Shown here piece after piece: positions 1 to 64,000 of a stretch of 64,000 nt of DNA. Below the pieces are notes generated by a model. The model ran no database searches and was not told where the DNA came from. It saw nothing but the letters and a program-made list of their open reading frames with translations. The position numbers were made by a program, and so were the translations under genes. Position 1 is the stretch's first letter; every line of letters starts with the position of its first letter. The stretch spans positions 6,035,013 through 6,099,012 of the forward strand of contig CM073324.1 of assembly GCA_037043015.1 (NCBI GenBank), written 5' to 3'. Source of the stretch: Bryum argenteum. Taxonomy: Eukaryota > Streptophyta > Bryopsida > Bryales > Bryaceae.

Positions 1-542
1 GTTGAACGCACTCTTTATTCACAATGGCCTTAAATAGGGTTGGAGTACTTAATTTTTATTTGATTTTTATCTTCGTTTTTTTCTCTTATTTCTAGAGTTC
101 AACGTCCTTACATCACAGTTAGTCAAAGTAACTACAATTAATCAAACTAGAGAGAAAGAAGTAAAAGAACCGCTAAGTGAGGTTAGTTAGTTGGATACAC
201 CATTTTCATTGAATAGTGCAAGGCACAGTAATTGTCAAAGTATCATATGCCAAGGAGCTATTACAATAAGGATAGTGGTAATGTGCAAGTGAAGCTCGAT
301 TGGAGTTTTAGAACTATATATTTTGACATTTTAGGTATTTTCTGATATATTGTGAATCCGTTTATACTTTGAAACTTAATTTCTCAAAATGTGTGGACCC
401 AATCCGCGATCTGATTGTTGCCTACACCCTACAAAAATACCCGCTTCCAACGACACCTCATGCGGTCCAATCCAAACGACATTCCTCGAAATCCTGTCGT
501 CACAAACAAAACAAACTATCTACCTTATATAAGAGATAATAA
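1..542. repeat. Dispersed repeat R1, left half, split by Element 1
   Basis: This segment matches 62240-62440 closely, for example the block around 430-530 against 62310-62430. It stops matching exactly where Element 1 begins, and the match resumes at 11601 against 62439. No gene is seen in it. The last eight bases, 535-542, form one side of the target-site duplication of Element 1. Confidence 0.8.
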
Positions 543-565
543 CACCGAATTCGTTAATTTTGCAC
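543..565 (+). repeat. Element 1 left terminal inverted repeat
   Basis: A 23-bp terminus starting CACCGAATT. It pairs with 11578-11600 with 18 of 23 identities. A subterminal TTTGCA/GTGCAA motif follows at about 559-592. Confidence 0.75.
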
Positions 566-923
566 CCAAGAAGTGCAATGTACATTTGCAATCTGTTTTT
601 ACCAAAATCCTTAATTTTTTGAAATTGGTATACCAAACCACTATCAATGTAGATATCCTATCTTCGTCATGACGACGTACACTTAATAAATGTCATTGCA
701 GCAAGCAAAACTTTTATACAAGAATTTTTAAAACACTCATGAAATTTTATCAACATTTTGGTAAGAATCGTTCATATGAGAACATGCAATTATTGCGATT
801 TAAAACTCAAATACATTCATGACAAAAGAAAGCTTTCATTACTTTACTCCAAAAAAAACATTACATGCTTTCTGGTCACAAATCAAATATATATTTGACA
901 CCATCCAAATATATTAAAACCTA
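543..923. other. Element 1 left subterminal region, non-coding
   Basis: This is AT-rich sequence between the left terminus and the stop codon of the minus-strand gene. It should contain that gene's 3' UTR. No other gene is seen. Confidence 0.5.
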
Positions 924-3191
924 TCAATGCAAGTCTGGAGGAGTTTCCGCTATTAACTCGACACTTTCAGATTGCGGTTGCTCCTCTCTGATGACAGGTG
1001 TAACTCCTCGCCCTTCACGTGGCCGCATCTCCCATGCAATCGAGGGGTCCGCATAATCCATTGCCCCTTCCGCCACCATAGCATCTATTACTCCAGATGG
1101 CACTCGTTCCAACCCTGAATTTTCCTCCAAAATAGACGATGCCTCCACAAAAGTATGGTTGCCTTCTTCACCAATGCGTCGAAACCTCACCCCCTTTGGA
1201 TTGAAGTAGAAACCCTCATTCCCTGGGATCATTGCGTGTTCGGTGTTTGCCCATTCAAAAGGTGCCTGCGAAGACGTTGTCTCTACTGGTAGCGGTAAAT
1301 CCTTTGTAACCGGTTCTTGATGTGCCCTATGAATTGGACTATTACCAACAGCTTCTCCAATAATGCCCTCCCCCTCTACCAACTGACTTCTAGGTACCGC
1401 ATCAAGTGGTCTCGGAGTTTCTTCTGCCCCTCCATCATTAGTACTCGCCGTCCTCATCCTTGATGTGTTCGTTGTTCTTGGTTGGGTATCATCATCTACT
1501 ATTGCCGATTGTGCAACCGTCTTCCGTCTTCTCTCCAATGGCTCCAAAGATTCTAACTCTGTGTCAGAATGATCGGAAACATGATCATCACTATCATCTT
1601 CATCGGTTGTAATGAACCTTTCTTCTTCAGATTCTTCTTCAGAATCTCTTTCATCTCCCTCTTCAATTTCATCTTCAGTATCCTCTGCATGTACTATTGA
1701 AGGTCCTGCTACGTCTGCCAAATTTTGTGGTGGTGATTGTCTCATGAAGCCCTTGAATTCTTGTAGTAGGGTATTGTACAAAAATGTTGTTCGGGCTTGA
1801 GATTGATCGAAGACAAAAATTTGTTGCCCTTCGAATCCACCTGTCAGTATCTCGGGAATGGATGTCGTAATCCCAAATGCCACCAGCGTCCATTTAGGAT
1901 GCAAATATGATTGAACAAGTCTACGCAATTCCATAGGATCTCTCTCTAGCTTGTCAACGCTTGAAGGCACCCTTCCAGCTGTCCAAGAGTCCAGAAAAAG
2001 GGTTGGGAGTACATCTTTTTTCTTCGGCAAATTCTTGATAGCTCCCGTATCAACTGGGTGTTCCATCAACACTACAATACTTCCAAGCGCTTGTACTTTG
2101 CGTCTAACCCTGCCGCCCTCCCTAAAATTCTTTTTGTAATCTTTAACGGTGTCTGATTGGAACGCCCAGATCCCTCTCACGCACGTCATTCCTTCTATGT
2201 CACCCAGAACATCCTGCATCTCGTCGCCATAGGTTTCTCCCCCCAAAGGAAATAATAAAAAGACTATAGTCCACCTTAAAATCTTACTCATCCACTTTCG
2301 TACCTTACCAAGTACGCTTTTGTATTCTCCCCTTGTCCAAGCTTTGTCCCGGCCATCCATACTCCCCCTTCGATAATCGAATACCCACAAACAAGGCATT
2401 TGCATTTCATGGTATTCATCACTAAAGAATCTGGAACTGCCTCTGATTGGAATCGTTCCCACACTATGGTCTTCATCTCCTTGCTTGACATCAACTCTCC
2501 AATCCCATCGGAAATTTCCTCTTGATCTCCCTCTTATTCCCAAACCTTCGTAACCTCTACCACCAACATTCACGTCTTCGAAATGTTGTTTCACATGGGC
2601 GTTGATTTTCTCTCCAAATTTAACCAAACTCCCCACGGTTTTCACGGATGGCATTGACCAAGTATTCTTCATGTCTTTGTCTATTTCCTCTGCAAGTGCT
2701 TGAAACTGTCTTGCCTTCTCTCCACCGTACCGCTCAACATCTATGCTGTAGAAATCTTCCATGGATGTTGGGCGCTCCATTCCTTTAGATACTATCAACC
2801 ACCGCAATGCATTTTGAACTGCCCGTCGACGTTGTAGTCGATCTATTATCCATTCGAGAGTTTGTTTTTCCATAAAACCCCTATGAGCCCTATTAAAATA
2901 GTACTTCTGGGAATTCCTCTTTCCATTTACAATAGGTTTAGCTACCATCTCCTTAGCCAATTGTAGGTACTCCTCAGGTGGTACCCTTGTTAAAGGCCTC
3001 AACCATGTTTTCTCCATCTTTGGTCTTTTTGGTCTTAGATCCCTCGTACTATCCAACCCCTTCTCCTTAGCATATTTTTTCCACTTTTTTTCATTTGCTT
3101 TACTATACCATAAACAACCATCTTCGTAGTCTTTGCACACCTCCAAAACAAATTTATAGCATTCTTCATTCTCGTTCCAGGCATGCCTAGT
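924..3191 (-). CDS. Methyltransferase-like half of Element 1 accessory gene, in frame downstream of a TGA
   Basis: This 755-codon open segment lies in the same frame as the 490-residue segment upstream of it and is separated from it only by TGA at 3192-3194. Counting from the TTG at 3146, residues about 240-470 resemble the methyltransferase part of the gene at 34.7-42.8 kb. A hydrophobic strand and loop (WVFDYRRGSMDG, about 254-265) stands where N4/N6 amino-methyltransferases carry DPPY. There follow a long helix, a strand VFLLFP, and then a segment 391-432 (VPSS..., then LVAFGITTS) that aligns with VPWRGP and GDIVLDWKAGTG of the other copy. The canonical G-x-G SAM loop and the DPPY motif are both absent here, so catalysis is doubtful. 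Residues about 485-545 are strongly acidic, followed by a low-complexity linker and a conserved-looking tail. No ATG exists near its start, which fits one gene with the upstream half rather than an independent gene. Confidence 0.6.
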   Translation of the reverse strand, partial: TRHAWNENEECYKFVLEVCKDYEDGCLWYSKANEKKWKKYAKEKGLDSTRDLRPKRPKMEKTWLRPLTRVPPEEYLQLAKEMVAKPIVNGKRNSQKYYFNRAHRGFMEKQTLEWIIDRLQRRRAVQNALRWLIVSKGMERPTSMEDFYSIDVERYGGEKARQFQALAEEIDKDMKNTWSMPSVKTVGSLVKFGEKINAHVKQHFEDVNVGGRGYEGLGIRGRSRGNFRWDWRVDVKQGDEDHSVGTIPIRGSSRFFSDEYHEMQMPCLWVFDYRRGSMDGRDKAWTRGEYKSVLGKVRKWMSKILRWTIVFLLFPLGGETYGDEMQDVLGDIEGMTCVRGIWAFQSDTVKDYKKNFREGGRVRRKVQALGSIVVLMEHPVDTGAIKNLPKKKDVLPTLFLDSWTAGRVPSSVDKLERDPMELRRLVQSYLHPKWTLVAFGITTSIPEILTGGFEGQQIFVFDQSQARTTFLYNTLLQEFKGFMRQSPPQNLADVAGPSIVHAEDTEDEIEEGDERDSEEESEEERFITTDEDDSDDHVSDHSDTELESLEPLERRRKTVAQSAIVDDDTQPRTTNTSRMRTASTNDGGAEETPRPLDAVPRSQLVEGEGIIGEAVGNSPIHRAHQEPVTKDLPLPVETTSSQAPFEWANTEHAMIPGNEGFYFNPKGVRFRRIGEEGNHTFVEASSILEENSGLERVPSGVIDAMVAEGAMDYADPSIAWEMRPREGRGVTPVIREEQPQSESVELIAETPPDLH

Positions 3192-4664
3192 TCAATCCAA
3201 CATCCGTTTTGCCACTAGTCCCAAAGGCTCCCGTGAAGTCATTTGCACGCTAAGATGCAACGCACTCGCTGCCATAGCTATTGCTTTGGCGCGGTTGGCG
3301 TCGTGAGCCCTCACTTCCGGATTGGGTTTCCCACAAGACTCCCAGATCTCCCTGAGCTTCACCAATTGGTCATGTAGTGACATGTAGAATTTTCTCTCAA
3401 ACTGCTTTGCATTGATCCGCACCGATGCCTCAATGTAAAAGTGAGGGTTGTTGTATACAACAAATTTTGCTGCCCGTTCTGAAAAAATACTTGCATATTC
3501 TTCCTGAGATAGTCTTTGTTGTTTTGCAAACTTGCATGCTTCTATGATGTGTTGCCCATCCACCGGTTCCCATATTATTGCATTTCGTAACCACTCCGTT
3601 TTTAAAATGCCCATTGTATTGTCATGTTGCCTTTGATACTTCTCAAATACGGTTTTGAAATGGTTCACTGTATCCTCCTTCCTGAATGGAACCTCTTTTT
3701 CTACTATATTGCCATCACCATCCACTCTCTTTTCAATAAATGCAACTGGCCGAAGTGTAATGGGGGACACGAGATCCTCATCATCTCCCCGTAGCCGCTC
3801 ATATATCTCAGCCACACGCTTCTTTGACAATGCCCGATGGTTAGTTTCTGCACTAACTGCACGTCGTACATTCTCCGTGCGAATCTTAAACACCGCCTCC
3901 ATCCTCCACACATATCCAGCTTTAAATTCCTCCTCTGTTGGAAATGCAACTGTAGGGCCTTTAGTATTTTTCTCCACTTCTCTTGGTTCTTCTTCATCGG
4001 ATGAAGGGTTGTCCAAATCTTCCGATCCCCGCCCTCTTGCTCCTTTCCGGGATTTTCCCTTATTCTTTGTGTTTTGTTGTACAACGCGTGCTTGCACTCT
4101 AGCTGCAGGTGTTTGAGTTTGTGGAGCTCTTGATATGGATGGTCTTCTTCCACGTCCTCTAGTCGATCCGCTGCCAGTCTGAGTTGGTGCTACTGATGTA
4201 GCTAGTCTTCCACTCCTTGAAATATTAATACTCGTATGAGTAGTAATATTATGATCACTTCGAACTTCTGTTGTAACTGGAGCTCCACCATGTGTACCAA
4301 TTTCAGAACTTTCAGGTCGCCCTCGTGATATTCCTCCTCCACCTGAACTGTATCCCCTCGATACTGCAACATTAGGTACACGTGATGTAGATGCTGGACT
4401 TCCAGTAGAAGCACGTGCTGCACTTCTCGCCCTCCTCACGCTAGTAGACGGACCTACTTCAGTAGCCCTCTGTGTTGGTGTTGGTCTTGTCGCACTTGGA
4501 GGTTGTGTTTGTGAAGAAGGTGCGTCTACTGGCTCTGTCTGCAGGACCGGATGTGTGACATGCTCTGTTTGTGATGGAATATCATCCCTTGCTCTATTAC
4601 TGACCACATCTGCATACGATCGATCAGGACTAGTGTGAGGTCCATGTGATGCCGCTCCCGACAC
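3192..4664 (-). CDS. ParB-like half of Element 1 accessory gene
   Basis: This is a 490-residue segment. Residues about 1-245 are Ser/Thr/Pro/Arg-rich low complexity, including a basic stretch near KNKGKSRKGARGRG. Residues about 248-490 form a folded domain with the core EPVDGQH at 366-372 followed by a helix, like the G-x-H-R core of ParB/Srx-type domains. PHFYIEASVRI and FYMSLHDQL follow and parallel the equivalent region of the 34.7-42.8 kb gene (FVWEGNHRLHA, then HAMHDINW). The open frame starts with GTG and contains no ATG until about residue 250, so an upstream spliced exon is expected. A possible acceptor is at about 4687 and a candidate ATG exon lies at 5138. The frame ends at TGA 3194-3192 and then continues open to 924. 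The stop could be a nonsense mutation, could be read through, or could lie in a phase-preserving intron of about 75 bp. Function by inference: DNA binding or nuclease-like role in the transposon. Confidence 0.6.
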   Translation of the reverse strand: MSGAASHGPHTSPDRSYADVVSNRARDDIPSQTEHVTHPVLQTEPVDAPSSQTQPPSATRPTPTQRATEVGPSTSVRRARSAARASTGSPASTSRVPNVAVSRGYSSGGGGISRGRPESSEIGTHGGAPVTTEVRSDHNITTHTSINISRSGRLATSVAPTQTGSGSTRGRGRRPSISRAPQTQTPAARVQARVVQQNTKNKGKSRKGARGRGSEDLDNPSSDEEEPREVEKNTKGPTVAFPTEEEFKAGYVWRMEAVFKIRTENVRRAVSAETNHRALSKKRVAEIYERLRGDDEDLVSPITLRPVAFIEKRVDGDGNIVEKEVPFRKEDTVNHFKTVFEKYQRQHDNTMGILKTEWLRNAIIWEPVDGQHIIEACKFAKQQRLSQEEYASIFSERAAKFVVYNNPHFYIEASVRINAKQFERKFYMSLHDQLVKLREIWESCGKPNPEVRAHDANRAKAIAMAASALHLSVQMTSREPLGLVAKRMLD

Positions 4665-4873
4665 TATGAGATCTCTTCTACATTAGCTCGTTCTTCTTTG
4701 CCGCGATTATATCCCTTCTCTCTTGAATATACCGATTTCTCATTTCTAAAACCTCCGAGGATTGCATTGCCTAGCTTTCACAATGGCAAAGTGATCGTTC
4801 CATCCTCACATCTTCTCACAAACCTTTCCAAAAAGATGCTAAAGAGCGCAATGTTCGGAGCGGTTTTGCGACT

Positions 4874-5138
4874 TCAAACAAACAAATTGGGAATTTCGCA
4901 ACATATTCCCCTTCTCAATCTTGTGCAGGTCGCTACATGTGCACGAGTTCGGACTTTCACTTGAACCAACCCCTCTGGAATTGCTACAATTTGTTCAATC
5001 TGCCCGACGTCCTTGCCGATTGCACAAATTTCCTGACCCCGTACCAACGGGTAGTCTGAAATCCATAATCGGAGCTTGGTCCTTGTTGGGAGCCAATATC
5101 ATCCACCCGTGCTCACTCCATTGACTTTGAGGTGCCAT
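4874..5138 (-). other. Coding-like segment, possible 5' exon of the Element 1 ParB/MTase-like gene
   Basis: From an ATG at 5138 the frame reads MAPQSQWSEHGWMILAPNKD and onward. After about residue 25, near 5064, the sensible reading shifts by one frame to a segment containing QIEQIVAIPEGLVQVKVRTR, ending at TGA 4876-4874. It may be the first exon of the downstream gene, carrying an indel, or a small broken gene. It is close to the 490-residue segment and on the same strand. A TATA-like tract lies about 50 bases upstream near 5185. I do not recognise a family. Confidence 0.35.
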
Positions 5139-5911
5139 GTTTAGTGTGCAGAAGTATCTAATAAACAAACGATAATCAGTATATGTATATAAAATGAAAT
5201 GAAGTTCTTAAGTAATAAACTATCATGTGATAATTTACATTCATCAATGTAATATATTTATGGGTATTTATTATTTTAAAAGTGAATAAAATGAAAAAAA
5301 TAAAAGTTTGTATTTTTACATTGGTTTTTTGTAAAAGTAATTTAAAAATTTAAAAAAAAAAAAAAGTTTGTAGGATAGAATTCAACAATGTTGTAAGAAA
5401 GAATGATTTCACAAACACATATAACTTTTGAGTTAACTGAATTTTTTTTTGTAGATTTTGGAAAATCAAATATTAAAACTATAAAAAATATAAAAAAGAT
5501 CTATACCCACAAAAATCCACAAATTACAAAAAACCTCAAGGGTACAAACCATCACAAATAAATTCAAAGAATGATTTTGCAATGAAACTCGTGGGTTACA
5601 TAAAGCTTTAATCTAATAAAAGAATAAAACTTGAAACAAACTTCAAAGCTCAAAAAACAACAATTAATACGAAAACCACAAATACCCACAAACAAAAAAA
5701 AAACTAGAACTTGAAAATATTCTTGAAATAAAATTCTAAAATTGCAACAAATAATGACACTAAAAAAGTAAAACTATAAAAATTGCAAAAGGTCCAAAAC
5801 CTACAAACGACACAAAATCCTATAACCACATAAAAGCACTCCAATAAATTCCTAAAACTCCAAAATAAATTACAAAAACCCGTAAAACCACATAACAATA
5901 TGAAAGAGAAG

Positions 5912-5943
<32 letters not shown>

Positions 5944-6538
5944 TAAATTCTTAAAGCTTCAAAATAAACTTGCAATGAAACCCTAGTATCCCATGAACAA
6001 TTTATACAAACACTAAAAACAATGTAACAACCAAAAAACTAAAATAAAATACAAAACCCTAAAACTACAAAAACATGAATTTGCAATGAAACCCTAGCAT
6101 TGCAAAAGAAAATTTACATGAACTTGTGAAATCATGTAAAATGTAGATTCTTAACAACGAAACCCTAATTTGTTCGGTATAAAAGGTTGAAATGGTGATC
6201 ATTTTTTCTTGTTTCAAAAAAATCTCACCTTCAAGGTATTTGAGAATTTCCAACTAATGAAAATAAAATGTGGGGAGGGGTACTTATACCCTCCCCGTGC
6301 CGCCTCGCCGCTGCCGCAAGGGAGGCGACCCTACCTTGCCAAGGGGCCCGGCGGCGAGGCGGCGAGGCCGCTAGCCTGCCCCGGCGGCCAGGCTGCCAAC
6401 CTGCCCCGGCGGCTAGGGCTGCCAGCCGGGGGCCAGTCAGCCGGCGGCCAGCCAGCCTGCCCCTAGCAGAGGCCACCCCTCCGCGCGTGCGGAGGGTAGG
6501 CTACCGCTGGGCGGCCAAACGGGGCTGTCCGGCGGCAG

Positions 6539-6572
<34 letters not shown>

Positions 6573-8001
6573 AAAAAAAAAAAAAAAACTAATTTTACAA
6601 GAATATTTTGAAGTTATTTGAAACCATTGCTTATTACTTTTTGAATTTGTTTTTCCTTTTCTTTTCCTTTTTTTTTTTTCTTTTTCTTTCTTTCTTCTCA
6701 GTTTTTGTTGTTTTCTTTTCTTTTTCTATTTTCTTGTACTTTTTATGGTTTGCTCTAGTATTTGCGTTGGGAAGTTGCATCTTCATGTTATATAGTATGG
6801 ATAAATAACATACATGTAGTATTTATAAGATACTTAAAGCAACCGTTTAATTCAAATTTTAGTTTACTTATGCTGTGAGATTCCCAAGTCTGTATGGCTC
6901 TAATTTACTCAAATTTGATGATATTGACTTGAAATTTTTTGGGAGCGCCGGTGGCACAATATTAATAGCACCTTCGACTATTTTCGGTTTTTTAGAAATA
7001 AAATAGAATTTCCATAAATATGACATTTTATAGTGAATTAAAATCATGGAGACGAAATCTTTTGATAATCTACTCTTATTTGTGTTATCAAACCAAAATA
7101 TACATTTTTACACTACCAAAAACTAAAATGGGATCCTCAACGTTTTTTTGTCATACGCTACGCAAGTAAAGGAATGTCCTAGGTCTTGCTTTTGTAATGT
7201 TCTTACAAAAATAAGGAAAGTTATTGTATTGATGAGAAACGTTGTTTACAATTTCAAGTATTTAGAATTGAAAAAATTGCTAGAGCAAGTACCAAGACGT
7301 TGTTTCGCTTGGACAACATTTTCAAAAAATCTTGCAAATCCCTAGTAGCGTTCTAGTGGTTTTCTTTATAAATTTCCATACATGAATAAAAGCTTTGAGG
7401 TACAAGGGGCATGCACATATTTTACTAATAATAATTTATGCTTAGAATCAAAGATCTTGGCAAATATGTAATTCTATCTCTTACCACATAATGATTTTCC
7501 ATATGCGAGACATATAGAGTGCATGTCATACACTATACAAAATTTACTAGTTTATTTTCAAAGATTGTGGCATGTGTAACACCCTTATCGGGATTTGGAA
7601 TTTAATTGGCTTCCAATTGTAAAACATACCTCATGTTTTAAGTCTCTCAAAATAGAGCTACCTTCATATTATTGCATGCTATACGTTCATATGATCTTCT
7701 TCAACTTTGTAACTTGTAGCAAAAAACCTACACTTGATTTGGAGTCCAACCTAGTTCTAATCTCCCAACATTGAATGCTATGAAAAAGTTTCAGGTCTCT
7801 TAAGTACTAGATTTGAGCTTGTCATCCAAAGTTTCCAACTAGGATCTCATAGATATTACATCAATTTGTAGTTCAAAATCAAGTGAACTTGATGATTTGG
7901 ACATTGTTAGTAGGGTTTGAAAAACAATGCTTACCTTGAGATTTCTAAGCTTTACATTATGAATGACATAGTGTTTGTGGGTTTATTGTAGGTAGATAAA
8001 A
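5139..8001. other. Element 1 central AT-rich spacer
   Basis: This lies between two divergently oriented genes and should hold both promoters. It is very AT-rich, with a 32-base A run at about 5910-5941. It contains the GC island at 6283-6540. No ORF here has coding character. Confidence 0.6.
6283..6589. other. GC-rich island bounded by long T and A runs
   Basis: About 260 bases of very GC-rich sequence (CCGGCGGC-type direct repeats) lie inside strongly AT-rich DNA. The island starts just after a near-palindrome (GGGGAGGGGTACTTATACCC) and ends in a run of 25 T (6541-6565), AAATT, then about 19 A. Open frames across it are by-products of base composition. It sits midway between the two outward-facing genes of Element 1, so a promoter or CpG-island role is possible. 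An unrelated nested insertion is equally possible. Confidence 0.55.
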
Positions 8002-11000
8002 ATGGAGAATTTGGGTTTTGGAAGTCCGGTTGTTGGGTATCAGAATGTAGCACCTCCCACAGCAAGAACAAATACGATGGGTAGAAGACTTGTACGTAGT
8101 CTTGCAACAGATTTTGACAGACAAACTCTTGGAGAGCAAGAGAACTTGAGTAGGCGAGATGGAGTTGTAGAGCTTCTTGTAGAGGACAACGTATTGGTGG
8201 GGCAAGGATTCGTAGATCTAACCTACAAACCGGGGATGGAATTACATTATTTGAAATTAACTCCGGACGAGGTTGCAGTGTGTGTAACGGAAGTCTTTCA
8301 AGGATCACTTTGGGTTGGTGAAGTTGTTGGAGAACGCCTTGAACAATGTGTAGGTTTGGTCATTCGTTGGAAGGCATCAAATTTGCGAAAAAGAAGTGGA
8401 TTGCCACAAAGAAACATTGGTTTAGAGGAAAGACAACCATTTACGTTTCAAAATGTGGGAACATCTGCGTTTGATTTTGACGATGACTTTAATCATGGAA
8501 TGCCCATTCCAATGTTTGAAAGCAACCTAGTGGGCAGCAGTGTCGGGGAACAATCACTACCAGTGACACCGGAGTCACAATCTAGTGTTGGAGGTATATT
8601 TGAAGCGGAAGGACTGGTGGAAGGTAGACCTCGGAGAAAATATTCGATGCAAAACCGGAGGAGTCGACCAACAAGAGTACGGGAGAGGGGGGAATCAGCG
8701 CAAACAAAAGTGACAATTGAAAGCGTACGGGCAGCAAAGGTCACAGGAGGTTGTACATTAAATTGTTTGCAGCATGTGAACGAGAGAGTAATTTTGGATA
8801 ATCGGTACATGGCATGGGCACAAAAGTATGAGAGCAAAGCTACATGGATTATGCAAATGCTGAATTCATTTTACACACGAACAAATACCAAACGGAAGGA
8901 AAAGTTTGACACCAAGCTGGATGGCCATCGTGTATGCAACGCATGCTATGCTCGAGCATTAGGATACTCCCAAAGGCGTTTCAAACAACTCAAACAAGCA
9001 CGATCACTATATGGAAGGGTAGCTGGCGTACATGGGAATAATGGTAAGCAGAAGGAGCAAGGGAAGATATCTGCAGCACGAGAAAGTTTTGCGGTGTTTG
9101 TCAATGAAGTGGGGTGTACCCAACCGCATCGACAAGTGAAGAGAAGATCAAATGATGCAATACTGCCGTTGATACTATTGCCAATGAATACGACAAAAAC
9201 TGATGTCTTTCATTATGTGAATGAGGAGGTGAAGAAGCTAGTTGACGGACATCCAATATCAATAAGTTCGTTTAACAAAATGTGGAGGACAGACTTTCCC
9301 CACGTGCAAATTCCACCATTCTCAAGGTTTTCAAAGTGCTTTCATTGCTGGGAGTACAAATGTGGCATGGAATCCACAACAAATGAGGCGGCCAAGGCAG
9401 AAATCAAAAAATTGTTTTTGGTACACATTAACCGTCAAATGGAAGAGCGTCGGGATTATTGGATTTTCAAAAGGTCAGCTATCATAACTCCGGATCTTTT
9501 CATGAGCATAATCGTAGATGGGATGGACCAAAATACAACAATGGTGCCAAAGATGAAGCAAACAGTCAAAAACATTGAATGGCGGTTCGTGAAAACACAC
9601 CTATGCGGAGTGCTTGTGCACGGGATTGGGCTTTATGCAGATGTATGGCTCGATGCACACCACAAGCACGATAGCAATCAAGTTGTTACCTCGTTGATGC
9701 ATGTTATTACGGATGTGAAGAGGAGGAAAGGAATGTTGCCACCAACTTTACGAATTCAAGCGGATAATACGACTCGGGAGAACAAGAACATATACATGTT
9801 CGCCTTGTGTGTAGCACTAGTGGGTCTCGGGTTTTTCCAAGAGGTGGGGCTATGTTTTCTATTGGTTGGACACACACATGAAGATATAGACCAACGTTTT
9901 AGTACCATTTCAAATACATTGAAGAGGAGCGACATTGATTCCATGAAGGAGTTACTATCACTAGTCGAGAGAGGAACCTCGTATACTGAAGCGTATGTGA
10001 GTGCGAGGCATTTAGAGAATGTGAGAGATTGGAAGTCTTTCATCACTCCTCATTTGCTCAGAGGAGGCGATAATTTGACTGGCATAACTTTCCCACATCA
10101 CATGCGATTTTACATGGTGGGTGGAATACCTCGAGTACAGTCTAAGACTTTCAGTAAGGATGCTTGGGTACCAGCGGATGGGCATCCATGTTTGAGATCA
10201 ATGCCTACTAGAGCCGAGAAGCCAATGCTAGCTGAGGTATTTGGAGCTGATGCAAGGGAATTGAGGGCATTAGAAGATTTTGTGGCCTACAAGGAGAAGT
10301 GTGTAGAACGATTCCAAAACGTGGAGAAGAACTTGGAAGCCATTGATCAAGCAAAGTGGTTGGCAGATTATTTGGAACACTTTCCTGAACAAGATAGGAG
10401 CACGGCAACAAATGCCCCTTTTTGGCCAGAAGACAACCAAAGCCCAAATAGAGCAACCGGAAATGCACCTGCAACTTCTATCGAAAATCAAGATGGAACG
10501 TTGGACACGAGCACGGTGGATCTTATAATGAGAACAATGCCTAATCCAGAACGAAGGCAATATTTTGGTCCTCGTAGGGAGAGACCATTAGAAGAGGCTG
10601 CGACAAGAGCACCAACGAGACGTAGTACTTCAATACTAGAGTCGCATGTACTAATTACACCAGAGAATGGAGAAGCTCCGTTTACCCATTTTAGTCCAGA
10701 TGATGATGTGAAGGTTGGACACTTTGTAGCGCTGACGGTAGATCCCACGGAGGTTCAAGCAGGTGTACCGTTTTATATTGGAAAAGTTTTGGAATTTGGT
10801 CATGGAAGGTGGGCAACAAAAATGAAAGTAGTGTGGTATTGGCCGCAATGGAGGGGATTGCGAGAAATATCATCGGTTCCTGATAAACAACGGTATTTGA
10901 ATTGCATGGAGTCAAAGTGGGAGCCATCGGGTGAAAGACATGGATGGGTGGAGAAAGAAGCATCGATTTATTCATGGGTGGATGAAACGCAACATGCAAG

Positions 11001-11163
11001 AACCAAAGAACCGCAACAACTTTGTATCCCAATACACGGTGTTTCAACGGAGCGAAACATCAAAATTCCAACTTTTGCAAAACCACACCTTCTAGCATAC
11101 GTTGCAATGCAAGTTGAATACATAGATAACGAACGCCTTCAAAATGATATAGACCGTTATTAG
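8002..11163 (+). CDS. DUF7869-type transposase-like protein, 1053 residues
   Basis: This is an intact single-exon frame from ATG 8002 to TAG 11161-11163. Cysteine pairs that could bind zinc lie at C251/C255, C312/C315 (VCNACYARALGYSQR) and C446-x2-C449-x4-C454. The core, about 500-660, carries acidic residues in the pattern of an RNase H-like DDE fold: IIVDGMD (D506), QADNTTRENKN (D588) and the signature GHTHEDIDQRFS (H624-Q631). The last is typical of the DUF7869 family as I know it. Residues about 900-1000 (VGHFVALTVD, FYIGKVLEFG, VVWYWPQW) suggest a small beta-barrel, BAH/SH3-like domain. It is the only intact gene in Element 1 and lies 437 bases inside the right end, so it is the best transposase candidate. 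DUF7869 is formally uncharacterised, and the transposase role is inferred from the fold pattern and its position in the element. Confidence 0.8.
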   Translation: MENLGFGSPVVGYQNVAPPTARTNTMGRRLVRSLATDFDRQTLGEQENLSRRDGVVELLVEDNVLVGQGFVDLTYKPGMELHYLKLTPDEVAVCVTEVFQGSLWVGEVVGERLEQCVGLVIRWKASNLRKRSGLPQRNIGLEERQPFTFQNVGTSAFDFDDDFNHGMPIPMFESNLVGSSVGEQSLPVTPESQSSVGGIFEAEGLVEGRPRRKYSMQNRRSRPTRVRERGESAQTKVTIESVRAAKVTGGCTLNCLQHVNERVILDNRYMAWAQKYESKATWIMQMLNSFYTRTNTKRKEKFDTKLDGHRVCNACYARALGYSQRRFKQLKQARSLYGRVAGVHGNNGKQKEQGKISAARESFAVFVNEVGCTQPHRQVKRRSNDAILPLILLPMNTTKTDVFHYVNEEVKKLVDGHPISISSFNKMWRTDFPHVQIPPFSRFSKCFHCWEYKCGMESTTNEAAKAEIKKLFLVHINRQMEERRDYWIFKRSAIITPDLFMSIIVDGMDQNTTMVPKMKQTVKNIEWRFVKTHLCGVLVHGIGLYADVWLDAHHKHDSNQVVTSLMHVITDVKRRKGMLPPTLRIQADNTTRENKNIYMFALCVALVGLGFFQEVGLCFLLVGHTHEDIDQRFSTISNTLKRSDIDSMKELLSLVERGTSYTEAYVSARHLENVRDWKSFITPHLLRGGDNLTGITFPHHMRFYMVGGIPRVQSKTFSKDAWVPADGHPCLRSMPTRAEKPMLAEVFGADARELRALEDFVAYKEKCVERFQNVEKNLEAIDQAKWLADYLEHFPEQDRSTATNAPFWPEDNQSPNRATGNAPATSIENQDGTLDTSTVDLIMRTMPNPERRQYFGPRRERPLEEAATRAPTRRSTSILESHVLITPENGEAPFTHFSPDDDVKVGHFVALTVDPTEVQAGVPFYIGKVLEFGHGRWATKMKVVWYWPQWRGLREISSVPDKQRYLNCMESKWEPSGERHGWVEKEASIYSWVDETQHARTKEPQQLCIPIHGVSTERNIKIPTFAKPHLLAYVAMQVEYIDNERLQNDIDRY

Positions 11164-11577
11164 TATAGAAATTAGGGAGAAATAGATATTTAGAGAAGAG
11201 AAGGTGTACTTTTAGCAGTGTAAGTTTATTTTAGTGGTAATTATAAATTATGGTTGCTAACTAAAGGAGTTTTAGAAGTATTAGATTTCTTATACATTAC
11301 ATGTCTTTTTTGTTACAAAGATGCGATAAAGTTTTGGATAACTTGGCCATTTATACCACTTGAAGGAGTCTAAAATCTGGGAAATGAATGCTACACATGA
11401 AAATTTTCAAGATACATTGCATCCAATCATGAGGTTCAATAATTACTAGAAATGAATGTTTCTTTAGAATTTTGATATTAAAATAGGATACGACATTCAA
11501 GGATGAAATGGTACACCTATTTTCACTAAATCGATTTTTTGAACCATCCATTTGCAAGTGCATGATTCTACCCCCAA
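11164..11577. other. Element 1 right subterminal region
   Basis: This is non-coding AT-rich sequence after the transposase stop. Near the terminus it has TTTGCAAGTGC (about 11552) and CCCCCAAGTGC (11571-11581). The latter 11-mer also occurs in the subterminal array of Element 2 at 28730-28740. Confidence 0.5.
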
Positions 11578-11600
11578 GTGCAAAAATTCCTAATTCTGTG
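11578..11600 (-). repeat. Element 1 right terminal inverted repeat
   Basis: A 23-bp terminus that reads CACAGAATTAGG inward on the minus strand. It pairs with 543-565 at 18 of 23 positions. Confidence 0.75.
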
Positions 11601-11945
11601 TTTAATAAGTTAAACTAACATTCTATCATGCTACCTTCAACATGGATATAGAGTTTTTATTCTTCATGAACATGATGGCTTTTCCCTTGCACCATTTTCT
11701 GTACAACATTTTAAAAAAGTCCAAACTTACGACCTTTTTATAATTTACTTACACAATCAAATATTTTTTCTTAAAAAAAAAAGCATGTATGCAAATGAAA
11801 CGTCTAAGTATTTTTTATGACGACCCAAGCCATTCATAAGGTCTAAAGAGGGCAAAATCCTCTCATCACATTGGTCCATCTTTTGGATTCAACCTGAAAT
11901 GATTGGATCAAACTTCCAAAATTCTACGTACTAACAAATTGCCTT

Positions 11946-11976
<31 letters not shown>

Positions 11977-12638
11977 TAAATATCCACCATCACAAGATTC
12001 TAAATACTTCAGAAGTACGAAAAATATATACATGTACATAAAAGATTTATGGAACAAATATGATATATTTCTTATCAGAAATGCATCATTTAACTAAATA
12101 TGGACTTTGGGCTTATTTATGGAATTTAAAACATGGGAAAATCCCTCCATCCATGACCTTAAAATCTACATATTTGAAGAGTATCTTCATAGAACCTAGA
12201 TTATAGAAATCATTTTGCAACTATTGTTCTTAATTGTAAACCATGGACTGTCCGTATTTAGTTTAATATGTCATACAAGATTCTGAATACTTTAGAAGTA
12301 CGAAAAATATATACACGTACGTGAAAGATTTATGGAACAAATACGACATATTCCTTGTACTCTCGTAACGACGATTTAATCTAAATATTTATGAAAATTG
12401 GTCAATATGGAAAAAGACTCCTCAAAATGTGTGCCTATATTTGCACCAGGAGGGACGCCGCACATTCTCTCGTGGCAGAGTGTGAGGCACACTTCCTTGC
12501 TCCCATTGGCTCCCCAGGAGGAATTCTTTTCGGTCCTTGTGGCTCTGTTCACTCTGGCCACCTGAATAAAATCGTTACTATTAATTGCATAGAAAGAAAT
12601 TGAAAAGATTAAAAAGTGGTTACTACAGTGGAGTGGAG

Positions 12639-12909
12639 CGATTTGGCAGGATATCCCCCACGCTGGGACTTACCAGGCGTGGGGTCTTGGATGAATCTTG
12701 TCCGGGCCCGCAAGGGTGAGGGGTAAAAGCCCCCTATTTTTTTGTTGTTGATTGGAAAAATGAGACCCCTTGAACTAATGTGGGGTCTCTGATTCCAAAT
12801 ATAAACTCAGAAAAAATAAAATAGGGCCGCAGGCTCTTTTTTTAAAAAGTAGGGAAAGAAGGCTCGAGGCATGGTAAGGTCCCAGCTTGGGGGATGTCCT
12901 GTCCACGCC
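12639..12909. mobile_element. 271-bp MITE with 9-bp target duplication GGAGTGGAG
   Basis: The copy at 63281-63300 lacks this block and has GTGGAGTGGAGGGAGG uninterrupted. The insertion is flanked by GGAGTGGAG at 12630-12638 and 12910-12918. The ends are inverted repeats of about 40 bases: GGCAGGATATCCCCCACGCT on the left against GGACAGGACATCCCCCAAGC on the right. A 9-bp duplication points to a Mutator-like element. It has no coding capacity. Confidence 0.8.
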
Positions 12910-13097
12910 GGAGTGGAGGGAGGAGTGATGTGGAAATTCGATGGGAGCAGTACTTACACCGACCTTCGTTTCGGTAAATTGCTGGCAACATTCTCTTTGT
13001 GGTGTGCTACTGGGTCCCATTTCAATAACTTGCATTATTTTCTTTCGGTTTTGTGTGGGTTGGAACTTGGAAGAGCGGCCAATAGCTTTTGCTTAAC

Positions 13098-13345
13098 CCT
13101 TGAACGCCGAAAGTGACCCGAGGGGTCATATTCCAACATAATCTCCTCTGTAGATCTCAATGTACTCAACTTTTCACTTATATTTTGATGTCAAACTCGT
13201 CACCTTCTTGTGATGCAGTCAAAAAGTGAAATTTTAGAATTCAAATCACAATTTGTATGAGTGATTTTGTGCTTTGAAAGGATTGTGGTAGGTAGGTTGG
13301 GGTTGTACATAACCTTGTAGGAGGTTGCAAGCTCATCATGAATAG
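13098..13345 (-). repeat. Foldback-family repeat copy
   Basis: This is the inverse complement of 58678-58912 and 63590-63836, and it matches 63853-64000 directly. It starts near TTAACCCTTGAACGCC and includes TTTGATGTCAAACT and GTGATTTGAATTCT-like blocks. Confidence 0.7.
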
Positions 13346-14032
13346 TGCACTTTGGGCTGCCCATTTTAGGCACCTTAGGCAGGCCGGAGCTTGGAGGCAG
13401 GGATGGCGTGCGGGGACCCCTACTCCATGTAACAACTGTCTAACTCGGCCAATGGAGTTGGAGTTGGAGTTTCCTGCAATCTAGCTTCCAAAAATTCCTG
13501 ACCAAGTTTTCTCGTGCCTTCTTTAATATTTTACTGTTATTTATAACCAATGGTAATGCGAGAGGTGACACGAATATAATTGGTGGAGAATTTCTCGTAA
13601 AGGGTGAGAACACGTGGAGCATTTTGATACGTTGTGCGCATGGCCGAGGGAGACGACAGTAGTATGTTGTGGCTAGCGGTTGCAAGTGTCATTTGGCGAC
13701 GGCCCGCTGGCCTAGCCCCTGAGCGGCTTCGACACGCCGTATGGGTGGTTCCCAACCTCGGTCTCGCGAGCCAGGTTGGGCATGCTCTTACAGAACAGCT
13801 TCTGGAGCCATGGTTACCAAGGTACATAGAATGTGTCGTATATTTTTTATGAGAGTCTTTCACATTCATATAAATTTTTCCTACTTCTGAAGTAATTATA
13901 ATCTTGTGACGATGGGTATTTACAAGTACCAAAAAAAAGTCTGTAAGTACGTAGGAATATTTTTGTACTCCGGTAACCTTGCATGGAGCCCAATAGTCTT
14001 TTGCATTCAACCAACAAGAAGATTCAATCTTG

Positions 14033-14158
14033 CATTTATTTATACTTGTGTTTTCATCTATATACTCGAAGGCTCATTTATTTATACTTGTATTTTCATC
14101 TATATACTCGAAGACTCATTTATTTATACTTGTGTTTTCATCTATATACTCGAAGGCT
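14033..14158 (+). repeat. Three tandem copies of a 42-bp unit
   Basis: Units start at 14033, 14075 and 14117 and share CATTTATTTATACTTGTGTT. Because 42 is a multiple of three, several frames stay open across it; this is not evidence for a gene. Confidence 0.85.
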
Positions 14159-14330
14159 ATTAGAGTATCCGCAGTGAAGTTGTCCCAACCTTGCCATTGC
14201 CATTTTTTAGGGGCCCTTGGTCAAAACATGTCGCATTGCGTCATGAGTTGGACTAGCTATTTCCAATGGATGATCACCCCTCCAAATGGCCTTGGCCCTC
14301 AATCTCTTAGGTGTCTTGTAATACTCAAAT

Positions 14331-14345
14331 CCCCCCCCCCCCCCC
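14331..14345 (+). repeat. C15 homopolymer
   Basis: Fifteen consecutive C bases followed by four T bases. Confidence 0.95.
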
Positions 14346-17268
14346 TTTTATAGAAATATGTTCATAACCAAATTACTATTTGAGTTTTGAAGGGTCCTAA
14401 GTCAAAAAATCTACCAACTCTACAAAAAAAAATCAGGCAGCCTCAAAACTTTTTAAAAGCAAGCTTCAAAGTTTTTAGGAATTTCAGTGAAAACTTTTGC
14501 ACAAACTTTGAGTGCTATGATGTTGCAAATGATGAACATCCAACGGAGAATTTTTGGACGAGTGACCAAAAATAGGCTTAGCTATAATATCTTATGGTTG
14601 AAAATCTAAAAATAGTTCAAAAATTAGCTTCACACTCCCGGGAGTCCATAGAGGTAGAAAGTCGCGGTTTTGAGGTTTCAAGCTCCAAAAACACACAAGG
14701 AAATTTAGGGGTTAATTAGCACTGAATGAGAATTATTGATTGTTGGGTTCTTGGGAGGCTTACTTAGAGATTGTCACATTGAGGTTGTGCATATCACGTC
14801 AAAATACCATTTTTAGGCGTGTCTCTTCATCAATCCCTTTCAATTTCTCCCTCAATCAACCCCTCTATCATCGAGTTGGATGGGCTGTCGTGCCAACGCT
14901 CTTGCTGCTCAAGTTAGAAAATCCTCAAGTCTAGAATGTTTGGTTCCTGGTGATCATACGAGCTTCTATATATTTCATTCTCTAATATTTCAAAGGACAC
15001 TCTTCTTCATAACCTGTGGATCCTTGAAAATTGTTACTAAATGTAGGATTATCCACAAAAGAATTCTTCTTGTTATTGAAAATAGTACATGAATGCGTTA
15101 CAATGAATGAGATTGGGCTTGACGTATTGTATCTTTGGACCAAATTATACCAAGATCACTACGTGAATGAAATTGAGGATGTGTCCAAGTCATGGGGAGA
15201 TTTGACATGCATCACACAATTGAATTACCCATAAGCTATGGGAAGCTTGCCTCCCATTAGAATCCCAAAACAAAACAAGATTATACCAATATTATTACTA
15301 ATATTATTTTACCAATGAATGTATTAATCAATGGAGAGAAATACATACATGAACCCTAGTATTGTCCTACTAGGACAATTCACTTTGTTGTGTTTCACTA
15401 GAGAATCTTCACTGCAACGTTATGACAATACTATCACCTCTAGTCTACACCCACAACAAGAGCCCAGCCATTTCTGAACGTTTCTCGTTATCTCTACGAT
15501 AATCATCCACTGATCATTCATCCACGAGTGGCATCAGCAAAAGGGACCCAGCTGACGTGGGCACCTCGAGCGAGACTCCCGCCACGTGACGTCCCCACCT
15601 AATATTACACCAACCTTTGTTTTGATCCAAATTCGATTAAGCCCATTCCATTCTATCAATCCCAGCTTCTTTTATTTAACGTTTTGACTTGCAATGTGTA
15701 GTAAGGAAAAGTTTACTATAGATGAACTATAATGAACTTCCTATAGTTTAAAGTTCGAACACAGGGAGGGGCAATAGGTTAGGTAATTCTATGAAAAAGT
15801 GGATTTAACCCACTTTGTGCACAATTGAGGGACTGAGGTAAACTTAAATTCCTAAAACCCAATTCAATTCCTAATACTTACCAATTTATTATATTTAAAA
15901 CCAATAGGAAAGGTACTTATCAATTGCATGCATGCCATTGATCTTTTCAACTATCGCTTCTCTCTCAATGGAACACGGTCTCTGGCATTGACACCGAAAC
16001 TCTCTATTGATCAGCCTCTGCTCCCAGCTTTTGCACTTTTCAACTATTGTTGATCTCCAATTAACTGCACTGGCACAGCCACCTCAATTGTTTTCTTCTT
16101 CTTCTGATAAGTAAAGCCAACCACTAAATCTTGTACAGATCTTTCTTTTTATCCCTTCCCATAACTTTTCACCCACTCCATCTCCTTATTGTATTATTGT
16201 TCAGAAAGATAACTCTATAGTTTAACTCTTTTTTTCAGCATGCTCCATCAGGCTTCCCCCATTGATCTGAATCCACTTTGTAGTCTTCGCGGTTGATTTT
16301 CTCTATTTTCACTTCTCCTATTCATAGTTTTCACTATAGATACACCATGTCGCATAACCCACATCCATGTGCAATTGATACATCAGAAAAATCAACACAT
16401 CCACTATGGAATTCCACCATCCTCACAGGTATGTCAACAATTTCAACCAGAACTATGGCAATTTCTCGCTAAGCACTCAAATAGTTACTCATTAATTCTT
16501 TCTCCATTGATTCACACAATTGATTTCTCATTCCCAGACTCCACAGTCACACAACCACAATCGATCATCCACTTAGATTCCAAATCACCACCATCTGACC
16601 ATAGAGACACTCACAATTGCAATATACATACAATAATAAACATCACACAATACACAAAACACCGTTGCAATTGATTTACTTAAATTCCAAATGCACACAA
16701 AAATTACAGGACAATAGAATTCCTCCAACTGCCGGCCTCTCTGCCGCAGGAGCTCTGGACTCTCTTCCAGACTGTTTTTTTTTTATCGTATTGATTCCTA
16801 TCCATAAACTCGACTTTCTCTAACTGCTCAACTGCCAATCGATTGGAAATTCTGACTTTTCATCTATAGAATCTATCCATCTATTGATTTCCTATAGTTT
16901 CGACTAACGACAAACTACCATCGCTATTTACACTATTGAGCCAGCATTTGATTGATTGAAACAAGCAATTGATAAAAAAGTTCTGAATTAAGAGAAAAAG
17001 TACTAACAATCGGTACTACACAATGTAATCCCGGTTCGACCTGAATTTTCTTCAGAAGCTTCCTGATCACCATTTTTGGAGAGACAAAAGGAGCACTCAG
17101 ACATTTTGCTTATAAATACCGTGGCACCCATCATGGGAGGAGCTGGCCTACATGATTGAACTAGATTGTAGGATTTGATCATGACAAAGATGTTGCAAAG
17201 AGGTCTTTTCAATAGTAATCTGTGATCTTGTTATGTTGGTTGTTTATGGTGCAAATTGTAGGAGGGTA

Positions 17269-17806
17269 CACTAAGTAACCTAAGGTATAAGCACCTGTAA
17301 CCGGATAGTTAAGCATTTCAGCATATCAGAACTTGGGTTATCAAGAAGGAATTATTTTTTGTGTGTAGTAACATAAGGTTCATGAAGAATGAGGATTTTT
17401 CAAAAATAAATCAAGTAATACTAGAATTACTACAAATTCTTTTCTGCAAAAGTTGTTCAGAGCCCATGGCAAACATATAGCTTCACCTATGACCGACAAC
17501 ACTTAGAGCAATTACGACTCACATGAATATGAAATTTCAGCGTGAATGCGATACAAATTCAACACTCTGTGGACCTATAACCGATAAGTGGATATTCTAA
17601 TGTGAACATGATCATGCCTACTCTCAGCCATCAAAAATGGGTGTTGATGTTTTGGCAGCTTCCTCACCACAAAGCCATCATGGTCCTTACACTTTATGAT
17701 ATTAAAAATTGTTTTTGGTACAACCATTTGCGTTTATGGGAAACTCTAATTGTCCCTCATGAGTGTGTTTTTGGTTATGGGTGCTTATACCTTAGGTAGA
17801 TTAGTG
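17269..17806. mobile_element. 538-bp CACTA-type non-autonomous element
   Basis: The termini are inverted: CACTAAGTAACCTAAGGTAT at 17269 and, on the minus strand from 17806, CACTAATCTACCTAAGGTAT. They match at 24 of 27 bases, with the three mismatches clustered at positions 7-9. The CACTA start and the size fit a deleted CACTA element. I do not see a convincing 3-bp target duplication (flanks GTA and TTG). The internal sequence is non-coding. Confidence 0.7.
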
Positions 17807-19089
17807 TTGGATGCGATCATACTTACCCAGAAGAGTGATTGTCAACTTAGAGTAGAATTAGTGTTGGATATTAAGGGTTTTATATTAGGGTTAGTGTTGC
17901 CTCCCAAAGTTTGGCATCGTTCAATTTGATTGGGCTCTGAAACGTGATTTGACAGGTGAATTAACTCCTTTCAATTTGACTTGAAGCTTGTTTCGGCAAT
18001 GGAAGCTAGTAGAAGCAAGTCAAAGTGTGGCGCATGCCTCGACGGTTGAGTGTTAGCTCGTCGAAGCCACATCTGCTCCTCGAAGCCTTGGCGATCGGCC
18101 CTTGATAGAAGATCCTCAAAGCCTCAAAGCCTGATTTGACATTTCTGTCTCTTGTTGGACAACGTTAGAGTTTACATTTGGTATTCTAACATTATAGACA
18201 CTTATCAAACAACGTTAGTAAGGGTTTACATTTAGCATTCTAACATTATGAACACTTGTTGAACATCTTTAAAGTTTGCATTTAGTATTCTAACATTATG
18301 GACACAATTGACATCTAGTGATTTTGTCATTATTGTTTTTAACACCAATCTACTTATTTAGTGTAGCAATGAAAGGTAGTGAGGTAGTGATGTTCTAAGG
18401 ACTATGGCTAAGATGCCAAGCAATTTCAAGTGATGAGCTTGTTAGAGCCAAGTGTTTGGTTTCACATACGAAACCAAAATCCAAAGGTTGTTAATCTCCA
18501 AAATACTTACATGGTAGCACTTTTGACGTCTAAACTGACTTTGCTTGTGTTGTATTTCCTTGTTGTGATCTATCATGTGCTCTTTCTACGTTTGCTTCTT
18601 CAAAAGACTTCTACCAAGTTCATGAACTGTATCCCTCTCAATTGATTAATACATTGACTGTTTTCAAAAATTTAAAAATAAAAAATCTCTTTTTATGTAA
18701 TTGATTAGAACAAGGTGTCGATAGACACAAAGGGCCCTGTTAATTGTTATGTCTAAACTTTTGGACACAAAATAAAGTATTGAGACATTTCACTTAGCTA
18801 AGTTTCTCATGTAGGAATTGGAATTGTGAGATTTTTTAAGGAAAAAATAGTACAAGATGAGAAATGTAGATAAAAGTTACAATAGGAAAATTTTATACTT
18901 GAATTATGTGTACCATATGAACAACTAACACATTAGATAAGATGATAAGTTGGAAGAGAACATCAAAATTTTAGATGCAAAAAAGTTGGTTTGTGGTCGG
19001 TCCAATATGCCTCTAGGGTCCCTGAATCGTACTGGGATGATGATGTATTTGTCCAAATGTGATCTATATGTGAGTGATAATCACTTGTA
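17807..19089. other. Intergenic sequence with a short degenerate tandem repeat
   Basis: The only structure I see is three degenerate units of about 50-54 bases at 18151-18312, each with ATTCTAACATTAT (18183, 18237, 18287). No gene is seen. Confidence 0.5.
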
Positions 19090-19371
19090 TTATCTAAAAA
19101 AAGAAAGGGAGAGATTATGATCGGTCATGAAGTTTTTCAAAGTCATTGAATGCACATTTTCTATCAACATATTAACATTGAAATCTCCTAGAACAAATGT
19201 TGGAGAACCTACTGATAAAAGCTTAAATATATTCTCCAGGTTAAGTAAATAGTAATTGAGTTGCATCTTTGGAGGTTTGTAGGTTGCCACAACATTTATG
19301 GCTTGAGGTGTATTTGCATTGAATTGTCTTATTCTGAAACTTTTCAGGCCAAAGCTGCAAAATAAAACCAC
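19090..19371 (-). pseudogene. LINE retrotransposon endonuclease fragment
   Basis: The 93-residue frame contains INVVATYKPP and then SPTFVLGDFNVNM, the pattern of the C-terminal part of the APE-type endonuclease domain of LINE ORF2 proteins (GDFN motif). The remaining endonuclease and all of the reverse transcriptase are missing on both sides. It is a truncated remnant with no function expected. Confidence 0.65.
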
Positions 19372-19474
19372 CTGATATTAGATACGAGTCCTTATACTAA
19401 TAGCATGTTCTTCCAAGCTTCTTCAGGCACGAGCATCTTCGCGAGACTTGGGATAGTGGGATCCATTCGCGAGA

Positions 19475-22400
19475 CTATACCTTGTAGAAATCGTTGAAGA
19501 CTTCTTCCTTTACGATTTCGCTATGGATGGCAGCAACTCCGTTCACTTTGTGGCCGGCAATGCAACACAAGTTGGCCATGCGGATCGTGGCGCGCAGTTT
19601 TCGCAAGGATGACCTCCAGCCTTCCTTCTTGTCGATTCAATGACATTACTCACGCTTTTAATGACTTTATTAGCAACTTGAGTGGCGGCTTGATGACACC
19701 ACTTGCGGCTTTCATCGCTCGCGACTTCCCGAACCACGAGGCTTGGGTGGGAGCAAGGCTTGGATCGAAGCGGGAAGGTCCACATTCTCAAGGATCCGCA
19801 TGCTCGCAATCTTCGCCTCCAGCTCTTCCTTTCCTACCTTTCCAGCTACAAAATTCATGAATCGCACCACAACAGAATCGAACTCCACCATCAATGCACG
19901 TTCATATCATAAAACGTCATTTTTTATACACAATCACGCCCGCACCTGCTCATCAATCGTTTCAATGATTTGAACGTGGCGTGGCAACAGCTTCTGGAAA
20001 GCACCCAAAGGCCACTTCTCTAAGGCTTCCGGAAGCACTGTGTGGTTTGTGTATGCAACAGTCCTGTAATACCACCAAATCATCTGTTTAAATGGATTCA
20101 ACGATGAGTGATAGAAACACATAAGAGAGAGATCGTTTGTGAGCTTACGCTTGTGTGATCTTCCAAGCTTTATCCCAAGGAAGGTCTTCGAGATCAATGA
20201 GGATCCGAAGGAGCTCGGGGACACAGAGAGTGGGATGCGTATCGTTCATTTGAATGGCAACTTTGGAAGGAAAAGCTTCCCAGTCGACATTACCGCCAGC
20301 TCGCTCCTTGAAGCGCGCGATGATGTCTTGAATGGAGGCAGAGCAAAGCGTGTACTGCTGCTTGAGCCGCAGCAACTTCCCTTCCTCCTTTGCATCACCA
20401 AGATACGAACATAACAAATCGGCCCACGCAGACATGCATTTAATCAAAACATAGTCAATCCCGAGCTTGATCCGGACAAAGCACGAACATAACAAATCTG
20501 CAACCATGGGCACAGACAGACCGAAACTAACAACATGGTCGCTCCATTTAAACATAATAAGGTAGCAGGGATATGAGCGTACTCTTTCAAAGATTAGCTT
20601 GCGCTGATCGACCTTGCTATAATCGCCCGCATTGAAGGCGGCGGATCGAAGTCCTCTCGGTGAGACGCGCGTGGACCATAACCGTGGACGATGGTGTTCT
20701 TGGTGCGGTACCCGGGATGGGCACGTCGTAAGCAAAGGCTTGCACCGCTCTCCCCTCCACCCATTCCTTTCGCCCTTGTATGATTCCACCACTTTGCCGA
20801 AGAACTTGACCGGGTAGTGAATGTCGCTCCTGGCTATCTCCCACGGGTAACCCATCTGGCACACCAGTTATCAATCAAACCATAAATCGTCTTCCTTACT
20901 TCGAATGAGAAAAAAAATAGCAGGATGAAACCATTTGGCGATATTACAGTTCTGTGATTGAAACATAAATAGAAAGGCTTGTGAACCTCTATTCTTCTAG
21001 ATTCATGGATCGACTACCTCACTTCAGAAATAGCTTTATGATTGCATACAATACTTCAGTTTCGTGACTGATCTATGGATAGAAAGGCTTGTAAACTATG
21101 GATTCATCTTCCTCACTTCGAATGAAATTCAGAATGACTTGAAATCTGATCTTTTAAGAAGTATTTAGTAATTGCAGATTTCATGGAGCTATGAAGCTAT
21201 TTGTGAGATGTGAGAGGGGTGTGGGCACCTCGAGCCATTTTTCGCATTGCTCCTCCTGGCCATCCTTGGTGATGCGGCTGCTGAAAAGGCCATACTGTAG
21301 CGCAACCCGTAACCCCAAGCGGGATAGTTGAGAGTGGCCAATGAGTCCGGGAAGCACGACGCTAATCTTCCCAACCCGCCATTGCCAAGTCTTTGCATCC
21401 GGCTCCTGCAAATATGTGCAAAAACACCGTTGACAACAATGCTTCCGTTCACCTACAATGCCGTAGGTATCTCTTGCTCAATAATATGACAAAGAGCTAT
21501 CCCCGATTCTATTCAATTTCTCAATCTTGATCAAGACGTTGGGTCCATGAAGTAAATTGTAACAAGTAGAAGTCGAACTACAACAACACCGCTTTCGGCG
21601 ACGACCGAGGTCATGACCCGGTTTGCGAAGGGCTTGAGAATACGCATCCTTCACCTCAAGGTTGCCCACAGCGTTCGATGAGAGCTCTTCCTGCATGAAC
21701 AACCCCGTAAGTTCACGTGAATCAATTATATCATAATTCAAGCTTTCAACCCCATCGAAATTTACAACATGGAGAGATTACATGCAAATAAATCAATCTT
21801 ATGTCTTTGAAAAAGTATTTAGATAACTAGTGTGCTTGCTATACAAATGAAGCTCTAACTCTTCCTATAATTAGAGCTCTAATATCGAGATACACATCTC
21901 AAGATCATGGGGAGTTCTTGTAATGATATGATTTGTAGCTTTGAACCCCACTCACAGACCATCAAAATTACAATATGGATATAACTCCGCTCAATAATGT
22001 CTCAAGTTTCAGTCTCGCAATTTCATAGTGAAGTTAGCCATGTGGGCAATTTGTGTGCATGGGCAAAGTAAGTAGAAGAAGAGACCAACTGGAATCATCC
22101 ATTTTAGACATTTCAAGAATTTCTTATGATTTTTGAAGTTGGACTTGAAGGTGTTTTCAAACTGGTGCAATACAGAATGTTCACAACGGTTGAAAATCAA
22201 TCCTTCAAAGTTACTATGTACCTCCTGTAAAGTTCACCCGCCATTTATGGTACTGCTCCATTTCGGAGCAGGCTACCTTGAGTTCAACAGTTATGCCAAT
22301 GTGCAGACAAAGCAGCATCGATGAGCCTTGCTAAGTGAACAAAATAATACTCTTATTTTGTATGGAGTTATGATCTCAAAGTAGCACTACTCAATGAGCA

Positions 22401-22656
22401 ATGAGGTGCGAGAGCGCACCTGCAGAAACTCCATGGAGAGGTAATGGATGGTCTTGGCATTCTCTTTGGTGAAGTAATCGAAGGTGAGGTTCCATTGCTG
22501 CAACAACGCATCTCGCAAACTCTCGGCGGTGGCCACATACGCTTGCGGAAGCTCAAACTTGAAGGGCGAGAATGAGGGGGAGAATTCCGCGTGGTACTTG
22601 ATGTTGCCGGCTATGGCGCTCGGGTCCGTCGACAGCGGATTTGCCGAAGGGGGGGT
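19475..22656 (-). pseudogene. PHS: Alpha-1,4-glucan phosphorylase pseudogene, 3' truncated
   Basis: Exon-like blocks appear in the right order for plant starch phosphorylase. N-terminal block 22656-22419: YHAEFSPSFSPFKFELPQAY and TIHYLSMEFLQ. About 21710-21625: GNLEVKDAYSQALRK. About 21412-21229: [20 protein letters not shown]. About 20870-20620: PWEIARSDIHYPVKFFGKVV. About 20420-20160: LRLKQQYTLCSASIQDIIAR and [12 protein letters not shown]. About 20075-19935: [20 protein letters not shown]. 19586-19475: [24 protein letters not shown]-like junctions remain, so this is a DNA-level copy and not a processed one. Frameshifts break at least the 21.7-, 21.3- and 20.8-kb blocks. Similarity ends after NDFYK, so the C-terminal half with the pyridoxal-phosphate lysine is absent. 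The family normally performs phosphorolysis of starch; no activity is expected here. Confidence 0.85.
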
Positions 22657-23439
22657 ATCACATCTGCCATACACAACCCACGCTATTCTTCTTAACAAGA
22701 GAAAGCGCAACATCAAGCTCTTTCTATCAACATCCATCCAACATACCTGTGCCTGCTTTAGACTCCACACCGAGGTATCTATTGATTGGCATCTCCACAC
22801 CGATGTGAGCATCCTGTAACAATCAATGCCGAGATCAAAATTGCATCGAATGTAAGAAGTCTTTGACATGCATAAAGATAAGGGATATTAGAATTGCATG
22901 GTAATCTTTTCTTTTAGATCTTGAAGCTAATTGCGGTAGGATTGCGTACCTAGGCGTGATCTCGCAACCTCGAGCTTGTCGCATTTTACGTACACGAACG
23001 ATGCATTTCATTAGATAATTCTTTACTAGTACAATCTAAACAAGCGGATCCTTCCAAAGATCGAACACCTCAAAGTCGTAGTGTACCAAGCTTTGATCGC
23101 GTGGTATGTATGATCAAGAAGTACTCAACCCTAGAACTTCAATTAAGTTTTCTTGAGTACTAGAATTTATGATACGGAATGGTACAAGAATCATTAGGAT
23201 AGGTTCTTTGAGTCTAATCTTAACACGTGAATAACCCTAATTGATGAGGAAGTACCACACCCTTGAGGCACATCTCGAAACAACCCAAATGATCGTGTTC
23301 AAATTTGTACCCCGGACCGGAAAGTGCAAATCGTGCAATTAACAATGACAAACTAGAGTAAGCGGGACCTTCGCCGATCACAATGGCAAACCGCAGATCA
23401 ATAAGAGTCGGTAACTTTCGAAGGGGTCAATTCTTGACC
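22657..23439. other. Spacer between phosphorylase and THI1 pseudogenes
   Basis: It may include intron or upstream sequence of the phosphorylase copy. No recognisable coding block is seen. Confidence 0.4.
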
Positions 23440-24020
23440 GATTCAAAAAGAGTCGGTAACTAGAAGCGATCCAATGCGAGCTATAGATGATCTAAGCATC
23501 CGAACTAGAATTGAGGCAACGTGCGATGAAAGGCCCGGCTCCCGGAATGTGGACTTGAGCACGAAGCATGAGGCGGGAGCGGGAGTAGTAGCCATCGTGA
23601 ACGACGCCATCGCAGCAAGCAAAGTGAAAAACAATTGGATCAAGTGCACACAGGCTCGATCAAATGCCCATGAAAATATCCCAGGTGTGTAGCTAGATCG
23701 GGAAAAGGGGTGTTAGTGTGGAATGCTTGATCACGACGTAGTCTTCCATCTCTTCGCACGGGACTTGGTCTCGTCAAGAACCGTGCACAAAGCTTGCGTA
23801 CGACCATGGCGGAGAAGAGCCATCCACCCAACCAGCGCCTTCACCGGGAGACCGACCGCTCAATGATCGCCACCTTCACATTGAGGTTCTTGGCTTCGCA
23901 CGCGCACGAGAGGCCCGCGGACCCGGCGCCCGCGACAACGACATCGGTGTCGGCGTGCGTGATCATGTCATTCATGTAGCGGCGAGACCCACACACCGAA
24001 AGCATCAATATAAGCCACAC
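23440..24020 (-). pseudogene. THI1: Thiamine thiazole synthase (THI1/THI4) fragment
   Basis: At 23985-23846 the minus strand encodes [20 protein letters not shown] followed by [20 protein letters not shown], the dinucleotide-binding start of plant THI1/THI4. After a frameshift come LFSAMVVRK (about 23812) and, in another frame, EDYVVIKH (about 23740). The block at 23600-23440 (ASFTMATTPAPASCFVLKST) looks like a plastid transit peptide. If it belongs to THI1 it is out of order, downstream of the core, suggesting a rearranged or tandem fragment. The family makes the thiazole moiety of thiamin in plastids. This copy has several frameshifts and lacks the C-terminal half. Confidence 0.75.
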
Positions 24021-24590
24021 CGGAGCATCGTTAAAACCCACAAATGAAGCATCGATAAAACCCGGAGGCGGGACATGGTGACACTCCCCGACAAAGCAAC
24101 AGCAACGACTAACACCCTCATCACGACAGAGAAGACAAGGGAACTCCGCAGCCCAACAACAACCTCCAACGGCAGGGTTGAGCTAGGGTTAGGTTAAGGT
24201 TACGTTGAGCCCATTTACACTCTGCAGTGTGAAAAGGGGGTATCTGCAGTGTGAAAAGGGGATATTTAGTGAAGTGGTTAACCCCATTTCGCGACTCGAT
24301 CCAATAGGCCCTTCCCAAAGGGACAGGGCCCAACAAATGTCAAAGCTGGCAGTTATACATATAGCTCCCAAGATACTGCCCTATTACTCAATTGAACTGT
24401 ATGAAGACGCAGTTCAATTGCACAATAAACAAATATTAGAATAGTTAGATTCCCTTCTGTTCCATCATTTTCAGCAAGATACCTCTTCTATGCATTTCTT
24501 ACTCCTTCAACCTCTAGAATCCAAAGTTCAGTTGCCCAAGCCAACAGACTGGAAACAAACTTTGACCATAAAGAAAGATAGGAACTCCGG
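24021..24590. other. Spacer with a short direct repeat
   Basis: TCTGCAGTGTGAAAAGGGG occurs nearly twice in succession (about 24224 and 24243). No gene is seen. Confidence 0.5.
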
Positions 24591-25230
24591 TCCTTTCCAA
24601 GGGGCTGGCGTGAATGAAGTGTCCGTTGGGTGAGCTTAAAGCCGGCCAACGAGCTGGTCACGGAGCCCCTCGACCCTACTTGCCCGCTCGATCCCCTGCC
24701 CGGCCAGAAAATTCATTTTTTAAAATTTTTGCATTTTGGAATGCCCTCTTGTGTGTTTTTTAAAATATTGAGTTTAGCAATGGGGTCTACGACCTCGTAT
24801 TGTCTTGGGGAGTGCCTCATGGACCTATGGGTGACATCAACCATTATAAATTAGGGGGCAAATGTACCCCAATTTTATTTGGAGGTAGGGATTATTTGCC
24901 CCATGAGAGGCTCCGTGACCGGCTCGCTGGCCAACTTTAAGCAGATCCGTGTCCGTTCGTAATGCTAATATCCCAATGGCCACCGAACAAGGGGAATTTA
25001 GAACAATACTACTTCCCCCTCTCGAGGGTGGACACTATAACTACGCTAGTGTCTAGCCTAGTTACTAGTGCCTTGAAGATACTTGACATAGTATCCCCCC
25101 AAAGGGCTTTGAGGTACCCATACAAGAAGGTCCAAGGACCTCCCACAATAGTTGGGTTTGACCATAAGCTTAAATTTGTATCATTCTTTGCAGATCCAAT
25201 TTACCTTGCATTGTTCCTCACACCTGTTGG
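24591..25230. repeat. Dispersed repeat R2, copy A
   Basis: This matches 59660-60480, most clearly CCCAAAGGGCTTTGAGGTAC at about 25099 and 60401 and GGCTGGCGTGAAT at about 24604 against GGCTGGCGTAAAT at about 59678. Copy A carries a MITE at 24628 that copy B lacks, and lacks the insertion found at 59814 in copy B. Confidence 0.75.
24628..24948. mobile_element. 321-bp MITE with 9-bp duplication GTGTCCGTT
   Basis: It is flanked by GTGTCCGTT at 24619-24627 and 24949-24957. The inverted ends run for about 45 bases, sharing GCTTAAAG, GGCCA, CGAGC and GGTCACGGAGCC. The related repeat at about 59690 has the site once (GTATTTGTTCG). The 9-bp duplication and long inverted ends fit a Mutator-like MITE. 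Confidence 0.85.
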
Positions 25231-25666
25231 CCCCTTAGAAAGGGACCTAGAGTTTCTATCTATTTGTTCCTCGTACCCACTTAATCTCCAATTAAGTTTA
25301 ACTATCAGAGTTGAATCTTTTAGTAAGTTATTCAACCTCAAAGAACTCATGTAGAAGCTTTACAAAATCCTCAAACTTTAGAAACAGACATTGGTGCTCA
25401 CGACGTGATAGTCCATCACGAGGAGCCCTTAGACCTTGTTGTATGGGTATACCTCAAAGCTCTCTAGGGAATACCATGCCTCATATTTTTTAAACACTAC
25501 ATAAGAGTCACAAGAGTCGTTGATTAGTGTTATGTGAAAGGTTAGCGTTCTTTATCAAAAGTTACCCATTGCACTATTTCTCAACTCTTTTAATATTAGT
25601 GTTTCACCTTGGATAGCCCTTGTAGTCAATCCTCATTGTCAATTCTCCAAGTCATCAATTGAGTAA

Positions 25667-26010
25667 CGTGAGAGGCAGAGCTGACCATAGATAAGGGATA
25701 TACTCCATAGATGCTTGACTCGATTGTTGCTTTCGTGTGCAGACACTGCTGCTGTTTCATCTGATTCCCAAGGATGAAGGAAGTGATATGTCAAGGCCAG
25801 CGTGTTAGCTAGGGCGAGGTGACAGTGGAGGTTCGGAGATGGTTACCAGAGAAGAAATATGAGCACCCCAGTCGCAAAGGATGCATTCATTGCATTGACT
25901 ACGAAGTACAACTTGTGAAGGCTATGGTTTGTTGCCTCATCTCAGTCGAGCGTTATCCTTTTACCCTACTTTGTTGATGAGTGTTTGTATCATATTTGAG
26001 GGAATGAATT
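25667..26010. repeat. Dispersed repeat R3, copy A
   Basis: This is similar to 56203-56570: both share CTTGACTCGATTGTTGCTTT, then GTGTGCAGACACTGCTGCTG, then GAGATGGTTACCAGA-like sequence. A GTGTGCAG acceptor-like site precedes a reading frame that is open in copy B only. It may be a fragment of an unknown host gene. Confidence 0.65.
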
Positions 26011-28619
26011 TTATTCCATTTGCGTCATTCAAATAAAAGCATACACGAAGTTTTCAGCAACACACTTGTGAGATTTCTCAAACACATGTGGGCGGAGATT
26101 CATGACATTTTACTTTCATACTGCAATCGTGATCCTCCTCACAGCAATTCGAACGTGTTGATCTCAGATGATGAAAAGGTTGTTCATTGTAAAGCGTGAA
26201 GAGCGAGAAGGTCATGCTGCAAAAAATGTGAACAACAGCTTGCCGATGAATAACGTATTCTATGGGGATCATCAAAACACAGGCAATGCCCCTACTACCA
26301 TTAAAAGCTGTCCTCGGTAATCGTCAAGCTGTTACCGCATGACTAATTATATAAGAATTTCTTGTGAGAACCAATGCATTACAATCTCAGTTCAGAAATT
26401 TTTGATATGATCAGAATGAGAAATATAATGACAAGCCAGCGTGCAGCGAGGATCCTGAGGTTTGTTTATGTACATCGAAGCAGCAGCAAACGGATTTGAG
26501 CCCACTTGCGCGAATCTAGGGTCACAAGTTGGGCTGGAAGAGGGTGTGCAAACGATCGTGGCCTTCCAAGCAATGGATCTTCCTTTTTCCTAGGTGTTTA
26601 TGTGTGAATCCTAGTTGTGCTAAAACCTAAAACCACCCTAGTTGAACTGCTGCAGTACACATTCAAAACTTCCAAGAGCATGCAAATCCCATTAAAGACT
26701 TCTTTCTGATGCCTCCAATATGACTCAATAACCACCATATATGATTAAATGGCCTACTCATGCAACATCAACCATTTAAACAAATTAGGGTTTTCTTGAG
26801 AAAGTTGGGCAGTGTTTTCGCGTCAAACCCAAAAACCCGCAAATTAGTCCTAAAAAGTTACAAAAATTCACACAACTGAATTTGCTCAGTGAAAAGTGGT
26901 GAGCGCTTCCGCACTATGACCTTCACCGGACGAAATTCCACACTTAAAACGAGCAACCCAGCACTCGAAGCACATAACACCAAAAAGCATGGATACATAC
27001 AAACTACAAAAAAAAAAAAAAAAAAAACATACAACCTAAGTTAACCAATGTTCAACGATATTTTTTTGGCAATGATATTGTCATTATGAATGTAGATTTT
27101 TCTAACTTCCTAGCATCACAACTACTTATTGGATTGAACAAAAGAACGTGAAAGCATTGAAAATGATGAGGAATGAGGTCTCTCTTTGTATTAGCACGCT
27201 TTGTATCCTCTTTAATGTCACGTTATGAATTGTTGATCAAGTTGATGAGTGCTGCTGAGGCTCCACCTTGGTCACTGTCCAGCCTTCATAGTGTCGTCAC
27301 CTCCTCGTTGAAGAGCTCGGCCCCCTCACGAAGCGCCGTGCTCAAGTCTTATCTTTTTGCATAAATATGATCTTAGGATGATATTCAACAACTTCGTACT
27401 AGGAAGATTTTTATTGAATATTTTAGAAACTGGAGTTGCAACGATATTTCTATTCTTGAAAAGTATAAGAAATACATGGTTTTGAGAAGTTGTTTCTCCT
27501 TCATTGACAACTGGATTTCAATTTTGTTCATTAGGTTGGACTCTAATTTGAGTCTATTTATAGTAGTATAAACCTCAAATTCACCTAAGATGTGAGGAGT
27601 ACATAGCATGCATTTTAGTGCAAGGGGTCTAGATTTAAACATTTTTTTTCCTTTGGAGATGTTGGGTAGTTTTCATCATTGTAAGGCTATTATTTGAGCC
27701 AAGAAAGTTTTTGATGATTTTTTTTGGGGCAAGGGTGTTACTGAGATAAAAGAGAACATCTTTAGTTGGTAATCTTTTCAAACAGTATCACTTCCAACGT
27801 TGAGTTTTCACAATCATGGTGGGGTTGAAAAGTGAACTTTATGTTAAAATATTCTCACTTTCAAATATAACCTTGCAATTTTTACCACACAAACTTTGTA
27901 TGTTTTTCCACACCACGGTTCGGGAAATAATTTCATCCTTACTAGCTAATATCCTATAGTTCCCTTGTCCCATTTTAGGTTTTAGAGGACACTATCCTGG
28001 CAATTGTCTCATTTTAACTTGAGAATAGAAAATTTCTTGCAATTTTCATCGGTTTTTAGCCGTTGTTTTCAAGAATCAACCGGCTAATAGGTTATCAGTT
28101 GGTTTTAACTAGGCGTTGGTTTTCCTGATCATTGGTCCACACACACACACACCAATTCTCGGCCCCAAATTCCAGTATTTGACTCTTCATCTAGATTGCC
28201 CAAAACAATAATAACCCATTTCGGCTCTCTCGGGCAGTTAGGGGTTAAACTCTAGAATGCAATCATGAGAATTTGATTGTTGTTCACAACAATGTCTTGC
28301 TATAGAATTTGAGATACAAGCTCTACAATATAGGATATGATTTCTAATCAACAATACATGTGTCATTATGTACTTATTTTAGTAGTTGAAGCAATTGTGA
28401 ATTGAGATGATTACAAATACTTACAACCTTGTGACAAGATTATATAGTCCTTGCATAGATTTGAAACATGCTTCTGGTGAGTGTCATAATATTGTAACAT
28501 TATATTTTTCTCAAATCTACTCAAGAAATAATATTTTCTGTTTTTTGAGATTTCACTCTTGATATCAAGCACATCAAAGTCTTAATATGTTTTTATTATT
28601 TTTATCTAAGTGTAGCATA
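26011..28619. other. Gene-poor AT-rich intergenic sequence
   Basis: It contains an A20-type tract near 27008-27027 and a short CA microsatellite at about 28138-28153. No gene or transposon end is recognised. Confidence 0.5.
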
Positions 28620-28629
28620 TGCATTCAAA

Positions 28630-29127
28630 AAGTGCAAGCTTAGCACCCGCAAGTGCAAATTTGGGACCCCCATGTGTGAACTTGGCACCAACAAGTATGT
28701 ACACGAGGCCCACAAGTTCCAACTTGGGACCCCCAAGTGCTAACTAAAGACCCCTAGAGACTTGGGACACAATAGTATAAAGTTAGGTATTGTACGTAGG
28801 TGGTAGTTTAGGATCCAAATGTGGAAACTTGGAACTTGCAAGTAGACATGTAGCACTAGCAAGTGTCAACTTTGGGTCCGCAAGTGCGCACCTGGAACTT
28901 GTAAGTGCGTACCCGGGACCTGGAGGTGCCAACCAAGAGTCCGCAAGTACGCACCAGGGACCTGCAAGTGCCAAGCTAGGATCCGCGAGTGCGTACTTGA
29001 GACCCCCAACCGCGTGCCCGAGACCCACAAGTACGTACGTGGGACCCCTAAGTGCCAACCACTGACACGGAAGTCCGCAATCAGGACATGCAAGTGTGCA
29101 CCTGGGACCGGCAAGTGCCAACTGGAT
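28630..29127 (+). repeat. Degenerate subterminal repeat array of Element 2
   Basis: There are roughly 17-18 units of about 27-30 bases with consensus near GGGACCYGCAAGTGCCAACT. Clear units lie around 28727-28740, 28870-28895, 28921-28950, 28965-28985 and 29100-29120. Arrays of this type near an end are typical of transposase-binding subterminal regions, for example in CACTA elements. Frames open through the array are composition artefacts. Confidence 0.75.
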
Positions 29128-29175
29128 GCTGCTTAGATGTGAGCCACGAGCAGCGAGCAGCGAGCCACGAGCAGG
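29128..29175 (+). repeat. Left arm of 48-bp inverted repeat
   Basis: It pairs with 43134-43181 (46 of 48). It holds tandem AGCAGCG units and is followed by two looser copies of GAGCAGGAA(T/C)ATGTGAGCAAG. Confidence 0.9.
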
Positions 29176-29704
29176 AATATGTGAGCAAGGAGCAGGAACA
29201 TGTGAGCAAGTCACTGTTCATAGTGTAATTTGGAGGAAAATTCAGTTGATTTAAGTGAAAATTGAACAACTTTTAGGTATAGACATTAGAAATTCGGATG
29301 TAAGAAAGGGGGCCTATAAGCGTGGAATTTTAAAATCCCACGGCGATAGGATCAATATGTAGATAAGATGACCATCTCAAAAAAACAATCACGAGTGACA
29401 CCATACGGATAAATTAGGAATAAAATCGAAAAACACATATAAGACACCAAAGAATATGATATATATCAACCACCGCAATGACCATAAACCGTACTTTGGA
29501 GCGATATACGAAGTTTTGAAGTATTATGGATATACTTGTATCCTAATACATAAGAGGAAGTAATTCCTACAAATCAGAAAGATAATTTCTATAAGCATAA
29601 CAACAAATATATTAGTTGACAATGCAATCCTAGTTTAAGGTCTATGTATAATAACTTGCACAGGGCTAATGAACTTGTTCAACCATTCACTCTTTCTCTA
29701 CAAC
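29176..29704. other. Element 2 left non-coding region
   Basis: This is AT-rich sequence between the inverted-repeat arm and the stop codon of the minus-strand gene. It should hold that gene's 3' UTR. Confidence 0.5.
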
Positions 29705-32700
29705 TCAAAGAAGCTCTAGAATCTGCATGACCTCGTTGTAGGAGTATGTAGGCTGGTGAATGAACTTGTCTGTCTCATAGTTCAACTTACATAAGTAACG
29801 GAAAACATAATATAGGTGCTTGCATGGCACCCACTTCCTACTCGCTGCCTTAGAACTCATACCAACAAAGTCTTCGCAGGTACATTGTGGAATAGTGCTC
29901 ACTGACACAAGGTATGCCTTGTCTTTGTCATTGACAATGGTGATGACCACACCACACCCCGGTTGCGGAACCAGAGTCACTCCAGTGATGTAATATCCGT
30001 TCATGTGGCCCGTACTCATCCATCTGTTCTTGTGGTCGGCGCTAGGGGCATCTGGACTCCGACGACACTTCCTTCCAAACCTCATGCTTGGATGAGCATC
30101 CGTGTTGTTAGGAACATGGAATCGAGAACGTAGTATAGGGATATTCACCTGAGTTTGGAACTTCTGCCGAGGTGATAAAGCTTCTTGTTGCTGCAACTGG
30201 AACCCTGCATCTTCAAGCTTCAGAACCTCTTCGCGTGTCAAATTCGTACCAATCTTGACAGGCCAAGTAATGGGGACGGGGGGCCAATGTAAAACAAATG
30301 GCCTCTTGGTACCCATTACGCAACGATGAATGTCGTCCGGGCAGAAGAAGAACTCGGCTTCTACATTCCGACCCACTCTAACGTCTTTTTTCATGCCTGC
30401 GTAAGTTGGTGCAGGAGTGCCATTTGCCCCTTGTGAAATCTTGGTTCTGCAAGCCTCTCCTGAAATGGATTGAAGCGCTTGACATTGCCTCCCCGAAGAC
30501 TTCGGAAGACGAGCAATGTGCCATTGCTTGGGATCACAATTGGACTCCATCACCCTTGTCGTGTGAGAGACGTGGTGTTGAGGGCTTTTCAGAGACTCCT
30601 CAATGCGTTGCCTCGTTGACCTAGTGTTCGGCTTGGGAATGGAATAGTTTACCTTATCCGGGCGATGCGAATCAAACTCAGAACCCGATGGTAAATTCAG
30701 CTTCCTCTTAGTGGAACCAAAAATCTCAGCCCCTTCAAGAACAATTGGATGATCAGGGAGATCTCCACCGCCAGGAAATGACTTCATGGCAGCGGCAATG
30801 AGCTTGGGATCACCGCTGCTTGTTGCTGCCCTTAGCTTCAAAGCGGCTTTATCGGGGCCCTTCCCTCGTTGTCCACCTTTGAGCCATTCACGATAATTCG
30901 TGATCTGCATAAACGCTCGAATCATATCGTCTTGGGTTGCTTCATATAGGCACTCCATGGTATTGCCAGACTGCATCAGCCACTTGTGATGCACGGACTC
31001 TGCTAGATTGCACGAAGGCATGTCTGCCCGTTGCTCTAGTGTCAAATCCTACAAAAGCAATTGAAGTACGGATGTCAACTTTAGTAGACAATACGCTCTT
31101 ATTGCCAGGAAAAAAAAAAAGGTATATGAGCATCACCAATATCATTTGGCCACCCCATTGTCTGTATCGATGGTGCCAAAATCCCAACCATTCGGATAGA
31201 GAAGACAAGCATTCTTCTCTTGCTGCGCCGGATGTTGCCCACCATGCACGAATTGCATGGTATTTCTCGTCAGCCTCCCTTTGGGTCTTTGCATCTCTGT
31301 AATTGCGACAAAGTTGCTTGTGCTGGAATTGCATCTCTGGTTTAATGTACTTCGTCGTATACTTATCAAGGTTTGCAGACCAATGATAAAAGCACGTACG
31401 TTCACGATCTTCCATAGGCTCATCCGGATTCCCAGATCCATACACCTTTCTGACCGCTATCCAATTGGCTTGGGCACTATCCGCCATGAAACCCTTAAAG
31501 TTAACATTTGGGACGCCATTTTCGGCCATAACCTTGTTGAGATTCTCCCAGAAGAGAGTCTGGGCAACAACATCTTCAGATTGCATATCACAGCAGGCAA
31601 TTGTCATTACCTTGCAGTATTTGGTGTCGTAAACGTGGCAGGCCAATGTCGTCCACTCTTTCACTCGTTTAACGTTGTCAAACATAATCCATGCATCTTG
31701 TAGCTCACCTCCCACCTGCATACGCTTCACGAGGTCGACACCACTCCCTTCGAGGTCCACGGACATCTTGAAAATGAATACCTTGTCGTCACATTGTCCT
31801 GGGAATCGATTATCATGCACAAACTTGAAGTGGGGATTCTTCTTGAGGTCGATAATCCCCTCCATAGGGGCACGCGAGGACTTCACAAGGCGTCTTGAAG
31901 CAGAGACAATGTTCCTACAATTAGGAGAGGCAAGAGGGGCAAAGCGATCCATGACTGATTCGAGACTAGGATGTTTCTCTCCTGGAGTTGGTGTCTTGAA
32001 CAGAAAATCCGCTAGGAAGTTTTTACTTGCTGCCATTTGAATAGCAGAGTTTGTCGCCTTTGGAGTTCGTGACACTTCAGATGCCAGGAACTCATACGTG
32101 AGATCTAATGAGTCCCGGCAGACGCCTTCCGCCACTGGATGACTGTGATGGCCCAGATGAATAAATGCACGCTGCATTGCGGGATTGGCACAAGTAACAT
32201 GGTACAGTTGGGCATCACAGAGAGCTAAGCAAGAAGGTGGTGTTAGACAAACCTTACACATGAAGGTAGATTTCTGGGGAGGGGGGCCACCGACATGGAA
32301 TTGAGAGTGTGTAATACCCGTCCATTGTGTATTGTTCCGGACACCACCATTTCGGAGAAGGTACTCGCAAGAGTCGTTTGCACATTCTAGATGTCCAGCG
32401 CACACGGAGCGTCGGAACACGAGGGAGAAGTCGTTCCTGATGTTAGAGGTCTTGGTAGTGCACCACGGTTTGCCATCATAGACCTTGTCCATCCCGTCTA
32501 GGCTCTTGCCGTATGTTGCCGGAAATCCAGTTGGTAAAGGTGGAAGCAAAAAAATAACATCTCCGTCGTAAGTGGTAGGGATGTACTTGACTTCTTTGAC
32601 CCTGATGTTGTCGAAGTCGATGTCAGCTAGCGCGGATTGGGAACGTGGGCGAACAGCAGTTGCCTTCAAGACATCTAACATGGATCTATATTTGACGGAG

Positions 32701-33239
32701 AAAGCGGGACTACGGGGTGGCCTAGCTACACTACCTGATGGAGTCCTTTGGAGTTGCGAGTTGTTGTTGCTCCGTACAGCACTAGACAACGGGGTTCGCC
32801 TGAAAGGAAACAGAGAAGTACTGGCCAGATCAACTGTTGGATCTATGTCATCATCAGAGTCACTCAGAAGCGTGATGGGCTCCGTATCTGGCTCAATCTT
32901 CACTCGCACTGGCGGGGTGAGGAGGACAGTGGAGGTGACAGAAGCTGGAGTCAGGCACACTGTAGATCCTTGCAAAGCCGAGCTCAAGTAACCAAATACT
33001 TTGTAAGACCCAGATGACAACAACCAACCTACAGAATCACCTTGCCTAGTTTGCAATTGCAGAACAGTCTCCACTATATCACCGACATCAGAGATAAGCT
33101 CTTGCTCAATGTACATCCTATCCATCTGAAGACCAAACTTCGCCTCCAAGATCGATTCGTCCACATAAACCTTGCCATCTTCGCCAAGAGGCAAAGTGAA
33201 AGGGATACCAACTCCGTTTGCACGAATGGACGCCATCAT
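29705..33239 (-). CDS. MULE-type transposase-like protein with SWIM zinc finger, 1148 residues
   Basis: Two exons, 33239-31137 and 31048-29705, are joined by an 88-bp GT-AG intron in phase 0. The splice joins ...GGQMIL to DLTLEQRAD... and gives one uninterrupted frame. Residues 280-292 and 328-350 hold Cys/His clusters (CKVCLTPPSC), followed by HLGHHSHP, a probable zinc-binding DNA-recognition region. The RNase H-like core spans about 490-720, with acidic candidates D521 or D538, D587 (GFMADSAQANW) and E718 (NLAESVHHKW), as in Mutator-like transposases. A SWIM finger, C-x-C...C-x-H, lies at C1090, C1092, C1110 and H1112. The ORF's leading TTG is replaced here by the ATG at 33239. It lies just inside the left arm of Element 2. 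A domesticated MULE (FAR1/FHY3 style) is possible, but the position favours transposase. The frame is intact. Confidence 0.8.
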
Positions 33240-33976
33240 CAAAGAACGGGAGCACGCAGGTATGTCCGCCTTAGATGGTACACAAATCGCAAAGAAGCAT
33301 TCAGTTATTCCATAAACCTTATGTAGCTCAACAATGATAATGCGACTACCAGATGAAGTTGTGGTTCATTAATGTCAGGAAGAATGAAGAATTAAATTAT
33401 CTTTTAATTCATTGTATTACAGTTGAGGAGAGATATGATTATAGTGTGTATAAATAGGCAACCGCCGTCGAAGAAAAATCACGATGGCTTTTCCACCATT
33501 TAGCCACAAATATGAGAGAATGTCGAATACATATCGTTGATGTACTTCCAAAATCTATTAGTTCAATTGTCGCATGCACAGAAGTGACTAAGCAAAAATA
33601 GATTAGCTAGATGCAATCCCAGTATTTTACTAAAAATCCTAAATACTAAAAATGTATTAAGTGTTGACAGCCTTGAAAAGCGACTAAGTAAGGGTCACAT
33701 TATGAGCTCGTTTTAATAGTATAGGTATCAGACCTAGTAAGATAAAATCATACTCCGCCGTTTTTCAAAAATACATTTACAAAAACAGCACATATATTGC
33801 AAAACAAATTCATATTGTAGTTGGTCAGACTAATTTATTTTTCAGAATGATTTTAGTAGTCGATACATTCTGTTGATGAGTGTTGGTTGAAATGGTGAGC
33901 AATGTTAAGGCTCAGAAGTTGAAGAGAGCTCCTGAGTATTTTGTAGTCAGAGAAGGTCTTTATATAACGTAGACAC
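33240..33976. promoter_or_regulatory. Divergent promoter region of Element 2
   Basis: This separates the starts of the minus-strand transposase-like gene and a plus-strand small gene. A TATA box, TATAAATAG, lies at 33449-33457 on the plus strand. If it is used, transcription would begin near 33480, leaving a 5' leader of about 500 bases before the ATG at 33977. Confidence 0.4.
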
Positions 33977-34593
33977 ATGAAGGAAGGTGAAGCGTCGACT
34001 CCTCCCACTTTTGTGACACCTAAGCGGAGGAGGAAACGGGGAAGCACAAACTTTTCGAATAGGAAAGCGAGACAAAGGAGAGAAGCACGAAAGAAGGTAG
34101 ATGGGGATAGAACTCTTCCAAATGCACCTGTGAAGGTCCAAGGAGATGCGTCGGGCGTTAGTTTAAGGTTTCGAAGCATTCGTAAACTCCTTATAGAATC
34201 TATAGTTGAGAGAGAAGGAGAGGATATTGAGGACACCATTGTTCGGTGTCACCAGCACGACACACATAACATTGAGGGAGTAGGCCACGAAATGAATGAG
34301 GAGCACTACTTGGAGTATGAACAGTCGCCAGAGTCACCGCAACCTTCTATCGGTAAAAAATACTCTCCATCAGGTGACGATTTCGTAGATAATATATCAG
34401 GAGAAGATTGCGACCCGCAAGAAGTAAGTTAACGATCTCAATTCCCTAAAGTGGATTTCATATTGTTACTTGACGTTGTGCTAATTATTTTAATGTGTAG
34501 AGGATTCATCGTATTCTTCCACTTCCATTAGTCCTTGATTGGAAAGGGTTGTTCACGGAGTCCATAACTCACATTCTTGGTAGGAGGAATTAG
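33977..34593 (+). CDS. Small basic/acidic protein of unknown function, 179 residues, two exons
   Basis: Exon 1 runs 33977-34423 and ends GAA|GTAAGT. Exon 2 begins after GTGTAG at 34501 and reads RIHRILPLPLVLDWKGLFTE to TAG at 34591-34593. The phase is kept (0). The first 45 residues are strongly basic (PKRRRKRGSTN, KARQRREARKK), a likely nuclear or DNA-binding tail. The middle, about 75-148, is acidic. I recognise no family. It lies between the divergent transposase-like gene and the ParB/methyltransferase-like gene on the latter's strand, so it may be an extra Element 2 gene. A GT exists at 34580, so longer splice forms cannot be excluded. Confidence 0.5.
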
Positions 34594-34685
34594 GGTTTTT
34601 CATTCCAAGGCGGAGTAGGAGCAAGGTGGGCGGCGGTTTAGGATCTGGGAGTATAGAGGCGGGCGAAGGAGGGTCGAAGGGAGGA

Positions 34686-37600
34686 ATGGAGGGCGAAGGA
34701 GAAGCTTGGGAAGGAATGGAATCCGAGGCCAAGGAAGCTGAAGTGGAACGATCGGCGGCCGCAACCAACATGGAGCAGGTGAGTATTCGTTGGAAGGCAT
34801 GGGCATTCTTCCATAGTGTGTTTTAGGGTTTGTCGGCTCTGGAGGGTTTGCCGCAGGGAGTGGTTACGGTAGGGAGGGGAATGGTCAGAGAGTGTGGGAG
34901 GGTCCACGGTCGAGGAAGGCGATGGTCGGGAGGTGCCGAAATTTGGCAGGTGGGGAGGGGAAGTGAAGTTGGGAGGGAAAGAGATGTGGGGGGAGTGAAA
35001 TCGGAAGGCGCTGAAGATGGTCGCGAAGTCTGGGAGGGAGAGGATCAGTTTGGCAGGTGGTGATGCATGGATTGGACGAGCTGGAAAGTCCATCCAGTTG
35101 ATTCGGATCGATCCGACAACGGCTCCTCCCACACAACGGCTCCTCCCACACCACTGTCTGCTCCGACAGCGGCAGTGGACGAGAGAGAGTTTTGGGGGAG
35201 ACCCACTCCCACGTCCTCCACACGTTCAGATGACAGCAGTATACCCTGTCAAACTTACCATGAAACCCGCACAAGCGAGGTTGAGCACGCCGAGTCGAGC
35301 TTCTGCATGAACCTGCGAAGTGTGGCTTCGGTGACGACGTACCTTACTCTGCTGGGTTGTGATTCCTCGTGACGGTCACAGGTGCCTTCGGGACAAAACG
35401 CTTACCACTCAAAGCTCTTCTGTTGGTCGATACCTTTCATTGAATATCCTTCTCGCCACCTGCCGTTCAGTTGTCGCTTCAAGGTACCGTATTCCGTGTT
35501 TCTGCTCTCCTCATTTGATGCTGTTCGCATGCATTGTGAGTCTTCATCTTCGAAGAGACGGTTTGTTTATTTTTTCGGCTTTTCTATGGATCTCATATTG
35601 GCAATGAAAAGGTCTGGACTATTTTGTGCGAAGAGAAAGAATTTTTAATTTAGTGGAACAGAAGTCGAGGAACCTTTCTTTATAGTCTTTCGTGTCCTTT
35701 GATCTCTTGGGAGAGCTGATATAGATTTTCGAGCAGGCGTTCGTGCAGCTCTGTCTGCATTTTAGAGAGAGCTGTGTGGCAGCTATCCACGAGTCTGTTC
35801 TTTGCAATACATTTCTTGGAGTATTGTCGTGGTGCATTTTTTTCTAGCGACGCGGGAAATAGAACATAATGCTCCTTGTTCAATTTTCGGTATCGTTGTC
35901 GTGTGTGGTAATTTGTACTCGATTTTCTGTCCGTCTCTACCTTCTAAAAACTTAAATTGTTCCATATTCATTCACTGGATGATGGTGGAAGGGAGCGATA
36001 TTGACGACTCACGTTCCTAATTCTGGTTTCGGCTTGTTCAGGAAATTTGCTGCGAACGAAGCATCGTAGAAAGGTGTTAAGAGACCGGTTTTGAGAATGA
36101 ACAGCCGAGCATTACTCTTGAGAAGGTCATTCTTTTGTGCTGAACGCGAATTGTGCCTTCATGGTCGGGGCTTGAGAACATTTGCTGGAGACACATCTGG
36201 GCTTGGCTGTAGTTTATGCTTTCATGGACAAATACATCTTGAGTCGTCACATCGTTTGAGGTGGCAAGCGAATGCAGTTGCCGAGCTCTCCAAAGACCGA
36301 TTCTCACATCGACATTGGCGGCCCAGCAGAGACGATTTATCGAATGTAGACTCTGCTGTGTACATCATCGAAGAGTAAGAGCTTGTGCTTGCTCGAAATT
36401 GAAGCCTTTCCAGATTCTAACTGCACTTCATATTGATCAGATGACTTTTTACTTATCATTTACGCTTATGAAGACGATTTACATTTCCAGGATATGTGCA
36501 TGATGCCACGGTTATTTTTGGGCCGTGAGGGCGCAAACTCGGCGTTCAGATTTTGTTTTTCGTCGTCCTCGCGTTCTCGGACAGAGCCTCGGCCGGATCT
36601 CACCACGGCCACGCACCCACTGTCTGCTCCGACAGTGGGCCGCAACGGCGCAAGCTCGGCGTTGAGGTTTTGTTTTCCATCCTCCTCACCTTCTCGGACA
36701 GAGCCTCGGCCGGATCTCACCACGGCCACGCACCCACTGTCTGCTCCGACAGTGGGCCGCGAGGGCGCAAGCTCGGCGTTGAGATTTTGTTTTCCGTCGT
36801 CCTCGCCTTCTCGGAGAGAGCCTCGGCCGGATCCCACCACGGCCACGCACCCACTGTCTGCTCCGACAGTGGGCCGCAACGGCGCAAGCTCGGCGTTGAG
36901 GTTTTGTTTTCCATCCACCTCACCTTCTCGGACAGAGCCTCGGCCGGATCTCACCACGGCCACGCACCCACTGTCTGCTCCGACAGTGGGCCGCGAGGGC
37001 GCAAGCTCGGCGTTGAGATTTTGTTTTCCGTCGTCCTCGCCTTCTCGGAGAGAGCCTCGGCCGGATCCCACCACGGCCACGCACCCACTGTCTGCTCCGA
37101 CAGTGGGCCTCAACGGCGCAAGCTCGGCGTTGAGGTTTTGTTTTCCATCCACCTCACCTTCTCGGACAGAGCCTCGGCCGGATCTCACCACGGCCACGCA
37201 CCCACTGTCTGCTCCGACAGTGGGCCGCGAGGGCGCAAGCTCGGCGTTGAGATTTTGTTTTCCGTCGTCCTCGCCTTCTCGGAGAGAGCCTCGGCCGGAT
37301 CCCACCACGGCCACGCACCCACTGTCTGCTCCGACAGTGGGCCGCAACGGCGCAAGCTCGGCGTTGAGGTTTTGTTTTCCATCCTCCTCACCTTCTCGGA
37401 CAGAGCCTCGGCGGATCTCACCACGGCCACGCACCCACCGCCTCGCTCCGACGATGGGCGCGAGGGCGCAAGCTCGGCGTTGAGATTTTGTTTTCCGTCG
37501 TCCTCGCCTTCTCGGAGAGAGCCTCGGCGGATCCCACCACGGCCACGCACCCACCGCCTCGCTCCGACGGTGGGCATAACGGCGCAAGCTCGGCGTTGAG

Positions 37601-40600
37601 GTTTTGTTTTCCATCCTCCTCACCTTCTCGGACGAGCCTCGGCCGGATCTCACCACGGCCACGCACCCACCGCCCTCCGCCGACGATGGGCGCGAGGGCG
37701 CAAGCTCGGCGTTGAGATTTTGTTTTCCGTCGTCCTCGCCTTCTCGGAGAGAGCCTCGGCCGGATCCCACCACGGCCACGCACCCACTGTCTGCTCCGAC
37801 AGTGGGCCGGGAGGGCGCAAGCTCGGCGTTGAGATTTTATTTTCCGTCCTCCTCACCTTCTCGGACAGAGCCTCGGCCGGATCTCACCACGGCCATGCAC
37901 CCATTGTCTGCTCTGACAGTGGGCCGGGTGGGCGCAAGCTCGGCGTTGAGATTTTGTTTTCCGTCGTCCTCGCCTTCTCGGAGAGAGCCTCGGCCGGATC
38001 CCACCACGGCCACGCACCCACTGTCTGCTCCGACAGTGGGCCTTGGGGGCCGCGAGGGCGCAAGCTCGGTGTGGATTTTTTGTTTTGGTTTCCTACGATT
38101 GTCGCGCATGTGGGTGGATGTTTCGGGTGATAGGGAGCGGAGAGGGACAGGAAGTGCTCGCAGACTGTGTGCGCGCTGGAGGGGAGCAAGGTTTGGGCCG
38201 GGAATGAGGCCGCGGTCCTACTGTTAGAGCAGAGAGTGGGCTGCGTCGGCAGAACCTCTGAGTTTCGTTTGTAACAATATAGACAATACCATGTGGCTTC
38301 CTCTACTATGCTTTCAAATGTTTTTAATATTCTATTGATGTTCTCTCTTTTTAGGAGTCATCTCAAGACATCATGGAGATCGAAGACCCAGCCCAGATTC
38401 CGGAGGAAACTGAGGTATTTAAAGTGATTCGAACCTTGGAATTCTTTGTGGGTGGTACATTTATATCTTGAATTTCTTTTCAGTTCTGTTAACTTCTTTA
38501 ATCGCTTGGTCGTTAAAAAGCGCGCCTAATTTGGACTTGTACAAAGGCTAGGGATTACTAGAGACGTTCGTCACGTAGACCTGCTTCGAAGTGATTCTTT
38601 GGGCGACATATGATCATTGAGTTGTGACATGAGACTTTTATTTAAGAGATGATTTCGTGATGATTTCAGTATGATCTTCTCTAATGATTTCACTTCTCGA
38701 TGTGTTGAGGTTCAGTATTTAATTGTATAATATTTGGCAGGAATATCAAACTCAAGACGTGTTGCCAACAACTTCTTGTCCCAGTGGCTTGAACAACGCT
38801 CTTGAAAGCGAATTGCGGCATCGAACACAGCACAAGGTGGACTCCATCAACGTCATTAACAGCCTTCGAATTCATCCCTTGAAGAAGTCGCGGCTGCTTG
38901 TCCCCTTGTGTCGGATGATATCAATGGCTAAGGTAAGGCCAATTGGTGAAATGGGAATACAGCATCTGGAGAGGGAGTTTGTGAAGGGCTATCGAGATGG
39001 AGACCGCGTCATGTACATTTCTATGTACAACAACGAGGAGTTGTCATCGGATGTTACGGAGGAGGTTAAGTCCAGTTGGAGCCCACTTTGGCAATCGGCG
39101 AACCAAGCTTTTGAAGAAGAGCTTCAAAGTGACTGTGATCTACGGCAATTCTCTGGAAAGATGTTCTTTGTTTGGGAAGGTAACCATCGCCTCCATGCAT
39201 GGTTAAGACATATTAATAATCATCATGGCGAGGACCCCGATTGGCACATCTCTGTGCATTGCATTCTTCTAGATCCCCGTGGTCAAGTTGGCAACCTTCT
39301 TCATGCAATGCACGATATCAACTGGTAAGTGTCTACCTCTTTCTTTTTATCCACACTCTTGAAAGCTAGGTTTTATTTAATACCAGTAGTGCTAATTCTC
39401 TTCTTTTTTGTGTAGGTCTACTGAAAATGACCACGTGAAAAGTAATCTTCCCGCAAAGCTTTTCCGCATTCGATCGTTTGGTGCTATGAAGTTGGAGGAA
39501 TTCAAGGATCTCCTCACTCCAGATGAGTTCCGTATCTGTTTGACGAACAAGCCATCTAATCCGAGATGGTTTACATTGACAACGAAAGTATTCATTGCCT
39601 TCCTTTACCGAGTAAGTATTCATTCAATACTTAGTTATCATTTGTTCCGTAGAAGGATTCATAGTTTGAATCCGTTTCTCAATTTATTTTCTTTTTACAG
39701 CGGGAGATTGCCGCGGCTTCGGATGAAGCCGCTAGGGCATACACTGAAAAAACACCCAAAGAGGAACAAACTGCTACAGGAGTTTGGGATGCAATGACAT
39801 TGGCATCGAGATAACATGGTCGATGCCATTAAGAAGAAAGACTTCACCAAGTATTTGGCTATCGCTAATCCCAAAAATGGCGACGATTTTCTCGGCGAGG
39901 TGAGACTCTAAACACTACTATGGTAGTTATATTGAACATATTTTACTATCATTCAATTTATCTACGTGGTTATGTCATGTTATTCTCTCAGATCAATCGA
40001 CATTTCAGTGAATTTCAGAAACCTGAGATGACACTTGATAAGCTCCAGAAGATTGTTCCCGCTAATGTGGAAGCCAAATACAAAGCGCGTTGGCTGAGGT
40101 GGTGGAACTCTTCCCCAAGTTCGCGGGTTTCGTATAGATTTCTCCCGCCGGAATTCAAGGAAGCCGACCTCGACCCTTGGTTGAACAAGGCAGCATTTTG
40201 GGCAGGGGTATAGTTTCCATAAATCCTTTCAAATTGCTTAAAATATTCTCAATTCGGCTCAATTCATTCTCGTCTCTCATGAATTACATTTGTTCTTCTA
40301 GTTGGAGGAAGCCGTTGTTCACGAGTTCGAGGACATATGCAAGGCGGAGAAGCTCGTCATCAACTGGAAGGCATCTCCAGATGTTCTGCGACCTGGCGCC
40401 TATGTGGACAGTTGGCGTATTCTACTATGGGAGAAGGCATTCCCCACATTCATAGGTCCCAGAATTGAGAAGGTTTTTGATAAGAAGTCAAACTTCAGCA
40501 AATTCCCGGGAACGTCAGAGGTTGTCAAGCGGGTTACGTACCGGTATGCACACGAACTCAACCTCCCTTGCTTTATCATTGATGTCCCTTATTCTACGAT

Positions 40601-42788
40601 ACCTTAGTGACTAGAAAAAATTGCATTTGTAATTGATTAGGTACTTCAAGAGGGAGCTACTTCCGAAAGGTGCCATCGATGTACAATCGCTCCCGAAGTA
40701 CTTTGCAGCATGGATTCAGAAAGGTTCAGACCAATGTATCTATACTGCTCAACAGTTGAAAAGGTACAAACAACCACACTTGGATGCAGGATGTTGGTAT
40801 CTCGACTGCGTTCGTGGATTTGTCTTTGATTCAGAGGCCGAGGTGATGACCTTACATGATGGCGGACTGGAGGTGGAAGAAGATACCATGCAAGTTCGTG
40901 AAGAAGACGAAGGGCTCCAGGATCAGTCCTTTGTAGCGCCACCTAAGCCGAAGAGGGGGCGACGTTTGCGTCGAGGGACGGACATTGTGTCCTTGGGTTC
41001 GGAGTCCCAAGCATCAGAACTAGGGCAAACGGAGTCATCCGCACAAGGGTCCGGTGCCGTCCTTGCAACTCAATCTAATGTCGTCGCTAAACTGTCACTT
41101 GCTCCGTCGACCGTGCCTTCCTCAGTGAGTGCATTCGAGATCACAAAAGGTCTCATTGAGCAGAGGAAGGCGAAACAAATCCCCGCTAGCAGCTCTTCAA
41201 GTGGAATTCCACATTCGTCCAAAGTTTTCGTCTCCAACAATTCTGTGGAGACATTGATGTCTTTGCACTCGAAAACGTACAAAGTTAGCGGTGGCGATCA
41301 AAGATGGATTCAGTTTCACGACTTCATTCGCAAGGTACAATCCTTTACATGGACTCCCCTTGTATGCATTACTGTCTAATTAGTACAAGAAAGACTAACT
41401 TTGCTTACTACTTTCTTCCAGGTTGGAGAAGGCCGCCAAACACAAGTTCCGGAACGATGCGAGGAAGAGAAGCACTCGGGGATCGATTTGATCATTGCCG
41501 ACATCCCTGAGAATCTACCCGTACCAACAATATCCAATCCTTCTTCAAGCATTCCGCCGTGGAACGCTCGACACACCGGATATGTGGAAACCATCTTCGA
41601 ATTTGCAAGCGATTTCTTGCAAAATGATGGTGCTCTCCTTCTCTTTCTCTGCGATGATCGACACCTTATTACAGACATTTTTGATCAGGCTCACACCTAC
41701 GACTTCGTGTTGCACAAGGACTGGTGGGGCATCAACGACCTGGGCTTGGCTTCTCCAAAGGACTCCAACTCCACGGTAATTGAAACCATTCTGAATCCAA
41801 TGATGACATTGTGCACTCCGGTTATGAATTTAGTTGTTTTTTTCTCACATGTTTTGGTTTACTGCAGTCTATTCGATTCTGGATTTACGTCTTCATTCGA
41901 GGTGGCGACGTGACCTCTACCTTCACATTCCAGACGAAGAAATCTGAGGTCATACATGAGGACGTTAATATAACCAAGAGCGATGCCCTGTTCAACCTCA
42001 CCACTTTGGAGACTCAGCTCATGAACGGGAACGTTCCTTGGAGAGGACCAAGGGAGAAAGCCCCTTTGTTTGTGCAGGCCCTCATTGAGCAGCTAACCAA
42101 GCCCGGTGACATAGTCCTCGATTGGAAGGCAGGAACAGGTAACCGATCACTTAATCGTTCCGCATTTCCATTTTTCTCACTTTCTGAATTCAGTCTCACT
42201 TCTTTATGCTTTAAATTTCAGGGGCTTCCATTAAGGCCTGCCAGAGATTGGTCGCCATGTTCGGCGTTTGAGGATGACGAACCCATCTACAACGCCCTTT
42301 AGCTCCGTATGCCGCCCCTAAACATCTCATGGCCCCACCTAAACATCCAAGACCTTCGCCTGATGGCGAAGCCCGTAGCAAGAAACCAAAAAAACGCAAA
42401 CGCTGGGATTGTAAGTAAGTCTTACTTTATATTTCCATACTCGTAGTCGCATCATCTTACCTTCACTTCTACATACATCTCTACGTATTCATTCTAACGA
42501 CTATTCGATACATACTGCAGAGTACTTGCAGCAACACCACGACCTCTGCCAAGTCCCGTGCCCATTCCATCGTGGCGTATAAACACCAGTCCCATTCAGC
42601 CTTATGTTCTTCCAGAGTACGCTGAAGAATTAGCACTAGCGTTTCAGTCCGGCGCCGTTAGATATGATCCTAGTCGAGCTACTACTTGTGATCCGAGAGC
42701 CCTTGTGTTTATGGGTACCGAGGCTTTAGAAGGAGATTCTGAGTCCTGGAGATCAGATAGTGGAAGTAGCGATGGTAGCATATCTTGA
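34686..42788 (+). CDS. ParB-like / amino-methyltransferase-like protein, multi-exon, frame-disrupted
   Basis: Proposed exons: 34686-34778, 38355-38414, 38741-39324, 39416-39611, 39701-39899, 39992-40207, 40302-40543, 40641-41334, 41422-41775, 41868-42138, 42222-42414, 42521-42788. All introns are GT-AG with matching phases, giving about 1120 residues. The start exon is acidic and less certain, leaving a 3.6-kb first intron that holds the minisatellite. A ParB/Srx-like core (VWEGNHRLHA, near residue 198) is followed by HAMHDINW. From about residue 762 comes a class-beta methyltransferase-like domain: IDLIIADIPENLP where DPPY is expected, VPWRGP, and GDIVLDWKAGTG as the SAM loop. A tail carries the basic patch KKPKKRKR. 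Frame breaks: one-base shift near 39790-39806 and two compensating shifts in exon 42222-42414 (before EDDEPIYNAL and after it). The architecture equals phage-type ParB-methylase fusions. Activity is doubtful. Confidence 0.65.
34779..38354. other. GC-rich first-intron or promoter region of the ParB/MTase-like gene
   Basis: This is much richer in GC than its surroundings. At 35115-35150 CAACGGCTCCTCCCACAC is nearly doubled, and at about 35149-35178 a single stray copy of the minisatellite hairpin (CCACTGTCTGCTCCGACAG) appears. A coding-looking stretch at 36091-36378 is not recognised. The 117-bp array at 36531-38070 lies here. An alternative promoter inside this region is possible. Confidence 0.45.
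36531..38070 (+). repeat. GC-rich minisatellite, about 13 units of 117 bp, each with a hairpin
   Basis: Units repeat every 117 bases (GGATCT/GGATCC at 36595, 36712, 36829 and onward). Two unit types alternate: one has TTCCATC(C)CTCACC...GGATCTC, the other TTCCGTCGTCCTCGCC...GGATCCC, giving a 234-bp higher-order period. Most units contain CCCACTGTC-TGCTCC-GACAGTGGG, a perfect 9-bp stem with a 6-base loop. In the units around 37430-37690 this hairpin is degraded. Since 117 is divisible by three and stops are rare, frames over 300 codons stay open on both strands; these are artefacts. Confidence 0.92.
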
Positions 42789-43133
42789 GTTTGAACGACG
42801 TTTCGAACATTTGTTGTTTTCATTTCATTTTATTTGATTTGATTGGACTTGATTGGATTTGATTACATATTGTTTCGAAATTTCATACACACACATCTAA
42901 CATGTTTGTACTCGACCATCATGGTTTTATTAGTTTTTTCCCATTTTACATTCTTACATTTGTCCACGGTCATAGGTGTTGTTCTCTTTAATTCTCTCCA
43001 TTTCCAGAATGGGTCTTTCAATTTATAACCAAAATCTTCCATTAATAATGTTAAACCTTCCAAAAATCCACGGTCATAGGACCTCTTCGCCGAGACTGTT
43101 TTTGTTTTTTCCCCAGAAAGTCAACTCCCTGAG

Positions 43134-43181
43134 CCTGCTCGCGGCTCGCTGCTCGCTGCTCGTGGCTCACATCTTAGCAGC
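43134..43181 (-). repeat. Right arm of 48-bp inverted repeat
   Basis: Its complement reads GCTGCTAAGATGTGAGCCAC and onward, matching 29128-29175 except at two bases. Confidence 0.9.
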
Positions 43182-43270
43182 TGCCGTGCCAACTTGGGAC
43201 TCGCAAGTGTATACCTCGTATACGCAAGTAATCACCAAGGACCACTTTCTTGCCAATTTTACCCCTCGGA

Positions 43271-45190
43271 AGTTTAGGGGTTGATAAGAAGTAAGTTATT
43301 TTGGTGTACGAAACATTATTTCTTAATTCCACTACAAGGGTAAATACTTGGTTCAATAAATTTCTAGCATTCGGATCTCGGGATCAATAGGAATATGGAT
43401 AAAATAATTGATATATACTTTACATGTATAAGTAAGATACTAGAACCTCATCTTATTTTTCAAAAAAGGGTTGTAAAATGCATTCAAGATCTTCAACTTG
43501 TTGTCCAAAACGGTTGTTTCTATGCCATTTGATTATGAAGGCTAGTATAGTAAGGTAACATACTCATTAACCACACAAATTACAAATCAAGACAATGATT
43601 GTGGAGTCACCAATGATATTGTTTTTGAACTCGTCTTGCAAGACTAGCCAAGAGTATTATTTTTGGGTTCAACTTGCATGAATGATAAATTCTAGAATCT
43701 GAAATGAGCAATTTAGAATCTCATGTATTTGAAAGTGGACAATCTAGGTAAACTGAAATTTGTCCGATCGCCCATAAAGCTTAAGTATAAATAGTTCTTT
43801 TCAATGGAAGACAAGCTACAAAGTCAATTGGCAATAAGAGGAAAAGAAACTATTGTAGTCTTTGGGAGGTTATTTTCATATGGAGAGTTATATATTTATG
43901 AATTTCTAAATAAATAGTGAAGAATGCATGATTGCACAACGATATTCATTATTTTGTCAATGAATGCTACAATTACTAATAATTGATGATTTTGATTTCA
44001 TATATCTTAAGAACTTCTATTAGAGTTTTAGAATTACTCTTGCATTAAATGATGAAAGTAAAAGTAAAAATGAAAACACATGTTTTGTTACATCTTCTTA
44101 GCATTGTAGTTGATAATTGAAATGAATACTAAATTTATTATGCATTCTATATGCCCAAATAGACACATAATTATGAACAAAGTATGTAAGGTAATCTGCT
44201 AAAAACTCAAATAAAGCCAATAACCATTCACTAATTTTATCCAGGAAGGAGATTCATCCTAGCTTCCACCTTCATTTTTCAATGTTCTCATGGTGTATAT
44301 ATGGAGTGTACAGTTTTTAGAACCCCTACAAGTTCTATCTTTGAAATTCATAAGTAGTGTAAGATAACTCTAACATTTATGATTCGAATTGGTCCAATCT
44401 CCTACATTGAAATACCAAAATTGAATCCTTTGACCACCCCAAATGACCTTGCCAATGTGAAGTTTGAGCAATAATTGAGCAAAATACCTTAGTATTCTTA
44501 TTTGCAAAAATATTTCTTATTAAATTAGCCAACTAGATTATTATTCCAATAACCTTAGGCTCCCTTCCTTCCACCAACAAGGCGGCCTCCAGACCCGATA
44601 TTAATTGGATTAGAAATCTGCTAATTGTAAAGTTGCTATAATATATCTCAAGATCCTACTTATGTTGAAGAAATTTATGTGAAATAAGAAGTTTCTTATT
44701 TAACATAATTGGCATGCAATGGTAAAACATGCCTTATGTTTGAAAACCCGCAAACAAAATCTACCTTCACAAAGATGCACACCATAAATTCATAAAAACT
44801 TGGATGAGAGCGCAATTTTCACCATGCAAATTAAACTTGATTTCTAAGCCAACCCAAGTAATTTCATGAAAAAACAAAATCCTAATGAGCAAGTTATGGC
44901 TCTTCAAAGTTCCAATCTTTCATCCAAAATGTTGTTTTTTGACACTAAGGACATATAGGGGTTAAAGTCATCCACATCCATCCATTCATCCATCTTCAAT
45001 ACTTCATGTTACTCAACTATTCAAACCAAATGTGCAAATTCTCAACTCCTGAGTATACAACATCAAATTCATCAACTTTCGGAGGTGTGCAATTGAAAAA
45101 CTTCAAGAATGAGTTTGGCAAATTGCAAGTTTCAAACTACTCGACATAGAGTGTTGCATATTTTCTCTATTATGTACTGCAGACCAGTCC
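43271..45190. other. AT-rich intergenic sequence, 3' flank of the immune receptor gene
   Basis: I see no gene, terminal repeat or RNA gene here. The part near 45190 should be the 3' UTR of the receptor gene on the minus strand. Confidence 0.5.
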
Positions 45191-48100
45191 CTATCTCCAA
45201 ACTTTACAATAACTTGGTAGATAACTTGGCAATTCTTTGATTCCTGAATAGGAAAGGTCCAATTTACGTAACTTCTTGAGGCCTTGAAATGTATCCGGTA
45301 GATGAGTGAGGTTTTTACAAGAAGCCAAGTCCAACACCTCCAAGTTGCTCAACTCTCCAAATGTTTCTGGTAATTTCTCTATTTCACAACTTGAAAGTAT
45401 CAATGTATGCAACTTCTTGAAATTTCTAAATGAATCTGGCAGCGGGAAGGAGTTATAACCCATGTTCAACATCTCCAAGTTGCTCAACTCTCCAAATGTG
45501 TGTGGCAGATTCATTATTTTTGAATCGCTAAGCCTTAAATCACGCAACTTCGTAAGGGATCCAAACGAATCTGGAAGCCCAATGCATCGACACCAAGACA
45601 AGTCCAACACCTCCAAGTTGATCAACGCTCCAAATGTGTGTGGTAATTTTTCTATTTTTGTAGTGCTAAGTCTTAAATCACGCAGCTTCGTAAGGCGTCC
45701 AAGCGAATCAGGTAGCTCAGTGCATCCACAACTAGACAAGTTCAACACCTCCAAGTTGATCAACTCTCCAAATGTATTTGGAATTTTTTTTAAATTTATC
45801 GCATAGTAAAGACGTAGTTCTTGCAATTTCCCAAGGCTTCCAAATGAATCTGGCAACGAAAGCAACCCTTTACACATATTCCAATTTAGTACCTCCAAGT
45901 TACTCAACCTTTCAAACTTGTATGGCAATGTCCATATTCTCGAACCGCAAAGCTTTAGTATGCGCATTTTCTTCAAGTCCCTAAATGAATTTGGTAGTGC
46001 TGCAAGGGACTTAGAATTACTGCAGTCTAATATCTCCAAGTTGTACAACCCTCCAAATGTAGATGGCAAATCCCTTATACCCGAATATCTAAGTTGCAAG
46101 CAATGCAACTTTATAAGGCCTCCAAATGATTCCGGTAACTCAATGAGGTGTTTACACAAAGTCAAGTCTAGTTCCTCTAAGTTCCTCAACTCTCCAAATG
46201 TATGTGGCAATCTTGTAAGTCCTGAATCAGAAAGATTCAAATCACGCACCTTCTTCAGGCCTCCAAATGAATCTGGTAGTGTGGCCAGCTTAAGAGATCT
46301 ACTCAAGTTCAATACCTCTAAGTTGCTTAGCTCTCCAAATGTATTTGGCAATCTCGTAATTGATATATTCTGCTCAAGTTGCAAATCACGCAATTCCTTG
46401 AGGCCTCCAAATGAATATGGTAATGTGGCTAGCTCATAACATCTACTCAAGTTTAATACCTCTAAGTTGCTCAGCTCTCCAAATTTATCTGGCAATCTTG
46501 TCAATCCTGAATCAAAAAGATACAAATCACGCACCTTCTTGAGGCCTCCAAATGAATCTGGTAGTGTAACGAGCTCATCACATCTACTCAAGTTCAATAC
46601 CTCTAAGTTGCTAAGCCCTCCAAATGTATCTGGCAATCTCGTAATTGATATATTTTGAAGTTGCAAATTACGCAATTTCTTGAGGCCTCCAAATGATTCT
46701 GGTAGCATGGTGAGGTTTCGACAATTATTCAAGTCTAACACCTCGAAGTTGCTCAAGTTATTCAAGTCTCCAAATGTCCTTGAAGGAAGATGCAAATCAC
46801 ATCCTCTCAAATCTAATACTTCTAATCTGCTTAACTCTCTAATTGAGTTTAACAATCCATATACTTTAGGATGTAAACTCCTAAGTACGAGAATTTTCAA
46901 ATTATTGTACTTCGATACGGTAGGAATATCTGCTTCTGCAAGGTTCTCTCTACTCTTGAGACTAAACCAAAGAGTGCTTTTTGGAAGATTGGGCAAAATC
47001 TTGCATTGCTCATTACACACTATAATGCGTAAGTGTGTCATGGACGATAAGTCAAGATGAATTGTACGATCTCTCCCCTTATCCAAATCTCCAAAACCAA
47101 ATGATAAGTTCAAAGATTGAAGTGAAGTAGGTAAATTCTGCACATTCATAATCATATCCACAAAGCAAAATCATCAGTATTAGGACTTTATTTTGAATAA
47201 ATATGTCTTTAATATTTTTTATACTACATGAACAAAATCTCCAAGTGCATAGAGATTGAAGCATGATTTATGCTAACACAAATTGTACGGAATAAATACT
47301 ACGGTTATAAACTCCATAGTAATCTATAATTTATTATATGGGGCAAAAAACGAAATAAACATATAAGAACACACCTTTCTTTTTTGCAAGAATGTTAAAG
47401 CCTCCGGCATCCACATGCGTCTTCTTTCTTTGTTTGTCCTTTCAATTTCTCGGCCCATGTCCCTCAAGTGATCATGCATTCTCAAAAAACCTTCCTCATC
47501 CACGGTGACCAATGCCTTCGCGACAAGATTTTGTATCCCTACTTCACCGGAATTCCAAATCCGTACAGCATAATCTTTGCGCTCTCCAATTAATGCACAT
47601 GCAATATCCAAAAAAATTGCTTGATATTCCCTTGAAAGAGCATCATAGCTTATCCGAAGACACTTAAAGAGCATCTTTTCATCCATTATTGCACCCGCAC
47701 TTAATTTCTCCACCATCTCATTCCAAATCTTCACTTCTTTCCCTCTTAAAAAGGCTCCAACAACCTTGAGTACCAACGGAACACCACCACATCCCTTAGT
47801 AATACTTGATACTAAGATCTCATACTCTGGTTTTATTCTCCAACAACCCTCAAATGCATGAAACTTTAAAACTTCTTTAGAATTTGCCATATTCAATCCT
47901 TGAACATCATGAATATATACTTCACTTTCAACACACCTCCGTTTCAAGGAAGGTGATATCTTCAATACGCTTTTATCTCGAGATGTCACAATACACATGC
48001 TACCCTTTGTGAACATTTCACGCAATACACAATGCTCCATCACATTATTATCTTGAATGTCATCCAACACCAAAAGAAATCGTATATTGAACAATCTCTT

Positions 48101-49309
48101 TTTCAGGATTGTTTTTCCCTTTGATTTCCCATCGATATTATTTAAATCATTCTTGCATAAATTCTTCACAATTTGTTGCTGAACCGCCTTTATACCTCCA
48201 TGATGCACTATTTCAGACACATCCTCAATATAACATGATGAATCATATCTAGGGCTCATTTGGTTGTATAGCTCTCTTGCAAGCGTCGATTTGCCGATAC
48301 CTCCCATTCCCCACAACCCCAACAACAATACTTCCTTTCCATTCTCGAGTATTTTGGCCAATTCTTTTGCAACTTGTGTCACACCCACCACAAAGTCACC
48401 CACATCTAGCGGAAGTGGCTTGTTTGCAAAAGCAAATATGTTTTCAACAACTTCTGATAAAAAATCTACTTCCAACCTGAAAACATAGAGGTAAAACATG
48501 ATAAATACTCAACAGGTGTAACGAATATATGTTTCAAGACTTCAAAAGTGCTTCAAAAGTTTGTGTAAATTTTACCTCCTTGAATCACATGAAAGCTCCC
48601 AGCCCATGAGTTGAGATGCTTCTTGCAGTCTTGTCTTCCAATGTTTGACAACTGCACCTTCATGTCGTTTACTCATCTCCTCAAATGCACTTTTGAATCG
48701 ACTGCTTTCTCGTAGACCGCTTTCTGGATACCTCACTTCACTTGGTCGCACTTTGTAGAAAATTATACGCACTTTTAAACCAGGAGTACCCAATATTGCA
48801 TCCAATTCTCTCAAACACCATTGTGACGATGCAAAACTCTCAGAAAACACAACCACAGCAATTTTGCTATTTCTGATGGCTTTCTCAATGCTTCCCCATG
48901 CATCTTCACCCATCTCTATCGACCTACAATCCAAGAATGCTTGTAGTCCCCTTGCCTTCAAAGCTTCATAAAGATAGCCCACAAAGCCTGTCTTTGTGTC
49001 AGGGCCTCTGTGGCATATAAAAACATCATAACTTGGAGATTCACCTGCACAAAATTGGACGATCAAATTTGTATTTATCACATTCTACTCAAATTCTCAA
49101 AGAATCTACTTTAGTACTAAAAAAAAATTATTTGAGAAAAACGATAGCAATGTAATTCAAACAATTTAAAACATTAGAGTTGCTCGTCTAAATAGAGATG
49201 CTCATTTGTGCTTGTGTTTTCTAGAAATGAATGCTCAACAATGAAAGTTGCTGACACTTTTGATCTCCATACCTGTATTCTCCATATCAACGCTCGTCAT
49301 AGCTTCCAT
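45191..49309 (-). CDS. TIR-NBS-LRR immune receptor (TNL), 1184 residues
   Basis: Four exons give one uninterrupted frame: 49309-49273 (12 codons plus one base, MEAMTSVDMENT), 49044-48576, 48476-47375 and 47137-45191, all GT-AG. The TIR domain (about 17-155) starts YDVFICHRGPDTK and keeps the catalytic-type glutamate E92 in SSQWCLREL, so NADase activity is possible. The NB-ARC has the P-loop GMGGIGKST (K231), kinase-2 FLLVLDD (302-308), RNBS-B VTSRDKS, GGVPLVL (about 400) and MHD (502-504) in FLRMHDHLRDMG. Residues about 537-1184 carry roughly 24 LRRs of the type LPDSFGGLKKLRDLxL / LPxTFGxLSNLEVLNL. In plants such proteins sense pathogen effectors in the cytosol or nucleus. The MHDHLRDMG style resembles gymnosperm and moss receptors. 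No frame damage is visible, so it is probably functional. The short first exon is my prediction; the rest is firm. Confidence 0.9.
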
Positions 49310-50420
49310 CCTACAACCACTACATACTCTTCCAATAGGATATCAAACCATTTTTTTACAAGGGTGTAAGTTATTCCATCAAGCTCATAAGCTCGCCCAA
49401 GAACAATGTGCTCTAATAATCTACCACGCACAATATTGGCGCCCCTCAAGCTTCTTTGTATTAGCTCACACCTTCCTGCACACCTTACAATATACTCGAA
49501 TACGTAAATCCATGCAACATGAAAGATTACATTTTTTCAAAGAGCACCAACAATAACCCATCACCAGTCACCATTATTATATTCCTTACCAAACACTTGT
49601 GATTCAACTACCAACAATAATCTCTCCTAGGACTCTAGGAGCATATGTGACAACCAAACAACACCTAAAAGCAAAATAAACCAAATTCAAATGCATAAAA
49701 TATTGGAACAAAAGAAGTAACTAGCCCAACTTCACCAAGTAGTGCATACACATACAATACCTCATATTTTTATTACACACTTTCCTTGTTGTCATCTCAA
49801 ACATGCAATTCACAATAATTAGAAAGATTATTTTCTAAATGTTTAAATGGTATGATGAGTTATAGTTGATACATAAGCCTATATTGTACACAAAGCGTAG
49901 ATACCACCAAGTTTAGCATCTGCCGAAGTCAAAACTTTTGTTTATTACATTCATCCAAAACATGCTACTACGGCACCAAAATTAACTTCCACATCTTACT
50001 CTATTGATTATGAAACACTACGTGGACACTCATGTTTTCTAGTGAGAATCCCACATTCAACTAAAACTAGACTTTTCGCTTCTATAAATGGACTTTCATA
50101 CATGAGGATCCCCATCATAAACCTAAAATCTACATAAATGAATTAATACCTAGATTTAGAGATTGTTTTTCATCTATGGTACTTAATTCTAGACGTTGAA
50201 CAGTCTAGATTTTTGTTTTTTTTAATGTGATATGAAAGATGGAGATACTCCTTTTAGTCACCGAGTTTCCTTCAGAATGTACGGTAGCTGTCTGAGATGC
50301 TCAGTTGTCAGCATTTGGGAGATTATGCCGTTCCATTTTCAGCAATGAGACTTTACTGTACCTCTTGAAGTTGCACCCACATCAATCAAACAGACAGAGA
50401 CTCCTCTGTTCATTTCCGGT
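49310..50420. other. Upstream region of the TNL gene
   Basis: This should hold the receptor promoter on the minus strand. A stretch at about 50090-50215 is a weak relative of R1 near 12150-12265 (CTAAAATCTACAT, CCTAGATTTAGAGATTG). No other gene is seen. Confidence 0.45.
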
Positions 50421-53400
50421 TGGGAACTCAAAGGGTTGACCAACATCCATAAGCTATTCCTATTAGTACATGACCTGGTTCATTCGACAACTCTCAGTAA
50501 TAAAGCATTGCAAAAAACCTCAATTCCGTTAAAATGGCACTATGCCATGTGCCATTTTGTCACACCAAATCTTACATATGTGTTTACATGGAATGGTGTA
50601 TTCTATAATATCACAATTTTGAATAATATCACTCATTTACATACAATGTCACTGATTTTCCATAATATCACCTTCAAATTCTGTTATATCACATGGTTTT
50701 TGAACTACAGTTCAGAAAGTTGAGGTGTGTCATTTTAGCAGCATAACGCCATTTTAACGGAATTGGGGATAAAAGTGCAGCAGCCTACTCAGCATGAAGG
50801 CACAAAGAGAGTATATACCTGAATGAGCAACACCCGACTCGTCAATTGAAGTAATCTTCGGCGCAGAGAAGTGTCGGTAATCACTCCTTGTTCCAGGGTG
50901 ATAGTAATGCATTGACGACTGTGGTCCTTCCAACAAGAAAATGTCGCGTGCACCAAGCACAGTTCAACGTCACCACTGATACCGACCGCTGCAAGTCACG
51001 GCAACACTGTCAGCAAGCAGCGAACGACTTCCAGAAGTGAATAACACCGTGTCCTCGTCATGAGAACAGATACTCATCACAACAATCATCAGCAATCATC
51101 ATCGAATGAGTACTACGATCCCCTTTTTCCTAGTTTTACTGATGCCTCGCATGCTCGCGGACCCCAGTGGACGTTACGGATCGGTTTTTTTCTTCTGTCG
51201 GTACCCAATGTTCTGGTGTTTCTGCCTGCAGTACTTGATGAGCATCGATTCACCATGATAGACCTTTAACAGGCATCAACTCGATATTCTATATCATTGC
51301 AACTACAATTTCCACAAAAATGCACTTCTAATAGACCATACCTCTACAAGGAATACAAACCAAGGCTGCACCTACGAAATGTTCAAATGCTTGCAAGCAT
51401 TCGTGGGGGTTGATTCGGAAACGAGGTCTCCCGGGGAGGCAAACAGGAAGCACTCAAGCCAGCATAGTGTGCGAGAAAGCAGCCGAAACAATCGCGGGAA
51501 GGTAAATCTCAAGCCTAAAGTGTGCGCAGATAAAATTTGAGCATACAGTCCTCGGCCTCTAGCGGAAAGCACCGAGCGAATCAAAAGATGCACCCGAAGC
51601 TCACGAGAGACTCGGTACTCGGTACACACCAGACAACATGCATCTGGAAAGATCCGCGAGACTTACAACCCGACAGTACTCCTCACTCCTCACTAAATTA
51701 AAAGACTCACTCCCGAAAGCCGAGTGTTCGAATTCGTTTGTTTCTCGTCGCTCTGAAACTCGTACAGAGCAATAATCTCTCAACTATTCAGTGCCTGCCA
51801 AGTTCGTGTTTTCGCATGCTGCTCTAGCATCGGAGCTTGGACGCATATTCAAACACACGGCATCCTCTACGGCATCCTGTACACTCGGCTACAGCGAAGT
51901 GCACATGTCTCTCTCTTCTTCCACATGTCTCTCTTCAAGGACTCTCCGCTGTACATGTTGGGTATTCGAGCTACCTGTACACCACGGGCTCGACGAAAAC
52001 ACCAACATCCACAAGCTGTTCCTTACAGTGCTACCAAATTTGGTCCCTGTCGACAACTTTCAATTGACAAAGCATCGCAAAAGCACTGCCCGTATACACC
52101 TACGATAGCATATAAAAGAGGACGCATTGAACCTGAATGAAATGAACAACACCCGACTCGTCAATGGAGTAAATTTTGCCGCTGATAAGTGCCACACTCA
52201 ATCTAGGTACACTGGAAACTTTGCTCCCGGAGGCCGGAGCTAGAAGTGGAGCCCTTCACACGGCTGCGCTTCAAAGAACAAAATGTCGCACGCACCACCC
52301 AAACTTCAACGTCAGCATTGATACCCACGGGTGCAAGTCACGGCAACACTGTCAGCGAGCAGCGAACTATTATCAGAAGTGGCTAACACCTTGGCATTGT
52401 CACAAGAGAATCAGTACACGTCAAAAATTTCATCAGCAATCATCATCATCAAAAGAGTGCTACGATTTCATTTATCCTCGCACTACTACGGAGAAATGCT
52501 CGCGGACCCGAGTGGACGTTGTAGACTATTTTCTTTGTCAATACCGAGCGCTTCTGTCTCATTACCGTGTCTGCCTGCAATACTCGATGAGCATCCTACA
52601 ATCGAATCATCGTTCTATATATAATTGCATCTACAATTTTCCCCAACACGCACTTACAAATGACCACACCTCTACAGGCTGGGAATGCAGCGACAAAGCC
52701 GCACGGACGATTTCAAACACCCCGTCGGAAAATCTTCCGAATATTCGTGGGGTTGGAAAAGCACTCTCCCCGAGTGAGGAACAGGAGGCACTCAAGCCAG
52801 CATTGTGTGCGAGATAGCAGCCAAAAGGGAAGGACGCGCTCAAGCCTGGCGTGTGCGCAGACAAACTCGAAGCCGACGGGCCTCAGCCGGCCTTAAGCGG
52901 GAAGCAACGCAAAGGTTCAACGAGAGGGACGGTCCACGGACACAGTGCTCCTGACTCCTCACTACAAAGACTCACTTCCGAAATCGAGTGTCGATTTAGT
53001 TTGTGTCTGGTCACTCTGACAATTGCTGAGGGCGATGATCTCTTAAGTTTACTTCTCAGTGACTGCCAAATTAGTGTTTGCAGCCCACGGTGCTCTGGCA
53101 TCGGAGCCTGAACGCACATCTAAACAGAAGACACCGTCTACGGTATCCTCTGTCCTCGGCTACAACGAAATGTGTCTTCTCCTTCTCTCCAGCACTATCT
53201 CTTTAGAGTGCTCCATATCGAACAGAGATTATCCTCTGTACATGTCTGCTACACCATGTGGTGAAATCCACGGGCCCGACGGATACACCAACACCCACAA
53301 GCTGTTACTCTTACTACATGATCTGATCCCTGCCGACAACTTTCAGTTCACAAGGCATCGCAAACGCGATGCCGACATACCAAAGCATATGAAAGTGGAC

Positions 53401-54350
53401 GTATTGAACCTGAAGGATCAACACCCGAGTCGTCAATGAAGTATTCTTGGGCGCAGATGAGTGCCGAACTCAGTCTCGGTACACTGGAAACGTCACTCCT
53501 CGTTCCCTGGCGCTAGAATATCATTGCAGACCCCAGCCCTTCACACAAGAAATTGTCGCATGCACCTGGCAAACTTCAATGCCACTGCCGATACCGACAG
53601 GCGCAAGTTTCGGTAACCCTGTCAGCAAGCAGCAAACGATTTTCAGAAGTGAAAGACAGCTTGTCCTGATCAATCACATCAAAAGAGTATTGTAAATACA
53701 TCGATCCGAGTACTACTACGGAGACATGCTCGCGACTGGAGTGGACGTTACGAATTGATTCTCCAGTCGGTACCCCACGCTCGGGAACTCGTGAAGGGCG
53801 AGTTGCTCTTCACTGAACCATTTGCGCTCCTGCGTGCAATACTCGATGCTCGATACTTGAACGCACGTCCACAAGTACGAATCTGGCTGACACCAGATTC
53901 GTCTGCTCTAAAACCTCCGTTGCAGCACAGTGTATGAACTCTCTTCCTAAACTTCCAGTACCTCTAAACAGTTCTCCACATGAAACCAGTTCTCCACATG
54001 AAATCACTACACTTAATCAAGATATGCTGGGATCGACGGACTACGCATACACCAACACATGTATACAAGATGTCAACTAAACTACACGATCTAGTGCTTA
54101 CCGACAGTTTCCAAAAACAAAGCCTACCAGGATGCATACTCCTCAGCGTATGAAAGAGGACGCATACATGAAACCTACAATTTGAAGTAGAGTCTGGCGC
54201 AGTTTAGTACCTGAACGCAGTCTCGGGAACTCAAAGCGGCGCTCCTCGCGATAGATTTCAGACCCCAGCACTTCAAACAAGCAGATACGTCGAACTCGTT
54301 GCGCACTCCATCCACCAGGCTGAAAGTTGAGGTTTGAAAACAAGCAAATG
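50420..54350. repeat. Decayed tandem array of about 1.3-kb units
   Basis: Anchor ATGAGCAACACCCGACTCGTCAAT-like sequence occurs at about 50820, 52140 and 53415, and a fourth, shortened unit starts near 54172. Each unit repeats in order: a GTCACGGCAACACTGTCAGC block (51000, 52340, 53606), an ATCATCA / CTACGGAGA(A/C)ATGCTCGCG block (51150, 52490, 53720), a CACGGCATCCTCTACGGCAT-type block (51860, 53130) and ACATCCACAAGCTGTTCC (50450, 52010, 53300). Unit spacing is about 1316, 1277 and 760 bases. No frame is shared among the units, so it is probably non-coding or long dead. Confidence 0.75.
50521..50765. mobile_element. 245-bp MITE with perfect 18-bp ends
   Basis: CAATTCCGTTAAAATGGC at 50521-50538 is exactly inverted at 50748-50765. 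Neighbouring bases also pair partly. It interrupts the first unit of the 1.3-kb array, since other units run through the site without it (for example at about 52075). The exact target duplication is unclear. Confidence 0.8.
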
Positions 54351-56202
54351 AAACACAGAGAAGATCGGAAGGAGGGTCAAGCTCTGTTGGGAGGGTAACG
54401 TGTGCATAGGGCCGGGTCTGCTACAGTGGAGTGACGACCTCGAATATTCCATTACCATATTACCATCAATTCCTGCGATTCGATCATTAAAATTTCAAGC
54501 GTCAAAGTCAGAGAAGCGTACTCAATGGCAGCAGTGGGGAGTCGGAAAGGACCAGAAAGACAATGTACCGACTTCATCTGGTACTAAGGAGTACTCCTCA
54601 CTACGAGCTTTGAATCCGAAAGGAGGTATCTTCACCACCCGTTGCAATTACATGCAAATATGCTGCCCCTAGGATCATAAAGCTTCGCATCAAGAGAGTG
54701 GTGGCTGTTTAGGGAGTATGAGGATTGTCGACTCCGTGCAGGCATTTGGATAGGGGGAAGCATATGATAAGTTTCACACCCATTTGCATGCGCCTACTGT
54801 CACAAATTATAGAGTTTGTTCGTTTGTGAAAAGATGCAGCATGCGGCTCTTTACTTACAAAGATGATATACGTTTTCTTTTTGAGCTTCAAGTTTGTAAA
54901 TTGAACGTTTTTAGTTAACTTCTACCTCCCATATATAAACATAAGGGATTTAATCCTATCGGGTGTACGATTCATTATACTCTTCATTGGTTGGTGTTTC
55001 GAAGGCCTTACTCTTGAATCGTGCTTGCTTCGGAAAACCTATCTATGCTGCAGCACAAGGCTCAACATCCACCTGTTAGCCACCTCTCCTCATCCTTCAT
55101 TTGTATGCACAATTTTGATGCTTTCGAGGGAATGTAATACTGATTTTGATCACTTGTGTTTGGAAGGATCGCCATGGTTTCCAGAAGCCGACAGTAAGCC
55201 TGAGAAGGATCGAAGCTTCCATTTTGGCATCTCAGTTTCAGTTGGAATTGGAGGAAGCTTTCATTTTGGCATCTCATCTGCGATGCATATCGGTTTGCAA
55301 GCGAGGCTTGGGGTACCCTGAGCCTCTCCAGCCATATACTGTACTTCTGGAAACCCAAAAACCTCAAAATGAGTAGAATAGGGTTTAAAAGTACCTTGAG
55401 AAGATTTGGTTGAATGGTTTCATCAAGAACGATGGATTTCTCAATTTGGCGGGGTCGTGAGGCTCTGTCTTCAGAGGAAGCCTGGCGATGAATGCATTGT
55501 AGTCGGCCGGAGTTCGGGTATTTGTACATAGCAAATGCTTATCTACGTTGGAAGCAATGGGTGGTGCGTTCCGGCATTCAGTATGGCGCAGACTTCATGG
55601 CGTATCGTCATCATCCTGCGCTTGTACACTCGGAGTAATAAAATCTTCTCTCTTCCTTTCTCCACACTTTCAGCCCTTCGTACTAGTCATTCGACTGACT
55701 GGGTTGTGTCAAATGTGCATTTATGCGATGCTAGTAATGCTCGAAGGACATGAGGAACGAGTGAAGACATGGACTGAAGTACAAGCCATGAATCGACTTT
55801 GTGGCAGTATTGCTAAGGTACCCTATTCCTTTACTCTTCTACTGTTGCTGTTATATCAATCCATTCAGTACCTGTGAAGAATGAATCTTAACTGAGTCGT
55901 GGGCTGAAGAATATCGTATTTTCCTGCTCCGCACTTCTTTCATTCTGTGCTTTTGGCACCTTGAGGTTTTTTGAGTTGGACCTTATTCCCATTTCAGGAT
56001 TTGGGGATTGTTGAGGTTGGAGCCTAGGGCCAACCTTTCAGAAATTCTGGGGCGCCCTTGCGGACGCCGCAGGGGGGTTGGAAATAGTTTTCAACCAGCA
56101 ATTGACGCGTCTCGGTAAAACCTCACTAACTGCGTCATTGCCCCAAGCGCAAAGATATCTCCTTCACCATCACTTGCCAATCTTCTACTCTAACATGAGA
56201 GG
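54351..56202. other. Intergenic sequence, exon-like stretch near 55740-55819
   Basis: The stretch LEGHEERVKTWTEVQAMNRL followed by CGSIAK ends at a GTACCC donor-like site (55820). No neighbouring exon or family is recognised. The rest shows nothing I can name. Confidence 0.35.
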
Positions 56203-56570
56203 CAGAGCGGACCACGGATAGGGGATATATTGTCACAACACTGATCTAGGACCTGAAAGAGCTTGACTCGATTGTTGCTTTTGTGTGCAGACACTGCTGC
56301 TGCTTCATCGGAATCTCAAGGATGAAGGAACCGATATGTCTACGCCAGCGTGGGAAAGGAAGGTGGCGGTGGAGGCAGTGGAAGTTCGGAGATCGTTACC
56401 AGAAAAGAATCGTGAGCCTCCCACTGGCAGGTTATGCACTTCCAGTATAACTCGTGAAGGCTTCGGTTTGTCCTCTTATCTCAGTTTGGTGTTATCCTTC
56501 TGTAGATTATCTACCCTGGTTTGTCGTCATCATTCTCGATGCGGGTTTGTATCATATTCTAGGAAATGAA
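56203..56570. repeat. Dispersed repeat R3, copy B
   Basis: This is similar to 25667-26010. In this copy the frame after GTGTGCAG at 56290 is open for about 90 codons, with no recognisable product. Confidence 0.65.
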
Positions 56571-56813
56571 TTTGACTAAAAATATTTACAAGAGTTCGAT
56601 ATGCAATTTATAACACTTCAACACGTATGCTTGAGTTATGCTACGAGTAGCTCAGCACTCCTGTTTGAGTTGTTTAACTCAAAGCTATAACAGTATGTCT
56701 GTAAAGCATCTTTTTCATATTCACTTACTGTTGTTTCTGTTTGGAATGGATCGGGCGGTTTTGATTCTTTCTTGGACAGAGTTCATGCACATTTTAAGAG
56801 GAAAAGAAGTAAG

Positions 56814-57052
56814 GGGTAAGGTTCTGATATGGGTACCACTACTAAGACACGTCTCATTAAGTGTGACCTATGTGTAATTCATTATATATGTGCCAAAATT
56901 TCCTTTTTTAACTACATGTATACAACTATAGCCATGTCACCTATAATACCATCTGGTTAGAATAATTTTTCAGTGTTGCTTTTTTTATCGAAAAAGTAGT
57001 TTCAAAAAAATTACACTGTTTTGGATGGGATACCCATATCAGAACCTTACCC
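56814..57052. mobile_element. 239-bp MITE flanked by TAAG
   Basis: GGGTAAGGTTCTGATATGGG at 56814 is inverted at 57033-57052. TAAG precedes the element at 56810-56813 and follows it at 57053-57056. A TAA-type duplication and G-rich ends suggest a PIF/Harbinger (Tourist-like) MITE. It is non-coding. Confidence 0.8.
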
Positions 57053-57056
57053 TAAG

Positions 57057-58091
57057 CCTCATTTTTGTAGTGAGTAGCTTAATATCGAATACTTATACTT
57101 CAAACTTAGAACATCTTGAAAGAGGTTCGTACTATCTTAGAAGCATATATCGGTTAATAGAGCGAATAGACTACAAAAAAAATCATTCCATGTTTATACT
57201 ACTATCTTTTAAAACTTTGTCACTTTTTGCTACTGCATTAAGTTCATCTAAAAGCATTCAACGTTCAGTGAAGGTCCGAAATAGGTCATATTGCCTTTGG
57301 TCGGGCTTCTATAAAACTCAAATCTCGGGCGATGAAGTAGAAACTTCCTGCAGATTGTAAAAATTTTCTTCCTTTTCAATCTTGTTCATGCTTTGGGATT
57401 TCTCATATCATAGGAATTATTCATTCTCAAAGTTTTTAAGGTGTAGTGAGGCTTTGTGATGTGGGATGTTGCGCACAAGTTTGGAACACTTTCATTGAGT
57501 TGGAAAAGTTAGCTTACCCCTACGAGTCCAATTTGCTTTCTTGCAATCTGAATTATTAGAATGTAAATTTTTTTCACATGTCCTAACATTGTGGTGTTGC
57601 TCTTGGACTTCATACAATCTACTCTATACCTACTCTATATTTATCATCCCTAACCTCCCCAATCCAAAATACTACTCCAATTTTTTGAAAGTGCATACAA
57701 TGATTCGGTTATATCAAAAAAAACAACCCATCATGACTTGTTTTTCACATTGAAGATTTGAAGTGCACCTCATTAGATTGAGTCCCATGGCCGCTTTACA
57801 CAAGGGGCCAAGCCATTGATGGGGAAAATTTATGGCCAAATCTTCTCTTGTAATTTGTTCAATTGTTGAAATTGGCGTGAAGGGCTTTATATGGGAAGTC
57901 AAGGCCAATTTTCAGAAATTATATTGTAATGGGTTGTCGACAAGTTATGACACAGCTTGCACTGCAAAGTTTGGAGATAGAAGAATAGAAGGCCCATTCA
58001 TGGCCTAGAGATCGTTTCTTGATTTCAATACAGAACCATTATTTCAATAAAATACTTCAAAGTGAACGGATCAAAAGCATGGAATGTAGTT
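57057..58091. other. AT-rich intergenic sequence
   Basis: No gene, RNA gene or transposon end is seen. Confidence 0.5.
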
Positions 58092-58918
58092 AACCCTTAA
58101 TTGTCACCGGTGACCAAACTGGTCACCAAGGTCATTGTTTTTGTTTTTGGGGTCCGACACAGTGGTAGGGTGCAAATCTTTCCCAAAGACACCCCTATTC
58201 TTTTGTTTTTCCGAATCCAATGCTCCTTCCCGATCGCCTTCTTGAGGTTTGTGTGATCCGTGCGAAAAGGATCACGTAGGGGCCACGTGATCCCATGGTC
58301 AATGCTCTTTGACTTGGCCTTTCTTTTTATTTTTTTTGACAATTTTTTCCAAAATAATAAAAAATCTTGATCTTTATCCCTATACCATGCTCTATGATGC
58401 CAATTTTCAGAAAAAATGACCCAAGGGGAAAAAAACCAAAAAATCAATATGATATTTCTCACTCATGATTAGCAACCAAATTTTTTTTTTTCTCAACGGT
58501 GCCATTTTTTGAGATTTTACACAATGTGATTGATCTTTTTTGCATTGGTCACATCACCAAAATACCTTGATAACCACCGTTTCCGATTCTCAAAATTGTT
58601 TTACCTTCAGTGCAGAAATAAGGCCAAAAGCCAATGAGGTTGCATTTCTCTCCAATTTGTGGAAAACAAGGATGTCAATTAACCCTTGTCAAACAACCCC
58701 AACCTACCTACCACAATCCTTTCAAACCATGAAATCATGCATACAAATTGTGATTTGAATTGTAAAATTTCACTTTTTGAATGCATCATAAGACGGTGAC
58801 CAGTTTGACATCAAAATATAAGTGAAAAGTCGATTACAGATTACAGTGGGAGCTACAGCGAAGATTCTGTTGGAATCAAGCCCCTCGGGCTTGCTTGGGC
58901 GTTTAAGGGTTAAGGGTT
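58092..58918. mobile_element. Foldback-family element with TTAACCC ends
   Basis: It begins TTAACCCTTAATTG and ends GGGCGTTTAAGGGTTAAGGGTTAA. Its right part, 58678-58912, is a copy of 63590-63836 and is inverted at 13098-13345. The left part contains GGTGACCAAACTGGTCACC, a palindrome. It is non-coding. Confidence 0.6.
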
Positions 58919-59659
58919 AATAATACGAACTGGACCCATGGCCTTGGTTTTTTCCTTTCAAAATCAGCCACAAGAGCTTTACACATGTGGGTATTGGCCC
59001 CCACTTTATCAATTGTTTGATGTATGCTCCAAGTGGCCCATGGAGCCAATTGGGCTCAAAATGTGAGTGAATTGGTTTCAAACTTTGTTGTCCTTGACTC
59101 CCCCGTTAGAAGCGACCCTCAAATTGCTTCCAAAAATGCTTCTAGACATACAATCCATATTTGGCAATACCCATATGGATAAACTTTTGGATCCTTTACC
59201 TAGCTTGCATCTTTTGGCAGAACCCCCAATTTAAGAAACCATTATAACTTAAATTAGCTCCTGCCCCACGTTGGCAACCACGCCTGTGAATGACAAATAT
59301 AAAACCACAATATATAATAATAAAGAATTCGCATAAGCTCCAGGAATAATTGGTGAACAGAGCACCAATCTCATCCCTTGACATACAATGGCTCAACTTT
59401 ACTGGTCAGTTCGAAAATTAGAACTAAAATAATACTGGTCAGAGATGGCTGAATTGCTGCAGTGCCAATCATTTCAACACCAAAATAGCAAATAGAATTG
59501 CACCAGAGTTCTATTTGTGTCTAATTGAAGATGATGATGGTGGTGGATTCCGCTTATTCTTTCTCTTCCACTCGCTTGATGTCCCTCCAAATGTTTTCAA
59601 CAAGGAAAATACGCCCCGGAGAGAAGTGCTTTGAGTCGAGTACGTGACGACAAAGAGAA
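58919..59659. other. Intergenic sequence without recognised features
   Basis: No gene or repeat could be supported here. Confidence 0.5.
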
Positions 59660-60480
59660 ACTCCAAACTATTTAGAGGCTGGCGTAAATAGAGTATTTGT
59701 TCGACCTATCCTTGGATGTATGCTCACATGTCATCACACCAATGGTGAGACTAATAACCCTTCTCGGGATGAACAAGTCTATGATAGTTCCTACCTAGCC
59801 ACTAGCGCTTTAGGGACACTTCACACTATGGCCGAAGGTCGAGAGGCCGTCGATTTCAGCTAATGAAATTGCAGGAAACCCTAGTTTCGGCCTCTCGAGC
59901 CTTCACACTAGAAGCCAAAGTCCACCGGCCGTCACTCTCCAAATGGCCTACGTGGCAGCACTTTTTGACCAAGGCGACAGCCTCTCGACGTTTGTTTGGG
60001 TCCTGCATTTTGCAAGACCCAAAAGTATGGTCGAGAGGCCATCACACTTTATTCATACAAAATTCAAAAACTGACAAGATGTTGGCCGTTAGATCAAAAG
60101 GGTGCCTTGGACAAGGAATTAAAGTGATACGGGTGTGGACTTTGGGCTTGGCCTTTGGAGGCTTCACACTATGGCTGTCCAAGTTGAGAGGCCGTGAGAG
60201 TTCATGGCCAAAGCTTTGGACTTTGGGCTTGGCCTTTGGAAGCTTCACACTATGCCCGGCCAAAGGCTCCAATTACAGTATTTTATTGGTTATTTTCAGT
60301 AAATTTCTTTGGACTCTCAACAAAGTTTGGGCTCTCAATTCCATCGCCTCTCAACTTGGACGGCCATAGTGTGAAGCGCCCTTTTGAGATACCCGACATG
60401 GTAGCCCCCAAAGGGCTTTGAGGTACCCATACTACAAGCTCCAGGAACCCCCCACCATAGTTGGATGGACTATGGTGGTG
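59660..60480. repeat. Dispersed repeat R2, copy B
   Basis: This is related to 24591-25230. It is interrupted by the insertion at 59814-60381. Confidence 0.7.
59814..60381. mobile_element. 568-bp element with CTTCACACTATGGCCG ends
   Basis: GGACACTTCACACTATGGCC at 59814 pairs with GGGCGCTTCACACTATGGCC read inward from 60381 (19 of 21 bases). R2 copy A at about 25065 lacks the block. Inside, CTTCACACTA recurs at about 59899, 60161 and 60242, so it may be a nested or tandem set of termini. No clean target duplication is visible. Confidence 0.7.
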
Positions 60481-60754
60481 AGAATAGAACCCACAACCTC
60501 CTCATTGGGGGGCCATGAGCCGCAACCAAGGCTTGTTGTGCCTTTCTAGTACATGTACAATAATCTTGTTCATTGTTCAAGTACAACCATAGAATTTCTA
60601 TTCCTTTTGCATTGTTTCTGATTTAACTAGAATCAAGTGAAATTATATCAGAAAGAACAATTTTTCAATCTTTTTGTCATTTTATGCAAAAATTAATTTT
60701 TGGAACACTAACTCAAAATAGTCTTATGTATAAGATCTTACATTTGGAAGTTAG

Positions 60755-60788
<34 letters not shown>

Positions 60789-62239
60789 AACTAATATGGT
60801 TCACACTGACGGGTGTGTATAGAGGCACAAAACTCGCCCCTAAAGGTCCAAGCGTGTTATTGAATATTCAAAAAGCAAGAACTATAAGTTTTCACCACTA
60901 TGTGCAAGTTGAAGTATTATTCAATATTTTTCACTTTTTTTTGGTGTTTCCAACTCATCAAAAAGACTACTTATACTAAGATCATTACAAATGTCAATGG
61001 TTGGATCTTTACCACTTCTGAAATTGTAACGTTCAAAGTTAATGTATCAAGTTTTTTTGCAAATTTTGAAGGCTACCCTTATAAATTAGTAAGAGCTTGA
61101 AATGTTTTCTTTTGAAAATTTGAGTGGTAGTATCATCATAAACATATTTCAATAGAATAAAATCAAATTAAAATTAAAATAATTTTTTTTGCATAACAAA
61201 CTTCTTAGTTTGGAAATTGACTTTAGAAATTTTCACAATCACACCTTGTAATATGGGAAACATCCAATGAAAATCTAAGGCTGAAATAATAGTTTTGACT
61301 CCTTCATCTATGCTGCCTAAAACGACAAAAAGCATAATTAGCTTTCATGAACTTTTAGGGGTTGATATCCACGTACACACTAGTGGAAAGGTGGTTTAAG
61401 TCAAGCCATAGTCGCGCACTTTCAAGCCATATGGCTCTGTACTTGGCTTTAATAAAAGCATCAAGTAGTGGAAAGATGCATGTACGAGAGTCCTCTTGTC
61501 CGGTGGGCATTAGGACACTGGCTTGACAAACAGACACTCTAATCACGCCGGCCCTGAAAAAGGACCGGAGTTCTAATCTATCTATCTATCTCATCTATCA
61601 TCTGGAAAGATGCTTTGAATGAAGCCATCATGAACACATCACAACATGAACACAACAAGTGAAGTTGTCTTTGATAATTATCTTCTACTTCCTTTCTTTT
61701 GAAGGAGTGAAATTTTAGACTTTGAATATCCATAACTTCTTCTTCAAGAGTTCGTTCATCAGTAGGATGGATGTTTGCCCAACATGATAGGTATTTCTCA
61801 CATTTTTTTTTTGTGGAGATGGTTTTTGTTATAGGGTTGGACAACATGAGGCATGTTGCACCCATACAAGCCAATTTTACTAACCAAAATAGTTTTTCAT
61901 GCTTTTTATGCATAGGTATGACCTTCTAATGAAGTGCACCAACTTTATAATTGCATTATTTTTGTAATAAATTTGATCTCATTTACGATTATGACACCTT
62001 TTAAGATGGTGATTTATAGTCTAAAAATAGATTCAAACACTTAGTGAACGAAGGACAATGACGCACTTCCTTCAATAGAGACCATTTGTTGCTCAAGCTT
62101 GTAACCGGGTACGACATGAGGACGTGCTTGATGTTTGGTGTCGTTGCATTTTCAGTGCACCTGAAGCACACTCCACTTTCTTCTCTTCTACCCACCGTTG
62201 GTATTATGACCTCCGCGTATGCATTCAAGGATAGGTTGA
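60481..62239. other. AT-rich intergenic sequence
   Basis: It contains an A32-type run at about 60756-60787 and a short TCTA microsatellite near 61577-61602. No gene is seen. Confidence 0.5.
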
Positions 62240-64000
62240 TCGCACTCTTTATTCACAATGGCCTCAAATAGGGTTGGAGTTCTTCATTGATGATCTCAAT
62301 CCATGATCTCATTGTTGCCTCACCCTACAAAACTACCCGCTTCCAACGACACCTCATGCGGCCCCATCCAAATGACATTCCCTAAGATTCTATCGTCACA
62401 AAAAAAACAAACTATCTACCTTATATAACAAATAATAAGTTAAACAAACAATCTATTATGCTAACATGAATTTACAGTTTTTATTCTTCATGAACATGAT
62501 GGCTTTTCTCTTGCACCATTTTTTGTACAACATTTTATAAAAAATCCAAACTTACAACCTTTTTATAATTCATTGTATACTATGAAATAAAAATAAAATA
62601 AAATAAGGTGTATATGCAAAAGAAACGTCTAAGTATTTTTTATGACGACCCAAGCCATTCATAAGGTCTAAAGAGGGCAAAATCCTCTCATCACATTGGT
62701 CCATCTTTTGGATTCAACCTGAAATGCTTGGATCAAACTTCCAAAATTCTACGTACTAACAAATTGCCTTTAAAAAAAAATAAAATAAAAAAAATAAAAA
62801 AAATAAAAAAAATAAAATAAAATCTTATAAATATCCACCATCAGAAGATTCTAAATACTTTAGAAGTACGAAAAATACATACATGTACATAAAAGATTTC
62901 TGGAACAAATACGATATATTCCTTACCACAAGATTCTGAATACTTTAGAAGTACAAAAAATATATACACGTACGTAAAAGATTTCTGGAACAAATACGAC
63001 ATATTCCTTGTACTCTGGTAACCACGATTTAATCTAAATTTTTATGAAAATTGGTCAAGATGGAAAAAGACTCCTCAAAATGTGTGCCTATATTTGCACC
63101 AGGAGGGACGCCGCACATTCTCTCGTGGCAGAGTGTGAGGCACACTTCCTTGCTCCCATTGGCTCTCCAGGAGGAATTCTTTTGGGTCCTTGTGGCTCTG
63201 TTCACTCTGGCCACCTGAATAAAATCGTTACTATTAATTGCATAGAAAGAAATTGAAAAGATTAAAAAGTTGTTACTTCAGTGGAGTGGAGGGAGGAGTG
63301 ATGAGGAATTTCGATGGGAGCAGTACTTACACCGACCTTCGTTTCGGTAAATTGCTGGCAACATTCTCTTTGTGGTGTGCTACTGGGTCCCATTTCAATA
63401 ACTTGCATTATTTTCTTTCGGTTTTGTGTGGGTTGGAACTTGGAAGAGCGGCCAATAGGTTTTGCTTAACCCTTAAACGCCCATGGGGTCTGAAACGGGC
63501 AGCCCAAAATTGGATCACAGCATCTTTTGGACTTGGGCATCATGAATAGTGCACTTTTTGAACTTGGGCACCATGAATGGACCAATCACTGATGAGCTTG
63601 CAACCTCCTACAAGGTTGTGTACCACCCCAACCTACCTACCACAATCCTTTCAAACCATAAAATCATACATACAAATTGTGATTTGAATTGTAAAATGTT
63701 GCTTTTTGAATGCATCACAAGACGGTGACCAGTTTGACATCAAAATTTAAGTAAAAAGTTGATTACAGTGAGAGCTAGAGAGCAGATTCTGATGAAATCA
63801 AGCCCCTCGGGCTTGCTTGGGCGTTTAAAGGTTAAACAACAAAAGTGACCCGAGGGGTCATATTCCAACATAATCTCCTCTGTAGCTCTCAATGTACTCA
63901 ACTTTTCACTTATATTTTGATGTCAAACTGGTCACCTTCTTGTGATGCATTCAAAAAGTGAAATTTTAGAATTCAAATTACAATTTGTATGAGTGATTTT
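62240..64000. repeat. Dispersed repeat R1, copy without Element 1
   Basis: This corresponds to 1-542 joined to 11601-13345. It carries the empty sites for Element 1 (62431-62438) and for the 271-bp MITE (63281-63300). It has an AT-rich AAATAAAA microsatellite at 62769-62825. It runs past the window end. Confidence 0.85.
63590..64000. repeat. Foldback: two inverted copies around a short spacer
   Basis: 63590-63836 and 63853-64000 (cut by the window end) are inverted copies of the foldback family, separated by about 16 bases. Arms share TTTTGATGTCAAACTGGTCA and TTGTGATGCATTCAAAAAG. The single-stranded form could make a hairpin of at least 140 bases per arm. Confidence 0.8.

What the first reader, a model, noticed from the sequence alone, without database searches (positions are those of the whole stretch)
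543..43270. Two transposons with different transposases carry the same ParB-like/methyltransferase-like gene in the same outward-facing layout
Element 1 (543-11600) has a DUF7869-type transposase-like gene. Element 2 (about 28620-43270) has a MULE/SWIM-type one. Each also has a gene with a ParB/Srx-like core (VDGQH; WEGNHRLHA) followed by a class-beta amino-methyltransferase-like domain, transcribed away from the transposase with GC-rich DNA in the centre. The order VP-x-loop, helix, then SAM-loop region aligns by eye. ParB-methylase fusions are known from phages; a plant transposon module of this kind is new to me. Inference: the module may mark, protect or silence element DNA, or act as a DNA-binding partner of the transposase.
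Basis: partly seen in the sequence, partly recalled or inferred. Interest (0 to 1): 0.9.

Follow-up and report, generated by a model that had tools for sequence, protein, structure and literature searches.

The report
ParB-methylase-like genes in moss transposons
Two unrelated families of jumping genes in a moss-like genome each carry a second gene, in one family a ParB-plus-methylase protein of a type lately reported from algal transposons but with an altered active site, together with arrays of mirror-image DNA sites in front of it that it may grip to control its own element.

Summary
Both elements are real. Element 1 (541-11602) has TIRs, a 4-bp TSD and a DUF7869 transposase-like gene. Each has a divergent companion gene. 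Element 2's (B2) has a ParB/Srx-type fold and a beta-class methyltransferase-like domain in which DPPY reads D[AVI]PEN. Element 1's (B1) gives a methyltransferase-like fold from a poor model; its ParB part is not shown. B1 and B2 share no detectable sequence similarity. The transposase link is strong: 81 of 160 B1 loci have DUF7869 divergently upstream (random 0.8); 44 of 150 B2 hits have the MULE there. ParB-methyltransferase companions are already in print for brown, green and red algal transposons (PMC12477816, passage). New here: moss Mutator members, the altered motif, and palindromic arrays upstream of B2 (24-bp type: 120 sites, control 0; 16-bp type: 233, control 17). Best reading: a probably non-catalytic DNA-binding factor that grips its own element, VANC-like. 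Binding and anti-silencing are inferred.

The parts
541..11602 (.). Element 1: TIR transposon (AACAC...GTGTT), TSD TAAT at 537-540 and 11603-11606
   Evidence: 31 left-end matches begin at query bases 125-145, 15 of them at 142 (window 541); 7 right-end matches stop at window 11602-11607. TSDs in 4 of 5 copies examined.
925..5138 (-). B1 gene (damaged): N-terminal domain, ParB-like stretch (about 3290-3900, EPVDGQH, by eye), helical region, methyltransferase-like domain (about 1746-2471), acidic tail
   Evidence: ORFs 3192-4682 and 924-3191 in one frame split by TGA; relatives with open frames of 1205-1416 aa; methyltransferase-like fold from a poor model
6290..6540 (.). GC-rich centre of element 1 with short 15- and 25-bp repeats, between the divergent genes
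   Evidence: a 501-base query over 6000-6500 gives 62 match rows in the genome, several per copy in places
8002..11163 (+). DUF7869 transposase-like gene
   Evidence: PF25273 E 4.3e-50
29115..29123 (.). Target-site duplication, left copy (GTGCCAACT); right copy at 43186-43194
   Evidence: joined flanks restore the 21-bp repeat register
29124..43185 (.). Element 2: Mutator-type element, 14,062 bp, TIRs of about 52 bp
   Evidence: 9-bp TSD, TIRs identical at 46 of 48 aligned positions; right-end matches in other copies stop at window 43185-43192
29705..33365 (-). Mutator-type transposase gene (ORFs 30942-33365 and 29705-31048), SWIM-like motif near the C-terminus (by eye)
   Evidence: 1224 first-look candidates in this genome, 103 scored
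36519..38042 (.). GC-rich array of about 13 units of 117 bp carrying the 24-bp palindrome CCCACTGTC-TGCTCC-GACAGTGGG: 9 exact copies (36616, 36733, 36850, 36967, 37084, 37201, 37318, 37783, 38017) and one with 2 changes (37900)
38373..42788 (+). B2 gene (damaged, about 11 exons with splice sites inferred by GT-AG): ParB/Srx-type domain, spacer, beta-class methyltransferase-like domain
   Evidence: domains
38741..39324 (+). B2 exon 2: ParB/Srx-type domain (FFVWEGNHRLHAW; VHCILLDP...AMHDIN)
41422..42300 (+). B2 exons 8-10: methyltransferase-like domain (IIADIPEN = motif IV; VLDWKAGTG = motif I)
   Evidence: PF01555 E 1.7e-5; a relative aligns its motifs to DPPYN and DPFMGSG of M1.HpyAVI at E 0.29-0.32

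Best explanation
B2, and probably B1, are transposon-encoded companion proteins of the transposase. B2 belongs with the ParB-methyltransferase accessory proteins reported from algal transposons, ultimately of the bacterial/phage fusion type. Its methyltransferase core is kept by selection but its catalytic motif is changed, so it most likely works as a DNA- or cofactor-binding platform and not as an active methylase. A dimer of B2 most likely binds the palindromic arrays that lie upstream of its own gene, between it and the divergent transposase gene. From there it controls the element's two genes or keeps the element free of silencing, as VANC proteins do for Arabidopsis VANDAL elements. Shown: anatomy, TSDs, divergent pairing with the transposase, the two B2 domains, the altered motif, purifying selection in the copies compared, palindromic arrays in front of B2. 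Inferred: that B2 binds these sites, that it is catalytically dead, that the outcome is expression or anti-silencing, that B1 works alike, and kinship with the algal proteins, whose sequences were not compared.
For: Pairing: 81 of 160 distinct B1 loci have a listed DUF7869 hit upstream on the opposite strand within 20 kb, 3 in another arrangement, 76 none listed; random mean 0.8 and maximum 4 in 500 rotations; 45 of the 50 best DUF7869 hits have B1. B2 and MULE: 44 of 150 B2 hits divergent, 1 otherwise, random 2.6 for any arrangement; B1 with MULE 0 of 150, B2 with DUF7869 1 of 150. ParB fold of B2. Methyltransferase domain of B2. Selection: dN/dS 0.14 (ParB-like), 0.09 (helical), 0.22 (methyltransferase-like) against 0.53 and 0.58 for linker and tail in one B1 pair; 0.05-0.15 in the 4 of 6 pairs of the B2 motif-IV exon where dS could be estimated. 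Palindromes: 120 exact 24-bp sites against 0 for the reversed pattern; the 50 listed form 9 clusters, all 9 upstream of a listed B2 copy, nearest site 0.6-2.0 kb away. CTTTCG-N4-CGAAAG: 233 against 17; with up to 2 changes, 3 to 5 sites upstream of B2 in 11 of the 16 loci that lack the 24-bp site, none elsewhere in those 11; flanks covary (column pair 4/23: three pair types, 20 of 21 sites paired). [quoted passage not shown]
Against: No binding, expression or methylation data. Binding of the sites by B2 rather than by the transposase or a host factor is inferred from position alone. No DNA-binding (HTH) part of B2 was identified. The region upstream of B1 showed GC-rich tracts in 4 of 5 elements read but no repeated palindrome. 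Of 25 listed clusters of CTTTCG sites on C1 only 9 lie near a listed B2, MULE or methyltransferase hit (random mean 1.2, maximum 6 in 1000), though the lists hold about a tenth of the first-look candidates; some single sites with spacer TCAC/GTGA lie at a near-fixed distance from a MULE hit and may be coding sequence. In one search two of five measures (pairs with a change on both sides, further pair types) do not exceed the shuffles. Twelve comparisons of the window's B1 ParB-like stretch with close copies give dN/dS 0.10-0.63; the four highest (0.46-0.63) have dS under 0.05. An altered but active methyltransferase cannot be excluded; the Ectocarpus relative is predicted to be active by its authors.
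Confidence: 0.5

Rival explanations
1. Active methylase: B2 (and B1) methylate adenine-N6 or cytosine-N4 in element DNA and so mark or protect it, as suggested for the algal relatives.
For: B2 keeps the beta-class motif order, a partial SAM loop and the acidic residue after it; the domain is under purifying selection in the copies compared; the authors of PMC12477816 predict N4/N6 methylation for the Ectocarpus protein.
Against: Motif IV DPPY is D[AVI]PEN in 5 of 5 B2 sequences read and D-C/Y-R in 11 of 11 B1 sequences; motif I glycines are changed.
Confidence: 0.17
2. Transposition co-factor: B2/B1 act with the transposase in excision or insertion, like maize mudrB, and the palindromes are regulatory sites of something else.
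For: Pairing of each B family with one transposase type; mudrB-type second genes of MULEs are known (PMC6446971, passages).
Against: The arrays lie in the centre, away from the TIRs; nothing here ties B2 to the ends.
Confidence: 0.2
3. A eukaryotic ParB-parS-like clamp: B2 loads at the palindromes with a nucleotide, as CTP-using ParB does at parS, and spreads along the element, excluding silencing machinery or holding copies together.
For: Best structural rows include ParB proteins solved with CTP analogues or CDP; a 16-bp palindromic core in arrays next to the gene; GNHR-type loop at the place of the superfamily's nucleotide-site motif (motif identity recalled).
Against: Key CTP-binding residues, clamp formation and the HTH domain were not tested; site sequence is not that of parS (recalled); no ParA-like partner was looked for.
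Confidence: 0.1
4. Passengers: host or bacterial gene fragments captured by transposons with no role.
For: MULEs are known to acquire gene fragments (PMC6446971, listing and passage); the window copies are damaged.
Against: More than a hundred copies in one divergent layout (81 B1, 44 B2) and low dN/dS in the domains.
Confidence: 0.03

Closest known systems
ParB-methyltransferase accessory proteins of algal transposons (PMC12477816: abstract, passages and reference entries read; its references 50, Iyer 2011, and 51, Petroll 2025, not read)
   Same: [quoted passage not shown] suggested there to bind and modify its own element
   Different: Reported for a Sola1 element of a brown alga and, by citation, for green and red algal transposons; here Mutator-type (B2) and possibly DUF7869 (B1) elements of a moss-like genome, motif IV altered, palindromic arrays found, high copy number. 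Sequences were not compared
VANC anti-silencing proteins of Arabidopsis VANDAL elements (PMC5735166: abstract, section 9 and passages read)
   Same: Companion gene of a DNA transposon (classed with MULEs in PMC6446971); motifs in tandem repeats in non-coding DNA of the element, in introns or upstream regions; motifs differ between families
   Different: VANC has DUF1985/DUF287 domains and short motifs arrayed in one orientation; here ParB/Srx plus methyltransferase-like protein and palindromes. Demethylation is shown for VANC, not here
Transposon-borne TET/JBP dioxygenases of fungi (PMC12730594: abstract and outline read)
   Same: DNA-modification-related proteins carried by several unrelated transposon lineages
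   Different: There one enzyme family moves between transposons; here B1 and B2 show no detectable sequence similarity
Bacterial/phage ParB-methylase fusions (PMC5512222: start of abstract and passages read; Bce_0392 named there)
   Same: ParB domain fused to an adenine methylase
   Different: Those are prokaryotic; in B2 a long spacer separates the domains, the gene has introns and motif IV is D[AVI]PEN

Membership tests
ParB/Srx superfamily (B2) | Fold of the domain | tested here: met
   [not shown]
ParB/Srx superfamily (B2) | Detectable sequence profile match | tested here: inconclusive
   No ParB hit in Pfam for 41 members or in PDB sequences
ParB/Srx superfamily (B1) | Fold or profile of the EPVDGQH region | tested here: inconclusive
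   Model poor, pLDDT 45; no profile hit; no ParB row among the 50 shown in each; resemblance by eye only
Beta-class amino-methyltransferase (B2) | N6_N4_Mtase profile | tested here: inconclusive
   E 1.7e-5, 25.4 bits, just under the cut-off of 26.7, covering 28-202 of 221; 17.2 and 20.5 bits for two relatives; methyltransferase PHROGs, best E 3.9e-4
Beta-class amino-methyltransferase (B2) | Catalytic motif (D/N/S)PP(Y/F/W) (recalled) | tested here: not met
   D[AVI]PEN in 5 of 5 sequences read
Beta-class amino-methyltransferase (B1) | Permuted methyltransferase fold | tested here: inconclusive
   [not shown]
ParB-methyltransferase accessory proteins of algal transposons | Both domains in one protein, opposite strand to the transposase (B2) | tested here: met
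ParB-methyltransferase accessory proteins of algal transposons | Common ancestry with the algal proteins | not tested
   Algal sequences were not fetched
Mutator/MULE (element 2) | 9-11-bp TSD and TIRs | tested here: met
   GTGCCAACT twice; TIRs identical at 46 of 48 aligned positions, one copy examined
Mutator/MULE (element 2) | MULE transposase domain | tested here: inconclusive
   No Pfam MULE match; SWIM E 0.71
DUF7869 (PF25273) | Profile over cut-off | tested here: met
   170.4 bits, cut-off 26
VANC anti-silencing proteins | DUF1985-type protein | tested here: not met
   No such Pfam hit in the B2 exon pieces searched; exons 3-6 were not searched
VANC anti-silencing proteins | Loss of DNA methylation at elements with the motif | not testable with these tools
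   Needs methylation data
ParB-parS partition systems | CTP-dependent clamp and parS binding | not testable with these tools
   Needs biochemistry; only fold and palindromic arrays are seen

The most novel reading that the evidence does not exclude
A moss Mutator superfamily carries a eukaryotic ParB-parS-like module: a ParB-fold protein fused to an inactivated beta-class methyltransferase loads at arrays of subfamily-specific palindromes and spreads over the transposon to keep it open. A second, sequence-unrelated transposon superfamily in the same genome carries a companion of the same general design.
Probability: 0.13. Interest if true: 0.9.

Novelty: new variant of a known kind. Interest (0 to 1): 0.65.

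Why it matters
How transposons escape or control silencing in early land plants is little known. ParB-methyltransferase accessory genes were lately noted in algal transposons and suggested to bind and modify their own element; the passage I saw names no binding sites. Here large, abundant families of a moss-like genome carry such genes, in one family with a changed active site and with arrays of palindromes right in front of the gene. This gives a directly testable protein-DNA pair, extends the class to land plants, and argues that at least some members may act by binding and not by methylation. Arrays that differ between subfamilies are a natural experiment in co-evolution of a DNA-binding protein and its target.

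Tried and rejected

Print: listings (at most 10 rows each) showed me no earlier report, and one search found no paper naming DUF7869. PMC12477816 was already in the listing and I passed over it; on checking it describes the general idea in algae. Its cited source for red algae is not held; its other cited source was not looked up. For this reason I lowered interest and the clamp and novel-case odds, and raised the active-methylase odds slightly.
Full report
Setting. The window is G000:C4:6035013-6099012 of a 259-Mb genome in 25 contigs, 11 of them seen here, 7 to 44 Mb long. It holds a TIR, NB-ARC and LRR gene stretch. A relative of element 2's companion gene is named Ceratodon purpureus, a moss (P0134). 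I take the genome to be a moss; this is inference.

Element 1. Thirty-one left-end matches in other copies begin at query bases 125-145, 15 of them at base 142, which is window 541; 7 right-end matches stop at window 11602-11607. The outermost bases are AACAC...GTGTT and the flanks repeat TAAT. Four more copies were read: three have TATA, TATT and TAAA, one has no TSD. Its DUF7869 gene (8002-11163) matches PF25273 at E 4.3e-50. The divergent gene B1 (5138 to 925, minus) is damaged here, but relatives with open frames up to 1416 aa exist.

Element 2. TSD GTGCCAACT at 29115-29123 and 43186-43194 and near-identical TIRs place it at 29124-43185. The transposase gene has no MULE match in Pfam; the Mutator assignment rests on TSD, TIRs and a SWIM-like motif seen by eye. 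Gene B2 spans about 38373-42788 in about 11 exons and is damaged.

Link to transposases. Two searches with B1 queries (150 rows used from each) give 160 distinct loci; 81 have a listed DUF7869 hit upstream on the other strand within 20 kb, 3 have one in another arrangement, 76 have none listed; rotations give 0.8 on average, at most 4. Only 150 of 1812 DUF7869 first-look candidates were scored and listed, so 81 is a lower bound. Of the 50 best DUF7869 hits 45 have B1; of the last 50 listed, 5 do, so part of the DUF7869 family seems to lack B1. For B2, 44 of 150 hits have one of 103 MULE places divergently upstream and 1 has one otherwise (random 2.6 for any arrangement; the lists hold 150 of 1132 and 103 of 1224 candidates). 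B1 beside a MULE: 0 of 150; B2 beside DUF7869: 1 of 150. The methyltransferase exon of B2 follows a listed ParB exon on the same strand in 36 of 118 rows, 32 of them at 2.35-2.73 kb; 4 have one otherwise and 78 none; 38 of 118 have a listed MULE divergently upstream, 2 one otherwise.

Selection. Between two B1 genes with open frames (L069, L070) dN/dS is 0.14 in the ParB-like part, 0.09 in the helical part, 0.22 in the methyltransferase-like part, against 0.53 in the linker and 0.58 in the acidic tail. In the exon with motif IV of B2 it is 0.05-0.15 in the 4 of 6 pairs where dS could be estimated. Twelve comparisons of the window's B1 ParB-like stretch with close copies give 0.10-0.63, the four highest with dS under 0.05. 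The domains are kept in the copies compared.

Palindromic arrays. The GC-rich centre of element 2 is an array of 117-bp units. Its core is a perfect 9-6-9 palindrome, CCCACTGTC-TGCTCC-GACAGTGGG, with 9 exact copies. Thirteen of the 29 other B2 loci fetched have sites with at most 8 changes within about 1.6 kb, upstream of the ParB exon; a 37-base piece around the core has no match in the 38 control loci L001-L038. In 8 of the 13 the spacer is mostly GGAGCA, the reverse complement, while the flanks keep their direction: between the two groups arms are 0.91-0.92 identical, neighbouring 20-bp blocks 0.24-0.54, spacer 0.39 directly and 0.88 when reversed (arms are biased upwards by the choice of sites). 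Genome-wide there are 120 exact sites and none for the pattern read backwards. The 50 listed sites form 9 clusters, all 9 upstream of a listed B2 copy, nearest site 0.6-2.0 kb away; in 6 of the 9 a listed MULE lies on the other side within 8 kb (the script's 'between' column means nothing for the other 3, whose nearest listed MULE is 0.16 Mb or more away). The 16 loci without that site were then examined for CTTTCG-N4-CGAAAG with up to 2 changes: 3 to 5 sites upstream of B2 in 11, one in 1, none in 4; no match in the rest of those 11 loci. Exact sites in the genome: 233 against 17 for the control. Flanking pairs covary: column pair 4/23 has A-T, G-C and T-A and pairs in 20 of 21 distinct sites; 26 cells with changes on both sides against 9.8 in shuffles, 81% of cells paired against at most 56% when slid; two further measures do not exceed the shuffles (related sites can inflate such counts). 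On C1, 9 of 25 listed clusters lie near a listed B2, MULE or methyltransferase hit (random mean 1.2, maximum 6) and 1 near a listed DUF7869 or B1.

Mechanism. Palindromes suit a dimer. They sit between the two divergent genes, away from the TIRs, and differ between subfamilies. VANC targets in Arabidopsis VANDAL elements likewise form tandem repeats in non-coding DNA and differ between families (PMC5735166, abstract, section 9 and passages), and VANC removes methylation. I therefore favour a VANC-like role for B2 with a different protein and a different kind of site. The step from position to binding is inference. A ParB-type loading and spreading mechanism is possible but untested.

Comparison with what is known. 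[quoted passage not shown] sources cited there not read). So the kind of gene is known. What I did not see in print in the listings named under Tried and rejected is its presence in Mutator-type elements of a moss-like genome, the altered motif, the palindromic arrays, and a second such companion with DUF7869. Companion genes of MULEs are known (mudrB, vanB, vanC; PMC6446971 passages), fungal transposons of several superfamilies carry TET/JBP genes (PMC12730594 abstract), and a ParB-methylase of Bacillus cereus is named in PMC5512222 (passages).

Noticed in passing
window 28629-29132 and 43184-43246: A diverged 21-bp tandem array (consensus near AAGTGCGAACTTGGGACCCGC) split by element 2; similar stretches at C5:13552855-13555864 and C5:10000590-10000961
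   Followed up: partly
window 45191-49084: TIR, NB-ARC and LRR ORFs in order on the minus strand, a plant-type immune receptor gene
   Followed up: no
window 20145-20867: Carbohydrate phosphorylase exon (PF00343 E 9.1e-37)
   Followed up: no
G000, DUF7869 hits ranked 101-150: A group of DUF7869 genes mostly without a listed B1 nearby; L086 beside one shows a tandem SSTRAKL-coding repeat and no B1-type ORF
   Followed up: partly
L069, L070, L072, about 1.2-2.4 kb upstream of B1: GC-rich tracts (250-bp windows up to 0.58-0.67), with short tandem repeats of different sequence in L069 and L070; L071 shows no such tract above 0.48
   Followed up: partly
L073 (C4:5559300-5564300): A B2 copy interrupted after exon 6 by a long G-rich insertion
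   Followed up: no
L040-L064, 24-bp sites: The 6-bp spacer is inverted between two groups of copies while the flanks keep their direction, as if the palindrome itself had flipped
   Followed up: partly
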